From Bacteroidota bacterium (lineage in GTDB: Bacteria > Bacteroidota > Bacteroidia > Chitinophagales > Saprospiraceae), in NCBI GenBank assembly GCA_030147525.1, contig JASBVF010000057.1:1-51489 (forward strand): 51,489 nucleotides of DNA. The letters are read 5' to 3'. The stretch's first letter is position 1; each line of letters opens with the position of its first letter. The translations under genes and the position numbers were made by a program. Positions 1 to 51,489 of this stretch are shown one piece after another. Under the pieces are notes generated by a model. It did not search any database, was not told the origin of the DNA, and saw only the letters and a list, made by a program, of their open reading frames with translations.

Positions 1-128
1 GCCGACAGAAAAGAGCGAGGGGACGCCATCAACTTCGGTTTGTCCTCCAAAAGGCAACCAACTGGTTGTCTGTCTTCCCTCGTTCCTTTCTCAATTTATC
101 GCTTTTCTCACTTTTTTGCTTATTCGAT
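1..128. other. Unexplained edge sequence next to a truncated gene
   Basis: This stretch lies just past the stop codon of the truncated propeller gene, read on the minus strand. In no frame does it continue that gene: the minus frame with a short open stretch gives a lysine/glutamate-rich peptide of about 33 residues and then stops. A small palindrome (CAACCA, two bases, TGGTTG) sits at about 56-69. It could be a rearrangement junction, the end of an inserted element, or a contig-end artefact. The sequence alone cannot separate these. Confidence 0.4.
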
Positions 129-1331
129 TCAATGTACGATGTGGTAAAATTGCGCCAGCGGCAGGTTCTCCACGAAGCGCCAGTTTTTGCCGCCGTCATG
201 CGAAATATTCAGACCGCCATCGTTGCCTTCGATCATAAAACCGGGATCATCCGGCGAAATCCAGAAAGCGTGATGATCCGGGTGAACCTTCCAGCCGACC
301 CATTCCTGAAAAGTTTTACCGCCGTCTTCGCTTTTGGATAAAATGCTCCAAAGGCTGAAAATGCGGTTTTCATTTTTAGGGTCAACATAGATTTCGTGGT
401 AGTAGAACGGGCGATTTCCTACGTTGCTGTCGTCATTGTCGGAGCTGGCCATTTTCTGCCATTTGAAACCTCCGTCGTAACTTTTGTACAGTGCATTTTC
501 CTTCGCTTCGACGAGGGCATACACGATATTCGGTTTGGAAGGTGCAATGGCGAGGCCAATGCGGCCGAGGTCACCTTTGGGCAAGCCATCTTTGTCGGTG
601 CGTTTCTCCCAGGTTTCACCTCCGTCAAAGCTCACGTAGATTCCGGAGCCGGGGCCACCGGAGTTGAACGTCCAGGGCTTACGGCCGTATTCCCACATCG
701 CAGCGATGAGTTTGTTCGGGTTAGTAGGATCAACGACGAGGTCGGCACAGCCGGTCGAGTCATTCACGTAGAGCACCTTGCGCCAGGTCTTGCCGCCATC
801 CGTGGTTTTGAAAACGCCACGTTCGCTGTTCGGGCCCCAGGCCGAGCCGGTCACCCCGGCGAATACGGTATTCTGGTCGTCCCGGTGGATGATGATGCGA
901 TGGATCGTGCGGGAATCTTTGAGTCCCATCAACTTCCAGTTTTTCCCGCCGTCGATGGATTTATAAATGCCCTCACCGCTGTTCTGCGAGTTGCGGGGAT
1001 TACCTTCGCCGGTGCCCACCCAGATTTCTGAAGGATTGTTCTGGTTGATACGGATAGCACCGATGGATTGCACGGGTGCTTCATCGAAGATTGGCTCCCA
1101 ATCAATGCCGCCGCTGTTGGAGCGCCATACGCCACCGCTTGCTGCGCCAACGTAGATGACCTCGGGCTGCGACAGCACCACATCGATGGTTGTCACCCGC
1201 CCGCTCATACCGGCCGGGCCGATGTTGCGGGGTTTAATATTTTTAAAATGATCGAGATTGAGCGGTTGCCCAAAAAGGAAAAATGGCAGAATCAGAAGTG
1301 CTGCCACACAGGAGTAAGTTTTGCTGTTCAT
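129..1331 (-). CDS. Truncated sortilin/VPS10-like BNR beta-propeller protein
   Basis: The 400-residue product starts with a signal peptide (MNSKTYSCVAALLILPFFLFGQ, cut into two parts: basic start, then hydrophobic to FGQ) and continues into repeated Asp-box motifs such as KSIDGGKNW, KTTDGGKTW, VSFDGGETW and SHDGGKNW, typical of the exported 'glycosyl hydrolase'/VPS10 propellers of Bacteroidota. ATG at 1331 is chosen because the longer frame would begin with GTG and place a basic stretch ahead of the signal peptide. Family members are usually near 1000 residues and continue past the motif GNDGGLNIS and LPLAQFYHI into an NGSW-type region. Here translation stops three codons after FYHI, so the second propeller and the C-terminal domain are missing. 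The gene is broken, or cut by a rearrangement or assembly break. Function of the family is not well defined. Confidence 0.75.
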   Translation of the reverse strand: MNSKTYSCVAALLILPFFLFGQPLNLDHFKNIKPRNIGPAGMSGRVTTIDVVLSQPEVIYVGAASGGVWRSNSGGIDWEPIFDEAPVQSIGAIRINQNNPSEIWVGTGEGNPRNSQNSGEGIYKSIDGGKNWKLMGLKDSRTIHRIIIHRDDQNTVFAGVTGSAWGPNSERGVFKTTDGGKTWRKVLYVNDSTGCADLVVDPTNPNKLIAAMWEYGRKPWTFNSGGPGSGIYVSFDGGETWEKRTDKDGLPKGDLGRIGLAIAPSKPNIVYALVEAKENALYKSYDGGFKWQKMASSDNDDSNVGNRPFYYHEIYVDPKNENRIFSLWSILSKSEDGGKTFQEWVGWKVHPDHHAFWISPDDPGFMIEGNDGGLNISHDGGKNWRFVENLPLAQFYHIVH

Positions 1332-1749
1332 ACACGGTAAATTATGTGAGAGTATTTTTTTGCGGAGCGCAAGATATACTTTCAATGCTTTTTTCACTAA
1401 TAATCCCGCCTTTCACGGGCAAGTTTAACCAACTGAAAACACACCGCCTGAAAAAAGGCGATCTGCCAGACTGCGTAAAGACTGACAAATGTCACCCCTC
1501 CAACGAAGATTTTTTTTGCAAAATGACTTGACTTTTTTTGAAGGGCATTTTAAATTTGTCACTATAAAAAATGAGTTTATTTCAAGTTGTATTGGGAGTT
1601 TTATTTGATTTGATTTCCTTTTCTTTTACTCCCAGCAATTCGTTTTTTGAGTGAGGATTTTTCAGTGTTTAATTGTATTAATCTTTGTCTTTTCCCTCAC
1701 TCGGTTTTTTTAATTTTTTAATTTTTTTTTAAAATTTTCTAAACCTACC

Positions 1750-1781
1750 TTGCCGGGTGTCGAGCTTGCTCCACCCGGCAA
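1750..1781. repeat. 10-bp perfect inverted repeat in a long intergenic region
   Basis: The arms TTGCCGGGTG (1750-1759) and CACCCGGCAA (1772-1781) pair perfectly around a 12-base loop. No run of T follows on either strand, so this is not a standard intrinsic terminator. The surrounding 1332-1890 interval is AT-rich, with long T runs around 1500-1740, and holds no convincing gene; a minus-strand promoter for the truncated propeller gene must lie within it. Confidence 0.5.
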
Positions 1782-1890
1782 CTCATTTCAGGCCTTCCCA
1801 TTTCCTCCGAACAGCTCCGTTACACAAAAAGGAGAACGAACCGAATACAACCGTCCAGCGCAAAGCCCAGGTTAAGTTTTTCAAAAAAAA

Positions 1891-1932
1891 AAAACAGGAG
1901 GAAAGAAGCCAACACCTCCTTCCTCCTGTTTT
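1891..1932 (-). terminator. Intrinsic terminator of the hemagglutinin-like gene
   Basis: The arms AAAACAGGAGGAA (1891-1903) and TTCCTCCTGTTTT (1920-1932) form a perfect 13-bp stem. On the minus strand the hairpin is followed by an unbroken T run (the A run at 1883-1894 on plus). It lies 32 bases past the stop codon of the gene at 1965-2846. Confidence 0.9.
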
Positions 1933-1964
1933 CAATGAAAGAAAATTATTTACGAAGTACCTAA

Positions 1965-2846
1965 CTATGGCAACTGCTCCCTGATCATGCAGGAAGCGTT
2001 TACATCCGGGCAATTCAATGTTGAAGGCAAGACAATTTTATACAGCAAATGGGCGTAATCACTATTTGGCCCGGAATAAATGGCCATCCCGTCAAGGTTC
2101 ACATCCGCCAGATGATAGCCTGCATTGATGTAATTATTGGCGTAATGCTCATTGCCTGCCGCCAGCATCACATTTGAAAATATGTAAAAGGAGTCATTGT
2201 TCGGCCCGCGTGCAATCACGAGTTTATCCTGATTCACATTCCCGCCCCACATGGCTACCCGGTTCCCGGCCGGAGCCTGCGCATTTACGCCGTAGGTCGG
2301 AAATTCCGGATCGGAAAAATCAACAACTTTCGGCAGTTTATTCAACGCAATGGCCTCAACGCTCATCACGCCCAGGTGATTACGGTGCCTCACGGCAACT
2401 AAATAATCGCCTGCAGCGACCGAGGGAAAATGCAGCGGAGAACTACCGTCCACATCCACCACGTCTCCGTCCCGTTGCAACAATGCCGACCGGGTCGCCA
2501 ATACAATTTTAGGATCGTCAGCACTCCGCAATTCAACAAAAACCCAATCCACAATCGCATTGTCTCCGGTCACCTGAAAAACGCCGGAATTGCTCACCTG
2601 CTCTCCTCCGCTACCCACCACCGTAAATCTCGCCATTGCCGAATAGGGTTCAACCCAGGGCAACAAATTATTGCTGCGCAGATCATCACGCATCAGCGGT
2701 CCGTTGGCGTTGATGAGAGCGCCCTGAAGTAATACCCGGGCATGCAGTTTCACGCCGGCCTGAGCGGCAGCATTATTTTGACCAACCCCATTCATCGAAA
2801 AAAGAAAAAGGAAGAAGGTGCAGAGGTGTAAAAATTTTACTTTCAT
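1965..2846 (-). CDS. Secreted hemagglutinin-like surface protein
   Basis: The 293-residue protein has an N-terminal signal peptide (hydrophobic residues 6-22, ending GVGQ). The body carries the pattern of a widespread Bacteroidota surface module: ATRSALLQRDGDVVDVDG near residue 120, AVRHRNHLGVMS near 150, then two GDVN/DVNLDG-type segments (GNVNQDKLVIARGPNND and ADVNLDGMAIYSGPNSD), ending in IREQLP. These segments resemble dockerin or calcium-loop repeats. The module is often annotated hemagglutinin; its ligand is unknown. No T9SS sorting domain is seen. It is a single-gene unit with its own terminator downstream. Confidence 0.75.
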   Translation of the reverse strand: MKVKFLHLCTFFLFLFSMNGVGQNNAAAQAGVKLHARVLLQGALINANGPLMRDDLRSNNLLPWVEPYSAMARFTVVGSGGEQVSNSGVFQVTGDNAIVDWVFVELRSADDPKIVLATRSALLQRDGDVVDVDGSSPLHFPSVAAGDYLVAVRHRNHLGVMSVEAIALNKLPKVVDFSDPEFPTYGVNAQAPAGNRVAMWGGNVNQDKLVIARGPNNDSFYIFSNVMLAAGNEHYANNYINAGYHLADVNLDGMAIYSGPNSDYAHLLYKIVLPSTLNCPDVNASCMIREQLP

Positions 2847-3182
2847 GTTGCTGAGCTTAGTTTTCTAAAAAAAATAATAATCAAAGAAGTGTGATCTGCG
2901 AAAGTACCCGGGATCAAACAGTTCAAAATTACCTACTGTCCGGTGCCTGCCCGCAATCCAGTCCGTTCTCGGCATACCTGTGGAGTTACTTGGAATTCGG
3001 CCTTCAAGAAGTGATTTTATAGATCGAAAACCGGAAGTTTGCAGAGATGGAATGAATAGATACCTTTCAAATATTATACCCATTGAAAAACACTAAGCAT
3101 GGTTATGAAAGAAGCTGATTAAAATCACTTCCCTTATTTTGCAAAATTTATTTCTTTGTTCCCCTTGTAAATCTGTGATTTC
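2847..3182. other. Intergenic region between divergent genes
   Basis: This 336-base interval separates a minus-strand gene from the plus-strand deacetylase gene and should hold both promoters. It is AT-rich at both ends. A 72-codon minus-strand frame (2865-3083) has no recognisable domain and no credible composition, and I do not call it a gene. No clear TAnnTTTG box was found. Confidence 0.5.
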
Positions 3183-4142
3183 ATGAAACTAATCTACCAC
3201 CCGGTTTTCCTTCAGCATGAAACCGGCATGCATCCTGAAAATAGCAAGCGCCTTGAATCCTTCGGCCACTTACCCACTACCGAAGTCCCCGATGGCACCC
3301 CCTGGCTCGAACTCGTCCACACGCCGCTTCACATCGAAAACGTCCGTGTTGCCTGTACCTCTCACGCACACCTCGACCCCGACACGATGGCTTCGCCCGG
3401 CAGTTTTGAAGCGGCCGTCAAAGCAGTTGGTGCCACCATCCTGGCTGCCGAGCAAAACGACTTCGCCCTGGTGCGCCCACCCGGCCACCACGCCTACGCA
3501 GGCCGTTCCAGCGGTTTTTGTTTGTTCAACAACGTAGCCATTGCTTCCCAGAAGCTCGCCAACGAAGGCAAGCGGGTCTTCCTCTTCGACTTCGACGGGC
3601 ACCTCGGCGATGGTACTGCTCATATTTTTGATGAAACGGATCAGGTATTTTACTGCTCCATCCATCAGTTCCCCGCATTCCCCGGGCATGGATGGGTCAA
3701 TGAGATCGGCAACGGTAAAGGCAGGGGTTTCACCATGAACGTACCGTTGCCTCCCGATAGCGGGGATGATATTTTCATGGACGCCGTTGACACCTGCATG
3801 CAAGTCATGGAGCAATACCAACCCGACGTCGTCGCCGTATCTGCTGGCTTTGACGCTCACCTGTACGATTTACTGCTTCAGCTGCGGGTTACGGAAAGCA
3901 GTTTTTATAAAACAGGCCAAATGCTGCGGGAGCGTTCCTCCAACATCTTCGCTACCCTGGAAGGCGGCTACAACGTTCAGGTTCTGCCTAAATGCGTGAA
4001 CAACTTCCTCGCAGGCATCAATGGAGAAGTAATGCCACACAGCTATCCTGAAACGACCTCATTTCGGGCTGCCTGGGAGGAATATGAACTCCGCATCAAC
4101 TCCGTCATGGGTAATCTGAGGCAATGGTGGAAGTTTTCATGA
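3183..4142 (+). CDS. HDAC-like (class II/AcuC-type) deacetylase
   Basis: The 319-residue protein is an arginase/deacetylase-fold zinc hydrolase that would remove acetyl groups from lysines or from polyamines. The active site is visible in order: RPPGHH at 98-103 (the tandem histidines), DFDGH at 136-140 (Asp138 and His140 as zinc ligands), SAGFDAH at 220-226 (Asp224, third ligand) and GGYN at 261-264 (transition-state tyrosine). The usual DVHHGNGT is DGHLGDGT here, a small departure. Length is normal for bacterial members. It lies 112 bases upstream of a Pat-like acetyltransferase on the same strand. That echoes the Bacillus acu locus, where the acetyltransferase AcuA and the HDAC-like AcuC control acetyl-CoA synthetase. 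Acetylpolyamine amidohydrolase is the main alternative. Confidence 0.88.
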   Translation: MKLIYHPVFLQHETGMHPENSKRLESFGHLPTTEVPDGTPWLELVHTPLHIENVRVACTSHAHLDPDTMASPGSFEAAVKAVGATILAAEQNDFALVRPPGHHAYAGRSSGFCLFNNVAIASQKLANEGKRVFLFDFDGHLGDGTAHIFDETDQVFYCSIHQFPAFPGHGWVNEIGNGKGRGFTMNVPLPPDSGDDIFMDAVDTCMQVMEQYQPDVVAVSAGFDAHLYDLLLQLRVTESSFYKTGQMLRERSSNIFATLEGGYNVQVLPKCVNNFLAGINGEVMPHSYPETTSFRAAWEEYELRINSVMGNLRQWWKFS

Positions 4143-4254
4143 ACCAGGGTGGCAACGTCCCGACGCTATCCAAAAAATCGTTCTAACCACTGACTATCGT
4201 CATCCCCTACCCTATTCAAATACATTTCCTTTGCCCAAATTTTAATCATTCGAC

Positions 4255-6921
4255 ATGTATCCACTCGACAAGATTTTTAAACCCAACTCCATCGCAGCCA
4301 TCGGCGGCTCTGACAAACCCGGCACCGTCGGTTTTGCTCTCATGACCAACCTGCTTTCCGGCGGATTCAAGGGTAACATTTACCCCGTCAACCCCGGCCA
4401 CAGCAAGATACACGGACTTAAAAGCTATCCTTCGGTAAAAAAAATACCCGGTGGCGCCGACCTCGCCGTCATCGCTGCACCGGCAAAGTTCGTCCCCGGC
4501 ATCGTCGAAGAATGCGGCGAAGCAGGTGTCGGCGGCATTATCATTATTTCCGCAGGCTTCAAGGAGGCAGGAAGGGAAGGAAAGAAAATGTATGCCCAAA
4601 TCGCCAAAACCGCCCGACAGCACAACATCCGCATCATCGGACCGAACTGTCTCGGCATCATCGCCCCACCGGTCGGACTCAACGCCACCTTCGCCAGCCG
4701 CATGGCGCTACCCGGCAAAATTGCATTCATTTCGCAAAGCGGCGCCCTCTGCACCGCTATCCTTGACTGGGCGGTAGACCAAAGTGTCGGCTTTTCTCAC
4801 TTTGTGTCTATCGGTGAAATGGTGGACATCGGCTTTCACGACCTGATCGATTATTTCGGCGCCGACCCCGACACAGCCTGCATCCTCATTTACATGGAGA
4901 CCCTCGACGAACCCCGAAAATTTATCAGCGCTGCCCGGGCTTTTTCCCGCACCAAACCCATCATCGTTTTAAAAGCAGGACAAAGTGCCGAAGGCGCCAA
5001 GGCCACCCTCTCCCACACCGGCTCACTGGCCGGTAATGACGCCGCCTTCGATGCTGCTTTCCGCAGAACCGGCATCATCAGGGTCGAAACTGTTTCTCAA
5101 CTTTTTCACGTAGCTCATGCGCTGGCCATGCAACCCCGGCCTAAAGGCAACCGCCTCGCCATCGTCACGAATGCGGGTGGACCTGCCGTGCTTGCCACTG
5201 ACTTTTTGATGAAAAACGGCGGTCAACTTGCCAAACTTTCCTCCAAAACCATGAAAGCGCTTGATGAAATACTCCCCGCCGCATGGAGCCACGGCATGCC
5301 CGTCGACGTGCTCGGCGATACCTCACCTGAAAACTATGGCAAAGCCCTCGGACTCGTATTGGAAGACAGCAACGTAGACGGTGCACTTGTCATCACAGCC
5401 ACCCAAGCCGTCATCAGTCCCACGAAAATCGCCGAAGAGGTGGTCAAAGTTTCACGAAACACCTCCAAAACCCTGCTCGCCTGCTGGATGGGCGAAGCCG
5501 ATGTTGCCGAAGGCCGGGAAACCCTCGAACAGGGAAACATCCCCAACTACCGCTACCCCGAAGAGCCCGTGCTCGCCTTCCTGCGTATGTACCGCTACGG
5601 CCGCAACCTCGAGCTTTACTACGAAACCCCGCCCGCTATCCCGGAAAAATTCACCCCACAGAAAGACAAAGCAGCCGCCATCATCCGCAACGCCATCCAC
5701 ACCGGCAGGCTCACGCTCACCGAACCGGAAGGTAAGGAACTGCTCGCCTGCTACGACATCCCCGTCGCCCCGAACAGCGTCGCAAAGTCGGCAGAGGAAG
5801 CCGCTGAGTTCGCTCACTCCATCGGCTTCCCCGTCGTCATGAAAATCGACAGTCCCGATATTGGACACAAAACGGAGGTCGGCGGTGTTTTACTGAATAT
5901 CAAATCAAAAGATGAGGCAAAAGCCGCTTTCGCAAAAATCATGGCCAACGCCCGCCAACACCGCTCCGATGCCCGCATCGAAGGCGTGCTGGTGGAAAAA
6001 ATGATTTCAAAAAAATTCGAACTCCTCGTCGGTGCCAAAAAAGACCCCATCTTCGGTCCTGTCATTGCTTTCGGCATGGGCGGCACGGCTGTCGAAGTTT
6101 TTCAGGATATCAACCTCGGACTGCCCCCGCTCAACATGGCCCTTGCCCAGCGCATCATTGAGCGAACCCGTATTTTCAAACTCCTCGAAGGTTACCGGGG
6201 CCAGCCTGGCGTCGATCTCGGCGAATTGCAGTTCCTGCTGGTGAAATTCGCTTACCTCGTCATGGATTTTCCTGAAATCAAGGAAGCGGACATCAACCCC
6301 TTCGTGATGGATCAACAGGGTGGTATGGTCCTCGACGCCCACATTGTACTGGAAAAAGTCCCTGCCCGCAGAGGCGCTTTCACCTACGATCACCTTGTTA
6401 TCTCCCCCTACCCGGAGCAGTACAGCAAAGTGATCGCGATGAAAAACGGACAGTCTGCCTTGCTGCGCCCCATCCGCCCGGAAGACGAACCCCTCGAAGC
6501 AGAGATGTTCGAAAAACTGTCGAGGGAGTCGATCTACTTCCGCTTTTTTGGCTATGTGCCGAAGGTCAGCCACAAGTTCCTCGTCCATTTCACCCACATC
6601 GACTACGACCGGGAGCTGGCCATCGTAGCAGAGGTGGAAGAAGAAGGCCGGAAAATGCTCGCCGGCGTCGTCCGGCTTGTCAACGATTACGGCAACCTCT
6701 CCGCTGAGTTCGCCATTATCGTTGCCGACCCCTGGCACCGGCAGGGGCTGGGTAGCACCATGATGGATTTTATGATTGAAATTGCCCGTGACCGTGGCCT
6801 CGAACGCATCACTGCACAGGCACTCACGTCGAATGAGGTGATGCTCGCCATGTTCAAGCACCGGGGTTTCGAAATTATTAACCGGGAAAACGGATCGTAC
6901 ATCGTGGAGCTGAAGCTCTGA
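4255..6921 (+). CDS. ADP-forming acyl-CoA ligase fused to GNAT acetyltransferase (Pat/PatZ-like)
   Basis: The 888-residue product has the PatZ order and length: a CoA-binding Rossmann domain (1-135, GGSDKPGTVG), succinyl-CoA-ligase-like domains (about 150-440, ISQSGAL near 159-165), an ATP-grasp domain (about 480-700, with INPF near its end) and a C-terminal GNAT domain (about 730-888, RQGLG acetyl-CoA loop). Pat enzymes acetylate lysines, classically on acetyl-CoA synthetase. In enterobacterial Pat the ligase half is dead because the phospho-histidine is replaced. Here the segment SHTGSLAG keeps that histidine (His254), so the protein may both make acyl-CoA with ADP formation and transfer acetyl groups. 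The neighbouring deacetylase gene suggests a writer/eraser pair. Family assignment is secure; dual activity is an inference. Confidence 0.9.
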   Translation: MYPLDKIFKPNSIAAIGGSDKPGTVGFALMTNLLSGGFKGNIYPVNPGHSKIHGLKSYPSVKKIPGGADLAVIAAPAKFVPGIVEECGEAGVGGIIIISAGFKEAGREGKKMYAQIAKTARQHNIRIIGPNCLGIIAPPVGLNATFASRMALPGKIAFISQSGALCTAILDWAVDQSVGFSHFVSIGEMVDIGFHDLIDYFGADPDTACILIYMETLDEPRKFISAARAFSRTKPIIVLKAGQSAEGAKATLSHTGSLAGNDAAFDAAFRRTGIIRVETVSQLFHVAHALAMQPRPKGNRLAIVTNAGGPAVLATDFLMKNGGQLAKLSSKTMKALDEILPAAWSHGMPVDVLGDTSPENYGKALGLVLEDSNVDGALVITATQAVISPTKIAEEVVKVSRNTSKTLLACWMGEADVAEGRETLEQGNIPNYRYPEEPVLAFLRMYRYGRNLELYYETPPAIPEKFTPQKDKAAAIIRNAIHTGRLTLTEPEGKELLACYDIPVAPNSVAKSAEEAAEFAHSIGFPVVMKIDSPDIGHKTEVGGVLLNIKSKDEAKAAFAKIMANARQHRSDARIEGVLVEKMISKKFELLVGAKKDPIFGPVIAFGMGGTAVEVFQDINLGLPPLNMALAQRIIERTRIFKLLEGYRGQPGVDLGELQFLLVKFAYLVMDFPEIKEADINPFVMDQQGGMVLDAHIVLEKVPARRGAFTYDHLVISPYPEQYSKVIAMKNGQSALLRPIRPEDEPLEAEMFEKLSRESIYFRFFGYVPKVSHKFLVHFTHIDYDRELAIVAEVEEEGRKMLAGVVRLVNDYGNLSAEFAIIVADPWHRQGLGSTMMDFMIEIARDRGLERITAQALTSNEVMLAMFKHRGFEIINRENGSYIVELKL

Positions 6922-6969
6922 CGCTGTTTTTACCAAAAAAGCGGCTGATAAAAACCCGTCTGCAAAAAA

Positions 6970-7005
6970 AAAGGCTGGATCATCCTCCGGGACGATCCAG
7001 CCTTT
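6970..7005 (-). terminator. Intrinsic terminator after the AhpD-like gene, probably bidirectional
   Basis: The perfect 12-bp stem AAAGGCTGGATC (6970-6981) / GATCCAGCCTTT (6994-7005) is followed on the minus strand by a nine-base T run. On the plus strand only TTT follows, so it may also stop the ligase/GNAT transcript, less efficiently. Confidence 0.9.
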
Positions 7006-7074
7006 GACTTACATGTGCGGTTAGCAAAAAAGTACAGCCTTCCCGCTAACTCGCATACTTTCAACATCGGGTGA

Positions 7075-7629
7075 TTAATTCAAAACTGATTGCTGAAGCA
7101 ACTGCGCCTTCGGAAAATCAACCGGAACATCGGTGGTTTTATGCACGTAGTTCGTAAATGTAATGGCAGCCACTACGCTTATCAGGTCGATCAAGCCTTT
7201 TTCATCGAAGCCTTCATTGAAGAATCTTTCAATGGCAGCCTCACTGGCTTTACCTCTTTGCTGCGCCAATTCACGGGCCAGTTGCGTGATAGCCCGCAGG
7301 CGAGAATCGGCAATGTTGGCTGAGCGCAGCTCTATGGTCTCCTCCTCGCTGAACCCCTGCATTTTCGCCAGCATCGTATGTGCTGCAAGGCAATAAACGC
7401 AGTCATTCACTTCTGAAACGACCAGTTTGATCGCTTCGATCTCCTTGCCGTTAAAGCTGCTCTTTCCGGCTTTCCCGGAAAAGCCCAGAAAGTTTTCGAG
7501 CGCTTCGGACGAGTAACCGATAGTTGCGTAAAGGTTCGGCACGGTGCCGAGTTGCTTTTTCAATTGGTCAAAAATAGCTTGTGCTTTGGGATCAACCTGA
7601 TCCCTTGTTGGAACTTGAATTTTGGACAT
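7075..7629 (-). CDS. AhpD-like / carboxymuconolactone decarboxylase family protein
   Basis: The 184-residue protein is an all-helical member of the AhpD/CMD superfamily. The redox centre is seen as E73, C77-V-Y-C80 and H84 in the segment SEVNDCVYCLAAHT, the arrangement used by alkylhydroperoxidase AhpD to reduce peroxides or a partner protein. It lies 46 bases after the thioredoxin gene on the same strand and shares its terminator, so thioredoxin may be its electron donor. The exact substrate cannot be read from the sequence. Confidence 0.87.
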   Translation of the reverse strand: MSKIQVPTRDQVDPKAQAIFDQLKKQLGTVPNLYATIGYSSEALENFLGFSGKAGKSSFNGKEIEAIKLVVSEVNDCVYCLAAHTMLAKMQGFSEEETIELRSANIADSRLRAITQLARELAQQRGKASEAAIERFFNEGFDEKGLIDLISVVAAITFTNYVHKTTDVPVDFPKAQLLQQSVLN

Positions 7630-7675
7630 AATAATTTTATTTCGGGTGATTTATTAATAGAAAAATGAGTTGATA

Positions 7676-7999
7676 CTAAGCAGCTACCAGGTATTGTCTG
7701 ATCTTTTCCTCCAGTGCGGGGCTGCTCTGCAGACCAACCAGCCGCTCACGAATTTCTCCATTTTGTACGAAAAACAAGGCGGGGATACTCCTGACACTGA
7801 ACTTTTGGGCCAGTTCAGGATTGTGATCAACATTTACCTTGCGCACCTCAATCTCGCCATCATATTTATTTGCCAGCTTTTCAACCACCGGCATCAATGC
7901 CTGGCAAGGCCCGCACCAGTCAGCATAAAAGTCGAGTAACACAGGCTTGGGTTGCTCAATGGTTTTCAGATATTCTTCAGAATTTCTAATCTCTTTCAT
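7676..7999 (-). CDS. Thioredoxin
   Basis: The 107-residue protein is a full-length classical thioredoxin with the active site WCGPC (Cys29 and Cys32), the buried Asp in LLDFYADWC, and the cis-proline segment RSIPALFF. It has no signal peptide, so it acts in the cytoplasm as a general disulfide reductase. It is the first gene of a two-gene unit with the AhpD-like protein. A direct repeat likely to be an AraC-type operator lies about 160 bases upstream. The first seven codons lack the usual hydrophobic beta strand, so it is slightly short at the N-terminus. Confidence 0.95.
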   Translation of the reverse strand: MKEIRNSEEYLKTIEQPKPVLLDFYADWCGPCQALMPVVEKLANKYDGEIEVRKVNVDHNPELAQKFSVRSIPALFFVQNGEIRERLVGLQSSPALEEKIRQYLVAA

Positions 8000-8145
8000 G
8001 TTTTAAAATTTTGGTGATTAATGTTTCCTGCTCAAAAAAGCCGCTTGCGAAAATGACTGCCTTCGAGCTTTTGGCCCTCAGGCGGAAGGATCGCAAACCC
8101 GCTTTTTTTCAGCACGTAATTGATAATGCAAAGATGCAGGCGATA

Positions 8146-8179
8146 GCATCCGGAAAGAATGGACAAAGGTTCCGGATGC
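8146..8179. repeat. 10-bp inverted repeat overlapping the putative operator
   Basis: GCATCCGGAA (8146-8155) and TTCCGGATGC (8170-8179) form a perfect inverted repeat. The right arm overlaps the proximal half-site of the direct repeat at 8160-8194. It could be a hairpin after the AraC gene (no T run follows) or a second binding site. Confidence 0.6.
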
Positions 8180-8194
8180 TTGGACAAAGGTTCC
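8160..8194 (-). promoter_or_regulatory. Candidate AraC operator: two 14-bp half-sites spaced 21 bp
   Basis: TGGACAAAGGTTCC occurs identically at 8160-8173 and 8181-8194, in the same orientation, exactly 21 bp apart, which is two helical turns. AraC-family proteins typically bind such direct repeats. The pair lies just after the stop codon of the AraC-type gene and upstream of the thioredoxin gene. A box resembling the -7 element (CATCTTTG on minus, 8129-8136) lies 24 bases nearer the gene, so the sites fit an activator position. Binding is inferred, not shown. Confidence 0.65.
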
Positions 8195-8204
8195 TGGCAG
8201 TAAA

Positions 8205-9083
8205 TTAGGATTGGTAAAAGTCCCGGTAAGCTTGTGGAGACTGACCCTCGGCCTTGGAAAACAGCCGGGAAAAGTAAGCAGGGTCATCAAAACCCAAATC
8301 GAAGGCAATCTCCTTCACTGGTTTGTCAGCGTAGCGCAGTTCTCGTTTTGCTTGCAGCACAATGCGGTCACGGATCACTTCTTTCGGCGTTTTATAACCC
8401 AGTTCATTCAGCCGCTTGGCAAGCGATTTGGGTGAAACAGCCAGCATTTCCGCATACTCCCCTACCCCGTGTTTTTGCGCAAAATATTTCTCTACCAACG
8501 CAATGAAATCAGCAGCAAGCCGGTTAGTCTCTTCTGCGGCTCCATTCTCACTGAGTTGCTGTTCATCCAGTTTTCGCAGCGCCTGAATCAACAACATCCG
8601 CAGGAAGGTTTCCAGCATCGCCCGGTGCGCTGGTCCCGGGTTTTCAAGTTCCGTGATCATGTTTTCGAACATCATCCTGAACGCCCCCACATCCTCCGGT
8701 TGCAGCGGTATCACCGTCGCACGATGCACATTGTTAAACAGCACCCCGTTGCAGGCAATTTCCTTACCGTGCGTTTCCACGCAATAAAAATCCCGGTCAA
8801 AACTCACTTCATACCCTTGCTTCACCGCTTCCAGCTCAACACTCAGCACCTGCCCCGGCGATAAAAAAAACAACGCTGCACCATCCACCCTGAACGACTG
8901 AAAATCTACCTGATACTCCCCTCTCCCCTTTTCGATCCAGTATATTTTAAAATGCTCGGACTGATGGCTCTGGTGAGCCACGCAACTGACATCCAGATGA
9001 ATGGCGCCGACTTCAAAAAAAGGTAGCTTGCCTGCCGGCAACGACTCCTTGTAACGATATCTTTTAATTTTATTGATTGACAT
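8205..9083 (-). CDS. AraC-family transcriptional regulator
   Basis: The 292-residue protein has an N-terminal cupin-like sensing domain (about 1-150, with the segments HFKIYWIEKG and CNGVLFNN common in Bacteroidota AraC proteins) and a C-terminal double helix-turn-helix (about 190-290, ending VKEIAFDLGFDDPAYFSRLFSK in two parts). ATG at 9083 is used; the longer frame begins with TTG. The gene starts 42 bases after the cysM stop on the same strand, so it may be cotranscribed with cysE and cysM. The perfect direct repeat immediately downstream suggests it controls the thioredoxin/AhpD-like unit. The effector is unknown. Confidence 0.9.
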   Translation of the reverse strand: MSINKIKRYRYKESLPAGKLPFFEVGAIHLDVSCVAHQSHQSEHFKIYWIEKGRGEYQVDFQSFRVDGAALFFLSPGQVLSVELEAVKQGYEVSFDRDFYCVETHGKEIACNGVLFNNVHRATVIPLQPEDVGAFRMMFENMITELENPGPAHRAMLETFLRMLLIQALRKLDEQQLSENGAAEETNRLAADFIALVEKYFAQKHGVGEYAEMLAVSPKSLAKRLNELGYKTPKEVIRDRIVLQAKRELRYADKPVKEIAFDLGFDDPAYFSRLFSKAEGQSPQAYRDFYQS

Positions 9084-9125
9084 GCCAACTTGTGATTTTG
9101 TGCAGGGCCTCTTCAATTTGCTGTA

Positions 9126-10016
9126 TCACGAAAACAACCCCGAACTCAAATAACGGTCTCCCCTGTCGCAAAGAATACAGACCAACAGTGCTTCCTCCTC
9201 CAACTCCTGCGCAAGCTGTACCGCAGCCAGCGTAGCGCCTCCGCTGCTCATCCCCGCAAACACCCCACACTCCGACGCCAGCCGCCGGGCCATTTCCGCC
9301 GCATCGTCCTCATTCACATACCGGATAACATCGACCCTTGAGGCATCATAAATCTTGGGAAGAAACGCCTCCGACCACTTCCGGATTCCCGGTATCTGCG
9401 ATCCTTCCTCCGGCTGAACACCCACAATCTGCACCTCCGGATTCTTTTCTTTCAAAAACATGGACGTGCCCATTATCGTACCGGTCGTACCCATGCTCGA
9501 CACAAAATGCGTTACCTTTTCCTCGGTATCTTCCCATATTTCCGGCCCCGTCGTTTTGTAATGCGCCAGGTAATTGTCCGGATTCGCAAACTGGTCCAGC
9601 ATTACATACCCTCCTCTTTTCACCATCTCCTCCGCCAGTTCCCGGGAGTACTCTATCGTTCGATCCGCCGGTGTCAGTACCAGCTTTGCTCCGAAAGCAT
9701 TCATCGTATCGATCCGTTCCTGCGTTGAATTATCCGGCATGATCAGCGTAATCTGCAGGCCAAACGAAGCCGCCACCATCGCCAGCGCAATGCCTGTATT
9801 CCCGCTCGTAGCCTCTACCAGCTTCGTATTCCGGTCGATTTCTCCTCGCTCCAGTGCTGCTTTGATCATATTAAAAGCCGGTCTGTCCTTCACACTTCCG
9901 CCGGGGTTATTCCCTTCCATTTTACCATACAGTTTCACGTGCTCCGGAATCTCCGGCAACTCAATCCGCACCAACGGCGTCCCACCAATCAAATCAGCAA
10001 TGCGTTCCTTTTTCAT
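9126..10016 (-). CDS. cysM: Cysteine synthase B (O-acetylserine sulfhydrylase)
   Basis: This PLP enzyme of 296 residues makes cysteine from O-acetylserine and sulfide (CysM enzymes can also use thiosulfate). The PLP lysine is Lys43 in EGNNPGGSVKDRP, a CysM-type signature, and the phosphate-binding loop TSGNTG and the C-terminal CDRGDRYLSSG also point to CysM rather than CysK. ATG at 10016 is preferred over an upstream TTG. It lies 60 bases after cysE on the same strand, so the two steps from serine to cysteine are encoded together. Confidence 0.93.
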   Translation of the reverse strand: MKKERIADLIGGTPLVRIELPEIPEHVKLYGKMEGNNPGGSVKDRPAFNMIKAALERGEIDRNTKLVEATSGNTGIALAMVAASFGLQITLIMPDNSTQERIDTMNAFGAKLVLTPADRTIEYSRELAEEMVKRGGYVMLDQFANPDNYLAHYKTTGPEIWEDTEEKVTHFVSSMGTTGTIMGTSMFLKEKNPEVQIVGVQPEEGSQIPGIRKWSEAFLPKIYDASRVDVIRYVNEDDAAEMARRLASECGVFAGMSSGGATLAAVQLAQELEEEALLVCILCDRGDRYLSSGLFS

Positions 10017-10076
10017 AATCAATTAATTTTTTAAACCCTTCAAACGAATCAACCCCCTCAAATAAATCAAACAAGC

Positions 10077-10883
10077 TCAACTCCTCCTGCTCATCTGCTC
10101 AAATGAATAATAAACCTTCGAGAACGGCGGCACACTCTCCGTCACCCAGACGTTACCCCCGATAATACTACCCTCCCCGATGACTGTATTTCCTCCCAGG
10201 ATCGTCGCTTCCGCGTAAATCACCACCCCATCCTCAATCGTCGGGTGCCGCTTTTGCTTCGCCTGCTCCTTGCTCACACTCAGCGCCCCCAAAGTTACCC
10301 CCTGGTAAATCTTCACATCATTCCCGATCTCCGTCGTCTCCCCGATCACCACGCCGGTTCCGTGATCAATACAAAATCGCCGCCCGATCTTCGCCCCCGG
10401 ATGGATATCAATCCCAGTCTTCGAATGCACCAGTTCGGTGAAAATCCTCGGAATGTAAGGCACCTCCAGCCGCAGCAACAAATGCGCAATCCGGTAAACA
10501 GCGATCGCATAAAAACCGGGGTATGTCCGAATCACCTCTTTCGTATCCACTGCTGCGGGGTCTCCGGCTAAAATAGCTGAACTATCCTCCAGACACAACT
10601 CATACACCTCCTCGATTTCCTTAAAAAATTGCGTGCAAACACTACGAATACCCGCCCGCTCGCAAGCCGCCGTTTTATGCAACAAATTCTCAAAATTCAG
10701 TTGCAACATTTTAAAATGCGCCTCTACCGCCAGCCGGCTGCTCAGCCGCCTGTCGTTCAACTCCGGAAACAAAAACTGCAACAGATTGGCAAGAAAGTGC
10801 TCCACTTCCTCCACCCCCGGCAGCGTCTTTGGCGACTGATGCGCCTCGAATATCTTATCAAGAAAAGTCATTTGTTTTACCAT
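10077..10883 (-). CDS. cysE: Serine O-acetyltransferase
   Basis: The 268-residue enzyme acetylates serine with acetyl-CoA, the first step of cysteine synthesis. The N-terminal helical domain holds [20 protein letters not shown]; the C-terminal half is a left-handed beta-helix of hexapeptide repeats with the catalytic [19 protein letters not shown] segment (His-Asp pair) and GVTLGAL. The sequence does not end in the usual Ile that docks into CysK, which fits pairing with CysM. ATG at 10883 is preferred; a longer frame begins with GTG at 10922. It is divergent from lon, across 287 bases that must hold both promoters. Confidence 0.93.
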
Positions 10884-11170
10884 AATAAAACTTTTACTCC
10901 CGAAATAACCGGTTTGTTTCACCCTTGTTTTAGTCCACTCATTTTAAATCAAATAAAAACCAACTTTAACCTGATTCTCCCGGCCCATCTCAAAAATCCA
11001 CCTCGACACACATTTTCCTTTCCCTGAAGGAAACGTGATCAACCTGAAACAACAAGCGCAGCAACATCAGCCGAAAGATCATTCCGGGATTCGGCAGTTC
11101 CTTTAAACTCCTCACGCCTTCAAGCGTTATTCAAACACCTTTTTCTTTGAAAAAAACTACCCAATCCAGT

Positions 11171-13654
11171 ATGTCATCCAACAATCAAGATTACGATAAT
11201 CAGGAAATTATTGAAAACGAAGAGATCATTGAACAAGACGATGAAATCACCGGTGAGGATTTCATAGAAGAGGCTGCTTTCAGCCGTGAAATTCAGCCGG
11301 TGGAACGTTCGTTGCCCACCAATCTCACCATAGTTTCCGTTCATCAAAAACCCATTTTCCCCGGAGTTCCCTTGCCGCTGACCTTCAGCGGAGAAGCCAT
11401 TGTCAAAGCTATCCGGGAAGCCATCGACAAGGATAACGGCTACATCGGCATTGTGCTGACCAAACCCAACGATGGTGAAAACGGCGACTCCAGCCTTTAT
11501 GAGACCGGCACTGTATTTCAGGTGATGAGGTTTGCACCGCTCTCACCCAATGTCCTGCAGGTGATCGGCCAGGGTTTCAGCCGTTTCAAAAAAAAGAAAA
11601 CCCTCTTTGTTAAGCCGCACATCAAATGGGAGGTGGAATACCGCCATGATCCCAAAGAAAAACCCAGCACCGAACTGAAAGCTTACCTGCTTTCTATCAG
11701 CTCCGAACTAAAGGAGTTGCTGAAACTCAACCCGTTGTTCAAGGAGCAGATCAACCTCGTCGTTTCACAACTCAACTACGAAGCACCGGGGCTGACGATG
11801 GATGTCATTTCCACCCTTCTGACTGCCGATGCGGAGAAGCTCCAAGCTTTGCTGGAAACTTTCGACCTGCACGAACGGGCGGTTTCCCTGCTCCGACTCA
11901 TCAAAGAGGAACTGGAACTGGCCAAAATCCAGCAGAAAATTCAGGATGAGATCAACACGCAGGTAAATAAGCAGCAGAAAGAGTTTTTCCTCCGGGAACA
12001 ACTCCGGGCCATCAAAAAAGAACTTGGCCTCGAAAAGGAGGAAAGTGAAACGGAAATTGAGAAAGTCGAGAAAAAACTGGAAGGTAAGCAGCTTTCCGAA
12101 GAGGCCCAGAAAGTGGTCAACGAAGAGCTTGACAAATTGAAAACGCTCAATGCCCAGTCCCCGGAGTTTGCCGTCACCCGCAACTACATCGAGCTGATCG
12201 CAGACCTTCCCTGGGGCATCTATTCCGACGATAATGAAAGCCTCAAAGACGCCCGTGCCATTCTGGAACGGGATCACTACGGGCTGAAAGATGTCAAAGA
12301 ACTCATCCTCGAATTCCTCGCCGCTGTCATCAAGCGGGGAAGCATCGGCGGCTCCATCATCTGTCTTGTCGGCCCTCCCGGTGTGGGTAAAACTTCCATC
12401 GGCCAGAGCATCGCCGACGCATTGGGCAGGCAGTTTTTCCGCTTTTCCGTCGGTGGTATGCGGGACGAGGCAGAGATCAAAGGCCACCGCCGGACTTACA
12501 TCGGCGCCATGCCCGGGAAGCTGATCCAGGCCCTCAAACGGGTGGGTGTGTCCAACCCCGTCGTCATGCTCGACGAAATCGACAAGATTGGCAGCAGCTT
12601 CCGGGGCGACCCTGCCAGTGCCCTGCTTGAAGTGCTTGATCCGGCGCAAAACGGAACTTTCCTCGATCATTACCTCGACATCCCTTACGACCTGTCGAAA
12701 GTGCTGTTCGTGACTACCGCCAACCAGCTCGACACCATCCCTGAGCCGCTGCTCGACCGGATGGAGGTGATCAGGCTGAGCGGATACATCCTGGAGGAGA
12801 AGGTCCAAATTGCGAAGCAATACCTCATTCCACGCCAGTTGAAAGAACATGGTTTCGGGCTTAGCGAGGTCAAGTTTAAAGACGATGCCGTGGCGTTGAT
12901 CGCCGACAAATACGCCCGGGAAGCCGGGGTGCGTAACCTCGAAAAGCAAATTCGCAAGATCGTCCGGAAGGTGACGATGAAATCGGCAGAGGAGGGCCAG
13001 AAGACTTTTACGATCAATACAAAAACGGTCGAAGAATATCTTGGCAAGCCGATTTTCACCACTGAAAAACTATATCCGGACCCGATTCCGGGCGTCATAC
13101 TCGGTTTAGCCTACACAGCTTTCGGCGGTGCTACGCTGTATATCGAAGCCGCAGCCACCAGCAAAAAAGGCGGAGGTTTTAAACAAACCGGACAACTCGG
13201 CAGCGTCATGCAGGAAAGTGCTGAAATTGCCTACAGCTACGTCCGCTCACTCCTATGCTGTGAAGACCCTCCCATCAGTTTTTTTGATGAAAACGCCATC
13301 CACCTGCACGTGCCGGCCGGCGCTACGCCCAAAGACGGCCCATCTGCAGGTATCACCATGGCACTTTCGCTGTATTCCCTGGCCTTCAACAAACCCGTAA
13401 AAGACGGCCTCGCCATGACGGGAGAACTGACGCTTACAGGTAAAGTGTTGCCCATCGGCGGCGTGAAAGAAAAGACCATTGCTGCACGCAGGGTAGGCGT
13501 CAAAGAGCTGATCTTTCCGATTGATAATAAAAAAGATTTTGAGGAACTACCCGACTATATCCGGGAAGGGCTGACGGTTCATTTTGCGGACTATTTCGAT
13601 GATGTACTAAAAGTAGCCTACGGTAATGGCAAGCGAAACGGAAAGAAGAAATAG
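11171..13654 (+). CDS. lon: ATP-dependent protease Lon
   Basis: The 827-residue cytoplasmic AAA+ protease degrades misfolded and regulatory proteins. Order: an acidic N-terminal tail (first about 40 residues), the substrate-binding LON domain (SVHQKPIFPGVPLPL onward), a coiled-coil stretch (about 245-320), Walker A GPPGVGKT at 401-408, Walker B VVMLDEID, and the protease domain with catalytic Ser725 (PKDGPSAG) and Lys768 (GGVKEK), 43 residues apart as in E. coli Lon. ATG at 11171 is chosen over an in-frame TTG at 11147, because that TTG is part of TTTCTTTG (11142-11149), a likely -7 promoter box. All key residues are present. Confidence 0.97.
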   Translation: MSSNNQDYDNQEIIENEEIIEQDDEITGEDFIEEAAFSREIQPVERSLPTNLTIVSVHQKPIFPGVPLPLTFSGEAIVKAIREAIDKDNGYIGIVLTKPNDGENGDSSLYETGTVFQVMRFAPLSPNVLQVIGQGFSRFKKKKTLFVKPHIKWEVEYRHDPKEKPSTELKAYLLSISSELKELLKLNPLFKEQINLVVSQLNYEAPGLTMDVISTLLTADAEKLQALLETFDLHERAVSLLRLIKEELELAKIQQKIQDEINTQVNKQQKEFFLREQLRAIKKELGLEKEESETEIEKVEKKLEGKQLSEEAQKVVNEELDKLKTLNAQSPEFAVTRNYIELIADLPWGIYSDDNESLKDARAILERDHYGLKDVKELILEFLAAVIKRGSIGGSIICLVGPPGVGKTSIGQSIADALGRQFFRFSVGGMRDEAEIKGHRRTYIGAMPGKLIQALKRVGVSNPVVMLDEIDKIGSSFRGDPASALLEVLDPAQNGTFLDHYLDIPYDLSKVLFVTTANQLDTIPEPLLDRMEVIRLSGYILEEKVQIAKQYLIPRQLKEHGFGLSEVKFKDDAVALIADKYAREAGVRNLEKQIRKIVRKVTMKSAEEGQKTFTINTKTVEEYLGKPIFTTEKLYPDPIPGVILGLAYTAFGGATLYIEAAATSKKGGGFKQTGQLGSVMQESAEIAYSYVRSLLCCEDPPISFFDENAIHLHVPAGATPKDGPSAGITMALSLYSLAFNKPVKDGLAMTGELTLTGKVLPIGGVKEKTIAARRVGVKELIFPIDNKKDFEELPDYIREGLTVHFADYFDDVLKVAYGNGKRNGKKK

Positions 13655-13672
13655 CCTTCGCATGCTTTTCTT

Positions 13673-14121
13673 CCAAACATGAGTCATCTCATTTTTCTAT
13701 AAACATTGCCGCCCCTCCGGGCTGAATTTCATCAAAATTCGGGGTGACTCATGTTTTTCTTAAATCCAGCTTTTTATATAGGGCTGCGAAACCTTAAAAG
13801 CCCTTCCAATCTCCAATTTTAGCTGAAAACCATTGATTTTTCGGTCGGAATATTCCAAACGGGATTGCGAAAATCGCAAAGGTGTTCAGAATATTCCAAA
13901 CAGGATTGCGAAAATCGCAAAGGTGTTCAGAATATTCCAAACAGGATTGCGAAAATCGCAAAGGCGTTCAGAATATTCCAAACGGGATTGCGAAAATCGC
14001 AAAGGCGTTCAGAATATTCCAAACGGGATTGCGAAAATCGCAAAGGCGTTCAGAATATTCCAAGCTGTTTTAATGTTATCGGGCTGAAACTATAACGAAA
14101 TTTTGGATGACTCATGTTTGG
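13673..14121. repeat. 16-bp inverted repeat bracketing the 41-bp tandem array
   Basis: CCAAACATGAGTCATC at 13673-13688 and its exact complement GATGACTCATGTTTGG at 14106-14121 bracket a 449-base non-coding segment after lon. Similarity continues outward imperfectly for about nine bases. A third copy of the core, TGACTCATGTTT, lies at 13745-13756 in the right-arm orientation, making a 12-bp inverted pair with the left arm around a small GCCC/GGGC hairpin. The layout resembles a miniature mobile element or a paired intergenic repeat, but no target duplication is visible. Apart from this and the nested tandem array, 13655-14330 holds no gene. Confidence 0.8.
13848..14063. repeat. Five-copy 41-bp tandem repeat with internal hairpins
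   Basis: Units start at 13848, 13889, 13930, 13971 and 14012, with a partial sixth at 14053. They differ only at a few bases (AACGGG or AACAGG; GGTGTT or GGCGTT). Each unit contains the palindrome GAATATTC and the hairpin TTGCGA-AAA-TCGCAA. A 41-bp period is not a multiple of three, so the three overlapping open frames here are a by-product of repetition and not genes. No spacers separate the units, so this is not a CRISPR array. Confidence 0.95.
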
Positions 14122-14291
14122 AGGGAATGCGGGAGAGTCAGGTTTATTGACTTTTTTGGATGATTTTTGACAATTCCTGTTTTACCAATCCAATGTCAAA
14201 ACTATTGACTGCCAGTCATTTAGGTAAAAACGCCGGCCCTTCACTTTCAACATATCCAAATTTTTACCCGCCATTCCCCTGAAAATCCTCC

Positions 14292-14299
14292 TATCTTTG
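14292..14299 (+). promoter_or_regulatory. Bacteroidota -7 promoter box
   Basis: TATCTTTG is a perfect match to TAnnTTTG, 31 bases before the start codon of the type B T9SS cargo gene. No TTTG -33 element is seen at the usual spacing. Confidence 0.5.
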
Positions 14300-14330
14300 C
14301 CGGATTAAATTTAAACCGATTATAATCGCC

Positions 14331-16427
14331 ATGACCACACCTAATGCAATCTTCAGAATGACCGTTCCGGTCATCTTCTTCCTCACTGTTTTTTCCAATA
14401 AAATTATCGCTCAAAAAGAAGCCAACAACTGGTACTTCGGCCACATGACCGGGGTCAGTTTTGCCAGTGGCGCCCCCGTTCCGGTGACCGATGGAGCCAT
14501 CGATGCTTTTGAAGGCTGCGCCACTTACAGCGATGCCAACGGCAACCTGTTGTTTTACACCAACGGCGGTGGCGCACCAGCCGGGCTCATCCCGAATGGC
14601 GCCCGTGACGGCATCATCTGGAACCGCAATCACGAAGTGATGTACGACATGGGCGACAGCGAAGGCGGCGGGTACAGCGCTGCGCAAAGCGCTATGATCC
14701 TCCCCAAGCCGGGTGCTCCTTCCGAGTACTATCTTTTCACGATGGATCAATCCGCCAGCTTGAACGGACCTGATAACCGTGGACTTTCCTACTTCGTCAT
14801 CGATATGAATCTCAACGGCGGCCTGGGCGGTGTTTCCACAGCCAATCAGCCGGTGTTCACGCCGGCAGTGGAATGTCAGACGGCCATTTTGCATGCCAAC
14901 GGCACCGATTTCTGGATGGTGACCATCGACCGGAATACCAATGATTTTGTCGTGGTGCCGGTGAATGCTTCCGGCGTGCAGGCGCCAGTGTTGCAGCCTC
15001 GCCAAACAACGGACGAAAGCCTTGTCATCAAAGCTTCGCCCGATGGAAAGTACCTGTTTGCGGCCTACCGGCTGTACAGTTTCAACCAGGCAACCGGCAC
15101 TGTTTCACTGGTGGCGACGGTACCGACTTCCAGCAATTATTCTTTCACGTTTTCACCTGACAGCCGCTACCTCTACACCACCAATGCGGACCTGATCGGT
15201 GATGCCATCGTTCGTTACGACCTCACGGCCCCGAACATTCCCGCATCGCAGCAGATGATTGCTGACCTTGGGTTTTCTTTTGCCGGCAGCATGCAGATCG
15301 GGCCGGATGGCAATATCTATTTTCTGGAACAGCCGGAGGATTTGTCCACAACAGCGCAGGTCGGACTATCCGTGATCCGCTGCCCGGATGATGCTGCGCC
15401 AACTTTTGAACGTTCGATTTATGTTTTTGAAACCGAACCCGGCACCGACTGGGTGGTCGGTTTGCCCAATTTCCCGGATTTTTTATTCAATAATCTCTTT
15501 GAAACAGAGCCCACTACCGAAAACCTGTCCTTCTGTGAAGGCACGGATGTGGACCTCGACGCAGGGATCGCTAACGCCGCTTACCTCTGGTCAACCGGCG
15601 CAACCACGCAGACCATCACCGTGAACAGTGCCGGCACTTACTCCGTAACAGTGACCAACGAATGTGGCGACGAGGTTGCCATCACCAACTTTGTCCTCGA
15701 AGCGCTGGAAGACGGGAAACAAGTGGAGCCCACGCAGACCATCACGCTTTGCCCCGGCGACGATATCGTCTTGCAGGGATCGCCAAATGCTGATGCCTAC
15801 ACCTGGTCCAGCGGTGAAACCACACAGTCAATTACCGTGCTCAGCCCCGGAGACTACACCGTAACAGCTACTTTCGGCTGCGCCGAAATTGTTCGTCCGT
15901 TTGTTGTAAATGCCAGAAATATCCCGGCGGTTTCACTGCAAATTGCAGGCGGCCAAACACCCTGCGCCGGCGAAGCGGTTACGCTCAACGCCGTATCCCC
16001 CGACGCCACCGCATTCCTGTGGTCAACCGGTGCGACGACTGCTTCCATTCAGGCACAAGCCGGGGAGACTTATTCCGTGACGGCGAGCAATGCCTGCGGT
16101 GAAAGGTCGGCGAGCCAGCAGATTCCGATTGCCAACTGCTGTAATATTTACGTTCCCAATGCCTTCTCACCGAACGGCGACGGCTTCAACGATGTGTTCT
16201 TCCCGTTCTTTTCCGGTTGCGACATCACGAACTACCGTTTCACGGTTTTCAGCCGCTGGGGGGAAAAAGTATTCGACTCTGAAACGCCGGGTGAGGGCTG
16301 GAATGGTGATTTCAAAGGAAAAATAATGCCGTCGGGCGTCTTCGTCTGGCAACTGACTTACCAGCTCAACACAGCGGAAGGACTTTCGCCGGAGTTAAGG
16401 GCGGGAGATGTGATGGTGGTGTATTAG
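14331..16427 (+). CDS. Secreted beta-propeller/PKD-like protein with type B T9SS sorting domain
   Basis: The 698-residue protein has a signal peptide (hydrophobic 10-22, NKIIAQ), a propeller-like region opening with NNWYFGHMTGVSFASG and YSDANGNLLFYTNGG, a motif set common in Bacteroidota cell-surface proteins, then three Ig/PKD-like repeats marked by YLWSTGATTQTI, YTWSSGETTQSI and FLWSTGATTASI. The C-terminus NAFSPNGDGFNDVF ... FSRWGEKVFDS is the gliding-motility-associated (CHU_C, type B) sorting domain that directs export through the type IX system. Substrate or binding target is unknown. A strong terminator follows 32 bases after the stop. Confidence 0.9.
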   Translation: MTTPNAIFRMTVPVIFFLTVFSNKIIAQKEANNWYFGHMTGVSFASGAPVPVTDGAIDAFEGCATYSDANGNLLFYTNGGGAPAGLIPNGARDGIIWNRNHEVMYDMGDSEGGGYSAAQSAMILPKPGAPSEYYLFTMDQSASLNGPDNRGLSYFVIDMNLNGGLGGVSTANQPVFTPAVECQTAILHANGTDFWMVTIDRNTNDFVVVPVNASGVQAPVLQPRQTTDESLVIKASPDGKYLFAAYRLYSFNQATGTVSLVATVPTSSNYSFTFSPDSRYLYTTNADLIGDAIVRYDLTAPNIPASQQMIADLGFSFAGSMQIGPDGNIYFLEQPEDLSTTAQVGLSVIRCPDDAAPTFERSIYVFETEPGTDWVVGLPNFPDFLFNNLFETEPTTENLSFCEGTDVDLDAGIANAAYLWSTGATTQTITVNSAGTYSVTVTNECGDEVAITNFVLEALEDGKQVEPTQTITLCPGDDIVLQGSPNADAYTWSSGETTQSITVLSPGDYTVTATFGCAEIVRPFVVNARNIPAVSLQIAGGQTPCAGEAVTLNAVSPDATAFLWSTGATTASIQAQAGETYSVTASNACGERSASQQIPIANCCNIYVPNAFSPNGDGFNDVFFPFFSGCDITNYRFTVFSRWGEKVFDSETPGEGWNGDFKGKIMPSGVFVWQLTYQLNTAEGLSPELRAGDVMVVY

Positions 16428-16458
16428 TCAGAATTTTATTCGGAAAACTTACCAAAGG

Positions 16459-16490
16459 AAATGGCCGGGCGTTTGACTGCCCGGCCATTT
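16459..16490 (+). terminator. Intrinsic terminator between convergent T9SS cargo genes
   Basis: Perfect 12-bp stem AAATGGCCGGGC (16459-16470) / GCCCGGCCATTT (16479-16490), followed by TTATTT on plus. It can also serve the minus-strand gene that ends at 16534, though the minus T tract is weaker. Confidence 0.88.
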
Positions 16491-16533
16491 TTATTTCAGT
16501 AAAACTACCGGATAGGAGAATCCGGGATGTCGT

Positions 16534-18585
16534 TTAAAATTTCACAAACTTCAGCGTTTTGAATTTTCCTCCGGACTCAATTTTAATCCAGTAAACTCCG
16601 GCGGCAAACTCCGCTACATTCAGGCTCTGCTGAAACTGCTGACCCTGCTTCGCAAAACCGGCAGTCAATGCCGTCCGGCCGGTTTCATCAAAAATCACAA
16701 CACTCAGATCGCCCAGCGCCTGCGCAGCTTCAACAATCAGCTGAATGAAATCTGATGCCGGGTTGGGTGAAAGCTGAACGGCCGCATCGAGTTGCGCATC
16801 GTGGCTGGACAATGGCCCCGTGACATTGACCGTCATGGTAAAGGCATCATCGCTGTAAGCTACGCCATCCGACACCTTGAAATCAAAGGTCGTGTAAGGC
16901 ACGCCTTCTTCGTTAAAAACAGGCTGGTAGGTCAGTTGCCCAAGTTCTGCGACCGGAATCTCCTGGCCGACGGTCACATTGGTGCCGTTCAATTGCAGCA
17001 CGCCACGATCCACATTTGAAATAATCTGCACGGCCGCCAGGTCGTCGCCATCCACATCGCTGAACGGAAAATCGGTGGATGCGAAGGTGTGGGTCTCATT
17101 CGACAGGAGGTTGATTTCACTGTTGGCAGAGGCGGGAGCATCGTTCACCGGATCGACGTTGACTGTCATCAAATAAGCATCCACACTCCAGTCCGTGCCA
17201 TCGGAAACCTGAAATTCGAAGGTCGTGTAAGGGCTGCCATTTTCATCCGGCAGTGCCTCGAAGGTCAGGCCGGATAAGTCCGCCACGTCGATTTCCTGAG
17301 AAGCTGCAACCGCTGCGCCGTTCAATTTCAACTCACCCAAAGCCGGCAGCGATACGATCCGGACAGCCTGGAGGTTATCGCCAGGATTGGGATCCATGAA
17401 GTTAAAATCTCCGGCACCAAATTCGTAGGGACTGTCTTCCAAAGCCGTGACAGCGCTGTTGGCCGCTGTTGGCGGGAACTGGACGCTAATCGACGTATTT
17501 TCATAAAAATACATGATATCGCCGTAGTAGCTGTTGATGAAAACATCCAGGTCGCCGTCATTGTCGATGTCAGCACTCACCGGAATGGCTACTTCCAGCC
17601 CGTTGGCGCTGATGCCGAAGGGCGTAACCACGGGCGCTGCAAAAGCAGGCGATTCCGGTGTGCCGGTGTTTTCTGCGTACCAAATTTGGGAGCCGCCGCC
17701 GTAGAGCATGTACAGCAGGTCCAGATCGCCGTCACCATCAAGATCGGCAAGATTGGGCACGGTAACCAGCCCGTTAGGACTCAACCCGAAAGGATTCACT
17801 ACCGGCGCAGCAAATGAAGGCGCTTCAGGCGTTCCAACATTTTGAAAATAGCGAATAGTGCTGTACAAACTGCCTGACAGCACATCGAGGTCGCCATCGT
17901 TGTCCAGGTCGGCAACGGTGGGCAATTCTATACCGAGGTTTTGTAATCCGAACGGAGTTGTCTGTGCGCCTGCGAATGCGGGAGCAGTTGCGGTACCTGT
18001 ATTTTCAAAAAACAAAAATCCGCTATTGTACAAATCTCCGATCAGCAGGTCGAAGTCGCCGTCATTGTCGAAATCGGCAAAGGCAGGCGTGGAAGCATAG
18101 CCGCTCAGGAACAAACCGAACGGATTGACCTCAAATACGTCAGCTGAGAATGCAGAGCTTTCGGGCGTCCCGATATTTTCATAAAAAATGAACGCAGGTT
18201 GGTAAGAATCGTAGTCGTAAGAAGAAACAATCATATCCAGGTCGCCGTCCCCATCGATGTCCACAAAAGCCGGGTAGCCGTAAGTGGTGCCGGGAGCAAT
18301 GCCGAATGGATTGACCTCAGCGGGAGCAAAAGTCTGCGCCTCCAGCGGATTTCCCAGCGCCGTACCCAGTAGCAGTGCAATACCCGCCAACGTCTCCCGA
18401 AGCCGTCGCTGCGGAAAGAGATGGCCGATCGACTTCAGCCGCTCTTTGAGTTTTAACAGTAGTTTTTTCTGTTCACCGGCGTCCAGCAACCGGAAACTGC
18501 CGTCTTTGAGCATCCGGTTTATCTGCTTTGCCAGGTGTTTGTACCGCCTGATTTTGGCGGCAAATGGAATGTAGGTTGATTTCAT
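16534..18585 (-). CDS. FG-GAP/cadherin-like surface protein with type A T9SS sorting domain
   Basis: The 683-residue protein has five FG-GAP-type repeats with calcium loops (DIDGDGDLD, DFDNDGDFD, DLDNDGDLD, DLDGDGDLD, DIDNDGDLD), each linked to an NPFG(I/L) segment, then two cadherin-like modules (NDAPASANSEINL; FEFQVSDGTDW and FDFKVSDGVAY), and a C-terminal sorting domain (LSPNPASDFI ... GVYWIKIESGG). The N-terminus is unusual: about 63 basic residues rich in Lys, Arg and Leu precede the hydrophobic export segment (ETLAGIALLLGTALG, 64-78, LEAQ after it). No ATG, GTG or TTG suitable as a start lies just before that segment, so the extension appears real. Likely a cell-surface adhesin or matrix protein. 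Confidence 0.9.
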   Translation of the reverse strand: MKSTYIPFAAKIRRYKHLAKQINRMLKDGSFRLLDAGEQKKLLLKLKERLKSIGHLFPQRRLRETLAGIALLLGTALGNPLEAQTFAPAEVNPFGIAPGTTYGYPAFVDIDGDGDLDMIVSSYDYDSYQPAFIFYENIGTPESSAFSADVFEVNPFGLFLSGYASTPAFADFDNDGDFDLLIGDLYNSGFLFFENTGTATAPAFAGAQTTPFGLQNLGIELPTVADLDNDGDLDVLSGSLYSTIRYFQNVGTPEAPSFAAPVVNPFGLSPNGLVTVPNLADLDGDGDLDLLYMLYGGGSQIWYAENTGTPESPAFAAPVVTPFGISANGLEVAIPVSADIDNDGDLDVFINSYYGDIMYFYENTSISVQFPPTAANSAVTALEDSPYEFGAGDFNFMDPNPGDNLQAVRIVSLPALGELKLNGAAVAASQEIDVADLSGLTFEALPDENGSPYTTFEFQVSDGTDWSVDAYLMTVNVDPVNDAPASANSEINLLSNETHTFASTDFPFSDVDGDDLAAVQIISNVDRGVLQLNGTNVTVGQEIPVAELGQLTYQPVFNEEGVPYTTFDFKVSDGVAYSDDAFTMTVNVTGPLSSHDAQLDAAVQLSPNPASDFIQLIVEAAQALGDLSVVIFDETGRTALTAGFAKQGQQFQQSLNVAEFAAGVYWIKIESGGKFKTLKFVKF

Positions 18586-18621
18586 AATTTATGATAAATG
18601 ATTGGTTGCAATGTTCGCTGG

Positions 18622-19698
18622 TTATTGTCCTTCCTTTGCCCAGAAAGTCATATCCGGGGTAGTCAGGCCCAGTTTGTACTCCGGTTTTTCTGTGTTTAAA
18701 ATGCCTGGGCGCAGGTAGCCGGGAATGATTTGCACATCGTAGATTTCATCCACGGAAGTATGATAGTGAATTTCGCCAACCAAAGCACCCGTCGGCAAAT
18801 GAACGACAGCGACGCCGGCTTTGAGCGCCTTGTTAGCGATAGCAAGTTTGCCGAAGGTCGAAGAGCTCTTGCGCAGCTTCGACAGCCCGACAAAGACGTA
18901 GTCCCCATGCTTGCAAAGACCACGAACAAAGCCGTTGAGTTGGGTCACGACGTCATATTTTCCGGTTTTTACATCCATTTTCACCAATTCGCCGGTAGCC
19001 GACAGCAGCAGGTACAGTTCGCCGTCGAATATCCTCGGCGAGTGTGGCATGGGTACGTTGCGGGCAACGAATTCATTGGTATCCACATCCATGACGATGC
19101 CGCCGGTCGTCACTTCAGGGCGCCAGCCTTGCTTCGTATCGGTGGTGCTGAAGGCGGTGATGTATTTGGGTTGGCCGTCCAGCATGGTCATGCCGTTGAG
19201 GTGGCAACGGTCTTCGCTGGCCAGTTGGCTGATGAAGGGCGGTTTCCATTCGGGCGTGAAGCTGAAATTATCGTCAATTTTAATGATGCAGGAAAACGAA
19301 GTGTTGACGGCGAAAAGCTGGCCGTTGGCGCCCCAGTCGAGATCGTGTACGTCGAGCTGGCCGGTGTGAAAGGTAGCCCGTGGCATAAACAGCGCATCGT
19401 AAGTATTGGGCTTTTTCGGATAATGAGCTGCGAGCTGGGGGGAATTGGACAAGACAAGTACCTCGTCGAGACAGGCGATGGCCATTTTTTCACCCTCGAG
19501 GGCAATGCCCATCGGCTTCGCAAAATTACGGGGCAGTTGCACCAGCGTTTCACCATCCGTTGCGCTGAGGAAAATGACTTTCCCGGCCTGAAAAGTACTG
19601 AGGGCGATGGTACACCGAAGCTGAAAAAGTAACTCCGGAAGGTTGGGCGAATAACTGCAACTGAACGGTGGGTATTGAGTAGGTTGGGTTGTCTGCAT
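18622..19698 (-). CDS. TIGR03032-family protein
   Basis: The 358-residue protein matches the conserved TIGR03032 family along its length: FSCSYSPNLPELLFQL, QAGKVIFLSA, LPRNFAKPMGIA, DVHDLDWG, EDRCHLNGM, MPHSPR, LYLLLSATGEL and FVGLSKLRKSSSTF. The fold is probably a beta-propeller; members have no proven activity but often sit near tetratricopeptide or glycan genes. ATG at 19698 is chosen; an upstream ATG at 19746 adds 16 residues without family resemblance. It is divergent from the methyltransferase gene. Confidence 0.85.
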   Translation of the reverse strand: MQTTQPTQYPPFSCSYSPNLPELLFQLRCTIALSTFQAGKVIFLSATDGETLVQLPRNFAKPMGIALEGEKMAIACLDEVLVLSNSPQLAAHYPKKPNTYDALFMPRATFHTGQLDVHDLDWGANGQLFAVNTSFSCIIKIDDNFSFTPEWKPPFISQLASEDRCHLNGMTMLDGQPKYITAFSTTDTKQGWRPEVTTGGIVMDVDTNEFVARNVPMPHSPRIFDGELYLLLSATGELVKMDVKTGKYDVVTQLNGFVRGLCKHGDYVFVGLSKLRKSSSTFGKLAIANKALKAGVAVVHLPTGALVGEIHYHTSVDEIYDVQIIPGYLRPGILNTEKPEYKLGLTTPDMTFWAKEGQ

Positions 19699-19851
19699 GT
19701 ACGATTGTTTCGGGCAAAGAAACAAACCCGGTGAGGAAAAAGCCATTTTTCAAAAGTTAAAAAAATGCCAAATCCTATTTTTGAGTCCGTTTTGCAAATC
19801 GTTTCTAATTTTGCCACCCGATTCCAATATTGAATGAAGGCTATGCCATCC

Positions 19852-19875
19852 TTCAATCCTTCAATCCTTCAATCC
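19852..19875 (+). repeat. Octamer array (TTCAATCC x3) just before a start codon
   Basis: Three perfect head-to-tail copies of TTCAATCC, with a partial copy before, end six bases before the ATG at 19881. A closely related octamer is repeated inside the same gene at 20054-20077. Confidence 0.9.
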
Positions 19876-19880
19876 AAATC

Positions 19881-20738
19881 ATGACCGTTGAGCAATTTTT
19901 CGACCTCTTTTTTGAAGAATTAAAAACCCGTGATAAGCTTAGGGAATACTACAAATTTCATGACGATGCTGCCAAGTTACCCTTCCGAAAGGCCTACTTC
20001 TGCCAGCGGTTGCAATATGTTTTCGATCAGATTCAATCCACCCGACCACTCGGCCTCCAATCCTCCAATCCTCCAATCCTTCCATCCCTGAACATCTGGG
20101 ATTGCGGTTGCGGCTACGCTACCACGCAAATCTTTCTCGCCCTGAACGGCATTCCCACTCGGGGTACCACGCTTGAGTTTTATTTTAAAGAAATCCCTTC
20201 CCGCCTCGATTATTGGTCAAAATATGGCGACATGAGCCTCGTCAAGGTGAGTTACGAGGATGTTTTCGCCACGGAAGTCAGAGAAAACTCCGAGGACTTC
20301 ATCATCGTACAGGACACACTGCACCACCTCGAACCCCTTCAGGACAGCCTCTCCATTTTTTACCGGACGCTTCGCCCCGGCGGAAAACTGATTGCCATCG
20401 AAGAGAACGGCAACAACCTCATCCAGCGGATGAAGCTCTACAAATACCGGGGCAGCAACCGCATCATCGAGTACTACGATGAAGGCCTGGGCCGCAAAGT
20501 GATGATGGGCAACGAAAACATCCGGCCCTACGCTACCTGGCGGGCCGAGTTCATCAAAGCCGGCTTCGAAATGGAGGAAGACAACCTGAACTACGTCCGG
20601 CTGTTTCCTCCTAATTTTTTTCAAAGAAAAATGCCCGCACAAGTCGTGCAGCGAGAACAGGAGCTCTGGCAGAAGTACGGGCTGTTGCGGGAGTATTTTT
20701 TCTTCGGCGTCAACTTCGTGGCAGTTAAAGCTCCCTGA
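19881..20738 (+). CDS. SAM-dependent methyltransferase (class I)
   Basis: The 285-residue protein has a Rossmann methyltransferase core: motif I IWDCGCGYATT at about 72-82, an acidic segment after strand 2, IIVQDTLHHLEP (motif IV area) and LRPGGKLIAIEE (motif V/VI). The best resemblance is to small-molecule methyltransferases of the Methyltransf_11/12 type, with an N-terminal CheR-like helical region; the substrate is not known. ATG at 19881 is preferred, because the longer frame runs through an octamer array. Residues 58-66, just before motif I, are encoded by another octamer array, an apparent insertion. The last 14 bases overlap the convergent DUF1080 gene. Confidence 0.82.
   Translation: MTVEQFFDLFFEELKTRDKLREYYKFHDDAAKLPFRKAYFCQRLQYVFDQIQSTRPLGLQSSNPPILPSLNIWDCGCGYATTQIFLALNGIPTRGTTLEFYFKEIPSRLDYWSKYGDMSLVKVSYEDVFATEVRENSEDFIIVQDTLHHLEPLQDSLSIFYRTLRPGGKLIAIEENGNNLIQRMKLYKYRGSNRIIEYYDEGLGRKVMMGNENIRPYATWRAEFIKAGFEMEEDNLNYVRLFPPNFFQRKMPAQVVQREQELWQKYGLLREYFFFGVNFVAVKAP
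20054..20077 (+). repeat. Octamer array (CCTCCAAT x3) inside the methyltransferase gene
   Basis: Three perfect 8-bp copies lie within the coding frame, adding 24 bases (eight codons, serine/proline/asparagine-rich), so the frame is kept. The octamer differs by one base from the one in the gene's leader (TCCAATCC against TTCAATCC as rotated). Confidence 0.88.
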
Positions 20739-21483
20739 TCCAGATGTTTCGGTAGCTGACCTTCTCGCCGTGATCCTGCAACTGGATCGGGCCTTTTCCG
20801 TGAGCGATATTTTTGGGGAGCCCTCTGTACTCGGTCGTGCCCTTGATTTCCGTGTGGTGTTGAATCAACACGCCGTTGTGGAGCACCGTGATGAAGCCGG
20901 GCACTACTTTCATCCCATCGGCATTGAACTTTGGAGCCGTGTAAATGATGTCGTAAGTCTGCCATTCGCCTGCAGGGCGGCAGGCATTGACCAGGGGCAT
21001 GGATTGTTTGTAAATAGCCCCGGCCTGACCGTTGGAGTAAGTCGTGCCGCCGTGGCTGTCGAGTACCTGCACTTCGTAGCGGTTTTGGAGAAAAATACCG
21101 CTGTTTCCCCGGTTTTGGCCTTCGTCCATGTCGTCGGCAGGCGCACGCCATTCGATATGCAATTGGCAATCGCCAAAAGTTTTTTTGGTGAAAATACCGC
21201 CCGTGCCCTTTACGACCGTCATGGCGCCGTCTTTCACTTCCCATTTTACCGGAGTACCGTCCTGATGCGTCCACTCCGCCGTGTTTTTACCGTCAAAAAG
21301 CACGGTGGCATCCGAAGGTGCGGCCGTTCCGGCTCCTGGCGTGACCATTCGGGGAGCAGGTTCCCATACTTCCGTGAGCCGGGGATCCCATTCTTCGGAA
21401 GCTTTTGGCTGGGCGATTTGACCGATGACCAAACGCTGTACAGCCAGGGTGATGAAGAGGATGAAGAAAAATTCTTTTTTCAT
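20725..21483 (-). CDS. DUF1080 (3-keto-disaccharide hydrolase domain) exported protein
   Basis: The 252-residue protein carries a signal peptide (MKKEFFFILFITLAVQRLVIGQ in two parts: basic start, hydrophobic core) and a single DUF1080 concanavalin-like domain: LFDGKNTAEW, VKWEVKDGAMTVVKGTG, GNSGIFLQNRYEVQVLDS and EYRGLPKNIA. Related domains act on 3-keto sugars or bind glycans; activity here is inferred from the family only. A much longer open frame exists upstream, but ATG at 21483 begins the signal peptide. The 3' end overlaps the methyltransferase gene by 14 bases on the other strand. Confidence 0.9.
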   Translation of the reverse strand: MKKEFFFILFITLAVQRLVIGQIAQPKASEEWDPRLTEVWEPAPRMVTPGAGTAAPSDATVLFDGKNTAEWTHQDGTPVKWEVKDGAMTVVKGTGGIFTKKTFGDCQLHIEWRAPADDMDEGQNRGNSGIFLQNRYEVQVLDSHGGTTYSNGQAGAIYKQSMPLVNACRPAGEWQTYDIIYTAPKFNADGMKVVPGFITVLHNGVLIQHHTEIKGTTEYRGLPKNIAHGKGPIQLQDHGEKVSYRNIWIREL

Positions 21484-21756
21484 GATTATTAGATTTAAAG
21501 GTGAGGTGGTCGCCGGGGCAGGTGCAATTTTAATGAAAATGAAATTCAAGTTTTGAATTGAAGTGGTTTTCAAATCTAAAATTAATCTCAAAAAGTCCCG
21601 GTGTGAGCCTTGAGCATGACCGCTGGCACACTCTCGATCGATCCCTGCAAAACATATCTGTCCGTCACCGGGAAAGCTGAAAACCTGAACCCCGACATTG
21701 TCGGACACCCAGGAAACACGCTGGTTTTCACCAAAAAATAAAGCCGGAAACCAATA

Positions 21757-21796
21757 AAAAATGCCCGCTTTGCGAAGTTGCGAAGCGGGCATTTTT
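21757..21796 (-). terminator. Intrinsic terminator, bidirectional form
   Basis: Perfect 14-bp stem AAAAATGCCCGCTT (21757-21770) / AAGCGGGCATTTTT (21783-21796), with T runs on both strands because the stem itself ends in A and T tracts. It lies 17 bases past the stop of the lipoprotein gene. Confidence 0.9.
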
Positions 21797-21812
21797 GTTG
21801 GTTGAAATCCGG

Positions 21813-22223
21813 TCACTGCTTCATTCTGAATTCCATTGTGTTTTTTTCGGCGGGAGGCAGGTGGATGGTTATTCTGTAATAGCCAGGCTCCAGCCAGGTC
21901 CCATGAGGCGCAGAGTCCGTACCGCAAACTCCCTGACAGGCGGAGGCTGTAAAATGCCGTTTACCGTTGATCGTACCAACAGCCTCGACGAGTGCATAGC
22001 CAAACTGCTGGCCCAGCGTTTCAAAACGGTAATATTCGCCTGTGGTTTTGCCCTTGCCCAGGTCGCCGATGTTTGCCCGGCTGACGACGAGGCCCTCGAT
22101 ATTTTCGCCGGTTTTGTTTTCAAATTTCACCATGACGGCGTCCGGGGTGGGCAGGTCAACGGCTGCCTCGCCGCAGGCAGCGAAAAAAAACGGGAGGAGT
22201 AGCAGGTACAGTAATTTTTTCAT
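21813..22223 (-). CDS. Small lipoprotein of unknown function
   Basis: The 136-residue protein begins MKKLLYLLLLPFFFAAC, a lipoprotein signal with a FAAC lipobox and lipidated Cys17. The mature part has a beta-sandwich look (VKFENKTGENIEGLVVS, YRFETLG, YYRITIHLPP) and two cysteines in ACQGVCGTDS. I do not recognise the family. ATG at 22223 is chosen because it starts the signal peptide. Confidence 0.8.
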   Translation of the reverse strand: MKKLLYLLLLPFFFAACGEAAVDLPTPDAVMVKFENKTGENIEGLVVSRANIGDLGKGKTTGEYYRFETLGQQFGYALVEAVGTINGKRHFTASACQGVCGTDSAPHGTWLEPGYYRITIHLPPAEKNTMEFRMKQ

Positions 22224-22342
22224 AATCATATTTTTATTCCGGTTAAACGCCCCGCACACTCAATGGTGCGCCGGCCACCCCGCATTTAACGCAAAAACCG
22301 GGCACAGTGTCTTCACCTTGACATTGTCACGCCGCTGGCCCT

Positions 22343-23293
22343 CTATGAAAACAACTCACCCAGCATTTTCAAATCCACGTTGCCTCCGGAAATGATGATG
22401 CCGACCCGTTTGCCCTGAAATGGTTCTTTTTCTTTCAAAACAGCAGCCAGAGGCACGGCGCAAGATGGTTCGGCCACGATTTTCATCCGCTCCATCAGCA
22501 GGCGCAGGGCTTCGATGATTTCCCGTTCTTCGACCCGAATGATTTTTTCAACAAAATCACGGATCAGCGGAAAAGTTTTGTCGCCCAGCGAGGTGCGCAG
22601 CCCGTCGGCGATGGTCTGCGGGTTGGTTTGCGGAATGAGTTGCCCGGCCTGTTTGGACTGCCAGGCATCGTCAGCGCCGAAGGGTTCGCCCGCCATTACT
22701 TTTGTTTTGGGTGAAAAAAAGCGGGCCGCCAAAGCCGTTCCTCCGATCAGTCCGCCGCCGCCGACGGGGGCCAACAGGAAGTCAAGCCCGGTCACATCTT
22801 CCAGTAATTCCAGCGCTGCCGTACCCTGTCCGAGGATGACCTCCTCCTGATTGTAGGGGTGAAGGAAGGTCGCACCGGTACGCTCAACGACCGCTTGCAG
22901 GGTGTCCTCCCGTGCCTGAAGGGTCGGCACACATTCGATGATTTCGCCGCCGTAGTCCCGCACGGCGGCCTTTTTTACTGCCGGCGAATTGGACGGCATG
23001 ACGATGTAGGCTTTCACTCCGAGCATCTTCGCCGAAAGGGCCAGCGCCTGGGCAAAGTTGCCGGAGGAATGCGTCGCCACGCCTTTGCTCCGGGCTTCAT
23101 CGCTCAGGCAGAGGATGGCGTTGGCTGCTCCCCGCATTTTGAAAGCTCCCATTTTCTGAAAGTTGTCACATTTAAAAAACAGCTCCGCCCCGGCCATCCG
23201 GTTCAGGGTTTCACTGGTCATCACCGGCGTTCGGTGGATGTAGGGCTGAATGCGCCGGTGAGTTTCGAGAAGGGATTCTTTTGTGTAGGGCAT
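22343..23293 (-). CDS. Threonine/serine dehydratase-like PLP enzyme (or serine racemase)
   Basis: The 316-residue fold-type II PLP enzyme has the Schiff-base lysine Lys52 in GAFKMRGAAN, the substrate loop SSGNFAQA, the phosphate-binding GGGGLIGG and a C-terminal SGGN. It lacks the ACT-type regulatory domain of biosynthetic IlvA, so it fits catabolic threonine/serine dehydratase or serine racemase, which cannot be told apart by eye. ATG at 23293 is used; a longer frame would translate a heptamer repeat array. Confidence 0.88.
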   Translation of the reverse strand: MPYTKESLLETHRRIQPYIHRTPVMTSETLNRMAGAELFFKCDNFQKMGAFKMRGAANAILCLSDEARSKGVATHSSGNFAQALALSAKMLGVKAYIVMPSNSPAVKKAAVRDYGGEIIECVPTLQAREDTLQAVVERTGATFLHPYNQEEVILGQGTAALELLEDVTGLDFLLAPVGGGGLIGGTALAARFFSPKTKVMAGEPFGADDAWQSKQAGQLIPQTNPQTIADGLRTSLGDKTFPLIRDFVEKIIRVEEREIIEALRLLMERMKIVAEPSCAVPLAAVLKEKEPFQGKRVGIIISGGNVDLKMLGELFS

Positions 23294-23306
23294 TTCTTTT
23301 TGTTTA

Positions 23307-23341
23307 AATGTAGAATGTAGGATTTCCAATGTAGAATGTAG
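23307..23341 (-). repeat. Heptamer array before the dehydratase start
   Basis: Five 7-bp units, AATGTAG twice, a diverged unit, then AATGTAG twice, end 14 bases before the start codon (minus reading). It is the only array of the group with a 7-bp period. Confidence 0.85.
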
Positions 23342-23385
23342 AAGAACTGCATAGACTCGCAGCTTCTGCATTTTAAAAAATCAAT

Positions 23386-24318
23386 TCACCATCCGATGTG
23401 AAACAACGCATCCCCGATCCCCACGACCGGATTGTTGTTGTGGCCAATGATGTGGCTATCCTTCGTGGCAACGACGGGGATTTCATCCTGTCCGTAGGGA
23501 TCATTGATCATGGCGAGTTGTTCGCCGGTTTTCACCTCGTCACCTGATTTTTTGATCCAGCGAAAAATGCCGGGACGGGAAGCCCGCAACCAGGTCCGGG
23601 TTTTGATCGGGATGCTGCCGCCGCTTGCGGGAGGCGCTTCAGATAACATTCCGTTAGCATGCAGCAACCGCTGAACACCTGCCAGCCCCTGATCGATGGA
23701 AAGTCCGTCGAAGCGCAGGTTTTCACCTCCTTCAAAAACAATGATAGGCTTGCCGGCGGACAGCGCTGTTTTGCGCAGCGACTTCGCAATGGGTTTGACG
23801 GCAATAGAAAATGGAGCACCAAAAGACTGCGCCAATTCGCTGCTTCGACTATCGCCGGTGGTGTAGCGTATTTGCGGAAAATTGTAATTGTTGTTGCCGC
23901 CGGTATGAAAATCCACGCCGAAGTCGATGAGCGGGAGGATTTTTTTAGTAAAAACATACGCCACCCTCGAGGCCATCGAGCCTTTGGCGGAGCCGGGAAA
24001 ACTCCGGTTCACGTCCTTACCATCGGGCACATCCCGGCTGAAATTGTTGAAGCCGTAAACGTTGAGCAGCGGAATGGCAATGACCGAGCCACGTTCAAGC
24101 TTCTCCAACATCCGGCCGGCGATGGTCCGTCGGACGATTTCAACGCTGTTAATTTCATCGCCGTGAACGCCGGCCATCAGCAGTACGACAGGCCCCGGTT
24201 CGGTGCTCCGGTAGATATGCACGTTCAGGTAAATGCGGGTATCGGACGGCAAACGCCCGACCGGCAGCCGGATGAGTTGATTCTGACCTGGTTCGATGGT
24301 GGTATTTTGAATATTCAT
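23386..24318 (-). CDS. Succinylglutamate desuccinylase/aspartoacylase-family protein
   Basis: The 310-residue M14-related amidohydrolase has HGDE (52-55, His52 and Glu55 as zinc ligands), DVNRSFPG (102-109), His138 in DFHTG and the catalytic Glu196 in FEGGEN. The C-terminal part (after about 225) looks like the usual beta barrel that caps this family. The ATG overlaps the stop of the RimK-like gene (ATGA), so the two are translationally coupled. In this pairing it may trim residues added by RimK; that is inference. Confidence 0.88.
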   Translation of the reverse strand: MNIQNTTIEPGQNQLIRLPVGRLPSDTRIYLNVHIYRSTEPGPVVLLMAGVHGDEINSVEIVRRTIAGRMLEKLERGSVIAIPLLNVYGFNNFSRDVPDGKDVNRSFPGSAKGSMASRVAYVFTKKILPLIDFGVDFHTGGNNNYNFPQIRYTTGDSRSSELAQSFGAPFSIAVKPIAKSLRKTALSAGKPIIVFEGGENLRFDGLSIDQGLAGVQRLLHANGMLSEAPPASGGSIPIKTRTWLRASRPGIFRWIKKSGDEVKTGEQLAMINDPYGQDEIPVVATKDSHIIGHNNNPVVGIGDALFHIGW

Positions 24319-25214
24319 CTTCTTGATTTTGTGAAACGCTCCAACCCATGCTCCACATTTTCGATGATAGCGCCGGCAATATCTACGCCGGTGGTCGTTT
24401 CGATGCCTTCAAGGCCGGGCGATGCGTTAACTTCCATGACCAGCGGGCCCCGGCGTGAGCGAAGCAGGTCCACACCTGCTATTTCGAGCCCCATCAGGCG
24501 GGCGGCTTTCAGTACGATTTTTTCTTCTTCTTCTGTCAAAAACTCAAGCGTAGCCTCAGCGCCCCGGTGCAGGTTGGATCGGAATTCGCCTTCTGAGGCC
24601 TGCCGTTTCATGGAAGCCACCACCCGGCGGCCCACCACGAAAGCCCGAATGTCGGCGCCTTCTGCTTCCCGGATGAATTCCTGCAGAATGACGGGCTGAT
24701 TGAGTTTGAAAAACGTTTCCGCCAGAGCAATGGCTGCGTTACGGCTTTCGGCCAGAATGACCCCTACCCCGTGGGTGCTTTCCAGCAGCTTGATGACTAC
24801 GGGCGCACCGCCCATCCGGTCGATGAGGAAGGGCACATCCTCAGGCGCACCGGCGATGAAAGTACGGGGGACGTTGATGCCTTCGGCGGAGAGTTTCTGC
24901 AGGCATTTGAGTTTATCACGGGCCATCAGCAGCGCTTCGGAGCGGGTGGCGGTGTAAATGCCCATGAGCTCACACTGCCGAATGACGGCGGCGCCGTAAT
25001 CTGTCACCGAGGCACCGATACGTGGGATCATGGCGTCCATGCCGATGAGGTGTACGCCCTCGTAGATGATCTGTGGAATTCCCTGCTCGATGACGATGTT
25101 GCATCGTTGGTGGTCGATGACCCGCACGTAGTGCCCCCGCCTCCGGGCAGCCCGGAAGAGACTCTGCGTAGAGTAAAGGGCGGCGCCCCGTGAAAGTATG
25201 GCGAGGTTGAGCAT
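24315..25214 (-). CDS. rimK: RimK-like ATP-grasp ligase
   Basis: The 299-residue protein is a full-length RimK homologue (N-terminal MLNLAILSRGAALYSTQSL, IPRIGASVTDYGAAV, the ATP-grasp core VVIKLLESTHGVGV, MKRQASEGEFRSNLHRGG-like loop written here as EFRSNLHRGAE, and VMEVNASPGLEGIE for metal binding). RimK adds glutamates to the C-terminus of ribosomal protein S6; related enzymes ligate amino acids to other acceptors. It is the first gene of the two-gene operon. The octamer array at 25215-25270 touches its start codon. Confidence 0.9.
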   Translation of the reverse strand: MLNLAILSRGAALYSTQSLFRAARRRGHYVRVIDHQRCNIVIEQGIPQIIYEGVHLIGMDAMIPRIGASVTDYGAAVIRQCELMGIYTATRSEALLMARDKLKCLQKLSAEGINVPRTFIAGAPEDVPFLIDRMGGAPVVIKLLESTHGVGVILAESRNAAIALAETFFKLNQPVILQEFIREAEGADIRAFVVGRRVVASMKRQASEGEFRSNLHRGAEATLEFLTEEEEKIVLKAARLMGLEIAGVDLLRSRRGPLVMEVNASPGLEGIETTTGVDIAGAIIENVEHGLERFTKSRR

Positions 25215-25270
25215 GGGTTGATGGTTGGATGGTTTTGGGGTTTTGTGGTTTTAGGGTTTTAGGGTTTTAT
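25215..25270. repeat. Seven-copy octamer array (GGTTTTNN) at the rimK start
   Basis: Seven units of exactly 8 bp begin at the base next to the rimK ATG. Five have GGTTTT as the first six bases (endings GG, GT, AG, AG, AT); the two nearest the gene are GGGTTGAT and GGTTGGAT. The same unit, in opposite orientation, forms the array at 27698-27751. Confidence 0.9.
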
Positions 25271-25399
25271 GTGGGGGATTTTTGTCCGGGTTTCTTGCGC
25301 CAAACAAACAAAAAAAATCCGGAAAACTTAAAATTCTTTTAACCGGAGCCCGGTGACGAACCCGGAAATCCTTCTAACTTTCCGCAAAATGAAAAATTC

Positions 25400-26698
25400 A
25401 TGAATGAAAACACCGGCTTTAAACGCAATGACCCGAAGGTAATCAACGGTTGGGCACTGTTCGACTGGGCCAATTCCGCTTACGCTCTGACCATTGCCGT
25501 TGCGATTTTTCCTGCTTATTTCGAAGAAAAAACAGCTCACGTCCTTAGTGTGTTCGGCATCGAGATGTACAACACGACCCTGTTTGCACTGGCGGTGGCG
25601 GTGTCCTACCTGGCCATTGCTTTTCTTTCGCCTATCCTCTCCGGTATAGCTGATTACAGTGGCCGGAAGATGTTTTTTCTGAAATTTTTCACTACGCTTG
25701 GCGCACTGGCCTGTATCTCGCTTTTTTTCTTCGAAGGCAACGGCGACCTGGCCATCGGCACGCTGGGTTTTATGCTGGCAACAATTGGTTTTGCCGGTTC
25801 GCTGGTGTTTTACAACTCTTACCTGCCGGACATTGTGACGGAAGATCTCTACAACCGGGTGAGCGCACGGGGCTTCGCCTTCGGCTATGCCGGCAGCGTG
25901 CTCTTGTTGATTTTTAATCTGATCGTACTCCTCAATCCGGCCTGGTTCGGCATACCCGAAGAAAGTACGCTGGCGGCAAGGCTGGCATTTTTGACGGTGG
26001 GGTTGTGGTGGATTGGCTTTGCGCAAATCTCCTTCCGGCGCTTGCCAAAAGACACGAACGGTGCTTTTTCAAGAAAACTCCTGACGAAGGGTTTTGAGGA
26101 GTTCCGAAAAGTATGGCAGGCGGTAAAGCAGGCCCGGAATATCAAGTTTTTTCTGTTGTCATTTTTCTTTTACAGCGCCGGGGTGCAGACGGTACTGAGC
26201 CTGGCGTCGCTTTTCGCCAAAGTGGAGATGAACATGGAAACCTCCGAGCTGATCATCGTCATTCTGTTGCTGCAAATTCTGGGGCTGGCCGGGGCTTACT
26301 TTTTTGCAAAACTATCTGACCGGATTGGCAACAAGGCCGGCCTGATTTTCATGCTCATCCTCTGGACTTTCATCTGCGTGACCGGATTTTTTGTGGTGGA
26401 AAAATGGCAGTTTTACGCCCTCGCTGCCGGCGTGGGGCTGGTGATGGGCGGCGTGCAGTCGCAGTCGAGATCCACCTATTCCAAGCTTTTACCGGAGGAA
26501 ACACCAGACACGACGTCCTACTTCAGCTTCTACGATGTGCTGGAAAAAGCGGCCACGGCACTGGGCTCCTTCAGCTTTGCATTTACCGGGCAGCTTTCCG
26601 GCGGTATGCGTTACAGCGTACTGGCGCTGGCGGTTTTCTTTCTGGCGGGACTGCTGGTATTGATGACAGTGAAGGTGAAGCATAGCCGGGTTAGGTAG
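25400..26698 (+). CDS. MFS permease of the UMF1/Atg22-like family
   Basis: The 432-residue integral membrane protein has about 12 hydrophobic segments. The opening NGWALFDWANSAYALTI, SGIADYSGRKM and GFAFGYAGSVLLLI are hallmarks of the UMF1 (vacuole effluxer Atg22-like) branch of the major facilitator superfamily. Substrates of bacterial members are not established. It stands 129 bases after a repeat array and is followed by nadK 94 bases later on the same strand. Confidence 0.9.
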   Translation: MNENTGFKRNDPKVINGWALFDWANSAYALTIAVAIFPAYFEEKTAHVLSVFGIEMYNTTLFALAVAVSYLAIAFLSPILSGIADYSGRKMFFLKFFTTLGALACISLFFFEGNGDLAIGTLGFMLATIGFAGSLVFYNSYLPDIVTEDLYNRVSARGFAFGYAGSVLLLIFNLIVLLNPAWFGIPEESTLAARLAFLTVGLWWIGFAQISFRRLPKDTNGAFSRKLLTKGFEEFRKVWQAVKQARNIKFFLLSFFFYSAGVQTVLSLASLFAKVEMNMETSELIIVILLLQILGLAGAYFFAKLSDRIGNKAGLIFMLILWTFICVTGFFVVEKWQFYALAAGVGLVMGGVQSQSRSTYSKLLPEETPDTTSYFSFYDVLEKAATALGSFSFAFTGQLSGGMRYSVLALAVFFLAGLLVLMTVKVKHSRVR

Positions 26699-26792
26699 GG
26701 AAGTATCCAGTCAGGCAATACAGCAGAAAAATCTCAGTTATTTTGATAAAAAAAGCTAACCTCCGAACTCTCAAAACCGCAAACCACTTCAC

Positions 26793-27677
26793 ATGCAAGT
26801 AGTCGTATTTTCACAATACCTCAAAGACGGCGATTTACCACACGTTCAACATCTTTTCGATGCGCTGACGGAGTTCGGCATTGCAGCCTATGTTTACTCG
26901 CCTTACCTCGAAGCGCTTCAGGGCAAAGTAAAATTCAAAACCAACGTCGGAAAATTTGAAGGCTACCTGGACTTCCGGGTGCGGAAATTCGATTTCGTCA
27001 TTACGCTGGGCGGTGACGGTACCATCCTGGCCGCTACGACGCACATCCGGGACCGGGAGGTGCCGATTCTGGGTGTTAACCTCGGACGGCTTGGTTTTCT
27101 GGCTACCGTCAGCAAAGACCGTATCCGGGAAGCAATAGGGCTGCTGGTGAAAGGACAATTTTCCATCGGCAACCGGAGCACCCTTTTTCTTGAGTCAAGT
27201 CCGCAGTTATTTGGCGCCATGCCGTTTGCACTGAATGATTTCACCATTCTGAAACGGGACACTTCCTCCATGATTACCATTCATGCCTTTGTCAATGGGG
27301 CTTACCTGAATACCTACTGGGCCGACGGTCTCATTTTATCTACACCGACCGGCTCAACGGGCTACTCGCTGAGCTGCGGAGGGCCCATCGTTTTCCCGGA
27401 TTCCAACAACTTCGTACTAACGCCGGTAGCGCCGCATAATCTCAATGTGCGGCCGCTCGTAATTTCCGATAATTCTGTTATTTCATTTGAGGTGGAGGGC
27501 CGTACCGAAAATTTCCTCTGCACACTCGACTCCCGCTACGAGATCATCACTTCTGAAAATAAAATTGCCGTGCGACGGGGTGATTTTTATGTTAAAATGG
27601 TACACCTGCTGGACATCGATTTTCTCGATACCATCCGGAATAAACTGACCTGGGGCGTGGATCAGCGGAACCACTAA
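26793..27677 (+). CDS. nadK: NAD kinase
   Basis: The 294-residue enzyme phosphorylates NAD to NADP. The signatures are GGDGT (73-77), VNLGRLGFL (95-103) and TPTGSTGYSLSCGGPI (NAD pocket), and the length is normal. The bases just before the start (26770-26785, TCAAAACC-like units) look like a decayed version of the octamers found elsewhere. A GGTTTT-type octamer array lies 20 bases after the stop. Confidence 0.95.
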   Translation: MQVVVFSQYLKDGDLPHVQHLFDALTEFGIAAYVYSPYLEALQGKVKFKTNVGKFEGYLDFRVRKFDFVITLGGDGTILAATTHIRDREVPILGVNLGRLGFLATVSKDRIREAIGLLVKGQFSIGNRSTLFLESSPQLFGAMPFALNDFTILKRDTSSMITIHAFVNGAYLNTYWADGLILSTPTGSTGYSLSCGGPIVFPDSNNFVLTPVAPHNLNVRPLVISDNSVISFEVEGRTENFLCTLDSRYEIITSENKIAVRRGDFYVKMVHLLDIDFLDTIRNKLTWGVDQRNH

Positions 27678-27697
27678 GCAAAGCCACACCCTGTTCC

Positions 27698-27751
27698 ATA
27701 AAACCCCAAAACCAAAAACCTCAAAACCTCAAAACCCAAAACCATAAAACC
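27698..27751. repeat. Octamer array (GGTTTTNN, minus strand) between convergent genes
   Basis: Read on plus, the units are ATAAAACC, CCAAAACC, AAAAACC, TCAAAACC, TCAAAACC, CAAAACC and ATAAAACC: five of 8 bp and two of 7 bp. It ends seven bases from the stop of the BamA-like gene and 20 bases from the nadK stop. It is the same motif as 25215-25270, inverted. Confidence 0.9.
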
Positions 27752-27758
27752 CCTCACG

Positions 27759-29273
27759 TCAAAAACTAAACGTCCAGTGCAGGAAGAAGCCGTACTCGTT
27801 CAGGTGGTTCCGGCTAAATTCGAAATTAAAAACCTTGTCGTAATACAGCACCAAATCCACGCCGACACCTGCCCCCCACAGCAGCTCGTTACTGAGCGGA
27901 TTGCCGGTTTTGTAAAACGGATTGTTCACGTAGCCCAGCTCATTGCGCAGCGACAAAAACACCTTCACCGGCATCTTTTTGAAAGACTCCAGCTTCATGT
28001 ATTTTCCCCAGTTCAATTCCTTGTCGAGCAGTTTAAAACGCAGGTTGCCCTTGTGGTAAGCATAGTCCAGCCCGTCGATAACGTAAAGTTCATAGCCACG
28101 GATAAAATCGTCGAAATAGCCGAGGGCGGCGCTGTTGTAGTAGGGTTGTTTTTCCCGGATAAGGCCGGTTTTGCCTTTCACCATCAGCCCGAGGCTCCAG
28201 CGATCGCTGAAGGTAAAATATTTCTGAAACTGGGCACTTACGTTCAGAGCGTTAATATCGTCGGAAAGACCTAAGCCAAGATACTGAAGATTTGTTTCAA
28301 AATAAAAGCCATGCATGGGGTAAGGCCGGATATCCCGCTTGTCGATGGTGAAGTTGTAATTAAATGCCAGGTACTGCTGTTTCAGCCCGTTGAGAAAGAA
28401 GTCAGGATTCAACTCCTGCCGCACGGTTTCATCAATTTTATAATTGTGCAGGGAAAGATTCCACTTATGAAAAACATTGAGCCGCCGCCGGTACAGCAGG
28501 CCGCCGCCGAGCCGGAACCGTTGCAGCAGGGGTCGTTCGTTGTTGCGATGAAACAGCAGTTCGTTGTTCACGGTATTGAAGCCGATTTCCTTCTCACGGG
28601 TGTGAAGGAAATTGAAATTCAGGCCCAGCGTCTTGTTTCTATTGAAATAAGGCAGCGTGTAAATCAGCTCATATTTTTTGGTAAAACCAAACTGGATCAC
28701 CGTTTTAAGCTGATCCCGTCTGCCAGTGAAGTTGGTGTGATAAAAACGTATTCCCAGGTTAAGCCTGCGGAGGGAGCGGTTGTAAGTTTCCCACCAAACG
28801 TTGAAGTTCCGGTCGGCCAGTTCAACGATGGGAAACGGAAAGACGTACCAGCCTTCCATCACCTCGATCAGTAATCCGACTTCGTTGGTTTCACCTTTCC
28901 ATTCCTTGAAATTAATGCGGGCGGAGGTGAAAAGCCCGGTATTCATCACGTTCAATTCATTTTTCAGGAGGCGGTCGGTAAGCGTGCTCAGGGCGATGGT
29001 ATCGCCTTCTGCAAAGTCGAGTTCCCGCAGGATGATGTCATTCTTCGTACGTTTGTTACCGGCGATGTAGATGTTTCGGACGGTAATGAAATCAAGGGAT
29101 TCAGCGCCGGCAGCATTTGAGATTTCGGAATCATGTGGGACTGGTTCGCCCGACTGGCCGGCCGCTGAAAGAGGCAGCAAAGTAATTAACAGCATCTTAG
29201 CAACAGCAGGGCGCAGGCTGCTGCCGGTAAAAAGGATGGCTCGGCGAAGGTTTATGAGGATCTTTCTTTTCAT
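27759..29273 (-). CDS. BamA/TamA-family outer-membrane protein
   Basis: The 504-residue protein has an export signal, a single POTRA-like domain (about 60-150, ITVRNIYIAGNKRTKNDIILRE in two parts, then LMNTGLF-like NVMNTGLFTSARI) and a C-terminal 16-strand-type barrel (Bac_surface_Ag) ending in WTFSF with a terminal Phe. It is shorter than BamA (one POTRA instead of five), so it is probably a specialised insertase or translocon. ATG at 29273 is used; a later ATG at 29195 gives a cleaner signal peptide (MLLITLLPLSAAGQ). It is divergent from the aminotransferase gene. Confidence 0.85.
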   Translation of the reverse strand: MKRKILINLRRAILFTGSSLRPAVAKMLLITLLPLSAAGQSGEPVPHDSEISNAAGAESLDFITVRNIYIAGNKRTKNDIILRELDFAEGDTIALSTLTDRLLKNELNVMNTGLFTSARINFKEWKGETNEVGLLIEVMEGWYVFPFPIVELADRNFNVWWETYNRSLRRLNLGIRFYHTNFTGRRDQLKTVIQFGFTKKYELIYTLPYFNRNKTLGLNFNFLHTREKEIGFNTVNNELLFHRNNERPLLQRFRLGGGLLYRRRLNVFHKWNLSLHNYKIDETVRQELNPDFFLNGLKQQYLAFNYNFTIDKRDIRPYPMHGFYFETNLQYLGLGLSDDINALNVSAQFQKYFTFSDRWSLGLMVKGKTGLIREKQPYYNSAALGYFDDFIRGYELYVIDGLDYAYHKGNLRFKLLDKELNWGKYMKLESFKKMPVKVFLSLRNELGYVNNPFYKTGNPLSNELLWGAGVGVDLVLYYDKVFNFEFSRNHLNEYGFFLHWTFSF

Positions 29274-29333
29274 CTGGATGCGAAGTTAAGGCGCTGCCGG
29301 GAGTTTTATTAAGTCAGCCCGGCGTACAAAGAT

Positions 29334-29341
29334 TATCTTTG
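29334..29341 (+). promoter_or_regulatory. Bacteroidota -7 promoter box for the aminotransferase gene
   Basis: TATCTTTG is a perfect TAnnTTTG match 15 bases before the ATG at 29357, which implies a very short leader. The -33 position is only T-rich. Because this box includes the TTG at 29339, that codon is unlikely to be the translation start. Confidence 0.5.
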
Positions 29342-29356
29342 CTAAAAAAAAGATCC

Positions 29357-30550
29357 ATGCTCACCCTCGACGACATCAAAGCCTTACGCAACGATACGCC
29401 CGGTTGCGCTCATCATTTTCACCTGAACAATGCAGGCGCCGCACTCATGCCTCAGCCCGTGATCGAGGCTGTACAGCAATATTTGACCGAAGAATCGCTG
29501 CACGGCGGTTACGAAACTGCCGCTGCTCATGCGGAGGATATTGCCGGTTTTTATAAAACAACAGCCAAACTACTCAACACGCAGGCCCAAAACGTCGCCT
29601 TTCTGGCGAGCGCCACGGATGCTTACGCAAAAGCGCTGTCGGCCATCCCGTTCGAGGCGGGCGACGTGCTGCTCACCACTGACGACGACTACGTCAGCAA
29701 CCAGATAGCATTTTTGTTTTTGCAAAAACGCTTCAACATCAGGGTCCTGCGGGCGGAAAAGCTGCCGGAAGGCGGCGTCGATGTGCAGTCAATGCAAGAG
29801 CTGATCGAAACACACCACCCAAAGCTCGTCGCTGTAACGCACGTTCCGACCAACTCCGGCCTCGTGCAGGATGTGGAAGCCATCGGACAACTTTGCCGGG
29901 AACGGGACATCTGGTACCTCGTCGATGCCTGTCAGTCCGCCGGACAGATTCCGCTGGACGTGGAAAAAATCGGCTGCGACTTTCTCAGTGCCACGATGCG
30001 AAAATGGCTGCGGGGGCCACGGGGCGCCGGGTTTCTGTATGTTTCTGATCGTGTGCTGGAGGCCGGGCTGGAGCCGTTTTTCCCTGACCTCGGCGGCGCT
30101 GACTGGGTGCAGCCTGATCAATACGAACCTTCAAAAAATGCCAATCGCTTCGAATACTGGGAAAAGAATTACGCCCTCATTCTCGGCAGCAAAGCAGCCA
30201 TCGACTATGCACTGGCACTGGGCATGGAGGGCATTGAACAACGGGTGACAGAGATTGCAGCCTACACCCGGCAGCAGCTGTCCCCGATCCCTGGCCTGCG
30301 GGTACTCGACCGAGGACGGAATAGATGCGGCATTGTGACTTCACACATCGAAGGCGTATTGCCCGGGCAGTTAATGAAATCACTGCAAGCAGCAAAGATC
30401 AATGCCGGTGTGGCCCGGACATTTAATGCGGTAATTGATTTTCAGGAAAAAGGAGTTGAATGGGCACTGCGGGTGTCACCTCATTACTACAACACGAAGG
30501 AGGAGATCGACAGGCTTGTGGAAGTAGTGAGTAAGTTGGCGGGAGCGTAG
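29357..30550 (+). CDS. Class V aminotransferase (cysteine-desulfurase-like)
   Basis: The 397-residue PLP enzyme has HLNNAGAALMPQPV near the N-terminus, the PLP-contacting VDACQSAGQIPLDV, and the Schiff-base Lys216 in ATMRKWLRGPRGAGFLYV, where the usual His before the lysine is Arg. The closest groups are cysteine desulfurase-like and isopenicillin-N-epimerase-like enzymes; the substrate is not clear. No IscU or SufE neighbour is present. ATG at 29357 is preferred to a TTG 18 bases upstream. Confidence 0.88.
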   Translation: MLTLDDIKALRNDTPGCAHHFHLNNAGAALMPQPVIEAVQQYLTEESLHGGYETAAAHAEDIAGFYKTTAKLLNTQAQNVAFLASATDAYAKALSAIPFEAGDVLLTTDDDYVSNQIAFLFLQKRFNIRVLRAEKLPEGGVDVQSMQELIETHHPKLVAVTHVPTNSGLVQDVEAIGQLCRERDIWYLVDACQSAGQIPLDVEKIGCDFLSATMRKWLRGPRGAGFLYVSDRVLEAGLEPFFPDLGGADWVQPDQYEPSKNANRFEYWEKNYALILGSKAAIDYALALGMEGIEQRVTEIAAYTRQQLSPIPGLRVLDRGRNRCGIVTSHIEGVLPGQLMKSLQAAKINAGVARTFNAVIDFQEKGVEWALRVSPHYYNTKEEIDRLVEVVSKLAGA

Positions 30551-30626
30551 AGCCATCCTGCCTGCTTGTTCGATTAAGAAAAAACCAAAGTGGCAGGACG
30601 TTGTTGGATGTTTAAATTTTAGTAAA

Positions 30627-31175
30627 ATGCTCCTTCAACTTCTCTTAATTTTCACCATCATGACCGCCGATTTGCAGGAAAAAGTAATTTTTGATTTCAA
30701 TGAAAAAGCCAGCGTGCAGCAATGGAACATTATCAACGATGGCGTGATGGGTGGGTTGTCAGCCAGCTCCATGCAGTGGAGAGAAGGCGGCCTTGCAGTG
30801 TTTTCCGGCAATGTTTCACTTGAAAACAACGGCGGTTTTGCTTCAACGAGAGCGATCCTGGAAGGAGTGAGCCTTGCAGGGTTCAGCAGCGTGACCTTGC
30901 GGATAAAAGGCGATGGGAAAACTTACAAATTTCGCATCCGGACGGACCGCAATTTTGAAGGCGTGACGTATTCCTGCGACTTTTTCGCCCCGGCAGGCGA
31001 GTGGAAGGAGATCAGGTTGCCGTTCAGTGAGTTTGTGCCGGTATTCCGTGGCCGGAGACTGGCGAACGTTGGGCCATTGCGTAGCGAAGAAATCCGGCAA
31101 ACAGGGTTTCTCATCAGCGACAAGCAATCCGGGAGTTTTTCGCTGGAGGTTGACTGGATAAAGGCGGTGGAATAG
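30627..31175 (+). CDS. CIA30-family protein
   Basis: The 182-residue protein contains one CIA30 beta-sandwich (IFDFNEKASVQQWNIINDGVMGG, in two parts; SGNVSLENNGGFAS; YKFRIRTD; WKEIRLPFSEFVP). Mitochondrial relatives help assemble complex I. Bacterial members are common and mostly uncharacterised. A second ATG at 30660 would remove the short hydrophobic N-terminus (LLQLLLIFTI), so whether it is exported is uncertain. Confidence 0.82.
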   Translation: MLLQLLLIFTIMTADLQEKVIFDFNEKASVQQWNIINDGVMGGLSASSMQWREGGLAVFSGNVSLENNGGFASTRAILEGVSLAGFSSVTLRIKGDGKTYKFRIRTDRNFEGVTYSCDFFAPAGEWKEIRLPFSEFVPVFRGRRLANVGPLRSEEIRQTGFLISDKQSGSFSLEVDWIKAVE

Positions 31176-31179
31176 TCAT

Positions 31180-31197
31180 CCTGAACTGGGCTTCAGG
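31180..31197. repeat. Small hairpin between convergent genes
   Basis: CCTGAA (31180-31185) and TTCAGG (31192-31197) pair around six bases, five bases after the CIA30 stop. No T run follows, so it is at best a weak terminator. Confidence 0.35.
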
Positions 31198-31206
31198 CAC
31201 CCTCAA

Positions 31207-31494
31207 TCACCTGCTCGTAACTTTCTCTACCTGTTTGATCATTTCATAACTCAAAGGTTGCTGTTGTAAATCGGAGAACCGGCGGATGTTGAAGTTCGGT
31301 TCGAAAGTGAATTTCATGCCGTTGCGCATGACCCAGCCGTTTTGCGGATTCTGGATTTCATTCAACAAAAGCCCGATACCGTTGGCTGATTTGACTACGT
31401 CACGGATGCTGTAGATTTGATCTTTGACCGGGCGGTTGGGGATTTCAGCCATTTGCTCCGGTGTGAAGTTGTCGTCAATGCAGATGATATCCAT
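31207..31494 (-). CDS. Small conserved hypothetical protein
   Basis: This 95-residue protein starts MDIICIDDNFTPEQMAEIPN, followed by RPVKDQIYSIRDVVK, GIGLLLNEIQNP and FEPNFNIRRFSDL. Proteins with this layout recur in Bacteroidota, but I know no function. ATG at 31494 is used; the longer frame covers a low-complexity region and an inverted repeat. It has no signal peptide or membrane segment. It lies downstream of the large metalloprotease gene on the same strand. Confidence 0.65.
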   Translation of the reverse strand: MDIICIDDNFTPEQMAEIPNRPVKDQIYSIRDVVKSANGIGLLLNEIQNPQNGWVMRNGMKFTFEPNFNIRRFSDLQQQPLSYEMIKQVEKVTSR

Positions 31495-31542
31495 AGAGTT
31501 CGATTTTTTTTGCTTAGAAACGCCTGAATGCGCAGAGTGTTC

Positions 31543-31578
31543 GAGGGGTTGGGGTTGAGCGTGCTGCCCCAACCCCTC
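31543..31578 (-). repeat. 12-bp inverted repeat after the metalloprotease gene
   Basis: GAGGGGTTGGGG (31543-31554) and CCCCAACCCCTC (31567-31578) pair perfectly. It lies 15 bases after the metalloprotease stop and 49 bases before the small downstream gene. There is no T tract, so it may be a processing or stability stem, or a factor-dependent stop. Confidence 0.7.
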
Positions 31579-31592
31579 AAAGACTCAGGTGC

Positions 31593-34109
31593 TTAATCTT
31601 CAAAGCAACCTTTCACAGATTCCTCTTCAACGGCGGCGGGCCTTGCAGCAGCAGCCTTGCCGTTTTCACGGCTTTTTTCGATGGATTCAATCCGGGCGAG
31701 GAGGTCCTCCACATGCATTTTTGACAGGCTGTCTTTTTGCTTGCGGCGGCCTTTTTCGAGGAGTTCTTCGATGGCTTCAAGGTTGCCGCCGGCAAGAGCC
31801 TTGATGTCGGAATACTCATACTGGTCGCCGGAGAGGGACATGAGGTCGCTCATTTTATCGATGTAAGCCCGCTGCAGGTTGCGGCGGAACGGGTCGATCC
31901 TGCGGCCTGTGCCCAGCTCGCTGAACACAGATTTTCTTGTTTCATCAAAAAGCGAAGCGGCACTGTAGGCGGCCATTCCGTTCAGGGTTTCGTTTTCCAT
32001 CATCCGGTTGAGGCGGGCGGCGTTGAAGAGCAGGCCGAGGGCGTAGTTTTGAAGCCCCAGCACATCGGACAAAACGCCGGTATAACCAATTCTTGACTGT
32101 ATGTCTTTGCTGACGAGCCAATTGGGGGTCTCGAAAATCTGCTCGTTGACGAACTGTACTGCTGCGGCCTGTCGCTCACGGGGGACGTGGGTATAAACGG
32201 GGCCTTCTTCGTCAGCGGTTTTATCAAATTCATATACGCCGCCGGCATTGTTGGCAACGTGGCCGGTGTAGCGGCGGAGCTGGCCCAACACGTTTTTGTA
32301 CAATTCTTCGAGGTTGGAGTAGTCTTTTCCATCCTCAGAAGTCCATTGAATAAGGTTGGGCGTGATGCGCTTGAGGTTAGCGATACCGAGCAGACTGGCT
32401 TCGACAGGGTCGCTGCCGAGGTCTTCGGTCTGGGCGCTGGGATCGAGGACGAGGCCCTGCTGCTGGCCGTAGCGGAAGTAGGGATTGCCTGCCCGCTCTT
32501 TCACCAAACCGTGAAGAATTTCTTTTTCAGCTTCGACACTGCCTGCCTCCGGGAAGTAGGTATAGCCATACTGGATCGACCAATCGTCGTAAGGTCCGAT
32601 TTTCGGATAGAGGCCGGCGCCTTTGTCTTCCGGCTGAGCGACGTAGTTGAAGCGGGCGTAATCCATGATGGAAGGTGAAACGCCCATGCGCTGCACGAAG
32701 CCCGGAGCCCGCAGTGAATCGACGGGGTAAGCTACACTGGACCCCATGTTGTGGGGCAGGCCGAGGGTGTGACCCACCTCATGAGCGGCAACGAAACGGA
32801 TGAGTTCACCCATCAGTTCCTGCCTGAACTTCACTTTTTGAGCATCAGGGTTCACGGCAGCGGTTTGGATAAAAAACCAGTTGCGGAGCAAATTCATGAC
32901 GTTGTGGTACCAGATGATGTCGCTTTCGAGGATTTCGCCGGTGCGGGGGTCGTGGACGTGCGGGCCCTGTGCGTTCTGAATTTCAGTAGCGACGTAGCGT
33001 ATGACGGAATAGCGCACATCTTCCGGGCTCCAGTCGGGGTCTTCATCTTTGGTTGGTGCGTCTTTGGCAACGATGGCGTTTTTAAAACCAGCTTTTTCAA
33101 AAGCCTTCTGCCAGTCGTTGACACCTTGCTTGAGGTAGGGAACCCACTCATCGGGCGTGGCGGGGTCGATATAGTAAACGATGGGTTTGACGGGTTCGAC
33201 GAGCTCGCCACGCTTGTAGGCTTCCACGTCTTTGGGTTCGAGGCGCCAGCGGGTGATGTAGCGGCGGTTAGCGGCTTTTTGTTCGTCGAGACCGTAGTCA
33301 ACCTGGCGGATAGAAAAATAGCCTACCCTTGCGTCGTACAGTCTGGGGCGCATGGGATTTTCCGGCAGGAGAATGAAAGACTGGTTCATTTCAACGGACA
33401 GCGTTCCGGTGACCTGATTGTCGGGCAGTTTGTCGCCACGGTAGGTAAGTACGTGGCGCACTTCCGTATTTTGGGGAAAGGATTTCATGCGTTCGATGAA
33501 GGAGCGCTTGCTGTCTAAACCCTTGATGCTAAAGTTTTTGCGCTCACGGGAGGAGAGAGCGCCGATCATTTCCACGTCGGTCGTGAAAAAGCTGCCGGGA
33601 TCGAACACGATAGCGGTGCTGTCATCATTGTAGCATTCGATTTTAAAACTGGCTACGACGGGCTCGAAGTTGTTGTTTTTCACGGAATTGTAGATCGGCT
33701 TGCCGGGGTCCGCCACGTTGTTGTAGGACACGGAGCGCATCATCACCTGACTGCCTTTTAACTGCCAGCGGATGATTTGCTGGGGGCGGCTCTTCATGCC
33801 GGCTCCGCCGAAATTCAATCCCTTGACGTGGCCGGAGATCCTGCTGACGAGCAGGATTTCCCGCTCGAGGAGGGAGAGCGGTATTTCAAAATAGTATTTG
33901 TCTTTTACCTGATGGACAGTGAAAAGTCCATCATCGGAGACGGCTTCGTCGGTGATGATGTCTTTGTAGGATTTTTCCTTGCTTTTTTTGGCAGCGCCGG
34001 TATTTTCTTCTTTAGGTTCGGCGGCGCCGTTTTCTTCCTGGGCAAATGCAGGAAAGGCAAGGAAAATGAAAGCCATGAAGGCCATGAGTGAAAACAGGGT
34101 CTTTTTCAT
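31593..34109 (-). CDS. Exported zinc metalloprotease (DUF5117/DUF5118 family)
   Basis: The 838-residue protein has a signal peptide (MKKTLFSLMAFMAFIFLAF, AFAQ) and the zinc site HEVGHTLGLPH (His443, Glu444, His447, third ligand His453), followed by the Met-turn-like SIMDY. The HExxHxxGxxH form is metzincin-like. Upstream domains include SYKDIITDEAVSDDGLFTVHQV (in two parts) and REILLVSRISGHVKG, as in the zinc-dependent metalloproteases of Bacteroidota with DUF5118 and DUF5117. No T9SS sorting domain is present, so it is probably periplasmic. The C-terminal region ends in a Lys/Glu-rich tail. The substrate is unknown. Confidence 0.88.
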   Translation of the reverse strand: MKKTLFSLMAFMAFIFLAFPAFAQEENGAAEPKEENTGAAKKSKEKSYKDIITDEAVSDDGLFTVHQVKDKYYFEIPLSLLEREILLVSRISGHVKGLNFGGAGMKSRPQQIIRWQLKGSQVMMRSVSYNNVADPGKPIYNSVKNNNFEPVVASFKIECYNDDSTAIVFDPGSFFTTDVEMIGALSSRERKNFSIKGLDSKRSFIERMKSFPQNTEVRHVLTYRGDKLPDNQVTGTLSVEMNQSFILLPENPMRPRLYDARVGYFSIRQVDYGLDEQKAANRRYITRWRLEPKDVEAYKRGELVEPVKPIVYYIDPATPDEWVPYLKQGVNDWQKAFEKAGFKNAIVAKDAPTKDEDPDWSPEDVRYSVIRYVATEIQNAQGPHVHDPRTGEILESDIIWYHNVMNLLRNWFFIQTAAVNPDAQKVKFRQELMGELIRFVAAHEVGHTLGLPHNMGSSVAYPVDSLRAPGFVQRMGVSPSIMDYARFNYVAQPEDKGAGLYPKIGPYDDWSIQYGYTYFPEAGSVEAEKEILHGLVKERAGNPYFRYGQQQGLVLDPSAQTEDLGSDPVEASLLGIANLKRITPNLIQWTSEDGKDYSNLEELYKNVLGQLRRYTGHVANNAGGVYEFDKTADEEGPVYTHVPRERQAAAVQFVNEQIFETPNWLVSKDIQSRIGYTGVLSDVLGLQNYALGLLFNAARLNRMMENETLNGMAAYSAASLFDETRKSVFSELGTGRRIDPFRRNLQRAYIDKMSDLMSLSGDQYEYSDIKALAGGNLEAIEELLEKGRRKQKDSLSKMHVEDLLARIESIEKSRENGKAAAARPAAVEEESVKGCFED

Positions 34110-34192
34110 GTCTGTATTATTGTAGTTTGTGTTTAAAAACGGCGAAGAAAAGGAAATGCAGGGAACACACCAAATCTAACCGCCCATGCTGT

Positions 34193-36040
34193 TCACTGTT
34201 TGACAATCAACTTGTTAAAATAAGTCTCTCCCACCCTCACACATGCGATGTAAACACCCGGCTGGCAACTTTTGATATTAATGAAATCCTGCCCCCGGCT
34301 TCTGGCAACGAGCCGTCCGGTGACATCGAAGACAGAAATCGTCAGTTCGTCCGCTAAAGTTTGTTCCCATTTTACCCATAAAAATTCCTCGGTAGGATTC
34401 GGGTAAATCACCGGCCCGAATTCAACAACCTCATCCACTGTCGTTATGCTCTGGCAGGTTTCGTACTGTGCGATCGCATCCGCTACCGCCTGGTATTTCG
34501 GCGCATTGCTGAATGGCGGCTGCTCCGCAAACTGGCTTTGTAGCACACCCCAGGTTCCGTACTGACAGTTTTTCGGGCTGATGAACGAGAAATTCATCAG
34601 CAACATCTCCTCGTTGCTCAGCGTGCGCAGGGTGTCGAACAGTTGCTGGTAGAGGTCGTACATGCCCGGCAGTGTCTGGCAATCGACGAGTGCGTTGCAG
34701 TAGGGCTGCACCGTGCCGAAGGGGTTCGGGGTAAAATGCTGGCCACCTTCGTAGAACAGCAACTTTTTACCCTTCGAGGCAGCCAGTTCAGCATGGTCGT
34801 ACCAGCCCATCATAGCGTATTCATTTTGGTCAAACGTGAAATCTGCCGCATGGTCGAGCACCTGCTGGCCGATGGTGGAAGCGTTCCAGTTGGCGGCTAT
34901 GTGCTCGTGGTCGAGACCCATGTACGCCGCCGGGCTGATGCCGTCGATGAGGTGAGCCTTGCCGTCGGCTTCCAGTTGCAGGAAAATCCGGCGGCCGATA
35001 TCGAACCAGCCGTGCTGCCCACCCTGCACCCGCACGAGGCGATGGGTTTGCCCCGCAAAAACATCTGTCCAAAGCTGCATCACGTGAGCGATGCGTGGAG
35101 CGAGGCGCTCCGGCCAGGCCAGGTTTTGGTCGAGCGAATCGAGGCCGTAGTGAGCTTGCTCAAAAATCCAGTTCCAGACTTCGTTGGAGTACTCGACGTA
35201 AATTTTCAGGTCAGGATCGAGGTTGTCCCTGAAGAAAGTGGCCATTTGCACCACAAAATCATCGCTGGCGGCATGCGGTATGCAGATCCAGGCGTCCGCT
35301 TTTTTCAGGTTGCAAAGCGCCGCCCACATTTCGTAAGGCACGCCGTTTTTCTGTGTCCAGGTGTAATCGTCCAACTGCGTACGCTGTTGCCATTGGCGCA
35401 TTTCGGAGCTATTGGTGTAGCCCCAGTCCATGAAGCGGATGGCCTGGAAAGGCGCAAGTTTTTCGAGCCAGTTGGACTCCCAGGGGTTGGTTTCGTAGGT
35501 CGCCTCCGTGCCCGGCAGCAGCACCCGGATGTTTCGGACATGGTCTCCCGCCTGCGATTCGTATATTTCAAGGGCAAAAATATCATCCTGAAATTCCAGC
35601 ATAAATTCCAGCCGGCCCGGCTGCTCACTCACCAGCGTGGCATCGCCCCAAACGCCAAGGTCGCCGATGCCGTCGTAGAGCACGACGTAATTTCCCTCCG
35701 GCAGTGCCTCCGTATTCGCCCAGACGGTGCGGACAATTTGCGGAGCTTCCTGACCGGGCACGTTCACAGGCAGGGAAAGCGGGTAGCCGTTTTCATCCAT
35801 CGGAATTTGATCGAGAACCTGGGTGTCCCAGGCATTCGTGCCGCCGCCGACCCACTGGTTGTTGTGGGAAATCCACTCCCGGCTGTATTTCATGATGTTC
35901 ACAAACGGGTACTCGCTGCCCCAGTCGGCAGGGCCGCTGAGGTTGGTGCCGATGCGAAGGCGGCAGGAATCGGGAACGGTTTGGGCTGCAATGCCATTGA
36001 AAATGACAAATACAAAGATCAGCGTGTAAAGAGTTTTCAT
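34193..36040 (-). CDS. Putative clan-GH-A glycoside hydrolase with T9SS sorting domain
   Basis: The 615-residue protein has a signal peptide (IFVFVIFNGIAAQ), an opening GTNLSGPADWGSEYPFVNIM (in two parts), and a barrel-like region with YVEYSNEVWNW, where Glu287 after Asn sits like the acid/base of clan GH-A enzymes. LLFYEGGQH holds Glu431, a possible nucleophile 144 residues later. The C-terminus IYPNPTEEFLWVKW ... GVYIACVRVGETYFNKLIVKQ is a type A sorting domain. The catalytic assignment is inference; similar proteins are often just labelled cellulose-binding or hypothetical. Confidence 0.72.
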   Translation of the reverse strand: MKTLYTLIFVFVIFNGIAAQTVPDSCRLRIGTNLSGPADWGSEYPFVNIMKYSREWISHNNQWVGGGTNAWDTQVLDQIPMDENGYPLSLPVNVPGQEAPQIVRTVWANTEALPEGNYVVLYDGIGDLGVWGDATLVSEQPGRLEFMLEFQDDIFALEIYESQAGDHVRNIRVLLPGTEATYETNPWESNWLEKLAPFQAIRFMDWGYTNSSEMRQWQQRTQLDDYTWTQKNGVPYEMWAALCNLKKADAWICIPHAASDDFVVQMATFFRDNLDPDLKIYVEYSNEVWNWIFEQAHYGLDSLDQNLAWPERLAPRIAHVMQLWTDVFAGQTHRLVRVQGGQHGWFDIGRRIFLQLEADGKAHLIDGISPAAYMGLDHEHIAANWNASTIGQQVLDHAADFTFDQNEYAMMGWYDHAELAASKGKKLLFYEGGQHFTPNPFGTVQPYCNALVDCQTLPGMYDLYQQLFDTLRTLSNEEMLLMNFSFISPKNCQYGTWGVLQSQFAEQPPFSNAPKYQAVADAIAQYETCQSITTVDEVVEFGPVIYPNPTEEFLWVKWEQTLADELTISVFDVTGRLVARSRGQDFINIKSCQPGVYIACVRVGETYFNKLIVKQ

Positions 36041-36198
36041 AAATTTTAAGTTTATAAAGCGGCCGGGGCCTCAGTCAAAATTCAAAAATCGAAACCAGCC
36101 TTTAAAACTTGACCATATTTTTTTGATCAAACTATCCACCCGCACGCAGGTTTTGTAATTTAGCTTTTTAAAAAAAAACAAAAATACCGCTCAAAAAT

Positions 36199-36678
36199 AT
36201 GACAGATTTTCAAACGCTACCGGCCAGCACCCGTGTCTGGATTTACCAGTCCAACCGCCCTTTCAAGGCCGAAGAAGTACCCCAACTGAAAGAATACGTC
36301 GATCGATTCGCTCAAAACTGGGTCAGCCACAACAGGGCGTTGCGTGCCCACGGCGATGTGCTGCACAACCAGTTCGTCGTGCTGATGGTCGATGAAAGCC
36401 AGGCGGATGCCAGCGGCTGCTCGATCGACAAAAGCGTGCACTTCCTCAAACAAATTGAACAGGCTTACGGCGTCGATTTGTTCGACCGCATGACCTTTAC
36501 CTGGATGGACGGCGACACCGTCCGCTCGGCTGACAGCGCCGAATTCGCCCGCCTCTACCAGGAAGGTAAAATTACCGGCGAAACCCTCGTTTTCGATAAT
36601 TTAGTCAAAACAAAAGGCGAGTTGGAAGAAAAGTGGCTCAAGCCGTTGAACGAAAGCTGGCACAGAAGATTTTTGTAA
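36199..36678 (+). CDS. Conserved Bacteroidota protein (often mislabelled ABC transporter ATPase)
   Basis: The 159-residue protein has no Walker motifs, so the common label 'ABC transporter ATPase' is not supported. It carries the conserved VWIYQSNRPF, FVVLMVDESQADASGCSIDKSV (in two parts) and LFDRMTF. It is cytoplasmic and of unknown function. The stop codon is followed two bases later by an inverted octamer array that leads to the next gene, so the two are probably cotranscribed. Confidence 0.75.
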   Translation: MTDFQTLPASTRVWIYQSNRPFKAEEVPQLKEYVDRFAQNWVSHNRALRAHGDVLHNQFVVLMVDESQADASGCSIDKSVHFLKQIEQAYGVDLFDRMTFTWMDGDTVRSADSAEFARLYQEGKITGETLVFDNLVKTKGELEEKWLKPLNESWHRRFL

Positions 36679-36680
36679 AC

Positions 36681-36752
36681 TGGTGAATTAGTAAATTGGT
36701 TGGCCCTCACCTTACTAATTCACCAATTCACTACTTCACCAATTCACCAATT
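36681..36752 (+). repeat. Inverted octamer array forming a 14-bp hairpin between two genes
   Basis: TGGTGAATTAGTAA (36681-36694) and TTACTAATTCACCA (36712-36725) pair perfectly. The right side continues as octamers (TTCACCAA, TTCACTAC, TTCACCAA, TTCACCAA) to the base before the ATG at 36753. The left side is built from the complementary octamer (TGGTGAAT, TAGTAAAT). The whole intergenic region is this array. Confidence 0.9.
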
Positions 36753-37223
36753 ATGTTCGGAAAAGTAAAAAAATGGCTCGGTATCGAAGGCGTAAAACTG
36801 GAACTCATCCTGCCGGATATGGCATTTGAGCAGGTCGGCGCCGTCAGTGGTAAAATACGGTTTTACTCAAAAAATACGCAGACCGTCACCGGTATCCGGC
36901 TGGTGATGATAGAAAAATACAGCCGTGGCCGTGGCAAGGAACGCCTCGTGGACGAGTATCTGCTCGGCGAAGCGACACTCGATGATCGTTTCGATGTGCC
37001 TGCCGAGGACGTCCTGGAAGTCGATTTCACCCTGCCTTTCGAACTGGTGAAATCGAGGGTGGATGAGTTTGGCGATAAAAATTTCCTCACTGGCGGGCTG
37101 GTCAAACTGGCCAAGACGCTGCGCAACGTCCACTCCGAATATCGAATTGAAGCGGAGGCAAAAGTGGAGGGGACCGCCCTGAATCCGTTTGACCGTAAAG
37201 CTTTGAAAGTAGTAGAAGTGTAA
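36753..37223 (+). CDS. SpoOM-like (arrestin-fold) protein
   Basis: The 156-residue protein begins MFGKVKKWLGIEGVKLEL and shows the features of the Spo0M family: GKIRFYSKNTQTVTGIRLV, a LPFEL segment, and AEAKVEGTALNPFDRK, a signature for sporulation-control Spo0M. It would adopt an arrestin-like beta-sandwich. This organism should not sporulate, so the role is unknown. The start is set at 36753, because the longer frame reads through the octamer array. Confidence 0.78.
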   Translation: MFGKVKKWLGIEGVKLELILPDMAFEQVGAVSGKIRFYSKNTQTVTGIRLVMIEKYSRGRGKERLVDEYLLGEATLDDRFDVPAEDVLEVDFTLPFELVKSRVDEFGDKNFLTGGLVKLAKTLRNVHSEYRIEAEAKVEGTALNPFDRKALKVVEV

Positions 37224-37280
37224 GATAGTGCGTTACCCGGCCTGATAATTTGACTGCATGTTGTCCAATTCTTCACCCGG

Positions 37281-38531
37281 TCAAAGCCCCCGTCTTTTTA
37301 CCTCCTTCAGAATAAAGCTGAGTTCCCTGCTCATATCCCCCGTAATTGAAGTATTTTCCTGCGTACGGCGAATGAGGTAAGGAACGACATCTTTGACCTG
37401 ACCGTACACCACGTACTTGGCGACGTTGTAACCGGCAGCAGCAAGATTGAACGTAATGTTGTCACTCATACCGTAAAGCTGGCAAAACTGGAGATGGGGG
37501 TGATCTTTGGGGATATTCTTTTCAGCGATTAACTGAGCCATAATGCGGTTGCTTTCGGCGTTGTGAGAGGCATTGCAACAAGCAACTTTTTCATAATTGT
37601 CCACACAGAAGCGCAGAGCGAGGTTGTAGTCGTGATCAGTCGCTTCCTTATTCGGCTGAATGGGAGATGGATACCCCATTTCTTCCGCACGTTTGCGCTC
37701 TTTGTCCATGTAGGCGCCCCTGACGAGTTTGGCGCCAAGGAGGTAGCCTTCCTTCTGGGCCGTATCGTAGGATTCCATCAGGTAAGCCAGGCGATCCGTC
37801 CGGTAAAGCTGGAAGGTATTGTAAACAATTACCTTCTCCCGGTTGTATCGCTTCATCATCTGATTGGCCATTTTATCGATGGCCGGCTGAATCCAGGTTT
37901 CCTCAGCATCGATGTAAAGCCCGACATTTTTGTTGGCAGCATGGTGACTGATGCTGTCGACTCGTTTGAGGACGTTTTTGAATTCGTCTTTCTCCTGTTG
38001 GGTAAGCGATTCTCCGCTGCTCACTTTTGCCAGCAGATCAAACCTTGCCAACCCCGTTACTTTGGTACTGATGGTGGAGATGCCGGGATGTTGCGAAGCA
38101 AAATCAATTGCCCGCATATTTTCATTCATGGTGAAATTAAAATCCGCTTCGGACTCCTTTCCTTCCGCTCCGTAATCCAGCACGGAATGAACACCAAACT
38201 TGTGCAGCCGGTCAATGCTTTCCTTGGAATCGAGCAGGGTGGTACCGCCGCAGAATTGCTCGAAAATGGTATTTCGGACGATGGTGTCAAAAAATGGCAA
38301 CCGGAGATGAACCGCCTGCATAGCTAATTTGGAGCCGATGTTGACCAAAGTCGCATTGTTCATCATGCGGAAAAGCCAGGCGGCTTTTTTCAGTTCACTG
38401 TCCGATTTATCTACGAAAGCACGAGAGGTATCTGAAAAATCAACTGCCGGAGTATCTTCCGGAGCCCGGAAGGCATTGGCGTATTCTTCAAGTTTCTCAA
38501 AGTCTGGAACGGGTTTCCCTTCATTTTTCAT
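37281..38531 (-). CDS. Proline dehydrogenase
   Basis: The 416-residue flavoenzyme oxidises proline to pyrroline-5-carboxylate. The beta/alpha barrel is recognised by FSTK-like ISTKVTGLARFD, YIDAEETWIQPA, TFQLYRTDRL, AKLVRGAYMDKER and IRRTQENTSI, whose arginines bind the proline carboxylate. It is a monofunctional eukaryote-like form without the P5C dehydrogenase half found in PutA. The promoter appears to overlap the terminator of the upstream gene. Confidence 0.93.
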   Translation of the reverse strand: MKNEGKPVPDFEKLEEYANAFRAPEDTPAVDFSDTSRAFVDKSDSELKKAAWLFRMMNNATLVNIGSKLAMQAVHLRLPFFDTIVRNTIFEQFCGGTTLLDSKESIDRLHKFGVHSVLDYGAEGKESEADFNFTMNENMRAIDFASQHPGISTISTKVTGLARFDLLAKVSSGESLTQQEKDEFKNVLKRVDSISHHAANKNVGLYIDAEETWIQPAIDKMANQMMKRYNREKVIVYNTFQLYRTDRLAYLMESYDTAQKEGYLLGAKLVRGAYMDKERKRAEEMGYPSPIQPNKEATDHDYNLALRFCVDNYEKVACCNASHNAESNRIMAQLIAEKNIPKDHPHLQFCQLYGMSDNITFNLAAAGYNVAKYVVYGQVKDVVPYLIRRTQENTSITGDMSRELSFILKEVKRRGL

Positions 38532-38653
38532 AATGTCGTTCTTTTTGGTTGTGGCCAGGGCAAGTTAAGCCGTTAGTTTTAATTGATCAGACTGCTTGCA
38601 GGTTTTTTAGAATTGATATTCGTCATCGCCCGTGCAAGCTCCTGATTTTGCTG

Positions 38654-38661
38654 CAAAAATA
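38654..38661 (-). promoter_or_regulatory. Putative -7 box of the proline dehydrogenase gene
   Basis: TATTTTTG on the minus strand (plus CAAAAATA) matches TAnnTTTG, about 125 bases before the start codon. It shares bases with the T run of the terminator at 38654-38693. No -33 TTTG is seen at the usual spacing. Confidence 0.4.
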
Positions 38662-38693
38662 AAACCGGGAAGCAACATTTGTTACTTCCCGGT
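38654..38693 (-). terminator. Intrinsic terminator of the DUF2723 gene
   Basis: Stem ACCGGGAAG (38664-38672) / CTTCCCGGT (38685-38693), extended by four more pairs past one mismatch, then a T-rich run on the minus strand (TTTTATTTTTG). It lies 101 bases after the DUF2723 stop, beyond the octamer hairpin. Confidence 0.87.
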
Positions 38694-38706
38694 CAAGAGT
38701 ATTTGG

Positions 38707-38788
38707 GTGTTTGTGTTTTTGGGTGTTTGAGTGTTTGTGAGAAACCTCGTAAACACACAAACACTCAAACACACAAGAACACAAACAC
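38707..38788. repeat. Inverted octamer array forming a 35-bp hairpin
   Basis: The left arm (38707-38741) is octamers GTGTTTGT, GTTTTTGG, GTGTTTGA, GTGTTTGT. The right arm (38754-38788) is its complement with 32 of 35 positions matching, and a 12-base loop lies between. It sits between the DUF2723 stop codon (five bases away) and that gene's terminator, so it would be part of the 3' mRNA end. Confidence 0.93.
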
Positions 38789-38793
38789 TCCTA

Positions 38794-41700
38794 CTATTTA
38801 TACGGCGCAAACATATTTTCCAGTTCCTGCTTGTAGGCCTCATCCTTCTGGCTATCGACGGCCCGGATGATCAGATCCTTCACATTCATGGCCAGCTGGT
38901 AATCCTGCTCGAAGTCGCCGTTGTCGGTGATGAGCTTTGGATTGGAGACATAGAAAGCCAGGTTCGCCGCTGTTTCTTTAGCCAAAATATCCAGGTGCGG
39001 CTTGGCTTTGTCGTAGCCGCCCGCTTGCACCATCACGTTGAGCATCTGCATGGTGTTCCAGTCGTAAGGGAAGTTAAAATGCGGGAATGCCTCCAGGTAC
39101 TTCTCCACCAAAGCAATGGCTTTGTCATTCTGGCCTTTGTCAGTCAACCTTCTCGCCGTGCGGAGAATAACCACCCGGATACTCTGAACACTTGGCCCGT
39201 AGCTGCGGTCGATGAAGGTTTCGTGCGTATCGAAATTACCCCACCGGAATTTATTCATCACGTTGTCGTACACCTTGTCAGTGTCCACCCGGCCGTAGCC
39301 GTAAACGTACAGCCCCTGCTCGCTCTGCGATTTCACAGGAATGATGCGCAGGCCAAGCCCTTCGAGCTGCATGTAATCCTGCAGACCCATCATTTTCTCA
39401 GGGCGGCAGGTGACGGCAAAGTAAACCGGACGGTCGTTGATGTTGGATGCAATCACATCCATGATGGCCAGTTCGTCCTTTGTGATGTAGGAAACGTCCT
39501 GCTGACCGGTACGGTGAAGCGGAGCTTTCATCGGAATCCGGTCGAGGATTGGAAGGCTGTCAGCCGGGTTCAGGTTGAAAGTTTCAGCAGCTTTTGATAC
39601 ATCAACCGGCATGTAAAGATTTGCTGCAGGCAACACCGCATCAATCCGGCTGCCTCTCGAGGGACGATCGACTGCTACTGCTTCGAGTGCTTTCGTGGCT
39701 TCCATTTCCCCCTTATCCTGTGTGGCGATGTAGTAAACTGCGTTGCGCTTTTTACCCCGGTAAGCCTCTGCCGGAATCGTCAGTTTGATGGGCGGCGAAT
39801 CGTTGACCTTGCGCCGCAGCAGGTTGATGTACCAATCTACCTGGATGAGCGAAAGGTTGACCACCCTCACGTCACGGCGAATGTTTTCCACCTCCTGGGC
39901 ATACCAGAGCGGGTAGGTATCGTTGTCACCGTAGGTGAAAATGATGGCGTTGGGTTCACAGGAATTCAGGAAGTTGGCAGCGTAGTCACGAGCGCCGTAG
40001 TGCCCGGCACGACTGTGGTCGTCCCAGTTTTCGGAGCCCATGATTGCCGGTGCGGTCAATGCGAGCAGCACACCAAGCGAGGCGGCGCCGACACCACCGA
40101 TTTTATCTTTTAACCAGTTGTAAATAAACAGAGCGCCCATGCCGATCCAGATGCAGAAAGTGAAGAACGAACCGACGAGTACGTAATCCCGTTCACGTGG
40201 CTCGTTAGGCGGCTGGTTAGAATAGATGATGATACCAATTCCCGTGATGACGAACAGCGCCATCAAGGCTATGGCATCCTCAGAACGTTTTTTAAAGTGA
40301 AATACCAGTCCCAGAATACCGAAAATGAACGGCAGGAAATAGTAATGGTTCCTGGCTTTGTCATTCGCAAGGGTATCGGGCAGTTTATCCATGTTGTAGA
40401 GCCGGGCTTCGTCGATGAATTTTACACCTGACTCCCAGTGTCCGCTTTTTTTATCCCAGGAATAGTAGCCCTGATCACCGTTTTGGCGACCAATAAAATT
40501 CCAGGCAAAATACCGCCAATACATCCAGCCTAACTGGTAGCGGAAAAGGAATTTGATATTATCCCCAAAAGTGGGAGTACCTGCGGGTTTGTCGATCCAG
40601 GCCCGGTATTTTTCAGGCCGGTTCTGCGAGTCGTCTCCCATACGGGGGAAGAGTTGTTTGTCGCCGGGGCTGAATTCGTAGGAAATTTTTTCATCTACGA
40701 CCTCGTAGCGCTCCTGTCCATCAACAACGACCTGGCCGTAACGCTCTTCAATTTTGTTGCCGGTAGGCTGCGCCTCGAAATTCGGGCCGTAGAGCAGTGG
40801 CCGTTCGCCGTATTGCTCCCGGTTCACATAAGAAAGCAGGCGGATCGGGTCAGAAGGCTTGTTCATGTTGATCGGCGGGTCAACTTTCGCCCTCACGATG
40901 ATGACGCCGATGGTTGAGAAACCGACAACCGCCATCAGACCACTCACGAAAAGCATCTGAATGACTTTGTTGCTTTTTTGGTGCGCATAACGCAAACCGA
41001 AGAAGAAAACCGCTGCCACGATAAGCAATGTCGGCAACAAACCGGAGTTGAACGGCAAACCGAAACCGTTGACTGTCATCAATTCCATTGCTTTCCACAG
41101 CTTCGCAATTCCCGTGATGACGAGCGTCTGAATGGCGATGATGAAAGCCACGCCAATACCAGCCGCAGCCAACATGCCCCACACGGTGTGTCTGCCGTGG
41201 TATTTTTTAAAGTAATAAAACAAGGCCAAGGCCGGAAACGTCAGCAAACTCAGCAAGTGAACGCCGATGGACAGTGCCGCAGCGTAAACCGTGAAGACCA
41301 GCCAGCGGTCGTTGTAAGGCGTGTCCGGCAGGTAATACCATTTGATCATCGACCACATGGTGAGGCAGGTGAAAAATGTAGACATGGCATACACCTCGCC
41401 TTCTACCGCTGAAAACCAGACGGAAGAAGCGAATGTCATGGCCAAACCAGCCACCAGACCGGCCCCTGCCAGGGCAATATTTTGACTGCTGTCTGTTTCC
41501 TCATCTCTTCCAACGAGCGACAGTTTGCCCAAAATCATGGTGATCCAAGCCAGAAACATGGCCCCGAAAGCAGTGCAGACGCCCGACATGACGTTGACGG
41601 CGAAAGCGATATTTTCAGGGTTCGCCTGCGTATCCGAGAAAATTTCAGCAAACCAGATAAACAACCGGCCCACGATCATGAAAAGCGGGGCTCCCGGCGG

Positions 41701-41850
41701 GTGCACGACCTCCATTTTGTAAGCGCCGAGAATAAATTCGCCGCAGTCCCAAAGGCTGCCTGTGGGTTCAGCCGTAAGGTAATAAACCGAGGCAGCGATG
41801 GCAAAAACCAGGCAGCCGGTTATGTTGGTGATGGATTTGAAGGAATTCAT
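38794..41850 (-). CDS. DUF2723 polytopic membrane protein (putative glycosyltransferase-type)
   Basis: The 1018-residue protein begins with the DUF2723 signature: SVYYLTAEPTGSLWDCGEF, KMEVVHPPGAPLFMIVGRLF, SAVEGEVYAMS. About ten membrane segments in the first half and more near 560-640 are followed by a large soluble C-terminal part (FTYGDNDTYPLWYAQEVENI) with TPR-like helices at the end. The fold is related to GT-C glycosyltransferases, which use lipid-linked sugar donors, and this family is nearly confined to Bacteroidota. A role in surface glycosylation is an inference. The gene has its own promoter box and terminator. Confidence 0.9.
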   Translation of the reverse strand: MNSFKSITNITGCLVFAIAASVYYLTAEPTGSLWDCGEFILGAYKMEVVHPPGAPLFMIVGRLFIWFAEIFSDTQANPENIAFAVNVMSGVCTAFGAMFLAWITMILGKLSLVGRDEETDSSQNIALAGAGLVAGLAMTFASSVWFSAVEGEVYAMSTFFTCLTMWSMIKWYYLPDTPYNDRWLVFTVYAAALSIGVHLLSLLTFPALALFYYFKKYHGRHTVWGMLAAAGIGVAFIIAIQTLVITGIAKLWKAMELMTVNGFGLPFNSGLLPTLLIVAAVFFFGLRYAHQKSNKVIQMLFVSGLMAVVGFSTIGVIIVRAKVDPPINMNKPSDPIRLLSYVNREQYGERPLLYGPNFEAQPTGNKIEERYGQVVVDGQERYEVVDEKISYEFSPGDKQLFPRMGDDSQNRPEKYRAWIDKPAGTPTFGDNIKFLFRYQLGWMYWRYFAWNFIGRQNGDQGYYSWDKKSGHWESGVKFIDEARLYNMDKLPDTLANDKARNHYYFLPFIFGILGLVFHFKKRSEDAIALMALFVITGIGIIIYSNQPPNEPRERDYVLVGSFFTFCIWIGMGALFIYNWLKDKIGGVGAASLGVLLALTAPAIMGSENWDDHSRAGHYGARDYAANFLNSCEPNAIIFTYGDNDTYPLWYAQEVENIRRDVRVVNLSLIQVDWYINLLRRKVNDSPPIKLTIPAEAYRGKKRNAVYYIATQDKGEMEATKALEAVAVDRPSRGSRIDAVLPAANLYMPVDVSKAAETFNLNPADSLPILDRIPMKAPLHRTGQQDVSYITKDELAIMDVIASNINDRPVYFAVTCRPEKMMGLQDYMQLEGLGLRIIPVKSQSEQGLYVYGYGRVDTDKVYDNVMNKFRWGNFDTHETFIDRSYGPSVQSIRVVILRTARRLTDKGQNDKAIALVEKYLEAFPHFNFPYDWNTMQMLNVMVQAGGYDKAKPHLDILAKETAANLAFYVSNPKLITDNGDFEQDYQLAMNVKDLIIRAVDSQKDEAYKQELENMFAPYK

Positions 41851-41971
41851 TGAATCGTGATGATTTTTATTGCAAGTCCTGAACGCCTGGATTGAATGGG
41901 TAAAATTTTGATTGTCAAACTTTTAGGGTAAAACGCTTCGCTTCGCAGGCGCCCTTTGATTTCAAGAGACG

Positions 41972-41979
41972 CAAAAGTA
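41972..41979 (-). promoter_or_regulatory. Putative -7 box of the DUF2723 gene
   Basis: TACTTTTG (plus CAAAAGTA) is a perfect TAnnTTTG match on the minus strand, preceded by an eight-base T run. It implies a leader of about 115 bases before the ATG at 41850. No TTTG is found at the -33 position. Confidence 0.45.
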
Positions 41980-42005
41980 AAAAAAATTCGTTGGGCCGTA
42001 TGCAG

Positions 42006-42046
42006 TCAAAATCCTGCAGGTGTATCAGGCACTTACAGGATTTTGA
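42006..42046. repeat. 41-base hairpin (18-bp stem) between two genes
   Basis: TCAAAATCCTGCAGGTGT (42006-42023), loop ATCAG, and 42029-42046 form an 18-bp stem with one mismatch and two G-U pairs. It lies 138 bases past the anti-sigma stop and just upstream of the DUF2723 promoter box. There is no T run, so it is not a clear terminator. A smaller hairpin (ACGGTG/CACCGT) follows near 42060. The rest of 41851-42183 holds no gene. Confidence 0.75.
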
Positions 42047-42183
42047 TCCGGCAATTGATACGGTGGGTTTTACACCGTTGTTTCGGTTGGGTTCAAAAAG
42101 GTGGGCGGAAAATTAAGGAGCATTGCATCGCTATCCTTTCGGTGAAATGACATCAGGTGGTGAAAATCGGCAGGTTGAACGTA

Positions 42184-42837
42184 TCAATTCAACGTCTCCC
42201 AAAAAAGCCACAAATTTCTGACCCGATCGCCCGGCTTTTTACCGGCGTCATCAGCCTCACGAGGATATCCGGACAAGCTGTCCGACCTTCCAACAAATCT
42301 GGCGGAAGAATCCGCCATCGTTTCCAGTGTATTCAATGATGAATCAATATCGTAAGCAGGTTTTACATTTAGCCTGCCGGAAGGCACGTTTGCTGCTGTA
42401 TCCATCCCCGGTAGTGATACTTCCTTGTAAATAGTATCCGTCACATATACATAGACTTTTTCCGTTCTCACCCCTGTCAGCGGCGTATGTCCGGCCCAAA
42501 AGAAAAAGCCCAAAACCGCTGCCACTGCTGCCGCCGCCTGCCAGACAGGTAGCCGGTAGTTCAGCATTTTAACTAACAGACTGCCAGACAAAACCGAAGC
42601 CTCCTGTGCAAGTGGTTTTTGCCTGCGCAATGCCGTCAGCAGGTTCTGCCGGATGGCAGGATCGGGAAGGGGGTTGTTTTTCAGCGCTTTTTTACTCTGA
42701 CAAATAAGCTGGTGCATACCCCGATATTCGTCTTCGTTCATCGTTTCGAGCACCAGGTTTTGCTCCTCAAAACTCAGCGCTTCGAACGATTTTTCTGCCA
42801 GGAGGCATTCCAGTTTTTTATTGGATAAAATATTCAT
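42184..42837 (-). CDS. Putative membrane anti-sigma factor
   Basis: The 217-residue protein starts MNILSNKKLECLLAEKSFEAL and has a cytoplasmic N-terminal part of about 96 residues, one membrane segment (97-115, VWQAAAAVAAVLGFFFWAG) and a periplasmic tail of about 100 residues. It follows the ECF sigma gene on the same strand, the usual place for an anti-sigma factor; no HxxxCxxC zinc motif is present. The longer frame reads into an inverted repeat, so ATG at 42837 is used. The function is inferred from topology and position. Confidence 0.68.
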   Translation of the reverse strand: MNILSNKKLECLLAEKSFEALSFEEQNLVLETMNEDEYRGMHQLICQSKKALKNNPLPDPAIRQNLLTALRRQKPLAQEASVLSGSLLVKMLNYRLPVWQAAAAVAAVLGFFFWAGHTPLTGVRTEKVYVYVTDTIYKEVSLPGMDTAANVPSGRLNVKPAYDIDSSLNTLETMADSSARFVGRSDSLSGYPREADDAGKKPGDRVRNLWLFWETLN

Positions 42838-42854
42838 TGTCAGATATTTTTGCT

Positions 42855-42925
42855 CCCACAGATGCCGCAGATTTTCGCAGATGTTTATCGAAAAATGATC
42901 TGCGAAAATCTGCGCCATCTGCGGG
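42855..42925 (-). repeat. 28-bp imperfect inverted repeat between sigma and anti-sigma genes
   Basis: The arms at 42855-42882 and 42898-42925 match at 26 of 28 positions around a 15-base loop; the core is ATCTGCGAAAATCTGCG. It fills the whole gap between the sigma stop (42933) and the anti-sigma start (42837). It resembles a dispersed genomic repeat and would form a strong intercistronic stem. Confidence 0.9.
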
Positions 42926-42932
42926 AAAACAT

Positions 42933-43556
42933 TTACACCAGCGCCCCGGCAAAAGCCCGGAGTTTACCGGCCAGTTTTTTTAGCGTATAAAACAGCCTTG
43001 ATTTCACCGTCCCTTCCGGGCAGTCAATGATTTCGGCGATTTCCCTGATGCTTAGTTCCTGCTGGTAACGCAGCACAAAACACTGCCGCTGCACTTCGTC
43101 CAGGGTATCAAGCGCTTGGTTGAGTTGTTGCTCAAACAGCTCATTATCAAGTTCTTCAGAAAAATTTTCGGAAAAGGATTCCCGGAATTGCGGCGACTCC
43201 GGAATTCTTGAAATCCGGCGATACTCATTTTTGACCATATTCCCAGCCACGGTGTAAAGCCAGGTAGAAAAGCGGCGGCCGGGATCGTAGAGCGCCCGTT
43301 TTTCAATCAGTTTTAAAAAAAGTTCCTGCGTAAAATCATCCGCCCGGTGCGTATTCCGGCCCAGCATCCGGTAAAAATAGCGGTGCATACGACTGCCGTA
43401 ACGGTCGTAAAGCTCGCCAAAGGATTCCTCACAGCCTTCGGCAATGCGGCGCATCAGCGCTTCGTCGGATGTGTTTTTCGAATTTGACAAAGAGTTTTGA
43501 ATTAATATATCATCAGTTTTTACACCGCCCGATTTGCAAGGTTCAAATTTTTTCAT
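42933..43556 (-). CDS. ECF-type RNA polymerase sigma factor
   Basis: The 207-residue protein has sigma region 2 (SFGELYDRYGSRMHRYFYRM, DDFTQELFLKLIEKR, FSTWLYTVAGNMV) and region 4 (LDEVQRQCFVLRYQQELSI, IAEIIDCPEGTVKSRLFYTL). The N-terminus carries about 30 extra residues before the usual SDEALMRRI; the first ATG stands only three bases from a terminator hairpin, so the true start may be later (for example ATG at 43454). It likely directs a regulon held in check by the downstream membrane protein. Its signal cannot be told from the sequence. Confidence 0.9.
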   Translation of the reverse strand: MKKFEPCKSGGVKTDDILIQNSLSNSKNTSDEALMRRIAEGCEESFGELYDRYGSRMHRYFYRMLGRNTHRADDFTQELFLKLIEKRALYDPGRRFSTWLYTVAGNMVKNEYRRISRIPESPQFRESFSENFSEELDNELFEQQLNQALDTLDEVQRQCFVLRYQQELSIREIAEIIDCPEGTVKSRLFYTLKKLAGKLRAFAGALV

Positions 43557-43559
43557 AAA

Positions 43560-43596
43560 AAAATGCCCGGTCAGCCTTTCGCCAACCGGGCATTTT
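43560..43596 (-). terminator. Intrinsic terminator of the peptidase/propeller gene
   Basis: Perfect 12-bp stem AAAATGCCCGGT (43560-43571) / ACCGGGCATTTT (43585-43596), followed on the minus strand by a T run. It abuts the sigma factor ATG (43554-43556). Confidence 0.92.
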
Positions 43597-43609
43597 CTGT
43601 GCCCTGTGT

Positions 43610-43649
43610 CTACCGGCCTACTTGCCTACTGGCATACCGGCCTACTTCT
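43610..43649 (-). repeat. Octamer array between a stop codon and its terminator
   Basis: Five 8-bp units (CTACCGGC, CTACTTGC, CTACTGGC, ATACCGGC, CTACTTCT) end one base from the stop codon of the 1020-residue protein. The terminator starts 14 bases further on. Confidence 0.88.
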
Positions 43650-43650
43650 C

Positions 43651-46600
43651 CTACCATCCCGGCACAATATTCAAACCAAAAGTTCCTTTCGTTTCTTTCA
43701 GCAAAGGCCATGCGTAGTAGGGCTCCAGCACCAATGCACCGAACAGGTTGACCCGCATGGAAACCCCGGCACTGTACAGCGGACTGAGGTCGAATTGCCG
43801 GTCGCCGTTGTCAGTAGGCTGACCGAAAGTATCCCAAGCCATACCTGCATCAGCAAAGACGGCCAGTTCGGTGAAAAAGAATTTGGATTTGATCAAAGCC
43901 AGCTGCTCCGGACCGGTGAAAGGCATGCGCACTTCAAAGTTGGCGACGGCGATTTTACTACCAAACAACTCGTTGATGGAGCGCTTGTTTTGTTGTAAAA
44001 TTTCAACCGCATTGCCATATTCGTACCCACGCACATACCACGGGAAGCCCAGGAAAACCGGATAAAATGAATTGGCATCCTGTCCGTAACGACCGAGGTG
44101 CATTACCCGCCCTGCGAAGGTGAATGGTTTCATAAAAACATACTTGCGGCCATCGGCAGTCAGGTTGTAAAAATTGAAATCGCCGAAGTAACGCTCGCCG
44201 CTCAGCCGGAAGCGGGAACCTTTGATGGGAGATGCCAGCCCGAAAATGGAATTATCGCCCACAAAACCTGCATTCACAGCGCCCAATGCGCCTTCAAAGA
44301 GATTCAGGCCCACTTCATCCGGGTCGACTTTCTGGCGCTCCTGACCGATGTAAGTTCCGCCCAGCGAGTAGTAATTATCGAAGCGGTCAAGCCGGTTGGA
44401 GTAAAATGAAAACGAGGCTCCACCTTCCAGTCGCAGCGTTTTTGAAAACGGAAACTGGGCAAAAACATTGACCTTTTCCTCAAAAATCCGGGCGATATCG
44501 GTGCTTTGGCGCAGCACTTCTACTTCCTCATTACCAAACGTAATCGTGTCAAGCGCCACCGGCGATATCCATCCGCTGCGCAACGGCATGTGTGAAATAC
44601 CGACACCCCAATTGAACTGGTTTTTCTGGTTAATGTACGCCACCGAGGCGCCAAAATCATAAATTTCACCATTCAAAAACAGGCTGGAAAAAATCTGATG
44701 ATCGCCAAGCATATCGCTGAAAATCATATCCACTCCACCGGCCATTCCGGTTGTTGTACCTCCCATCAAAGAGCCGGTACCCACGCCAACTCCGCCGCCA
44801 CCTGCGATGTAGTCGAGCTTAAATTTCGATTTGTAAGGTACTCTTCGCAGGCCTTCCTGCGGTATTTCGGGCAGCCTGCCGAGTTTGGGAAGATTGGCTT
44901 CCACGACTGCCGGCGCCTTTGGATTTATCTTCGGTAAGGTCGCAGCTGCAAAGTCCACCTCTTCCGGCGATACTTCCCGGTTGACAAAATCCTCTGATCT
45001 TGCTTTGTAGATGCTGTGTTTACTGTCAAAATAGTGGGTGAAAAACAGCCGGTCCCGGTTCTCTTTAGTCGATACGGAAATTGCCGGGGAGTAAGGCGTG
45101 ATACCGCTGATACCGGTCAGGAAATCCGTCATTTGAAATATTCTTCCGGTGACCGGTTCGTAGCGATACATGTTGCGGAAGCCATCCCGGTCGCTGAGGA
45201 ACAGGATGTTGCCATCGGCATCAAAAACCGGGTTCAGGTTGTCAGCACCTTCGAAGAATGGGAGATTGTTCACCGTGCCGCCTATCATATTCATCACGGC
45301 AAGGTTGAAAGTCCATCTGGTACTTCCCCGCTCGAAACTGTTTTGATCGGTGGCATAGACAAGTTGTGTACCGTCCGGCGACCAGGCGGGGTGCATTTCG
45401 GAATATTTGTCGTTGGTGAGTTGCGTGACTTTTTTGTTGCGCAATTCCACCTGAAAAAGATCCACCTGACCGTTCAACAGACCAGCCACGACAATGCTTT
45501 TTCCATCTGGCGACCATGCCGGATTACTGAAAGCAGGGATGCCAGGAATGTGGAAGGTCTCTTTTGTTTTACCTTTTAAATCTTTGATGATCAGCACGTT
45601 GCTGCCCTTGCTCACACCGACGAAAGCAAACTCCCTGCTGTCAGGCGACCAGGTTCCTGCATTTTCGATGTAGCTGATATCGTCGAGGTGACCGCCTTTG
45701 GTGGAGCTGTGTACTTTCCGGATTATTTCACCATTCACTGCATCAGCCAGGTAAATATCGATGCTAAAAAGGTCTTTTTCGGATAAAAACAGGACGTAGC
45801 GCCCGTTCGGACTAAGCACCGGTGAAATATTCAACCGGCCGCCGCCTTTCTCATCCGTAACGAAAGGCCGCCCAATGAAACGCTCTTTTTTATCCCCTAA
45901 AAACGGGCCGTAATGGCTTTGAATCGTGGAAACCCAAAGCTTGGAAAGTTCTTTTTCCTCGATACCCAGCACCCGCTTGCAGGCTTCATCGAATCCATAT
46001 TTCGCCGTCTCTACAAAGAGCGGTTTGATGACGTCATCGCCTTTCCAGCCTGCCACAAAAGCCCAGAAAGTCTGCCCCCAGCGGTAAGGGAAATACTGCG
46101 GATTGTTAAGGTCTTTCAGCTTTGGTACCCGGTCATTCAGCACGGCGTCCCGCATCCAGAGCGAAGTATTGGCATCCTGCCGTCCGATGGACATGTATTC
46201 GGCCAGTCCCTCCACCATCCACAACGGAAGATTAGCCAGGTTGCGGATGGAAGTCGAGTCGCCTTCCAGAATCATATGGTATTGAAATGCGTGCACGAGC
46301 TCATGACCCAACACGTGCTTCGTTTGCGCATTCGACATGGCAATGGGCAGGATAACCCTGTTTTTCAGGGCTTCCGTCACACCGCCGGTTCCGATTCCAA
46401 CCTGGCCCATGATGGCATTTGTCTGTTGGAAATCCGGATGGTCGTTGTAAAAAATAAGCGGATTTCTTTGGGTGAAAGTATCCAGCAGCACAGCCTGGTG
46501 CAGCTGGTACCATTGTTCGGTCTGGTTAGCCAACTCCTCTACCAGTTCCGGGTTGTTCAGGTATTGGTAGATTTCGAAGTTGGGCGTTTGAATGACTTTG

Positions 46601-46713
46601 AAATCGAAGTTTTCGTACTTCGGTTTGTTCCTGCCGAAATATTGGGCTTGTACCGGAGTGCTCCACACAGCCAAAATCAGCAGGCTTGCGAGGGTGAAAA
46701 TTATTTTACGCAT
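43651..46713 (-). CDS. Peptidase, TolB-like propeller and outer-membrane barrel fusion protein
   Basis: The 1020-residue protein has a signal peptide (IIFTLASLLILAVWSTPVQA), then a peptidase-MA-like domain with HELVH (His137, Glu138, His141) and WMVEGLAEY (Glu168 and Glu172, one a likely third zinc ligand). A WD40/PD40 beta-propeller follows (about 270-580, with PAWSPDGKSIVV, HPAWSPDGTQLVYATD and NILFLSDRDGF). The C-terminal third (from about 640) is a BamA-like outer-membrane barrel that ends NIVPGW. The order puts a protease and a binding propeller on a membrane anchor. It may process or survey surface proteins; that is inference. Confidence 0.87.
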   Translation of the reverse strand: MRKIIFTLASLLILAVWSTPVQAQYFGRNKPKYENFDFKVIQTPNFEIYQYLNNPELVEELANQTEQWYQLHQAVLLDTFTQRNPLIFYNDHPDFQQTNAIMGQVGIGTGGVTEALKNRVILPIAMSNAQTKHVLGHELVHAFQYHMILEGDSTSIRNLANLPLWMVEGLAEYMSIGRQDANTSLWMRDAVLNDRVPKLKDLNNPQYFPYRWGQTFWAFVAGWKGDDVIKPLFVETAKYGFDEACKRVLGIEEKELSKLWVSTIQSHYGPFLGDKKERFIGRPFVTDEKGGGRLNISPVLSPNGRYVLFLSEKDLFSIDIYLADAVNGEIIRKVHSSTKGGHLDDISYIENAGTWSPDSREFAFVGVSKGSNVLIIKDLKGKTKETFHIPGIPAFSNPAWSPDGKSIVVAGLLNGQVDLFQVELRNKKVTQLTNDKYSEMHPAWSPDGTQLVYATDQNSFERGSTRWTFNLAVMNMIGGTVNNLPFFEGADNLNPVFDADGNILFLSDRDGFRNMYRYEPVTGRIFQMTDFLTGISGITPYSPAISVSTKENRDRLFFTHYFDSKHSIYKARSEDFVNREVSPEEVDFAAATLPKINPKAPAVVEANLPKLGRLPEIPQEGLRRVPYKSKFKLDYIAGGGGVGVGTGSLMGGTTTGMAGGVDMIFSDMLGDHQIFSSLFLNGEIYDFGASVAYINQKNQFNWGVGISHMPLRSGWISPVALDTITFGNEEVEVLRQSTDIARIFEEKVNVFAQFPFSKTLRLEGGASFSFYSNRLDRFDNYYSLGGTYIGQERQKVDPDEVGLNLFEGALGAVNAGFVGDNSIFGLASPIKGSRFRLSGERYFGDFNFYNLTADGRKYVFMKPFTFAGRVMHLGRYGQDANSFYPVFLGFPWYVRGYEYGNAVEILQQNKRSINELFGSKIAVANFEVRMPFTGPEQLALIKSKFFFTELAVFADAGMAWDTFGQPTDNGDRQFDLSPLYSAGVSMRVNLFGALVLEPYYAWPLLKETKGTFGLNIVPGW

Positions 46714-46937
46714 GGTCAGGATTTTTTCAGTTAAAAAAAGTGGAGAGGTACTTTCATAAAGTGTTGTTACTCAATAATTAAAGCAGAAATAAGCCTACTT
46801 TGTTCAAAGCCGTGATTTTCGTCGTTGTTTCAGAAGGAAAGACAGATAACTAACTGATTACAGGCAGATTAAGATTATGTGAAACGGGTTAAAATTGGGT
46901 TAAAAGATGTGGAAGGAAAAATTGGACAGGCAACGCC

Positions 46938-46968
46938 TTTGTAAATGTTTTGAAACTCAATAATTTGG
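46938..46968 (+). promoter_or_regulatory. Putative promoter of the Uma2 gene
   Basis: TTTG (46938-46941), 19 bases, then TAATTTG (46961-46967) fits the Bacteroidota TTTG/N19/TAnnTTTG pattern with one base missing in the -7 box. The ATG is at 46991. The rest of 46714-46990 shows no other gene. Confidence 0.5.
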
Positions 46969-46990
46969 CTAAAGATTAATTCCATACGAT

Positions 46991-47623
46991 ATGCATGGAG
47001 CAGCGCCGGCAAAAAAGGAGGTAATTAACGTATCGATTAACTTCGACGGCTTCGAGGTTAAAGACGTGCGTCCGGTGATGACGGATGAGGAATTCGAGGC
47101 ATTCTGCCTGCGAAACCCCAAGCTTCGTATTGAACAAGACAAACACGGAAATATCATCGTCATGTCGCCGGCCTCTTACGCCTCCGGCAACCAGGAGGGC
47201 GAAGTTCTCTCAGACCTCGGAATGTGGAACCGCAAAACCAAACTGGGAAAAACCTTCAGCCCATCCACCATGTTCATCCTGCCCGACGATGAAAAACGGA
47301 TGCCCGATGCGGCGTGGATTACACTTAAGAAACACAAGCAGCTTTCGTCGAAAGAAAAACAATCGCTGGCCCGCATCGTCCCTGATTTCATTGTCGAGGT
47401 GCGCAGCCCTTCCGATGTACTCAAGAATTTAAAAGAAAAAATGAGCAAAGTCTGGATCGCCAATGGCGTCCGGCTGGCATGGTTGATTGATCCTTTGGAT
47501 GAAGTTTGCTGGGTGTACCGCCAGGATGGCTCCGTCGAGAAAGTCAGTGGATTTGACAAAAAACTCTCAGGTGAAGATGTCCTCCCCGGCTTCGAGTTCG
47601 ACCTCAGCATTTTACTGGAATAA
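46991..47623 (+). CDS. Uma2-family (DUF820) endonuclease-like protein
   Basis: The 210-residue protein has a PD-(D/E)xK-like core: MPDAAWITL near 100 (Asp), PDFIVEVRSPSD (Asp and Glu) and a later Lys in LKEKMSKVWIANGVRLAWLID. Members are common in cyanobacteria and some Bacteroidota; the substrate and biological role are not known. It stands alone, with no transposase nearby, although many Uma2 copies are linked to repeats. Confidence 0.88.
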   Translation: MHGAAPAKKEVINVSINFDGFEVKDVRPVMTDEEFEAFCLRNPKLRIEQDKHGNIIVMSPASYASGNQEGEVLSDLGMWNRKTKLGKTFSPSTMFILPDDEKRMPDAAWITLKKHKQLSSKEKQSLARIVPDFIVEVRSPSDVLKNLKEKMSKVWIANGVRLAWLIDPLDEVCWVYRQDGSVEKVSGFDKKLSGEDVLPGFEFDLSILLE

Positions 47624-47686
47624 AATTCCTGAAACACTCTGGCGCATTTCTACCTTAGCCCATCTTTCATCCAAACCCGAATCGAA

Positions 47687-49441
47687 ATGCGTTACCTGAC
47701 TGCCCTTTTTCTGTTCCTTTCTTTTCAAATGCTGGCGCAACCCGCCCGTTTTTCCACGCCATTTGAAAAAAATAACCAAACGACCGCCACCTATCGGGAA
47801 GCCGTTGATTTTTACCTGCAACTCGCCGTTGCTTACCCGGAGTTACAAATCGGCGAGTGGGGCATGACGGACGCCGGGTTCCCCCTGCACACGATTGTTT
47901 TATCAAAAAATAAGGTGTTCGACCCACAGGAATTGCGGCGGCAAAACAAACGCATCCTGCTCGTCAACAATGCCATCCACCCCGGCGAACCGGAGGGCGT
48001 GGACGCCACGATGATGCTGATGCGGGACTTGCTGCAAAAGCCTGAATTTCAACCGGTTTTAGAAAAAATCGTCGTGGTCGTCATCCCGTTTTACAACATC
48101 GGCGGCGGCCTGAACCGGGGCTGTTGCAGCCGGGCCAACCAGGACGGCCCGCTGGAATACGGCTTCCGGGGCAATGCCAAAAACCTCGACCTGAACCGGG
48201 ATTTCATCAAAAATGACTCGAAAAATGCGCAGACTTTCGCCCGCATTTTCAACCACTGGAAGCCCGACGTTTTCATCGATAACCACACCTCCAACGGCGC
48301 CGACTACACCTACACGATGACCCTGCTCGCCACGCAGCCGGACAAACTCGGCCCCGTGCTCGGCCCTTACCTTCGCAATGAAATGCTGCCCCGCCTCTAC
48401 GCCGGCATGGCCGCCCGCAACCAGGAAATGTGCCCCTACGTCAACGTCTGGGGCAGCACGCCGGAGACGGGAATTCCCGGGTTTTACGACTCGCCGAGGT
48501 ATGGTTCGGGCTACGGGGCGCTGCACCACTGCCTGAGTTTTGTGCCGGAAACGCACATGCTCAAGCCCTTCCCGCAGCGGGTGCAGGCGACTTACGATTT
48601 CATGGAAGTGATGCTGAAAACGCTGAGCGAGGATGCCGAAAAAATCGGGCAACTCCGGCAGGCTGCCATTGCACAGGCGATGGCGCAGACTTCGGTCCCG
48701 CTGGACTGGAAGCTGGAAAAATCGAGGGCCGACAGCATCGTTTTCAAAGGCTACGCCGCCAAATACAAGCCCAGCGAAGTCACCGGCCTCGACCGCCTCT
48801 GGTACGACCGCTCGGAGCCGTGGGTGAAAAAAATCCCCTACTGGAACACCTTCGTCCCGAAGCTGGAAGTGGAAAAACCGGTGGCTTACATCCTTCCACA
48901 GGCATATTCGGAAGTAGCGGAGCGACTGAAGTCGAACGGCGTTTTGATGAGCCGCCTCAGCGAGGACGTGGAGCCGAAGGTGGAAATGTACCGGATCAAA
49001 AAATACGAAACCCGCAACGCCTACGAAGGCCACTACCTCCACTACAATGTGGAGGTGGAAAAATCAACGCAGCCCTGGCGGTTTCACAAAGGCGACTACG
49101 TGATTTTTACCGCTCAGCCCGCCGTTCGTTTTATCGTCGAAACGCTGGAGCCTCAGGGCGTTGACAGCTATTTTGCCTGGAATTTTTTCGATGGAATACT
49201 GGGCCAGAAGGAGGGCTTTTCCGACTACGTTTTCGAGGACATTGCGGCAGCATTTTTAAAAGAAAACCCCAAAGTGCGGGAAGAACTGGAAGCCCGAAGG
49301 CAAGCCGACCCGGAGTTTGCGAAGAGCAAGTGGGCGCAGTTGGGCTTCGTTTACGAACGCACGCCGTACTTCGAGCCGACGTGGAATTTGTACCCGGTGG
49401 GGAGGTTGGTAAAAATGGTGAAACTGCCGGTGGAGCAGTGA
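47687..49441 (+). CDS. Exported M14-family zinc carboxypeptidase
   Basis: The 584-residue protein has a short signal peptide (LTALFLFLSFQMLAQ). Zinc ligands are His98 and Glu101 in HPGE and His200 in DNHTSNG; the catalytic Glu288 lies in PETHML. The C-terminal 250 residues form an extra domain seen in large M14 members of Bacteroidota. It would cut C-terminal residues from peptides or peptidoglycan stems in the periplasm. No sorting domain is present. It follows the Uma2 gene by 63 bases on the same strand. Confidence 0.9.
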   Translation: MRYLTALFLFLSFQMLAQPARFSTPFEKNNQTTATYREAVDFYLQLAVAYPELQIGEWGMTDAGFPLHTIVLSKNKVFDPQELRRQNKRILLVNNAIHPGEPEGVDATMMLMRDLLQKPEFQPVLEKIVVVVIPFYNIGGGLNRGCCSRANQDGPLEYGFRGNAKNLDLNRDFIKNDSKNAQTFARIFNHWKPDVFIDNHTSNGADYTYTMTLLATQPDKLGPVLGPYLRNEMLPRLYAGMAARNQEMCPYVNVWGSTPETGIPGFYDSPRYGSGYGALHHCLSFVPETHMLKPFPQRVQATYDFMEVMLKTLSEDAEKIGQLRQAAIAQAMAQTSVPLDWKLEKSRADSIVFKGYAAKYKPSEVTGLDRLWYDRSEPWVKKIPYWNTFVPKLEVEKPVAYILPQAYSEVAERLKSNGVLMSRLSEDVEPKVEMYRIKKYETRNAYEGHYLHYNVEVEKSTQPWRFHKGDYVIFTAQPAVRFIVETLEPQGVDSYFAWNFFDGILGQKEGFSDYVFEDIAAAFLKENPKVREELEARRQADPEFAKSKWAQLGFVYERTPYFEPTWNLYPVGRLVKMVKLPVEQ

Positions 49442-49548
49442 CTTTTTCACCGCATTTCACCAGATGAACAAAGCTCACCCCGGCATTTGACTAAAATCAC
49501 TGCGTTTCCCCCCAAATTTCTGGTTAAATTGCATGAAAAATCAGAACA

Positions 49549-50445
49549 ATGACGGACGTTTCCCAAAAAGATCAACTCCGCAACTGGCAACGTAGCATTA
49601 TTGCTCACATGCTACGGACCAGAGGTGCAAAGTATGGCTGGTTTCTGCGATACCTGCACCTGTTTCGTGTCATTTCAAAAACGCCTGCCAAGGCGGACTT
49701 CCTCGAATCTTACTACACGCTCATGCGCTACCTCGACGACATCGTGGATGGCGATGCGCCTCTGCCCGCCGGCTACGATAGCACTGAAGCTTACCTGCTC
49801 GACAAAATTGATTTTTTTGAAAATCGCCCGGCGCCCCGTGACCAGGTTGATCATTTTATGGCGTACTGCATGGAGTTGGGGCAGTCTTTCGGTGAAACGT
49901 TCGAGGGGGAAACCAGCGACATCCTGCACTGCCTGCTGTTCGACGCACGCCGCATGGGAAAGCGCATCATTTTCCCCGACAGCGAACTGATGGCGCACTA
50001 CCACCGGCTCGACATCAGCGGCACCGTGAAGGCGACCCTGCGCATTTTCAGCGAAGACCCTGAAAAATACCTGCTGCTGGAGCCGCTTGGGCTGGCAAGC
50101 CGCTTTTATTACGACCTCCGTGATTTTGAAGACGACATCAAAAAGGGGCTTGTCAACATCGCCGCCGAAGACATGGAGGCCTGCGGCATTCAACCCGCTG
50201 ACCTTGAGGATGTGGAGAGCGAGGGCGTTCGCCGTTGGTTCCGCTTGCAGGCAGAACGGGGCATGCTTCTGCTGGAAAAACACCGTAAAAACCTGAAAAC
50301 TGCCGGCTTCCGCTGGTCCACCCGTGCGACTTTCCCGCTCGTTTACGCCAGACCTGCCTGGCGGTTTTTCAAAAAAGTTTTGAAGAAAACGGAAGATGTG
50401 AGCGCCGTGCCGCCAAGGGCGATGTACGTCCCGCACGTGCGGTGA
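49549..50445 (+). CDS. Squalene/phytoene-synthase-family isoprenoid synthase
   Basis: The 298-residue all-helical enzyme would join prenyl diphosphates head to head. Both aspartate-rich sites are present: MRYLDDIVDGD (Asp63 and Asp67) and GLASRFYYDLRDFEDDIKKG (Asp192 and Asp196). In place of the usual Arg-Val-Tyr after the second site it has GLVNI. Product (squalene, phytoene or a related C30/C40 compound) is not decided. It is followed 29 bases later by a CrtC-like protein, so the two probably form an operon. Confidence 0.85.
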   Translation: MTDVSQKDQLRNWQRSIIAHMLRTRGAKYGWFLRYLHLFRVISKTPAKADFLESYYTLMRYLDDIVDGDAPLPAGYDSTEAYLLDKIDFFENRPAPRDQVDHFMAYCMELGQSFGETFEGETSDILHCLLFDARRMGKRIIFPDSELMAHYHRLDISGTVKATLRIFSEDPEKYLLLEPLGLASRFYYDLRDFEDDIKKGLVNIAAEDMEACGIQPADLEDVESEGVRRWFRLQAERGMLLLEKHRKNLKTAGFRWSTRATFPLVYARPAWRFFKKVLKKTEDVSAVPPRAMYVPHVR

Positions 50446-50474
50446 ATTTGGATGTAGTTTGAAACAACTTCGTT

Positions 50475-51281
50475 ATGAAAAAAAACACCTCCTTCCACCT
50501 CAGCAAGTGGTACCTCGACTGCGTGACGGACGACGGGCGGGCTTTCATCGGCTACGCCGCTACGCTGACCTGGAAGGGGGTAAAAGTACCCTACGCCAGC
50601 TTTCTCTACCTCCGCACTCCCGGCGAGGTTTTTTCAAAAACCCGCTTCCGCAACGTTCAGGCCCCGGACATCTGGGATGGTCTGATTCACTGGCACGACG
50701 CCCCGTTTCAGATCGACGGAACCTGGGAAGCCGCCGCTGCCCCCGTCTCCGCCAAACTGCACGAAAGCGAAGCGGGCGGCCTCGACTGGCAGTGCTACCA
50801 GCCGGCCTCGAAATGCCGCATTCAATTCCAAAACGAGCCGCCGCTGGAAGGCTGGGGTTACGCCGAGCGGCTCGACATGACCGTTCCGCCCTGGCTGATC
50901 GGTATCGGCGACCTTCGCTGGGGGCGTTTTGCTGTCCCGCCGGAGCCGCTGGTCTGGATCGAGTTGACGGGTCCGCCCTTGCGCCGCTGGGTTTTCAACG
51001 GGCAAAGTCTTGTTGAAGATGCCTCCGTCAGCGACCTGGAAATCAGGCTGCCTTCGCTCGACTTTCACCTGCGGCTGGAGCATCCAGTCGTCATCGAGGA
51101 CGAAAGCAAGATCATGCATGTGGTGCGTTCGCTGGCCCGGTACCTGCCGGGGTTCGACCGGTTCACGCCGCTCCGCTTCCTGCAGGCGCATGAAACCAAG
51201 TGGCTGAGTGAAGGCCGCCTGATGCAAGGCAGCCAGGTGTTGCAAAGCGGCCGGGTGATTCATGAGTTGGTGAGATTTTAA
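50475..51281 (+). CDS. CrtC-like (carotenoid 1,2-hydratase / lipocalin-like) protein
   Basis: The 268-residue protein has two beta-rich halves. The first begins FHLSKWYLDCVTDDGRAFIG, resembling the WWYFDxxxDDG start of CrtC hydratases, and the second has GWGYAERLDMTVPPWLIGIGDLRWGRFAV (here cited in two parts), a common element of the same superfamily. It has no signal peptide. Given the prenyl synthase next door, it may modify the product, for instance by hydration or cyclisation. The assignment is tentative. Confidence 0.55.
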   Translation: MKKNTSFHLSKWYLDCVTDDGRAFIGYAATLTWKGVKVPYASFLYLRTPGEVFSKTRFRNVQAPDIWDGLIHWHDAPFQIDGTWEAAAAPVSAKLHESEAGGLDWQCYQPASKCRIQFQNEPPLEGWGYAERLDMTVPPWLIGIGDLRWGRFAVPPEPLVWIELTGPPLRRWVFNGQSLVEDASVSDLEIRLPSLDFHLRLEHPVVIEDESKIMHVVRSLARYLPGFDRFTPLRFLQAHETKWLSEGRLMQGSQVLQSGRVIHELVRF

Positions 51282-51489
51282 TGTAGCGACGCCTGATTGA
51301 GATTGAAAAAATCGCTCACCCCCTGTTTAAGGTGAAATGGGTTATTGCAAACCGCCCAAGTCTCCGGAGTGGCCGGGTTATAAAACCCGCGAAACAATTT
51401 TTACCACCCCCCGTAGAAAAAACCGCCACAACCAGAGCCACAAAAAAATTCCAAAAAAAAATTAACATTAAAAAAGTGATGAGTGGTAA
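51282..51489. other. Window end, no gene seen
   Basis: AT-rich sequence with a small hairpin near 51376 (CGGGTT / AACCCG) and A runs beyond 51415. No open frame of note is present. Confidence 0.5.

Follow-up and report, generated by a model that had tools for sequence, protein, structure and literature searches.

The gaps between genes in this Saprospiraceae genome (Bacteroidota) and in its relatives carry a class of short, degenerate tandem arrays with a unit of 7 or 8 nucleotides, less often 9 or 10, and the arrays of the window (the whole stretch of 51,489 nucleotides that was analysed) are local cases of that genome-wide class. Their periods peak sharply, they lie at gene edges, they occur as inverted pairs, their G-rich strand reads outward from the gene, their units differ between orthologous gaps, and two cases show indels of unit size. 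Judging from sequence, we put at about 0.5 the probability that such arrays arise from errors of DNA synthesis, slippage together with fold-back copying, and that they are confined to unconstrained DNA.

Arrays in the window

An earlier note on this DNA had described eight arrays, and all of them are present where it placed them. Seven have the period of 8 bp that it claimed, the exception being 23307-23343 with period 7, and seven lie near a start or stop codon as it stated, the exception (20054-20077) being located inside the methyltransferase gene. The arrays are as follows:

19820..19875, unstranded: octamer array ATCCTTCA with a partial inverted arm (array 19848-19875, arm 19820-19841)
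20038..20087, unstranded: octamer array CCTCCAAT, coding, within the methyltransferase gene
23307..23343, unstranded: imperfect heptamer array AATGTAG, 13 nt upstream of the likely PALP start
25213..25269, unstranded: octamer array GGTTTTAG/GGTTTTGG/GGTTGGAT, touching the rimK start codon (25214, minus strand)
27700..27751, unstranded: octamer array AAAACCCC, with a stop codon on either side at distances of 22 nt and 7 nt
36678..36752, unstranded: octamer (AATTCACC) hairpin, G-rich arm left and C-rich arm right
38699..38788, unstranded: octamer hairpin, arms 38707-38741 and 38754-38788, stem score 29
43610..43645, unstranded: octamer array CTACTGGC/CTACCGGC, 5 nt from the stop at 43651

The genes around them are:

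19881..20738, plus strand: methyltransferase gene (PF08241), containing the coding array
24315..25214, minus strand: RimK-like ATP-grasp gene
26793..27677, plus strand: NAD kinase gene
37281..38531, minus strand: proline dehydrogenase gene, anchor for the orthologous comparison
38794..41850, minus strand: TMEM260-like gene, second anchor for the orthologous comparison

Gene calls were made with a home-made hexamer caller, and start positions are uncertain by tens of nucleotides. Contingency repeats for phase variation consist of near-identical units, differ among strains and switch surface genes. In the window, some of the arrays flank genes of a housekeeping type (NAD kinase, proline dehydrogenase).

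Two of the eight arrays are clear hairpins (36678-36744 and 38707-38788). The first belongs to an element that occupies its whole gap, from a stop codon ending at 36678 to the next ATG at 36753, with the repeat segment 36714-36752 reaching that ATG (DNA fold z -4.7; 0 of 200 shuffles as good). The second lies in the gap from the TMEM260-like stop to the proline dehydrogenase start, the array being 5 nt off the stop at 38794 (z -6.6, again with 0 of 200 shuffles as good). The fold at 19820..19875 has a z of -1.5, with 14 of 200 shuffles as good; its array ends 5 nt 5' of the ATG at 19881, which is where the orthologue alignment begins, the gene caller having picked a TTG at 19830. Outward from rimK, array 25213..25269 presents its G-rich strand, and it lacks a clear partner arm (z 0.66). 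Array 27700..27751 is without a partner arm and lies 7 nt off the nearer stop at 27759, while 43610..43645 is similar to a recurring GTAGGC family. The coding array fills a protein linker whose length and sequence differ among species. For the heptamer array, the distance of 13 nt holds if the PALP start is at 23293; with the longer frame to 23371 the array would be coding. An Rfam search of the whole window gave 0 matches at gathering score.

Unit length and abundance

Nine period-8 segments scoring at least 14 are found in the window, eight of them in gaps, compared to one in a Markov-1 control eleven times as long. In a sample of the same genome (51 stretches chosen blind to repeats, 980 kb, 625 gaps), the gaps hold 56 octamer, 38 heptamer, 6 nonamer, 4 decamer and 1 hexamer arrays. 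In 13 genus genomes taken together, gap arrays number 100 with period 7, 95 with period 8, 14 with period 9, 15 with period 10 and 2 with period 6; one Markov shuffle yielded 1 with period 7 and 0 with period 8. Since the counts peak at both 7 and 8, the two lengths are equally favoured, and a preference for octamers only is rejected. Of the preference for 8 bp and gene boundaries that had been proposed, the link to gene ends stands and the restriction to 8 does not, heptamers being as common genus-wide. In these samples the lengths are sharply peaked rather than evenly spread, and the link to gene ends is there, the opposite of what the earlier note said would refute its view. The pool of 224 arrays excludes the window and stretches L003-L011, whose choice had been guided by their likeness to an array.

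Beyond the genus the counts are small. In 60 kb from four other genera of the family, a single heptamer array and a single decamer array turned up, without any octamers; five other genera had three heptamer and two octamer arrays in 13.1 kb of gaps. Thirty family loci around proline dehydrogenase (9 kb of gaps) contain six heptamer and four octamer arrays, and ten genomes from other families of the order (14.0 kb) contain six heptamer and no octamer arrays.

The octamer had been thought to differ at each locus. This is not borne out: families recur, with AAGTAGGC appearing six times and AATGAGTG five times in the own-genome sample. The same unit is repeated more often within a genome than between genomes (for octamers, 3.0% vs 1.0% of pairs; 0.2% when shuffled), which hints at copying between loci.

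Position at gene edges

For 69% of 59 elements, an edge lies no more than 8 nt from a gene end, where random placement would lead one to expect 44% and the best of 2000 simulations reached 59%. The same distance from a gene edge holds for 73% of 75 array hairpins, against 38% of 162 non-periodic ones. Array hairpins occur in 49 of 652 co-directional, 15 of 168 convergent and 11 of 207 divergent gaps; their scarcity in divergent gaps (11/207 vs 64/820 for the others) is not significant (p = 0.39, three classes). Non-periodic hairpins of the same gaps are distributed very differently (co-directional 93, convergent 56, divergent 8; p = 1.5e-14). Gaps with an array of period 7 or 8 make up 9 of 68 divergent, 29 of 234 co-directional and 7 of 60 convergent ones. 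An exit-side T-run on either strand accompanies only 7 of the 75 array hairpins, compared to 49 of the 162 non-periodic ones. With the T-run missing in 68 of 75 and no significant difference among gap types, we reject the idea that these are intrinsic terminators, and the latter result also disfavours the RNA-level mechanism that had been suggested.

Of 83 arrays that abut a stop codon, 20 contain the stop triplet again at a distance of precisely one period, with 0 to 5 cases at each of six other offsets; the start triplet is repeated in this way in 0 of 40. A stop triplet is contained in 167 of 224 units, where 143.5 would be expected. This excess is driven by TGA (122 vs 63), with TAG (36 vs 62) and TAA (30 vs 41) depleted, and the notion of back-up stop codons in all frames was set aside, also because it leaves the arrays at 5' ends unexplained.

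Orthologous gaps in relatives

At orthologous gaps, hairpins reappear with other units and even other periods. In the proline dehydrogenase gap of six relatives, very stable stems start in the stop codon or within 5 nt past it, and differing hairpins occupy one site between recognisable flanks. Length changes of unit size were seen twice: one arm of the rhomboid hairpin is 16 nt (two units) shorter in G013 than in G001, and the trpG-trpD hairpins of G007 and G000 differ by 7 nt.

An array is present in 22 of 51 orthologous gaps of other species, compared to 41 of 217 background co-directional gaps (p = 7e-4), and an array or stem in 29 of 51 compared to 73 of 217 (p = 0.004), the sites having been picked for an array in G000. 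Omitted from the count of 51 are the NAD kinase gap, three sites in the L007 operon (A, B and E), the proline dehydrogenase gap of G010, and twelve rows in which a neighbour is missing or the gap exceeds 500 nt (lysA 9, trpG-trpD 2, rhomboid2-EEP 1). When the NAD kinase rows are added, together with L007 sites A and B from two species (four rows, scored as bare), the enrichment drops to 23 of 65 (p = 0.007). Some of the relatives' stretches are centred on proline dehydrogenase (L070, L074, L076, L078, L080, L082, L086, L087) or contain the trpD or rhomboid gaps (L177, L178, L180); these stretches are therefore not blind, and the background of 217 includes a few of the tested gaps. The NAD kinase 3' gap is non-syntenic, and in the 150 nt past its stop a clear array was seen by eye in one of ten other species (G003), with perhaps a short one in G009.

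Such retention, along with the stable stems at the proline dehydrogenase stop codon, is what one would expect from selected RNA elements, be they protectors of mRNA 3' ends, insulators or spacers. Any stable stem would suffice, so that sequence drifts and position and pairing stay. We regard this as unlikely. Gene 3' ends are not significantly preferred by the array hairpins, few of these have the exit-side T-run, and the enrichment falls once the NAD kinase rows and sites A and B are added. Moreover, selection for pairing accounts for neither the period of 7-8, nor the polarity, nor the single arrays. Ideas that centre on RNA 3' ends are thus weakened by features of these genomes, whose gaps can mimic conserved RNA hairpins while the sequence is being replaced, which calls for caution. 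The set of orthologous gaps allows the making, replacing and mirroring of repeats to be followed.

Inverted pairing and polarity

An inverted partner is found within 120 nt of 129 of the 224 arrays, compared to 9 in a swapped-flank control. The mirroring goes beyond a common unit: in 55 of 65 hairpins the match between arms is above the mean of unit-order shuffles (mean match 23.0 vs 18.8), with 9 below that mean and 1 equal to it. The G-rich arm is the 5' side in 72 of 75 array hairpins. Among arrays within 12 nt of a gene end, 118 of 129 are G-rich when read outward, irrespective of gene direction (74:7 at 3' ends, 44:4 at 5' ends), and the polarity is weaker for arrays farther away (64 of 91, or 64:27). 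Counting array and weakly periodic hairpins together, G-left predominates in co-directional (57:2), convergent (19:1) and divergent (12:0) gaps, and the polarity is thus symmetric relative to transcription. Exceptions are 3 of the 75 sampled hairpins and, among 30 stems from the orthologous gaps, 5, of which four belong to the trp operon.

The orientation could be set by selection instead of by the making of arrays, with only G-left hairpins and outward-G arrays surviving. Two rules have been considered, and combined they yield the observed polarity: C-rich, G-poor RNA emerging first would recruit Rho, which prefers such RNA, and initiation would suffer where G-rich RNA precedes a start codon. 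Array-free gaps are indeed G-poor in the 30 nt upstream of starts (G 0.127, C 0.234). It would nevertheless take two separate rules to produce one uniform pattern, and non-periodic hairpins of the same gaps, under the same RNA constraints, show only a weak G-left bias (89:59; terminator-like 26:21). We judge this account improbable.

Origin of the arrays

We favour a process at the level of DNA. In its favour we count the period peak, the partner arms and their mirroring beyond the unit, the symmetry relative to transcription, the location at gene edges, the stop triplets repeated one period on, the changed units in orthologous gaps, the length changes of unit size and the protein linker taken up by an array. 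A stalled or freed 3' end in a gap would slip on 7-8 nt of its own sequence, then fold back and copy itself, such that repeat and mirror arm are made together. Further slippage and template switching would keep altering and re-perfecting the hairpin. Coding sequence would be purged of arrays by selection, with a tolerant protein linker occasionally entered; arrays would therefore stop at gene edges and sometimes provide the stop codon. Replication slippage, as the earlier note proposed, agrees with the unit-sized indels and leaves the inverted pairs and polarity unexplained. The likeliest place to look for the source of the G-rich, C-poor outward strand and of the 7-8 step is a property of the polymerase or the fold-back primer. 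Against this DNA-level process, the excess of arrays at orthologous gaps could mean selection for hairpins. The more frequent recurrence of identical units inside one genome, the hairpins with unmirrored arms, and the exceptions to polarity and its weakening with distance from gene edges also speak against it.

Two candidate causes were dropped. As sbcD is above cut-off in 11 of 14 genus genomes, loss of the hairpin nuclease SbcCD is not the general cause, judged on sbcD alone. A reverse transcriptase as the motor is not supported, with 0 PF00078 matches in the array-bearing genomes G003, G004, G008 and G012.

Mobile hairpins of the REP/REPIN or MITE kind, moved by a Y1 transposase or another enzyme and supplanting one another at preferred sites, would fit the recurrence of unit families within a genome, the differing hairpins between recognisable flanks and the Y1 transposase domains above cut-off in 12 of 14 genus genomes. 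It is doubtful that this is the explanation: members of a family have a unit vocabulary in common and apparently not full-length sequence (judged from array lists), and transposase matches are few, 0 to 9 per genome, those of array-bearing G004 being weak and partly stop-broken.

Similarly doubtful is a repeat-adding process on exposed 3' DNA ends between genes, with a telomere-like geometry. The outward strand of either flank would be lengthened by C-poor, G-rich repeats of 7-8 nt drawn from local sequence, and the extended end would then be copied back to close the gap. If this were true, the outward-G rule, which also holds in Xanthomonas and Nostoc, would point back to a single end-repair activity widespread among bacteria, not to G-quadruplexes or regulation.

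The G-quadruplex elements that have been discussed for heptamers of Xanthomonas and Nostoc would match in polarity and gene proximity the pattern described in passages of PMC4692102, but we reject them as very improbable because four GGG tracts occur in only 11 of 220 arrays with unequal G and C and units without GG are still polar (50 of 59).

Relation to known systems

STRR and LSSR heptamers are 7-nt units in excess in bacterial genomes, and REP/REPIN elements are intergenic palindromes in many copies. The 7-nt excess is common to STRR/LSSR and the arrays described here, whose further features are the octamer peak, inverted pairing and polarity; we know of none of these three for STRR/LSSR. 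Unlike REP/REPIN elements, the arms here are tandem repeats, and families have units in common and apparently not full-length sequence.

Arrays of the heptamer TAACTGA occur in Beggiatoaceae, Cyanobacteria and five Bacteroidetes, some of the latter with long arrays. They lie a few nucleotides from start codons, with some across gene ends, and Cyanothece strains differ by 7-nt indels; in the Maribeggiatoa genome they mostly run forward towards starts, with one inverted case in 170 sets (passages of PMC4679880). That kind has one fixed heptamer, unlike the many units here.

The P6b stem of the Nostoc tRNA-Leu intron consists of degenerate 7-nt repeats with indels of 7 or 14 nt, whose classes repeatedly supplant each other with the structure kept, and replacement of the whole region has been proposed (sections of PMC4476775). 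Stems of degenerate repeats in which one class replaces another are likewise found here. P6b is a single locus in a self-splicing intron, whereas here many gaps between protein genes are involved, with no intron and with octamers too.

The likeness to cyanobacterial heptamers drawn by the earlier note was apt, and the closest kin of these arrays are the heptamer repeats of Xanthomonas and Nostoc (GGGAATC / GGGGA(C/T)T). As described in parts of PMC4692102, these are intergenic and near genes, and their G-rich strand is the coding one past stops and the non-coding one ahead of starts. The stop codon is overlapped by some of them, mention is made of inverted repeats, and two related species have them mostly in the same gaps with length and sequence changed. 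The same parts describe no general tie to mobile elements or surface genes, and a heptamer excess in bacterial genomes that has been noted since 2007 without agreement on its cause. Outward-G polarity, gene proximity and an excess of heptamers are also seen here. In contrast to the one G-tract heptamer family per genome studied in those parts of PMC4692102, there are many units here, with lengths 7 and 8 on a par; most of the arrays lack four GGG tracts, over half have an inverted partner, and they are not significantly rarer in divergent gaps. The genomes described here show this class with an octamer peak equal to that of heptamers, a multitude of units and arms that mirror each other, and their polarity persists in the absence of G-tracts, which separates it from G-quadruplex ideas.

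Arrays of seven- and eight-base units between genes

The window is the entire contig C38 of a genome of 7.08 Mb in 59 contigs. Its relatives are Saprospiraceae genomes from metagenomes, the closest among the matches listed being UBA6168. All eight short arrays of the earlier note were located at the places it gave in the window, and that observation stands as part of something larger than was described. The genus is represented by 14 genomes (G000, the window's own, and G001 to G013). Arrays were scanned for as segments in which each base equals the base one period further on, and gaps were defined with a hexamer-based gene caller.

In the first 31 stretches picked without regard to repeats (580 kb), the scan returned 31 segments of period 7 and 39 of period 8, with 10, 7 and 4 at periods 6, 9 and 10 and none at periods 5 and 11. 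A Markov-1 copy of this sample gave 0 at period 7 and 1 at period 8. The 625 own-genome gaps (51 such stretches, 980 kb) contain 38 arrays of heptamers and 56 of octamers. Pooled gaps of 13 genus genomes hold 100 and 95, respectively, with 2 arrays of period 6, 14 of period 9, 15 of period 10, 1 of period 12 and none of period 5 or 11; one shuffle of these gaps left 1 at period 7, 0 at period 8 and 2 each at periods 5, 6, 9 and 12. G002 had zero arrays in 1.8 kb of gaps. The 9- and 10-bp arrays form a minor shoulder of the pool, to which G003 (7 and 5) and G000 (6 and 4) contribute most. A sampled stretch of G003 (L072, 18551-18974) carries long, nearly perfect heptamer arrays, first of the GGGAGTA kind and then of TCATCCC; they look far more recent than the remaining arrays.

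With 88% of the own sample coding, arrays scoring at least 14 number 32 heptamer and 49 octamer in gaps against 14 and 4 in called genes, some of which may be start-site errors. Of 59 elements (own sample and window), 69% have an edge no more than 8 nt from a gene end, vs 44% under random placement. In several gaps, the element takes up the whole space between the two genes:

L024 (sampled stretch), 3552-3621
L018 (sampled stretch), 13987-14102
window, 36678-36752

The stop triplet is repeated exactly one period downstream in 20 of the 83 stop-abutting arrays; therefore, the stop codon itself is part of the array. Recurrence of the start-codon triplet one period on was found in 0 of 40 arrays.

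Repeats of other kinds were also seen:

window, 13848-14063: about five tandem copies, 98% alike, of a 41-bp unit holding a short palindrome (TTGCGAAAATCGCAA), a repeat different from the 7-8 bp arrays; in the gap that holds it, the gene on one side ends at 13654 and the next starts near 14331-14358
G005, L061 1075-1500 and L119: clusters of GC-rich small hairpins joined by GTTTAG or GTTTA
G003, L125: long GC hairpin past trpD
G010, L116, past the NAD kinase stop, and G007, L128, past trpD: very long, near-perfect, non-periodic palindromes with arms of roughly 40 bp

The GC-rich hairpins of the related genomes G005 and G003 belong to a different repeat type.

Hairpin pairing and polarity

In the genus pool, 129 of 224 arrays of periods 7-10 have an inverted partner scoring at least 12 within 120 nt, vs 9 when each is given flanks from a different, randomly drawn array; direct copies in an array's own flanks reached this score in 31. 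Mirroring between the two arms extends further than the unit they share. Their mean match is 23.0 in place vs 18.8 with unit order shuffled and 17.1 with columns shuffled, an excess somewhat inflated because hairpins entered through a stem search favouring good pairing. The in-place match lies above the hairpin's own unit-order mean in 55 of 65 and below it in 9.

The G-rich arm is 5' in 72 of 75 array hairpins, a statement identical for both strands. With weakly periodic hairpins added, G-left to C-left ratios are 57:2 in co-directional, 19:1 in convergent and 12:0 in divergent gaps. In these gaps, non-periodic hairpins divide into 89 G-left vs 59, and the terminator-like ones into 26 vs 21. 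When arrays are read away from the closest gene end, those no more than 12 nt from it are G-rich by 74:7 at 3' ends and 44:4 at 5' ends, and the bias is lower (64:27) farther away. Near arrays lacking any partner arm are also outward-G (28:7), as are units without GG (50:9). Four GGG tracts occur in only 11 of the 220 arrays whose G and C counts differ. Composition in the C-rich orientation is A 0.31, C 0.33, T 0.29 and G 0.07. In G-oriented units, TGA is twice its expectation (122 vs 63) and the listed triplets containing TA are depleted.

Recurrence and replacement among species

From the stop of a TMEM260-like gene to the start of proline dehydrogenase, each of six relatives (G001, G004, G006, G007, G008, G011) has a long stem made of differing repeats, which starts inside the stop codon or no more than 5 nt past it. 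The leader before ATG (CTAACC or similar) is still recognisable in most of these gaps.

Elements in the proline dehydrogenase gap
G000: octamer GTGTTTGT
G001: heptamer GAGGTAT
G004: stem of GGATTGGA kind, under the array threshold
G005: GC-rich cluster of another kind
G006: heptamer AGGGATG
G007 and G011: octamer GGATTGAA
G008: octamer TGAGGGTT
G009: near-perfect stem
G010: no synteny

The gap between rhomboid1 and rhomboid2, present in all 14 genomes, passes the array threshold in 5 of 13 other species (G001, G006, G007, G009, G011); G010 has a stem only, G002, G004, G008 and G013 fall below threshold, and the gap is short and plain in G003, G005 and G012. Over eight orthologous gaps where G000 has an array, one is found in 22 of 51 other-species gaps vs 41 of the 217 co-directional gaps used as background (p = 7e-4), or in 23 of 65 with left-out rows added (p = 0.007). 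Therefore, array positions recur moderately, not strictly, and since they recur above background, the stems may have an RNA role. Stems of this set, with G000 counted, are 24 G-left, 5 C-left and 1 even.

Hairpins common to two genomes differ in length. The rhomboid hairpin has one arm 16 nt (two octamers) shorter in G013 than in G001 and in G013 falls under the thresholds used, and the trpG-trpD heptamer hairpin differs by 7 nt between G000 and G007. In G000, an octamer array fills the linker of the window's methyltransferase, and relatives have other linkers, shorter or longer. The G013 orthologue appears to be split into two matches (L246/L248, G013:C281:1129-1924), either a broken gene or an assembly error. 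Identical octamer units make up 3.0% of within-genome pairs vs 1.0% between genomes (3 times commoner; shuffled, 0.2%); thus, there is some sharing inside genomes atop a genus-wide vocabulary.

Proposed origin of the arrays

A process in which repeats would be made at the DNA level, with fold-back copying, fits the symmetry of the arrays, their placement at gene edges, the mirrored arms and the replacement of units; polarity and the 7-8 step are not accounted for by it. Surveys of transposases, reverse transcriptases and sbcD singled out no motor, and Rfam gave no match across the window. As terminators the array hairpins were rejected, with T-runs rare and divergent gaps not significantly avoided, in contrast to the non-periodic hairpins of the same gaps, which behave like terminators.

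Comparison with known repeats

Among the hits listed by a literature search that covered few subscription journals, no paper dealt with octamer repeats or hairpin repeats of Saprospiraceae or Bacteroidetes. TAACTGA arrays that adjoin start codons are described from Beggiatoaceae, Cyanobacteria and a small number of Bacteroidetes (PMC4679880). In the Nostoc tRNA-Leu intron, a stem is made of one of two heptamer classes, one repeatedly replaced by the other, according to the account in PMC4476775. Heptamer arrays of Xanthomonas and Nostoc are reported to lie near genes and to overlap stops, occupying the non-coding strand when upstream of a gene and the coding strand when downstream of it, and G-quadruplexes were considered by the authors (PMC4692102). 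Their strand rule, as set out there, is the same as that of the arrays described here, which follow it without G-tracts.
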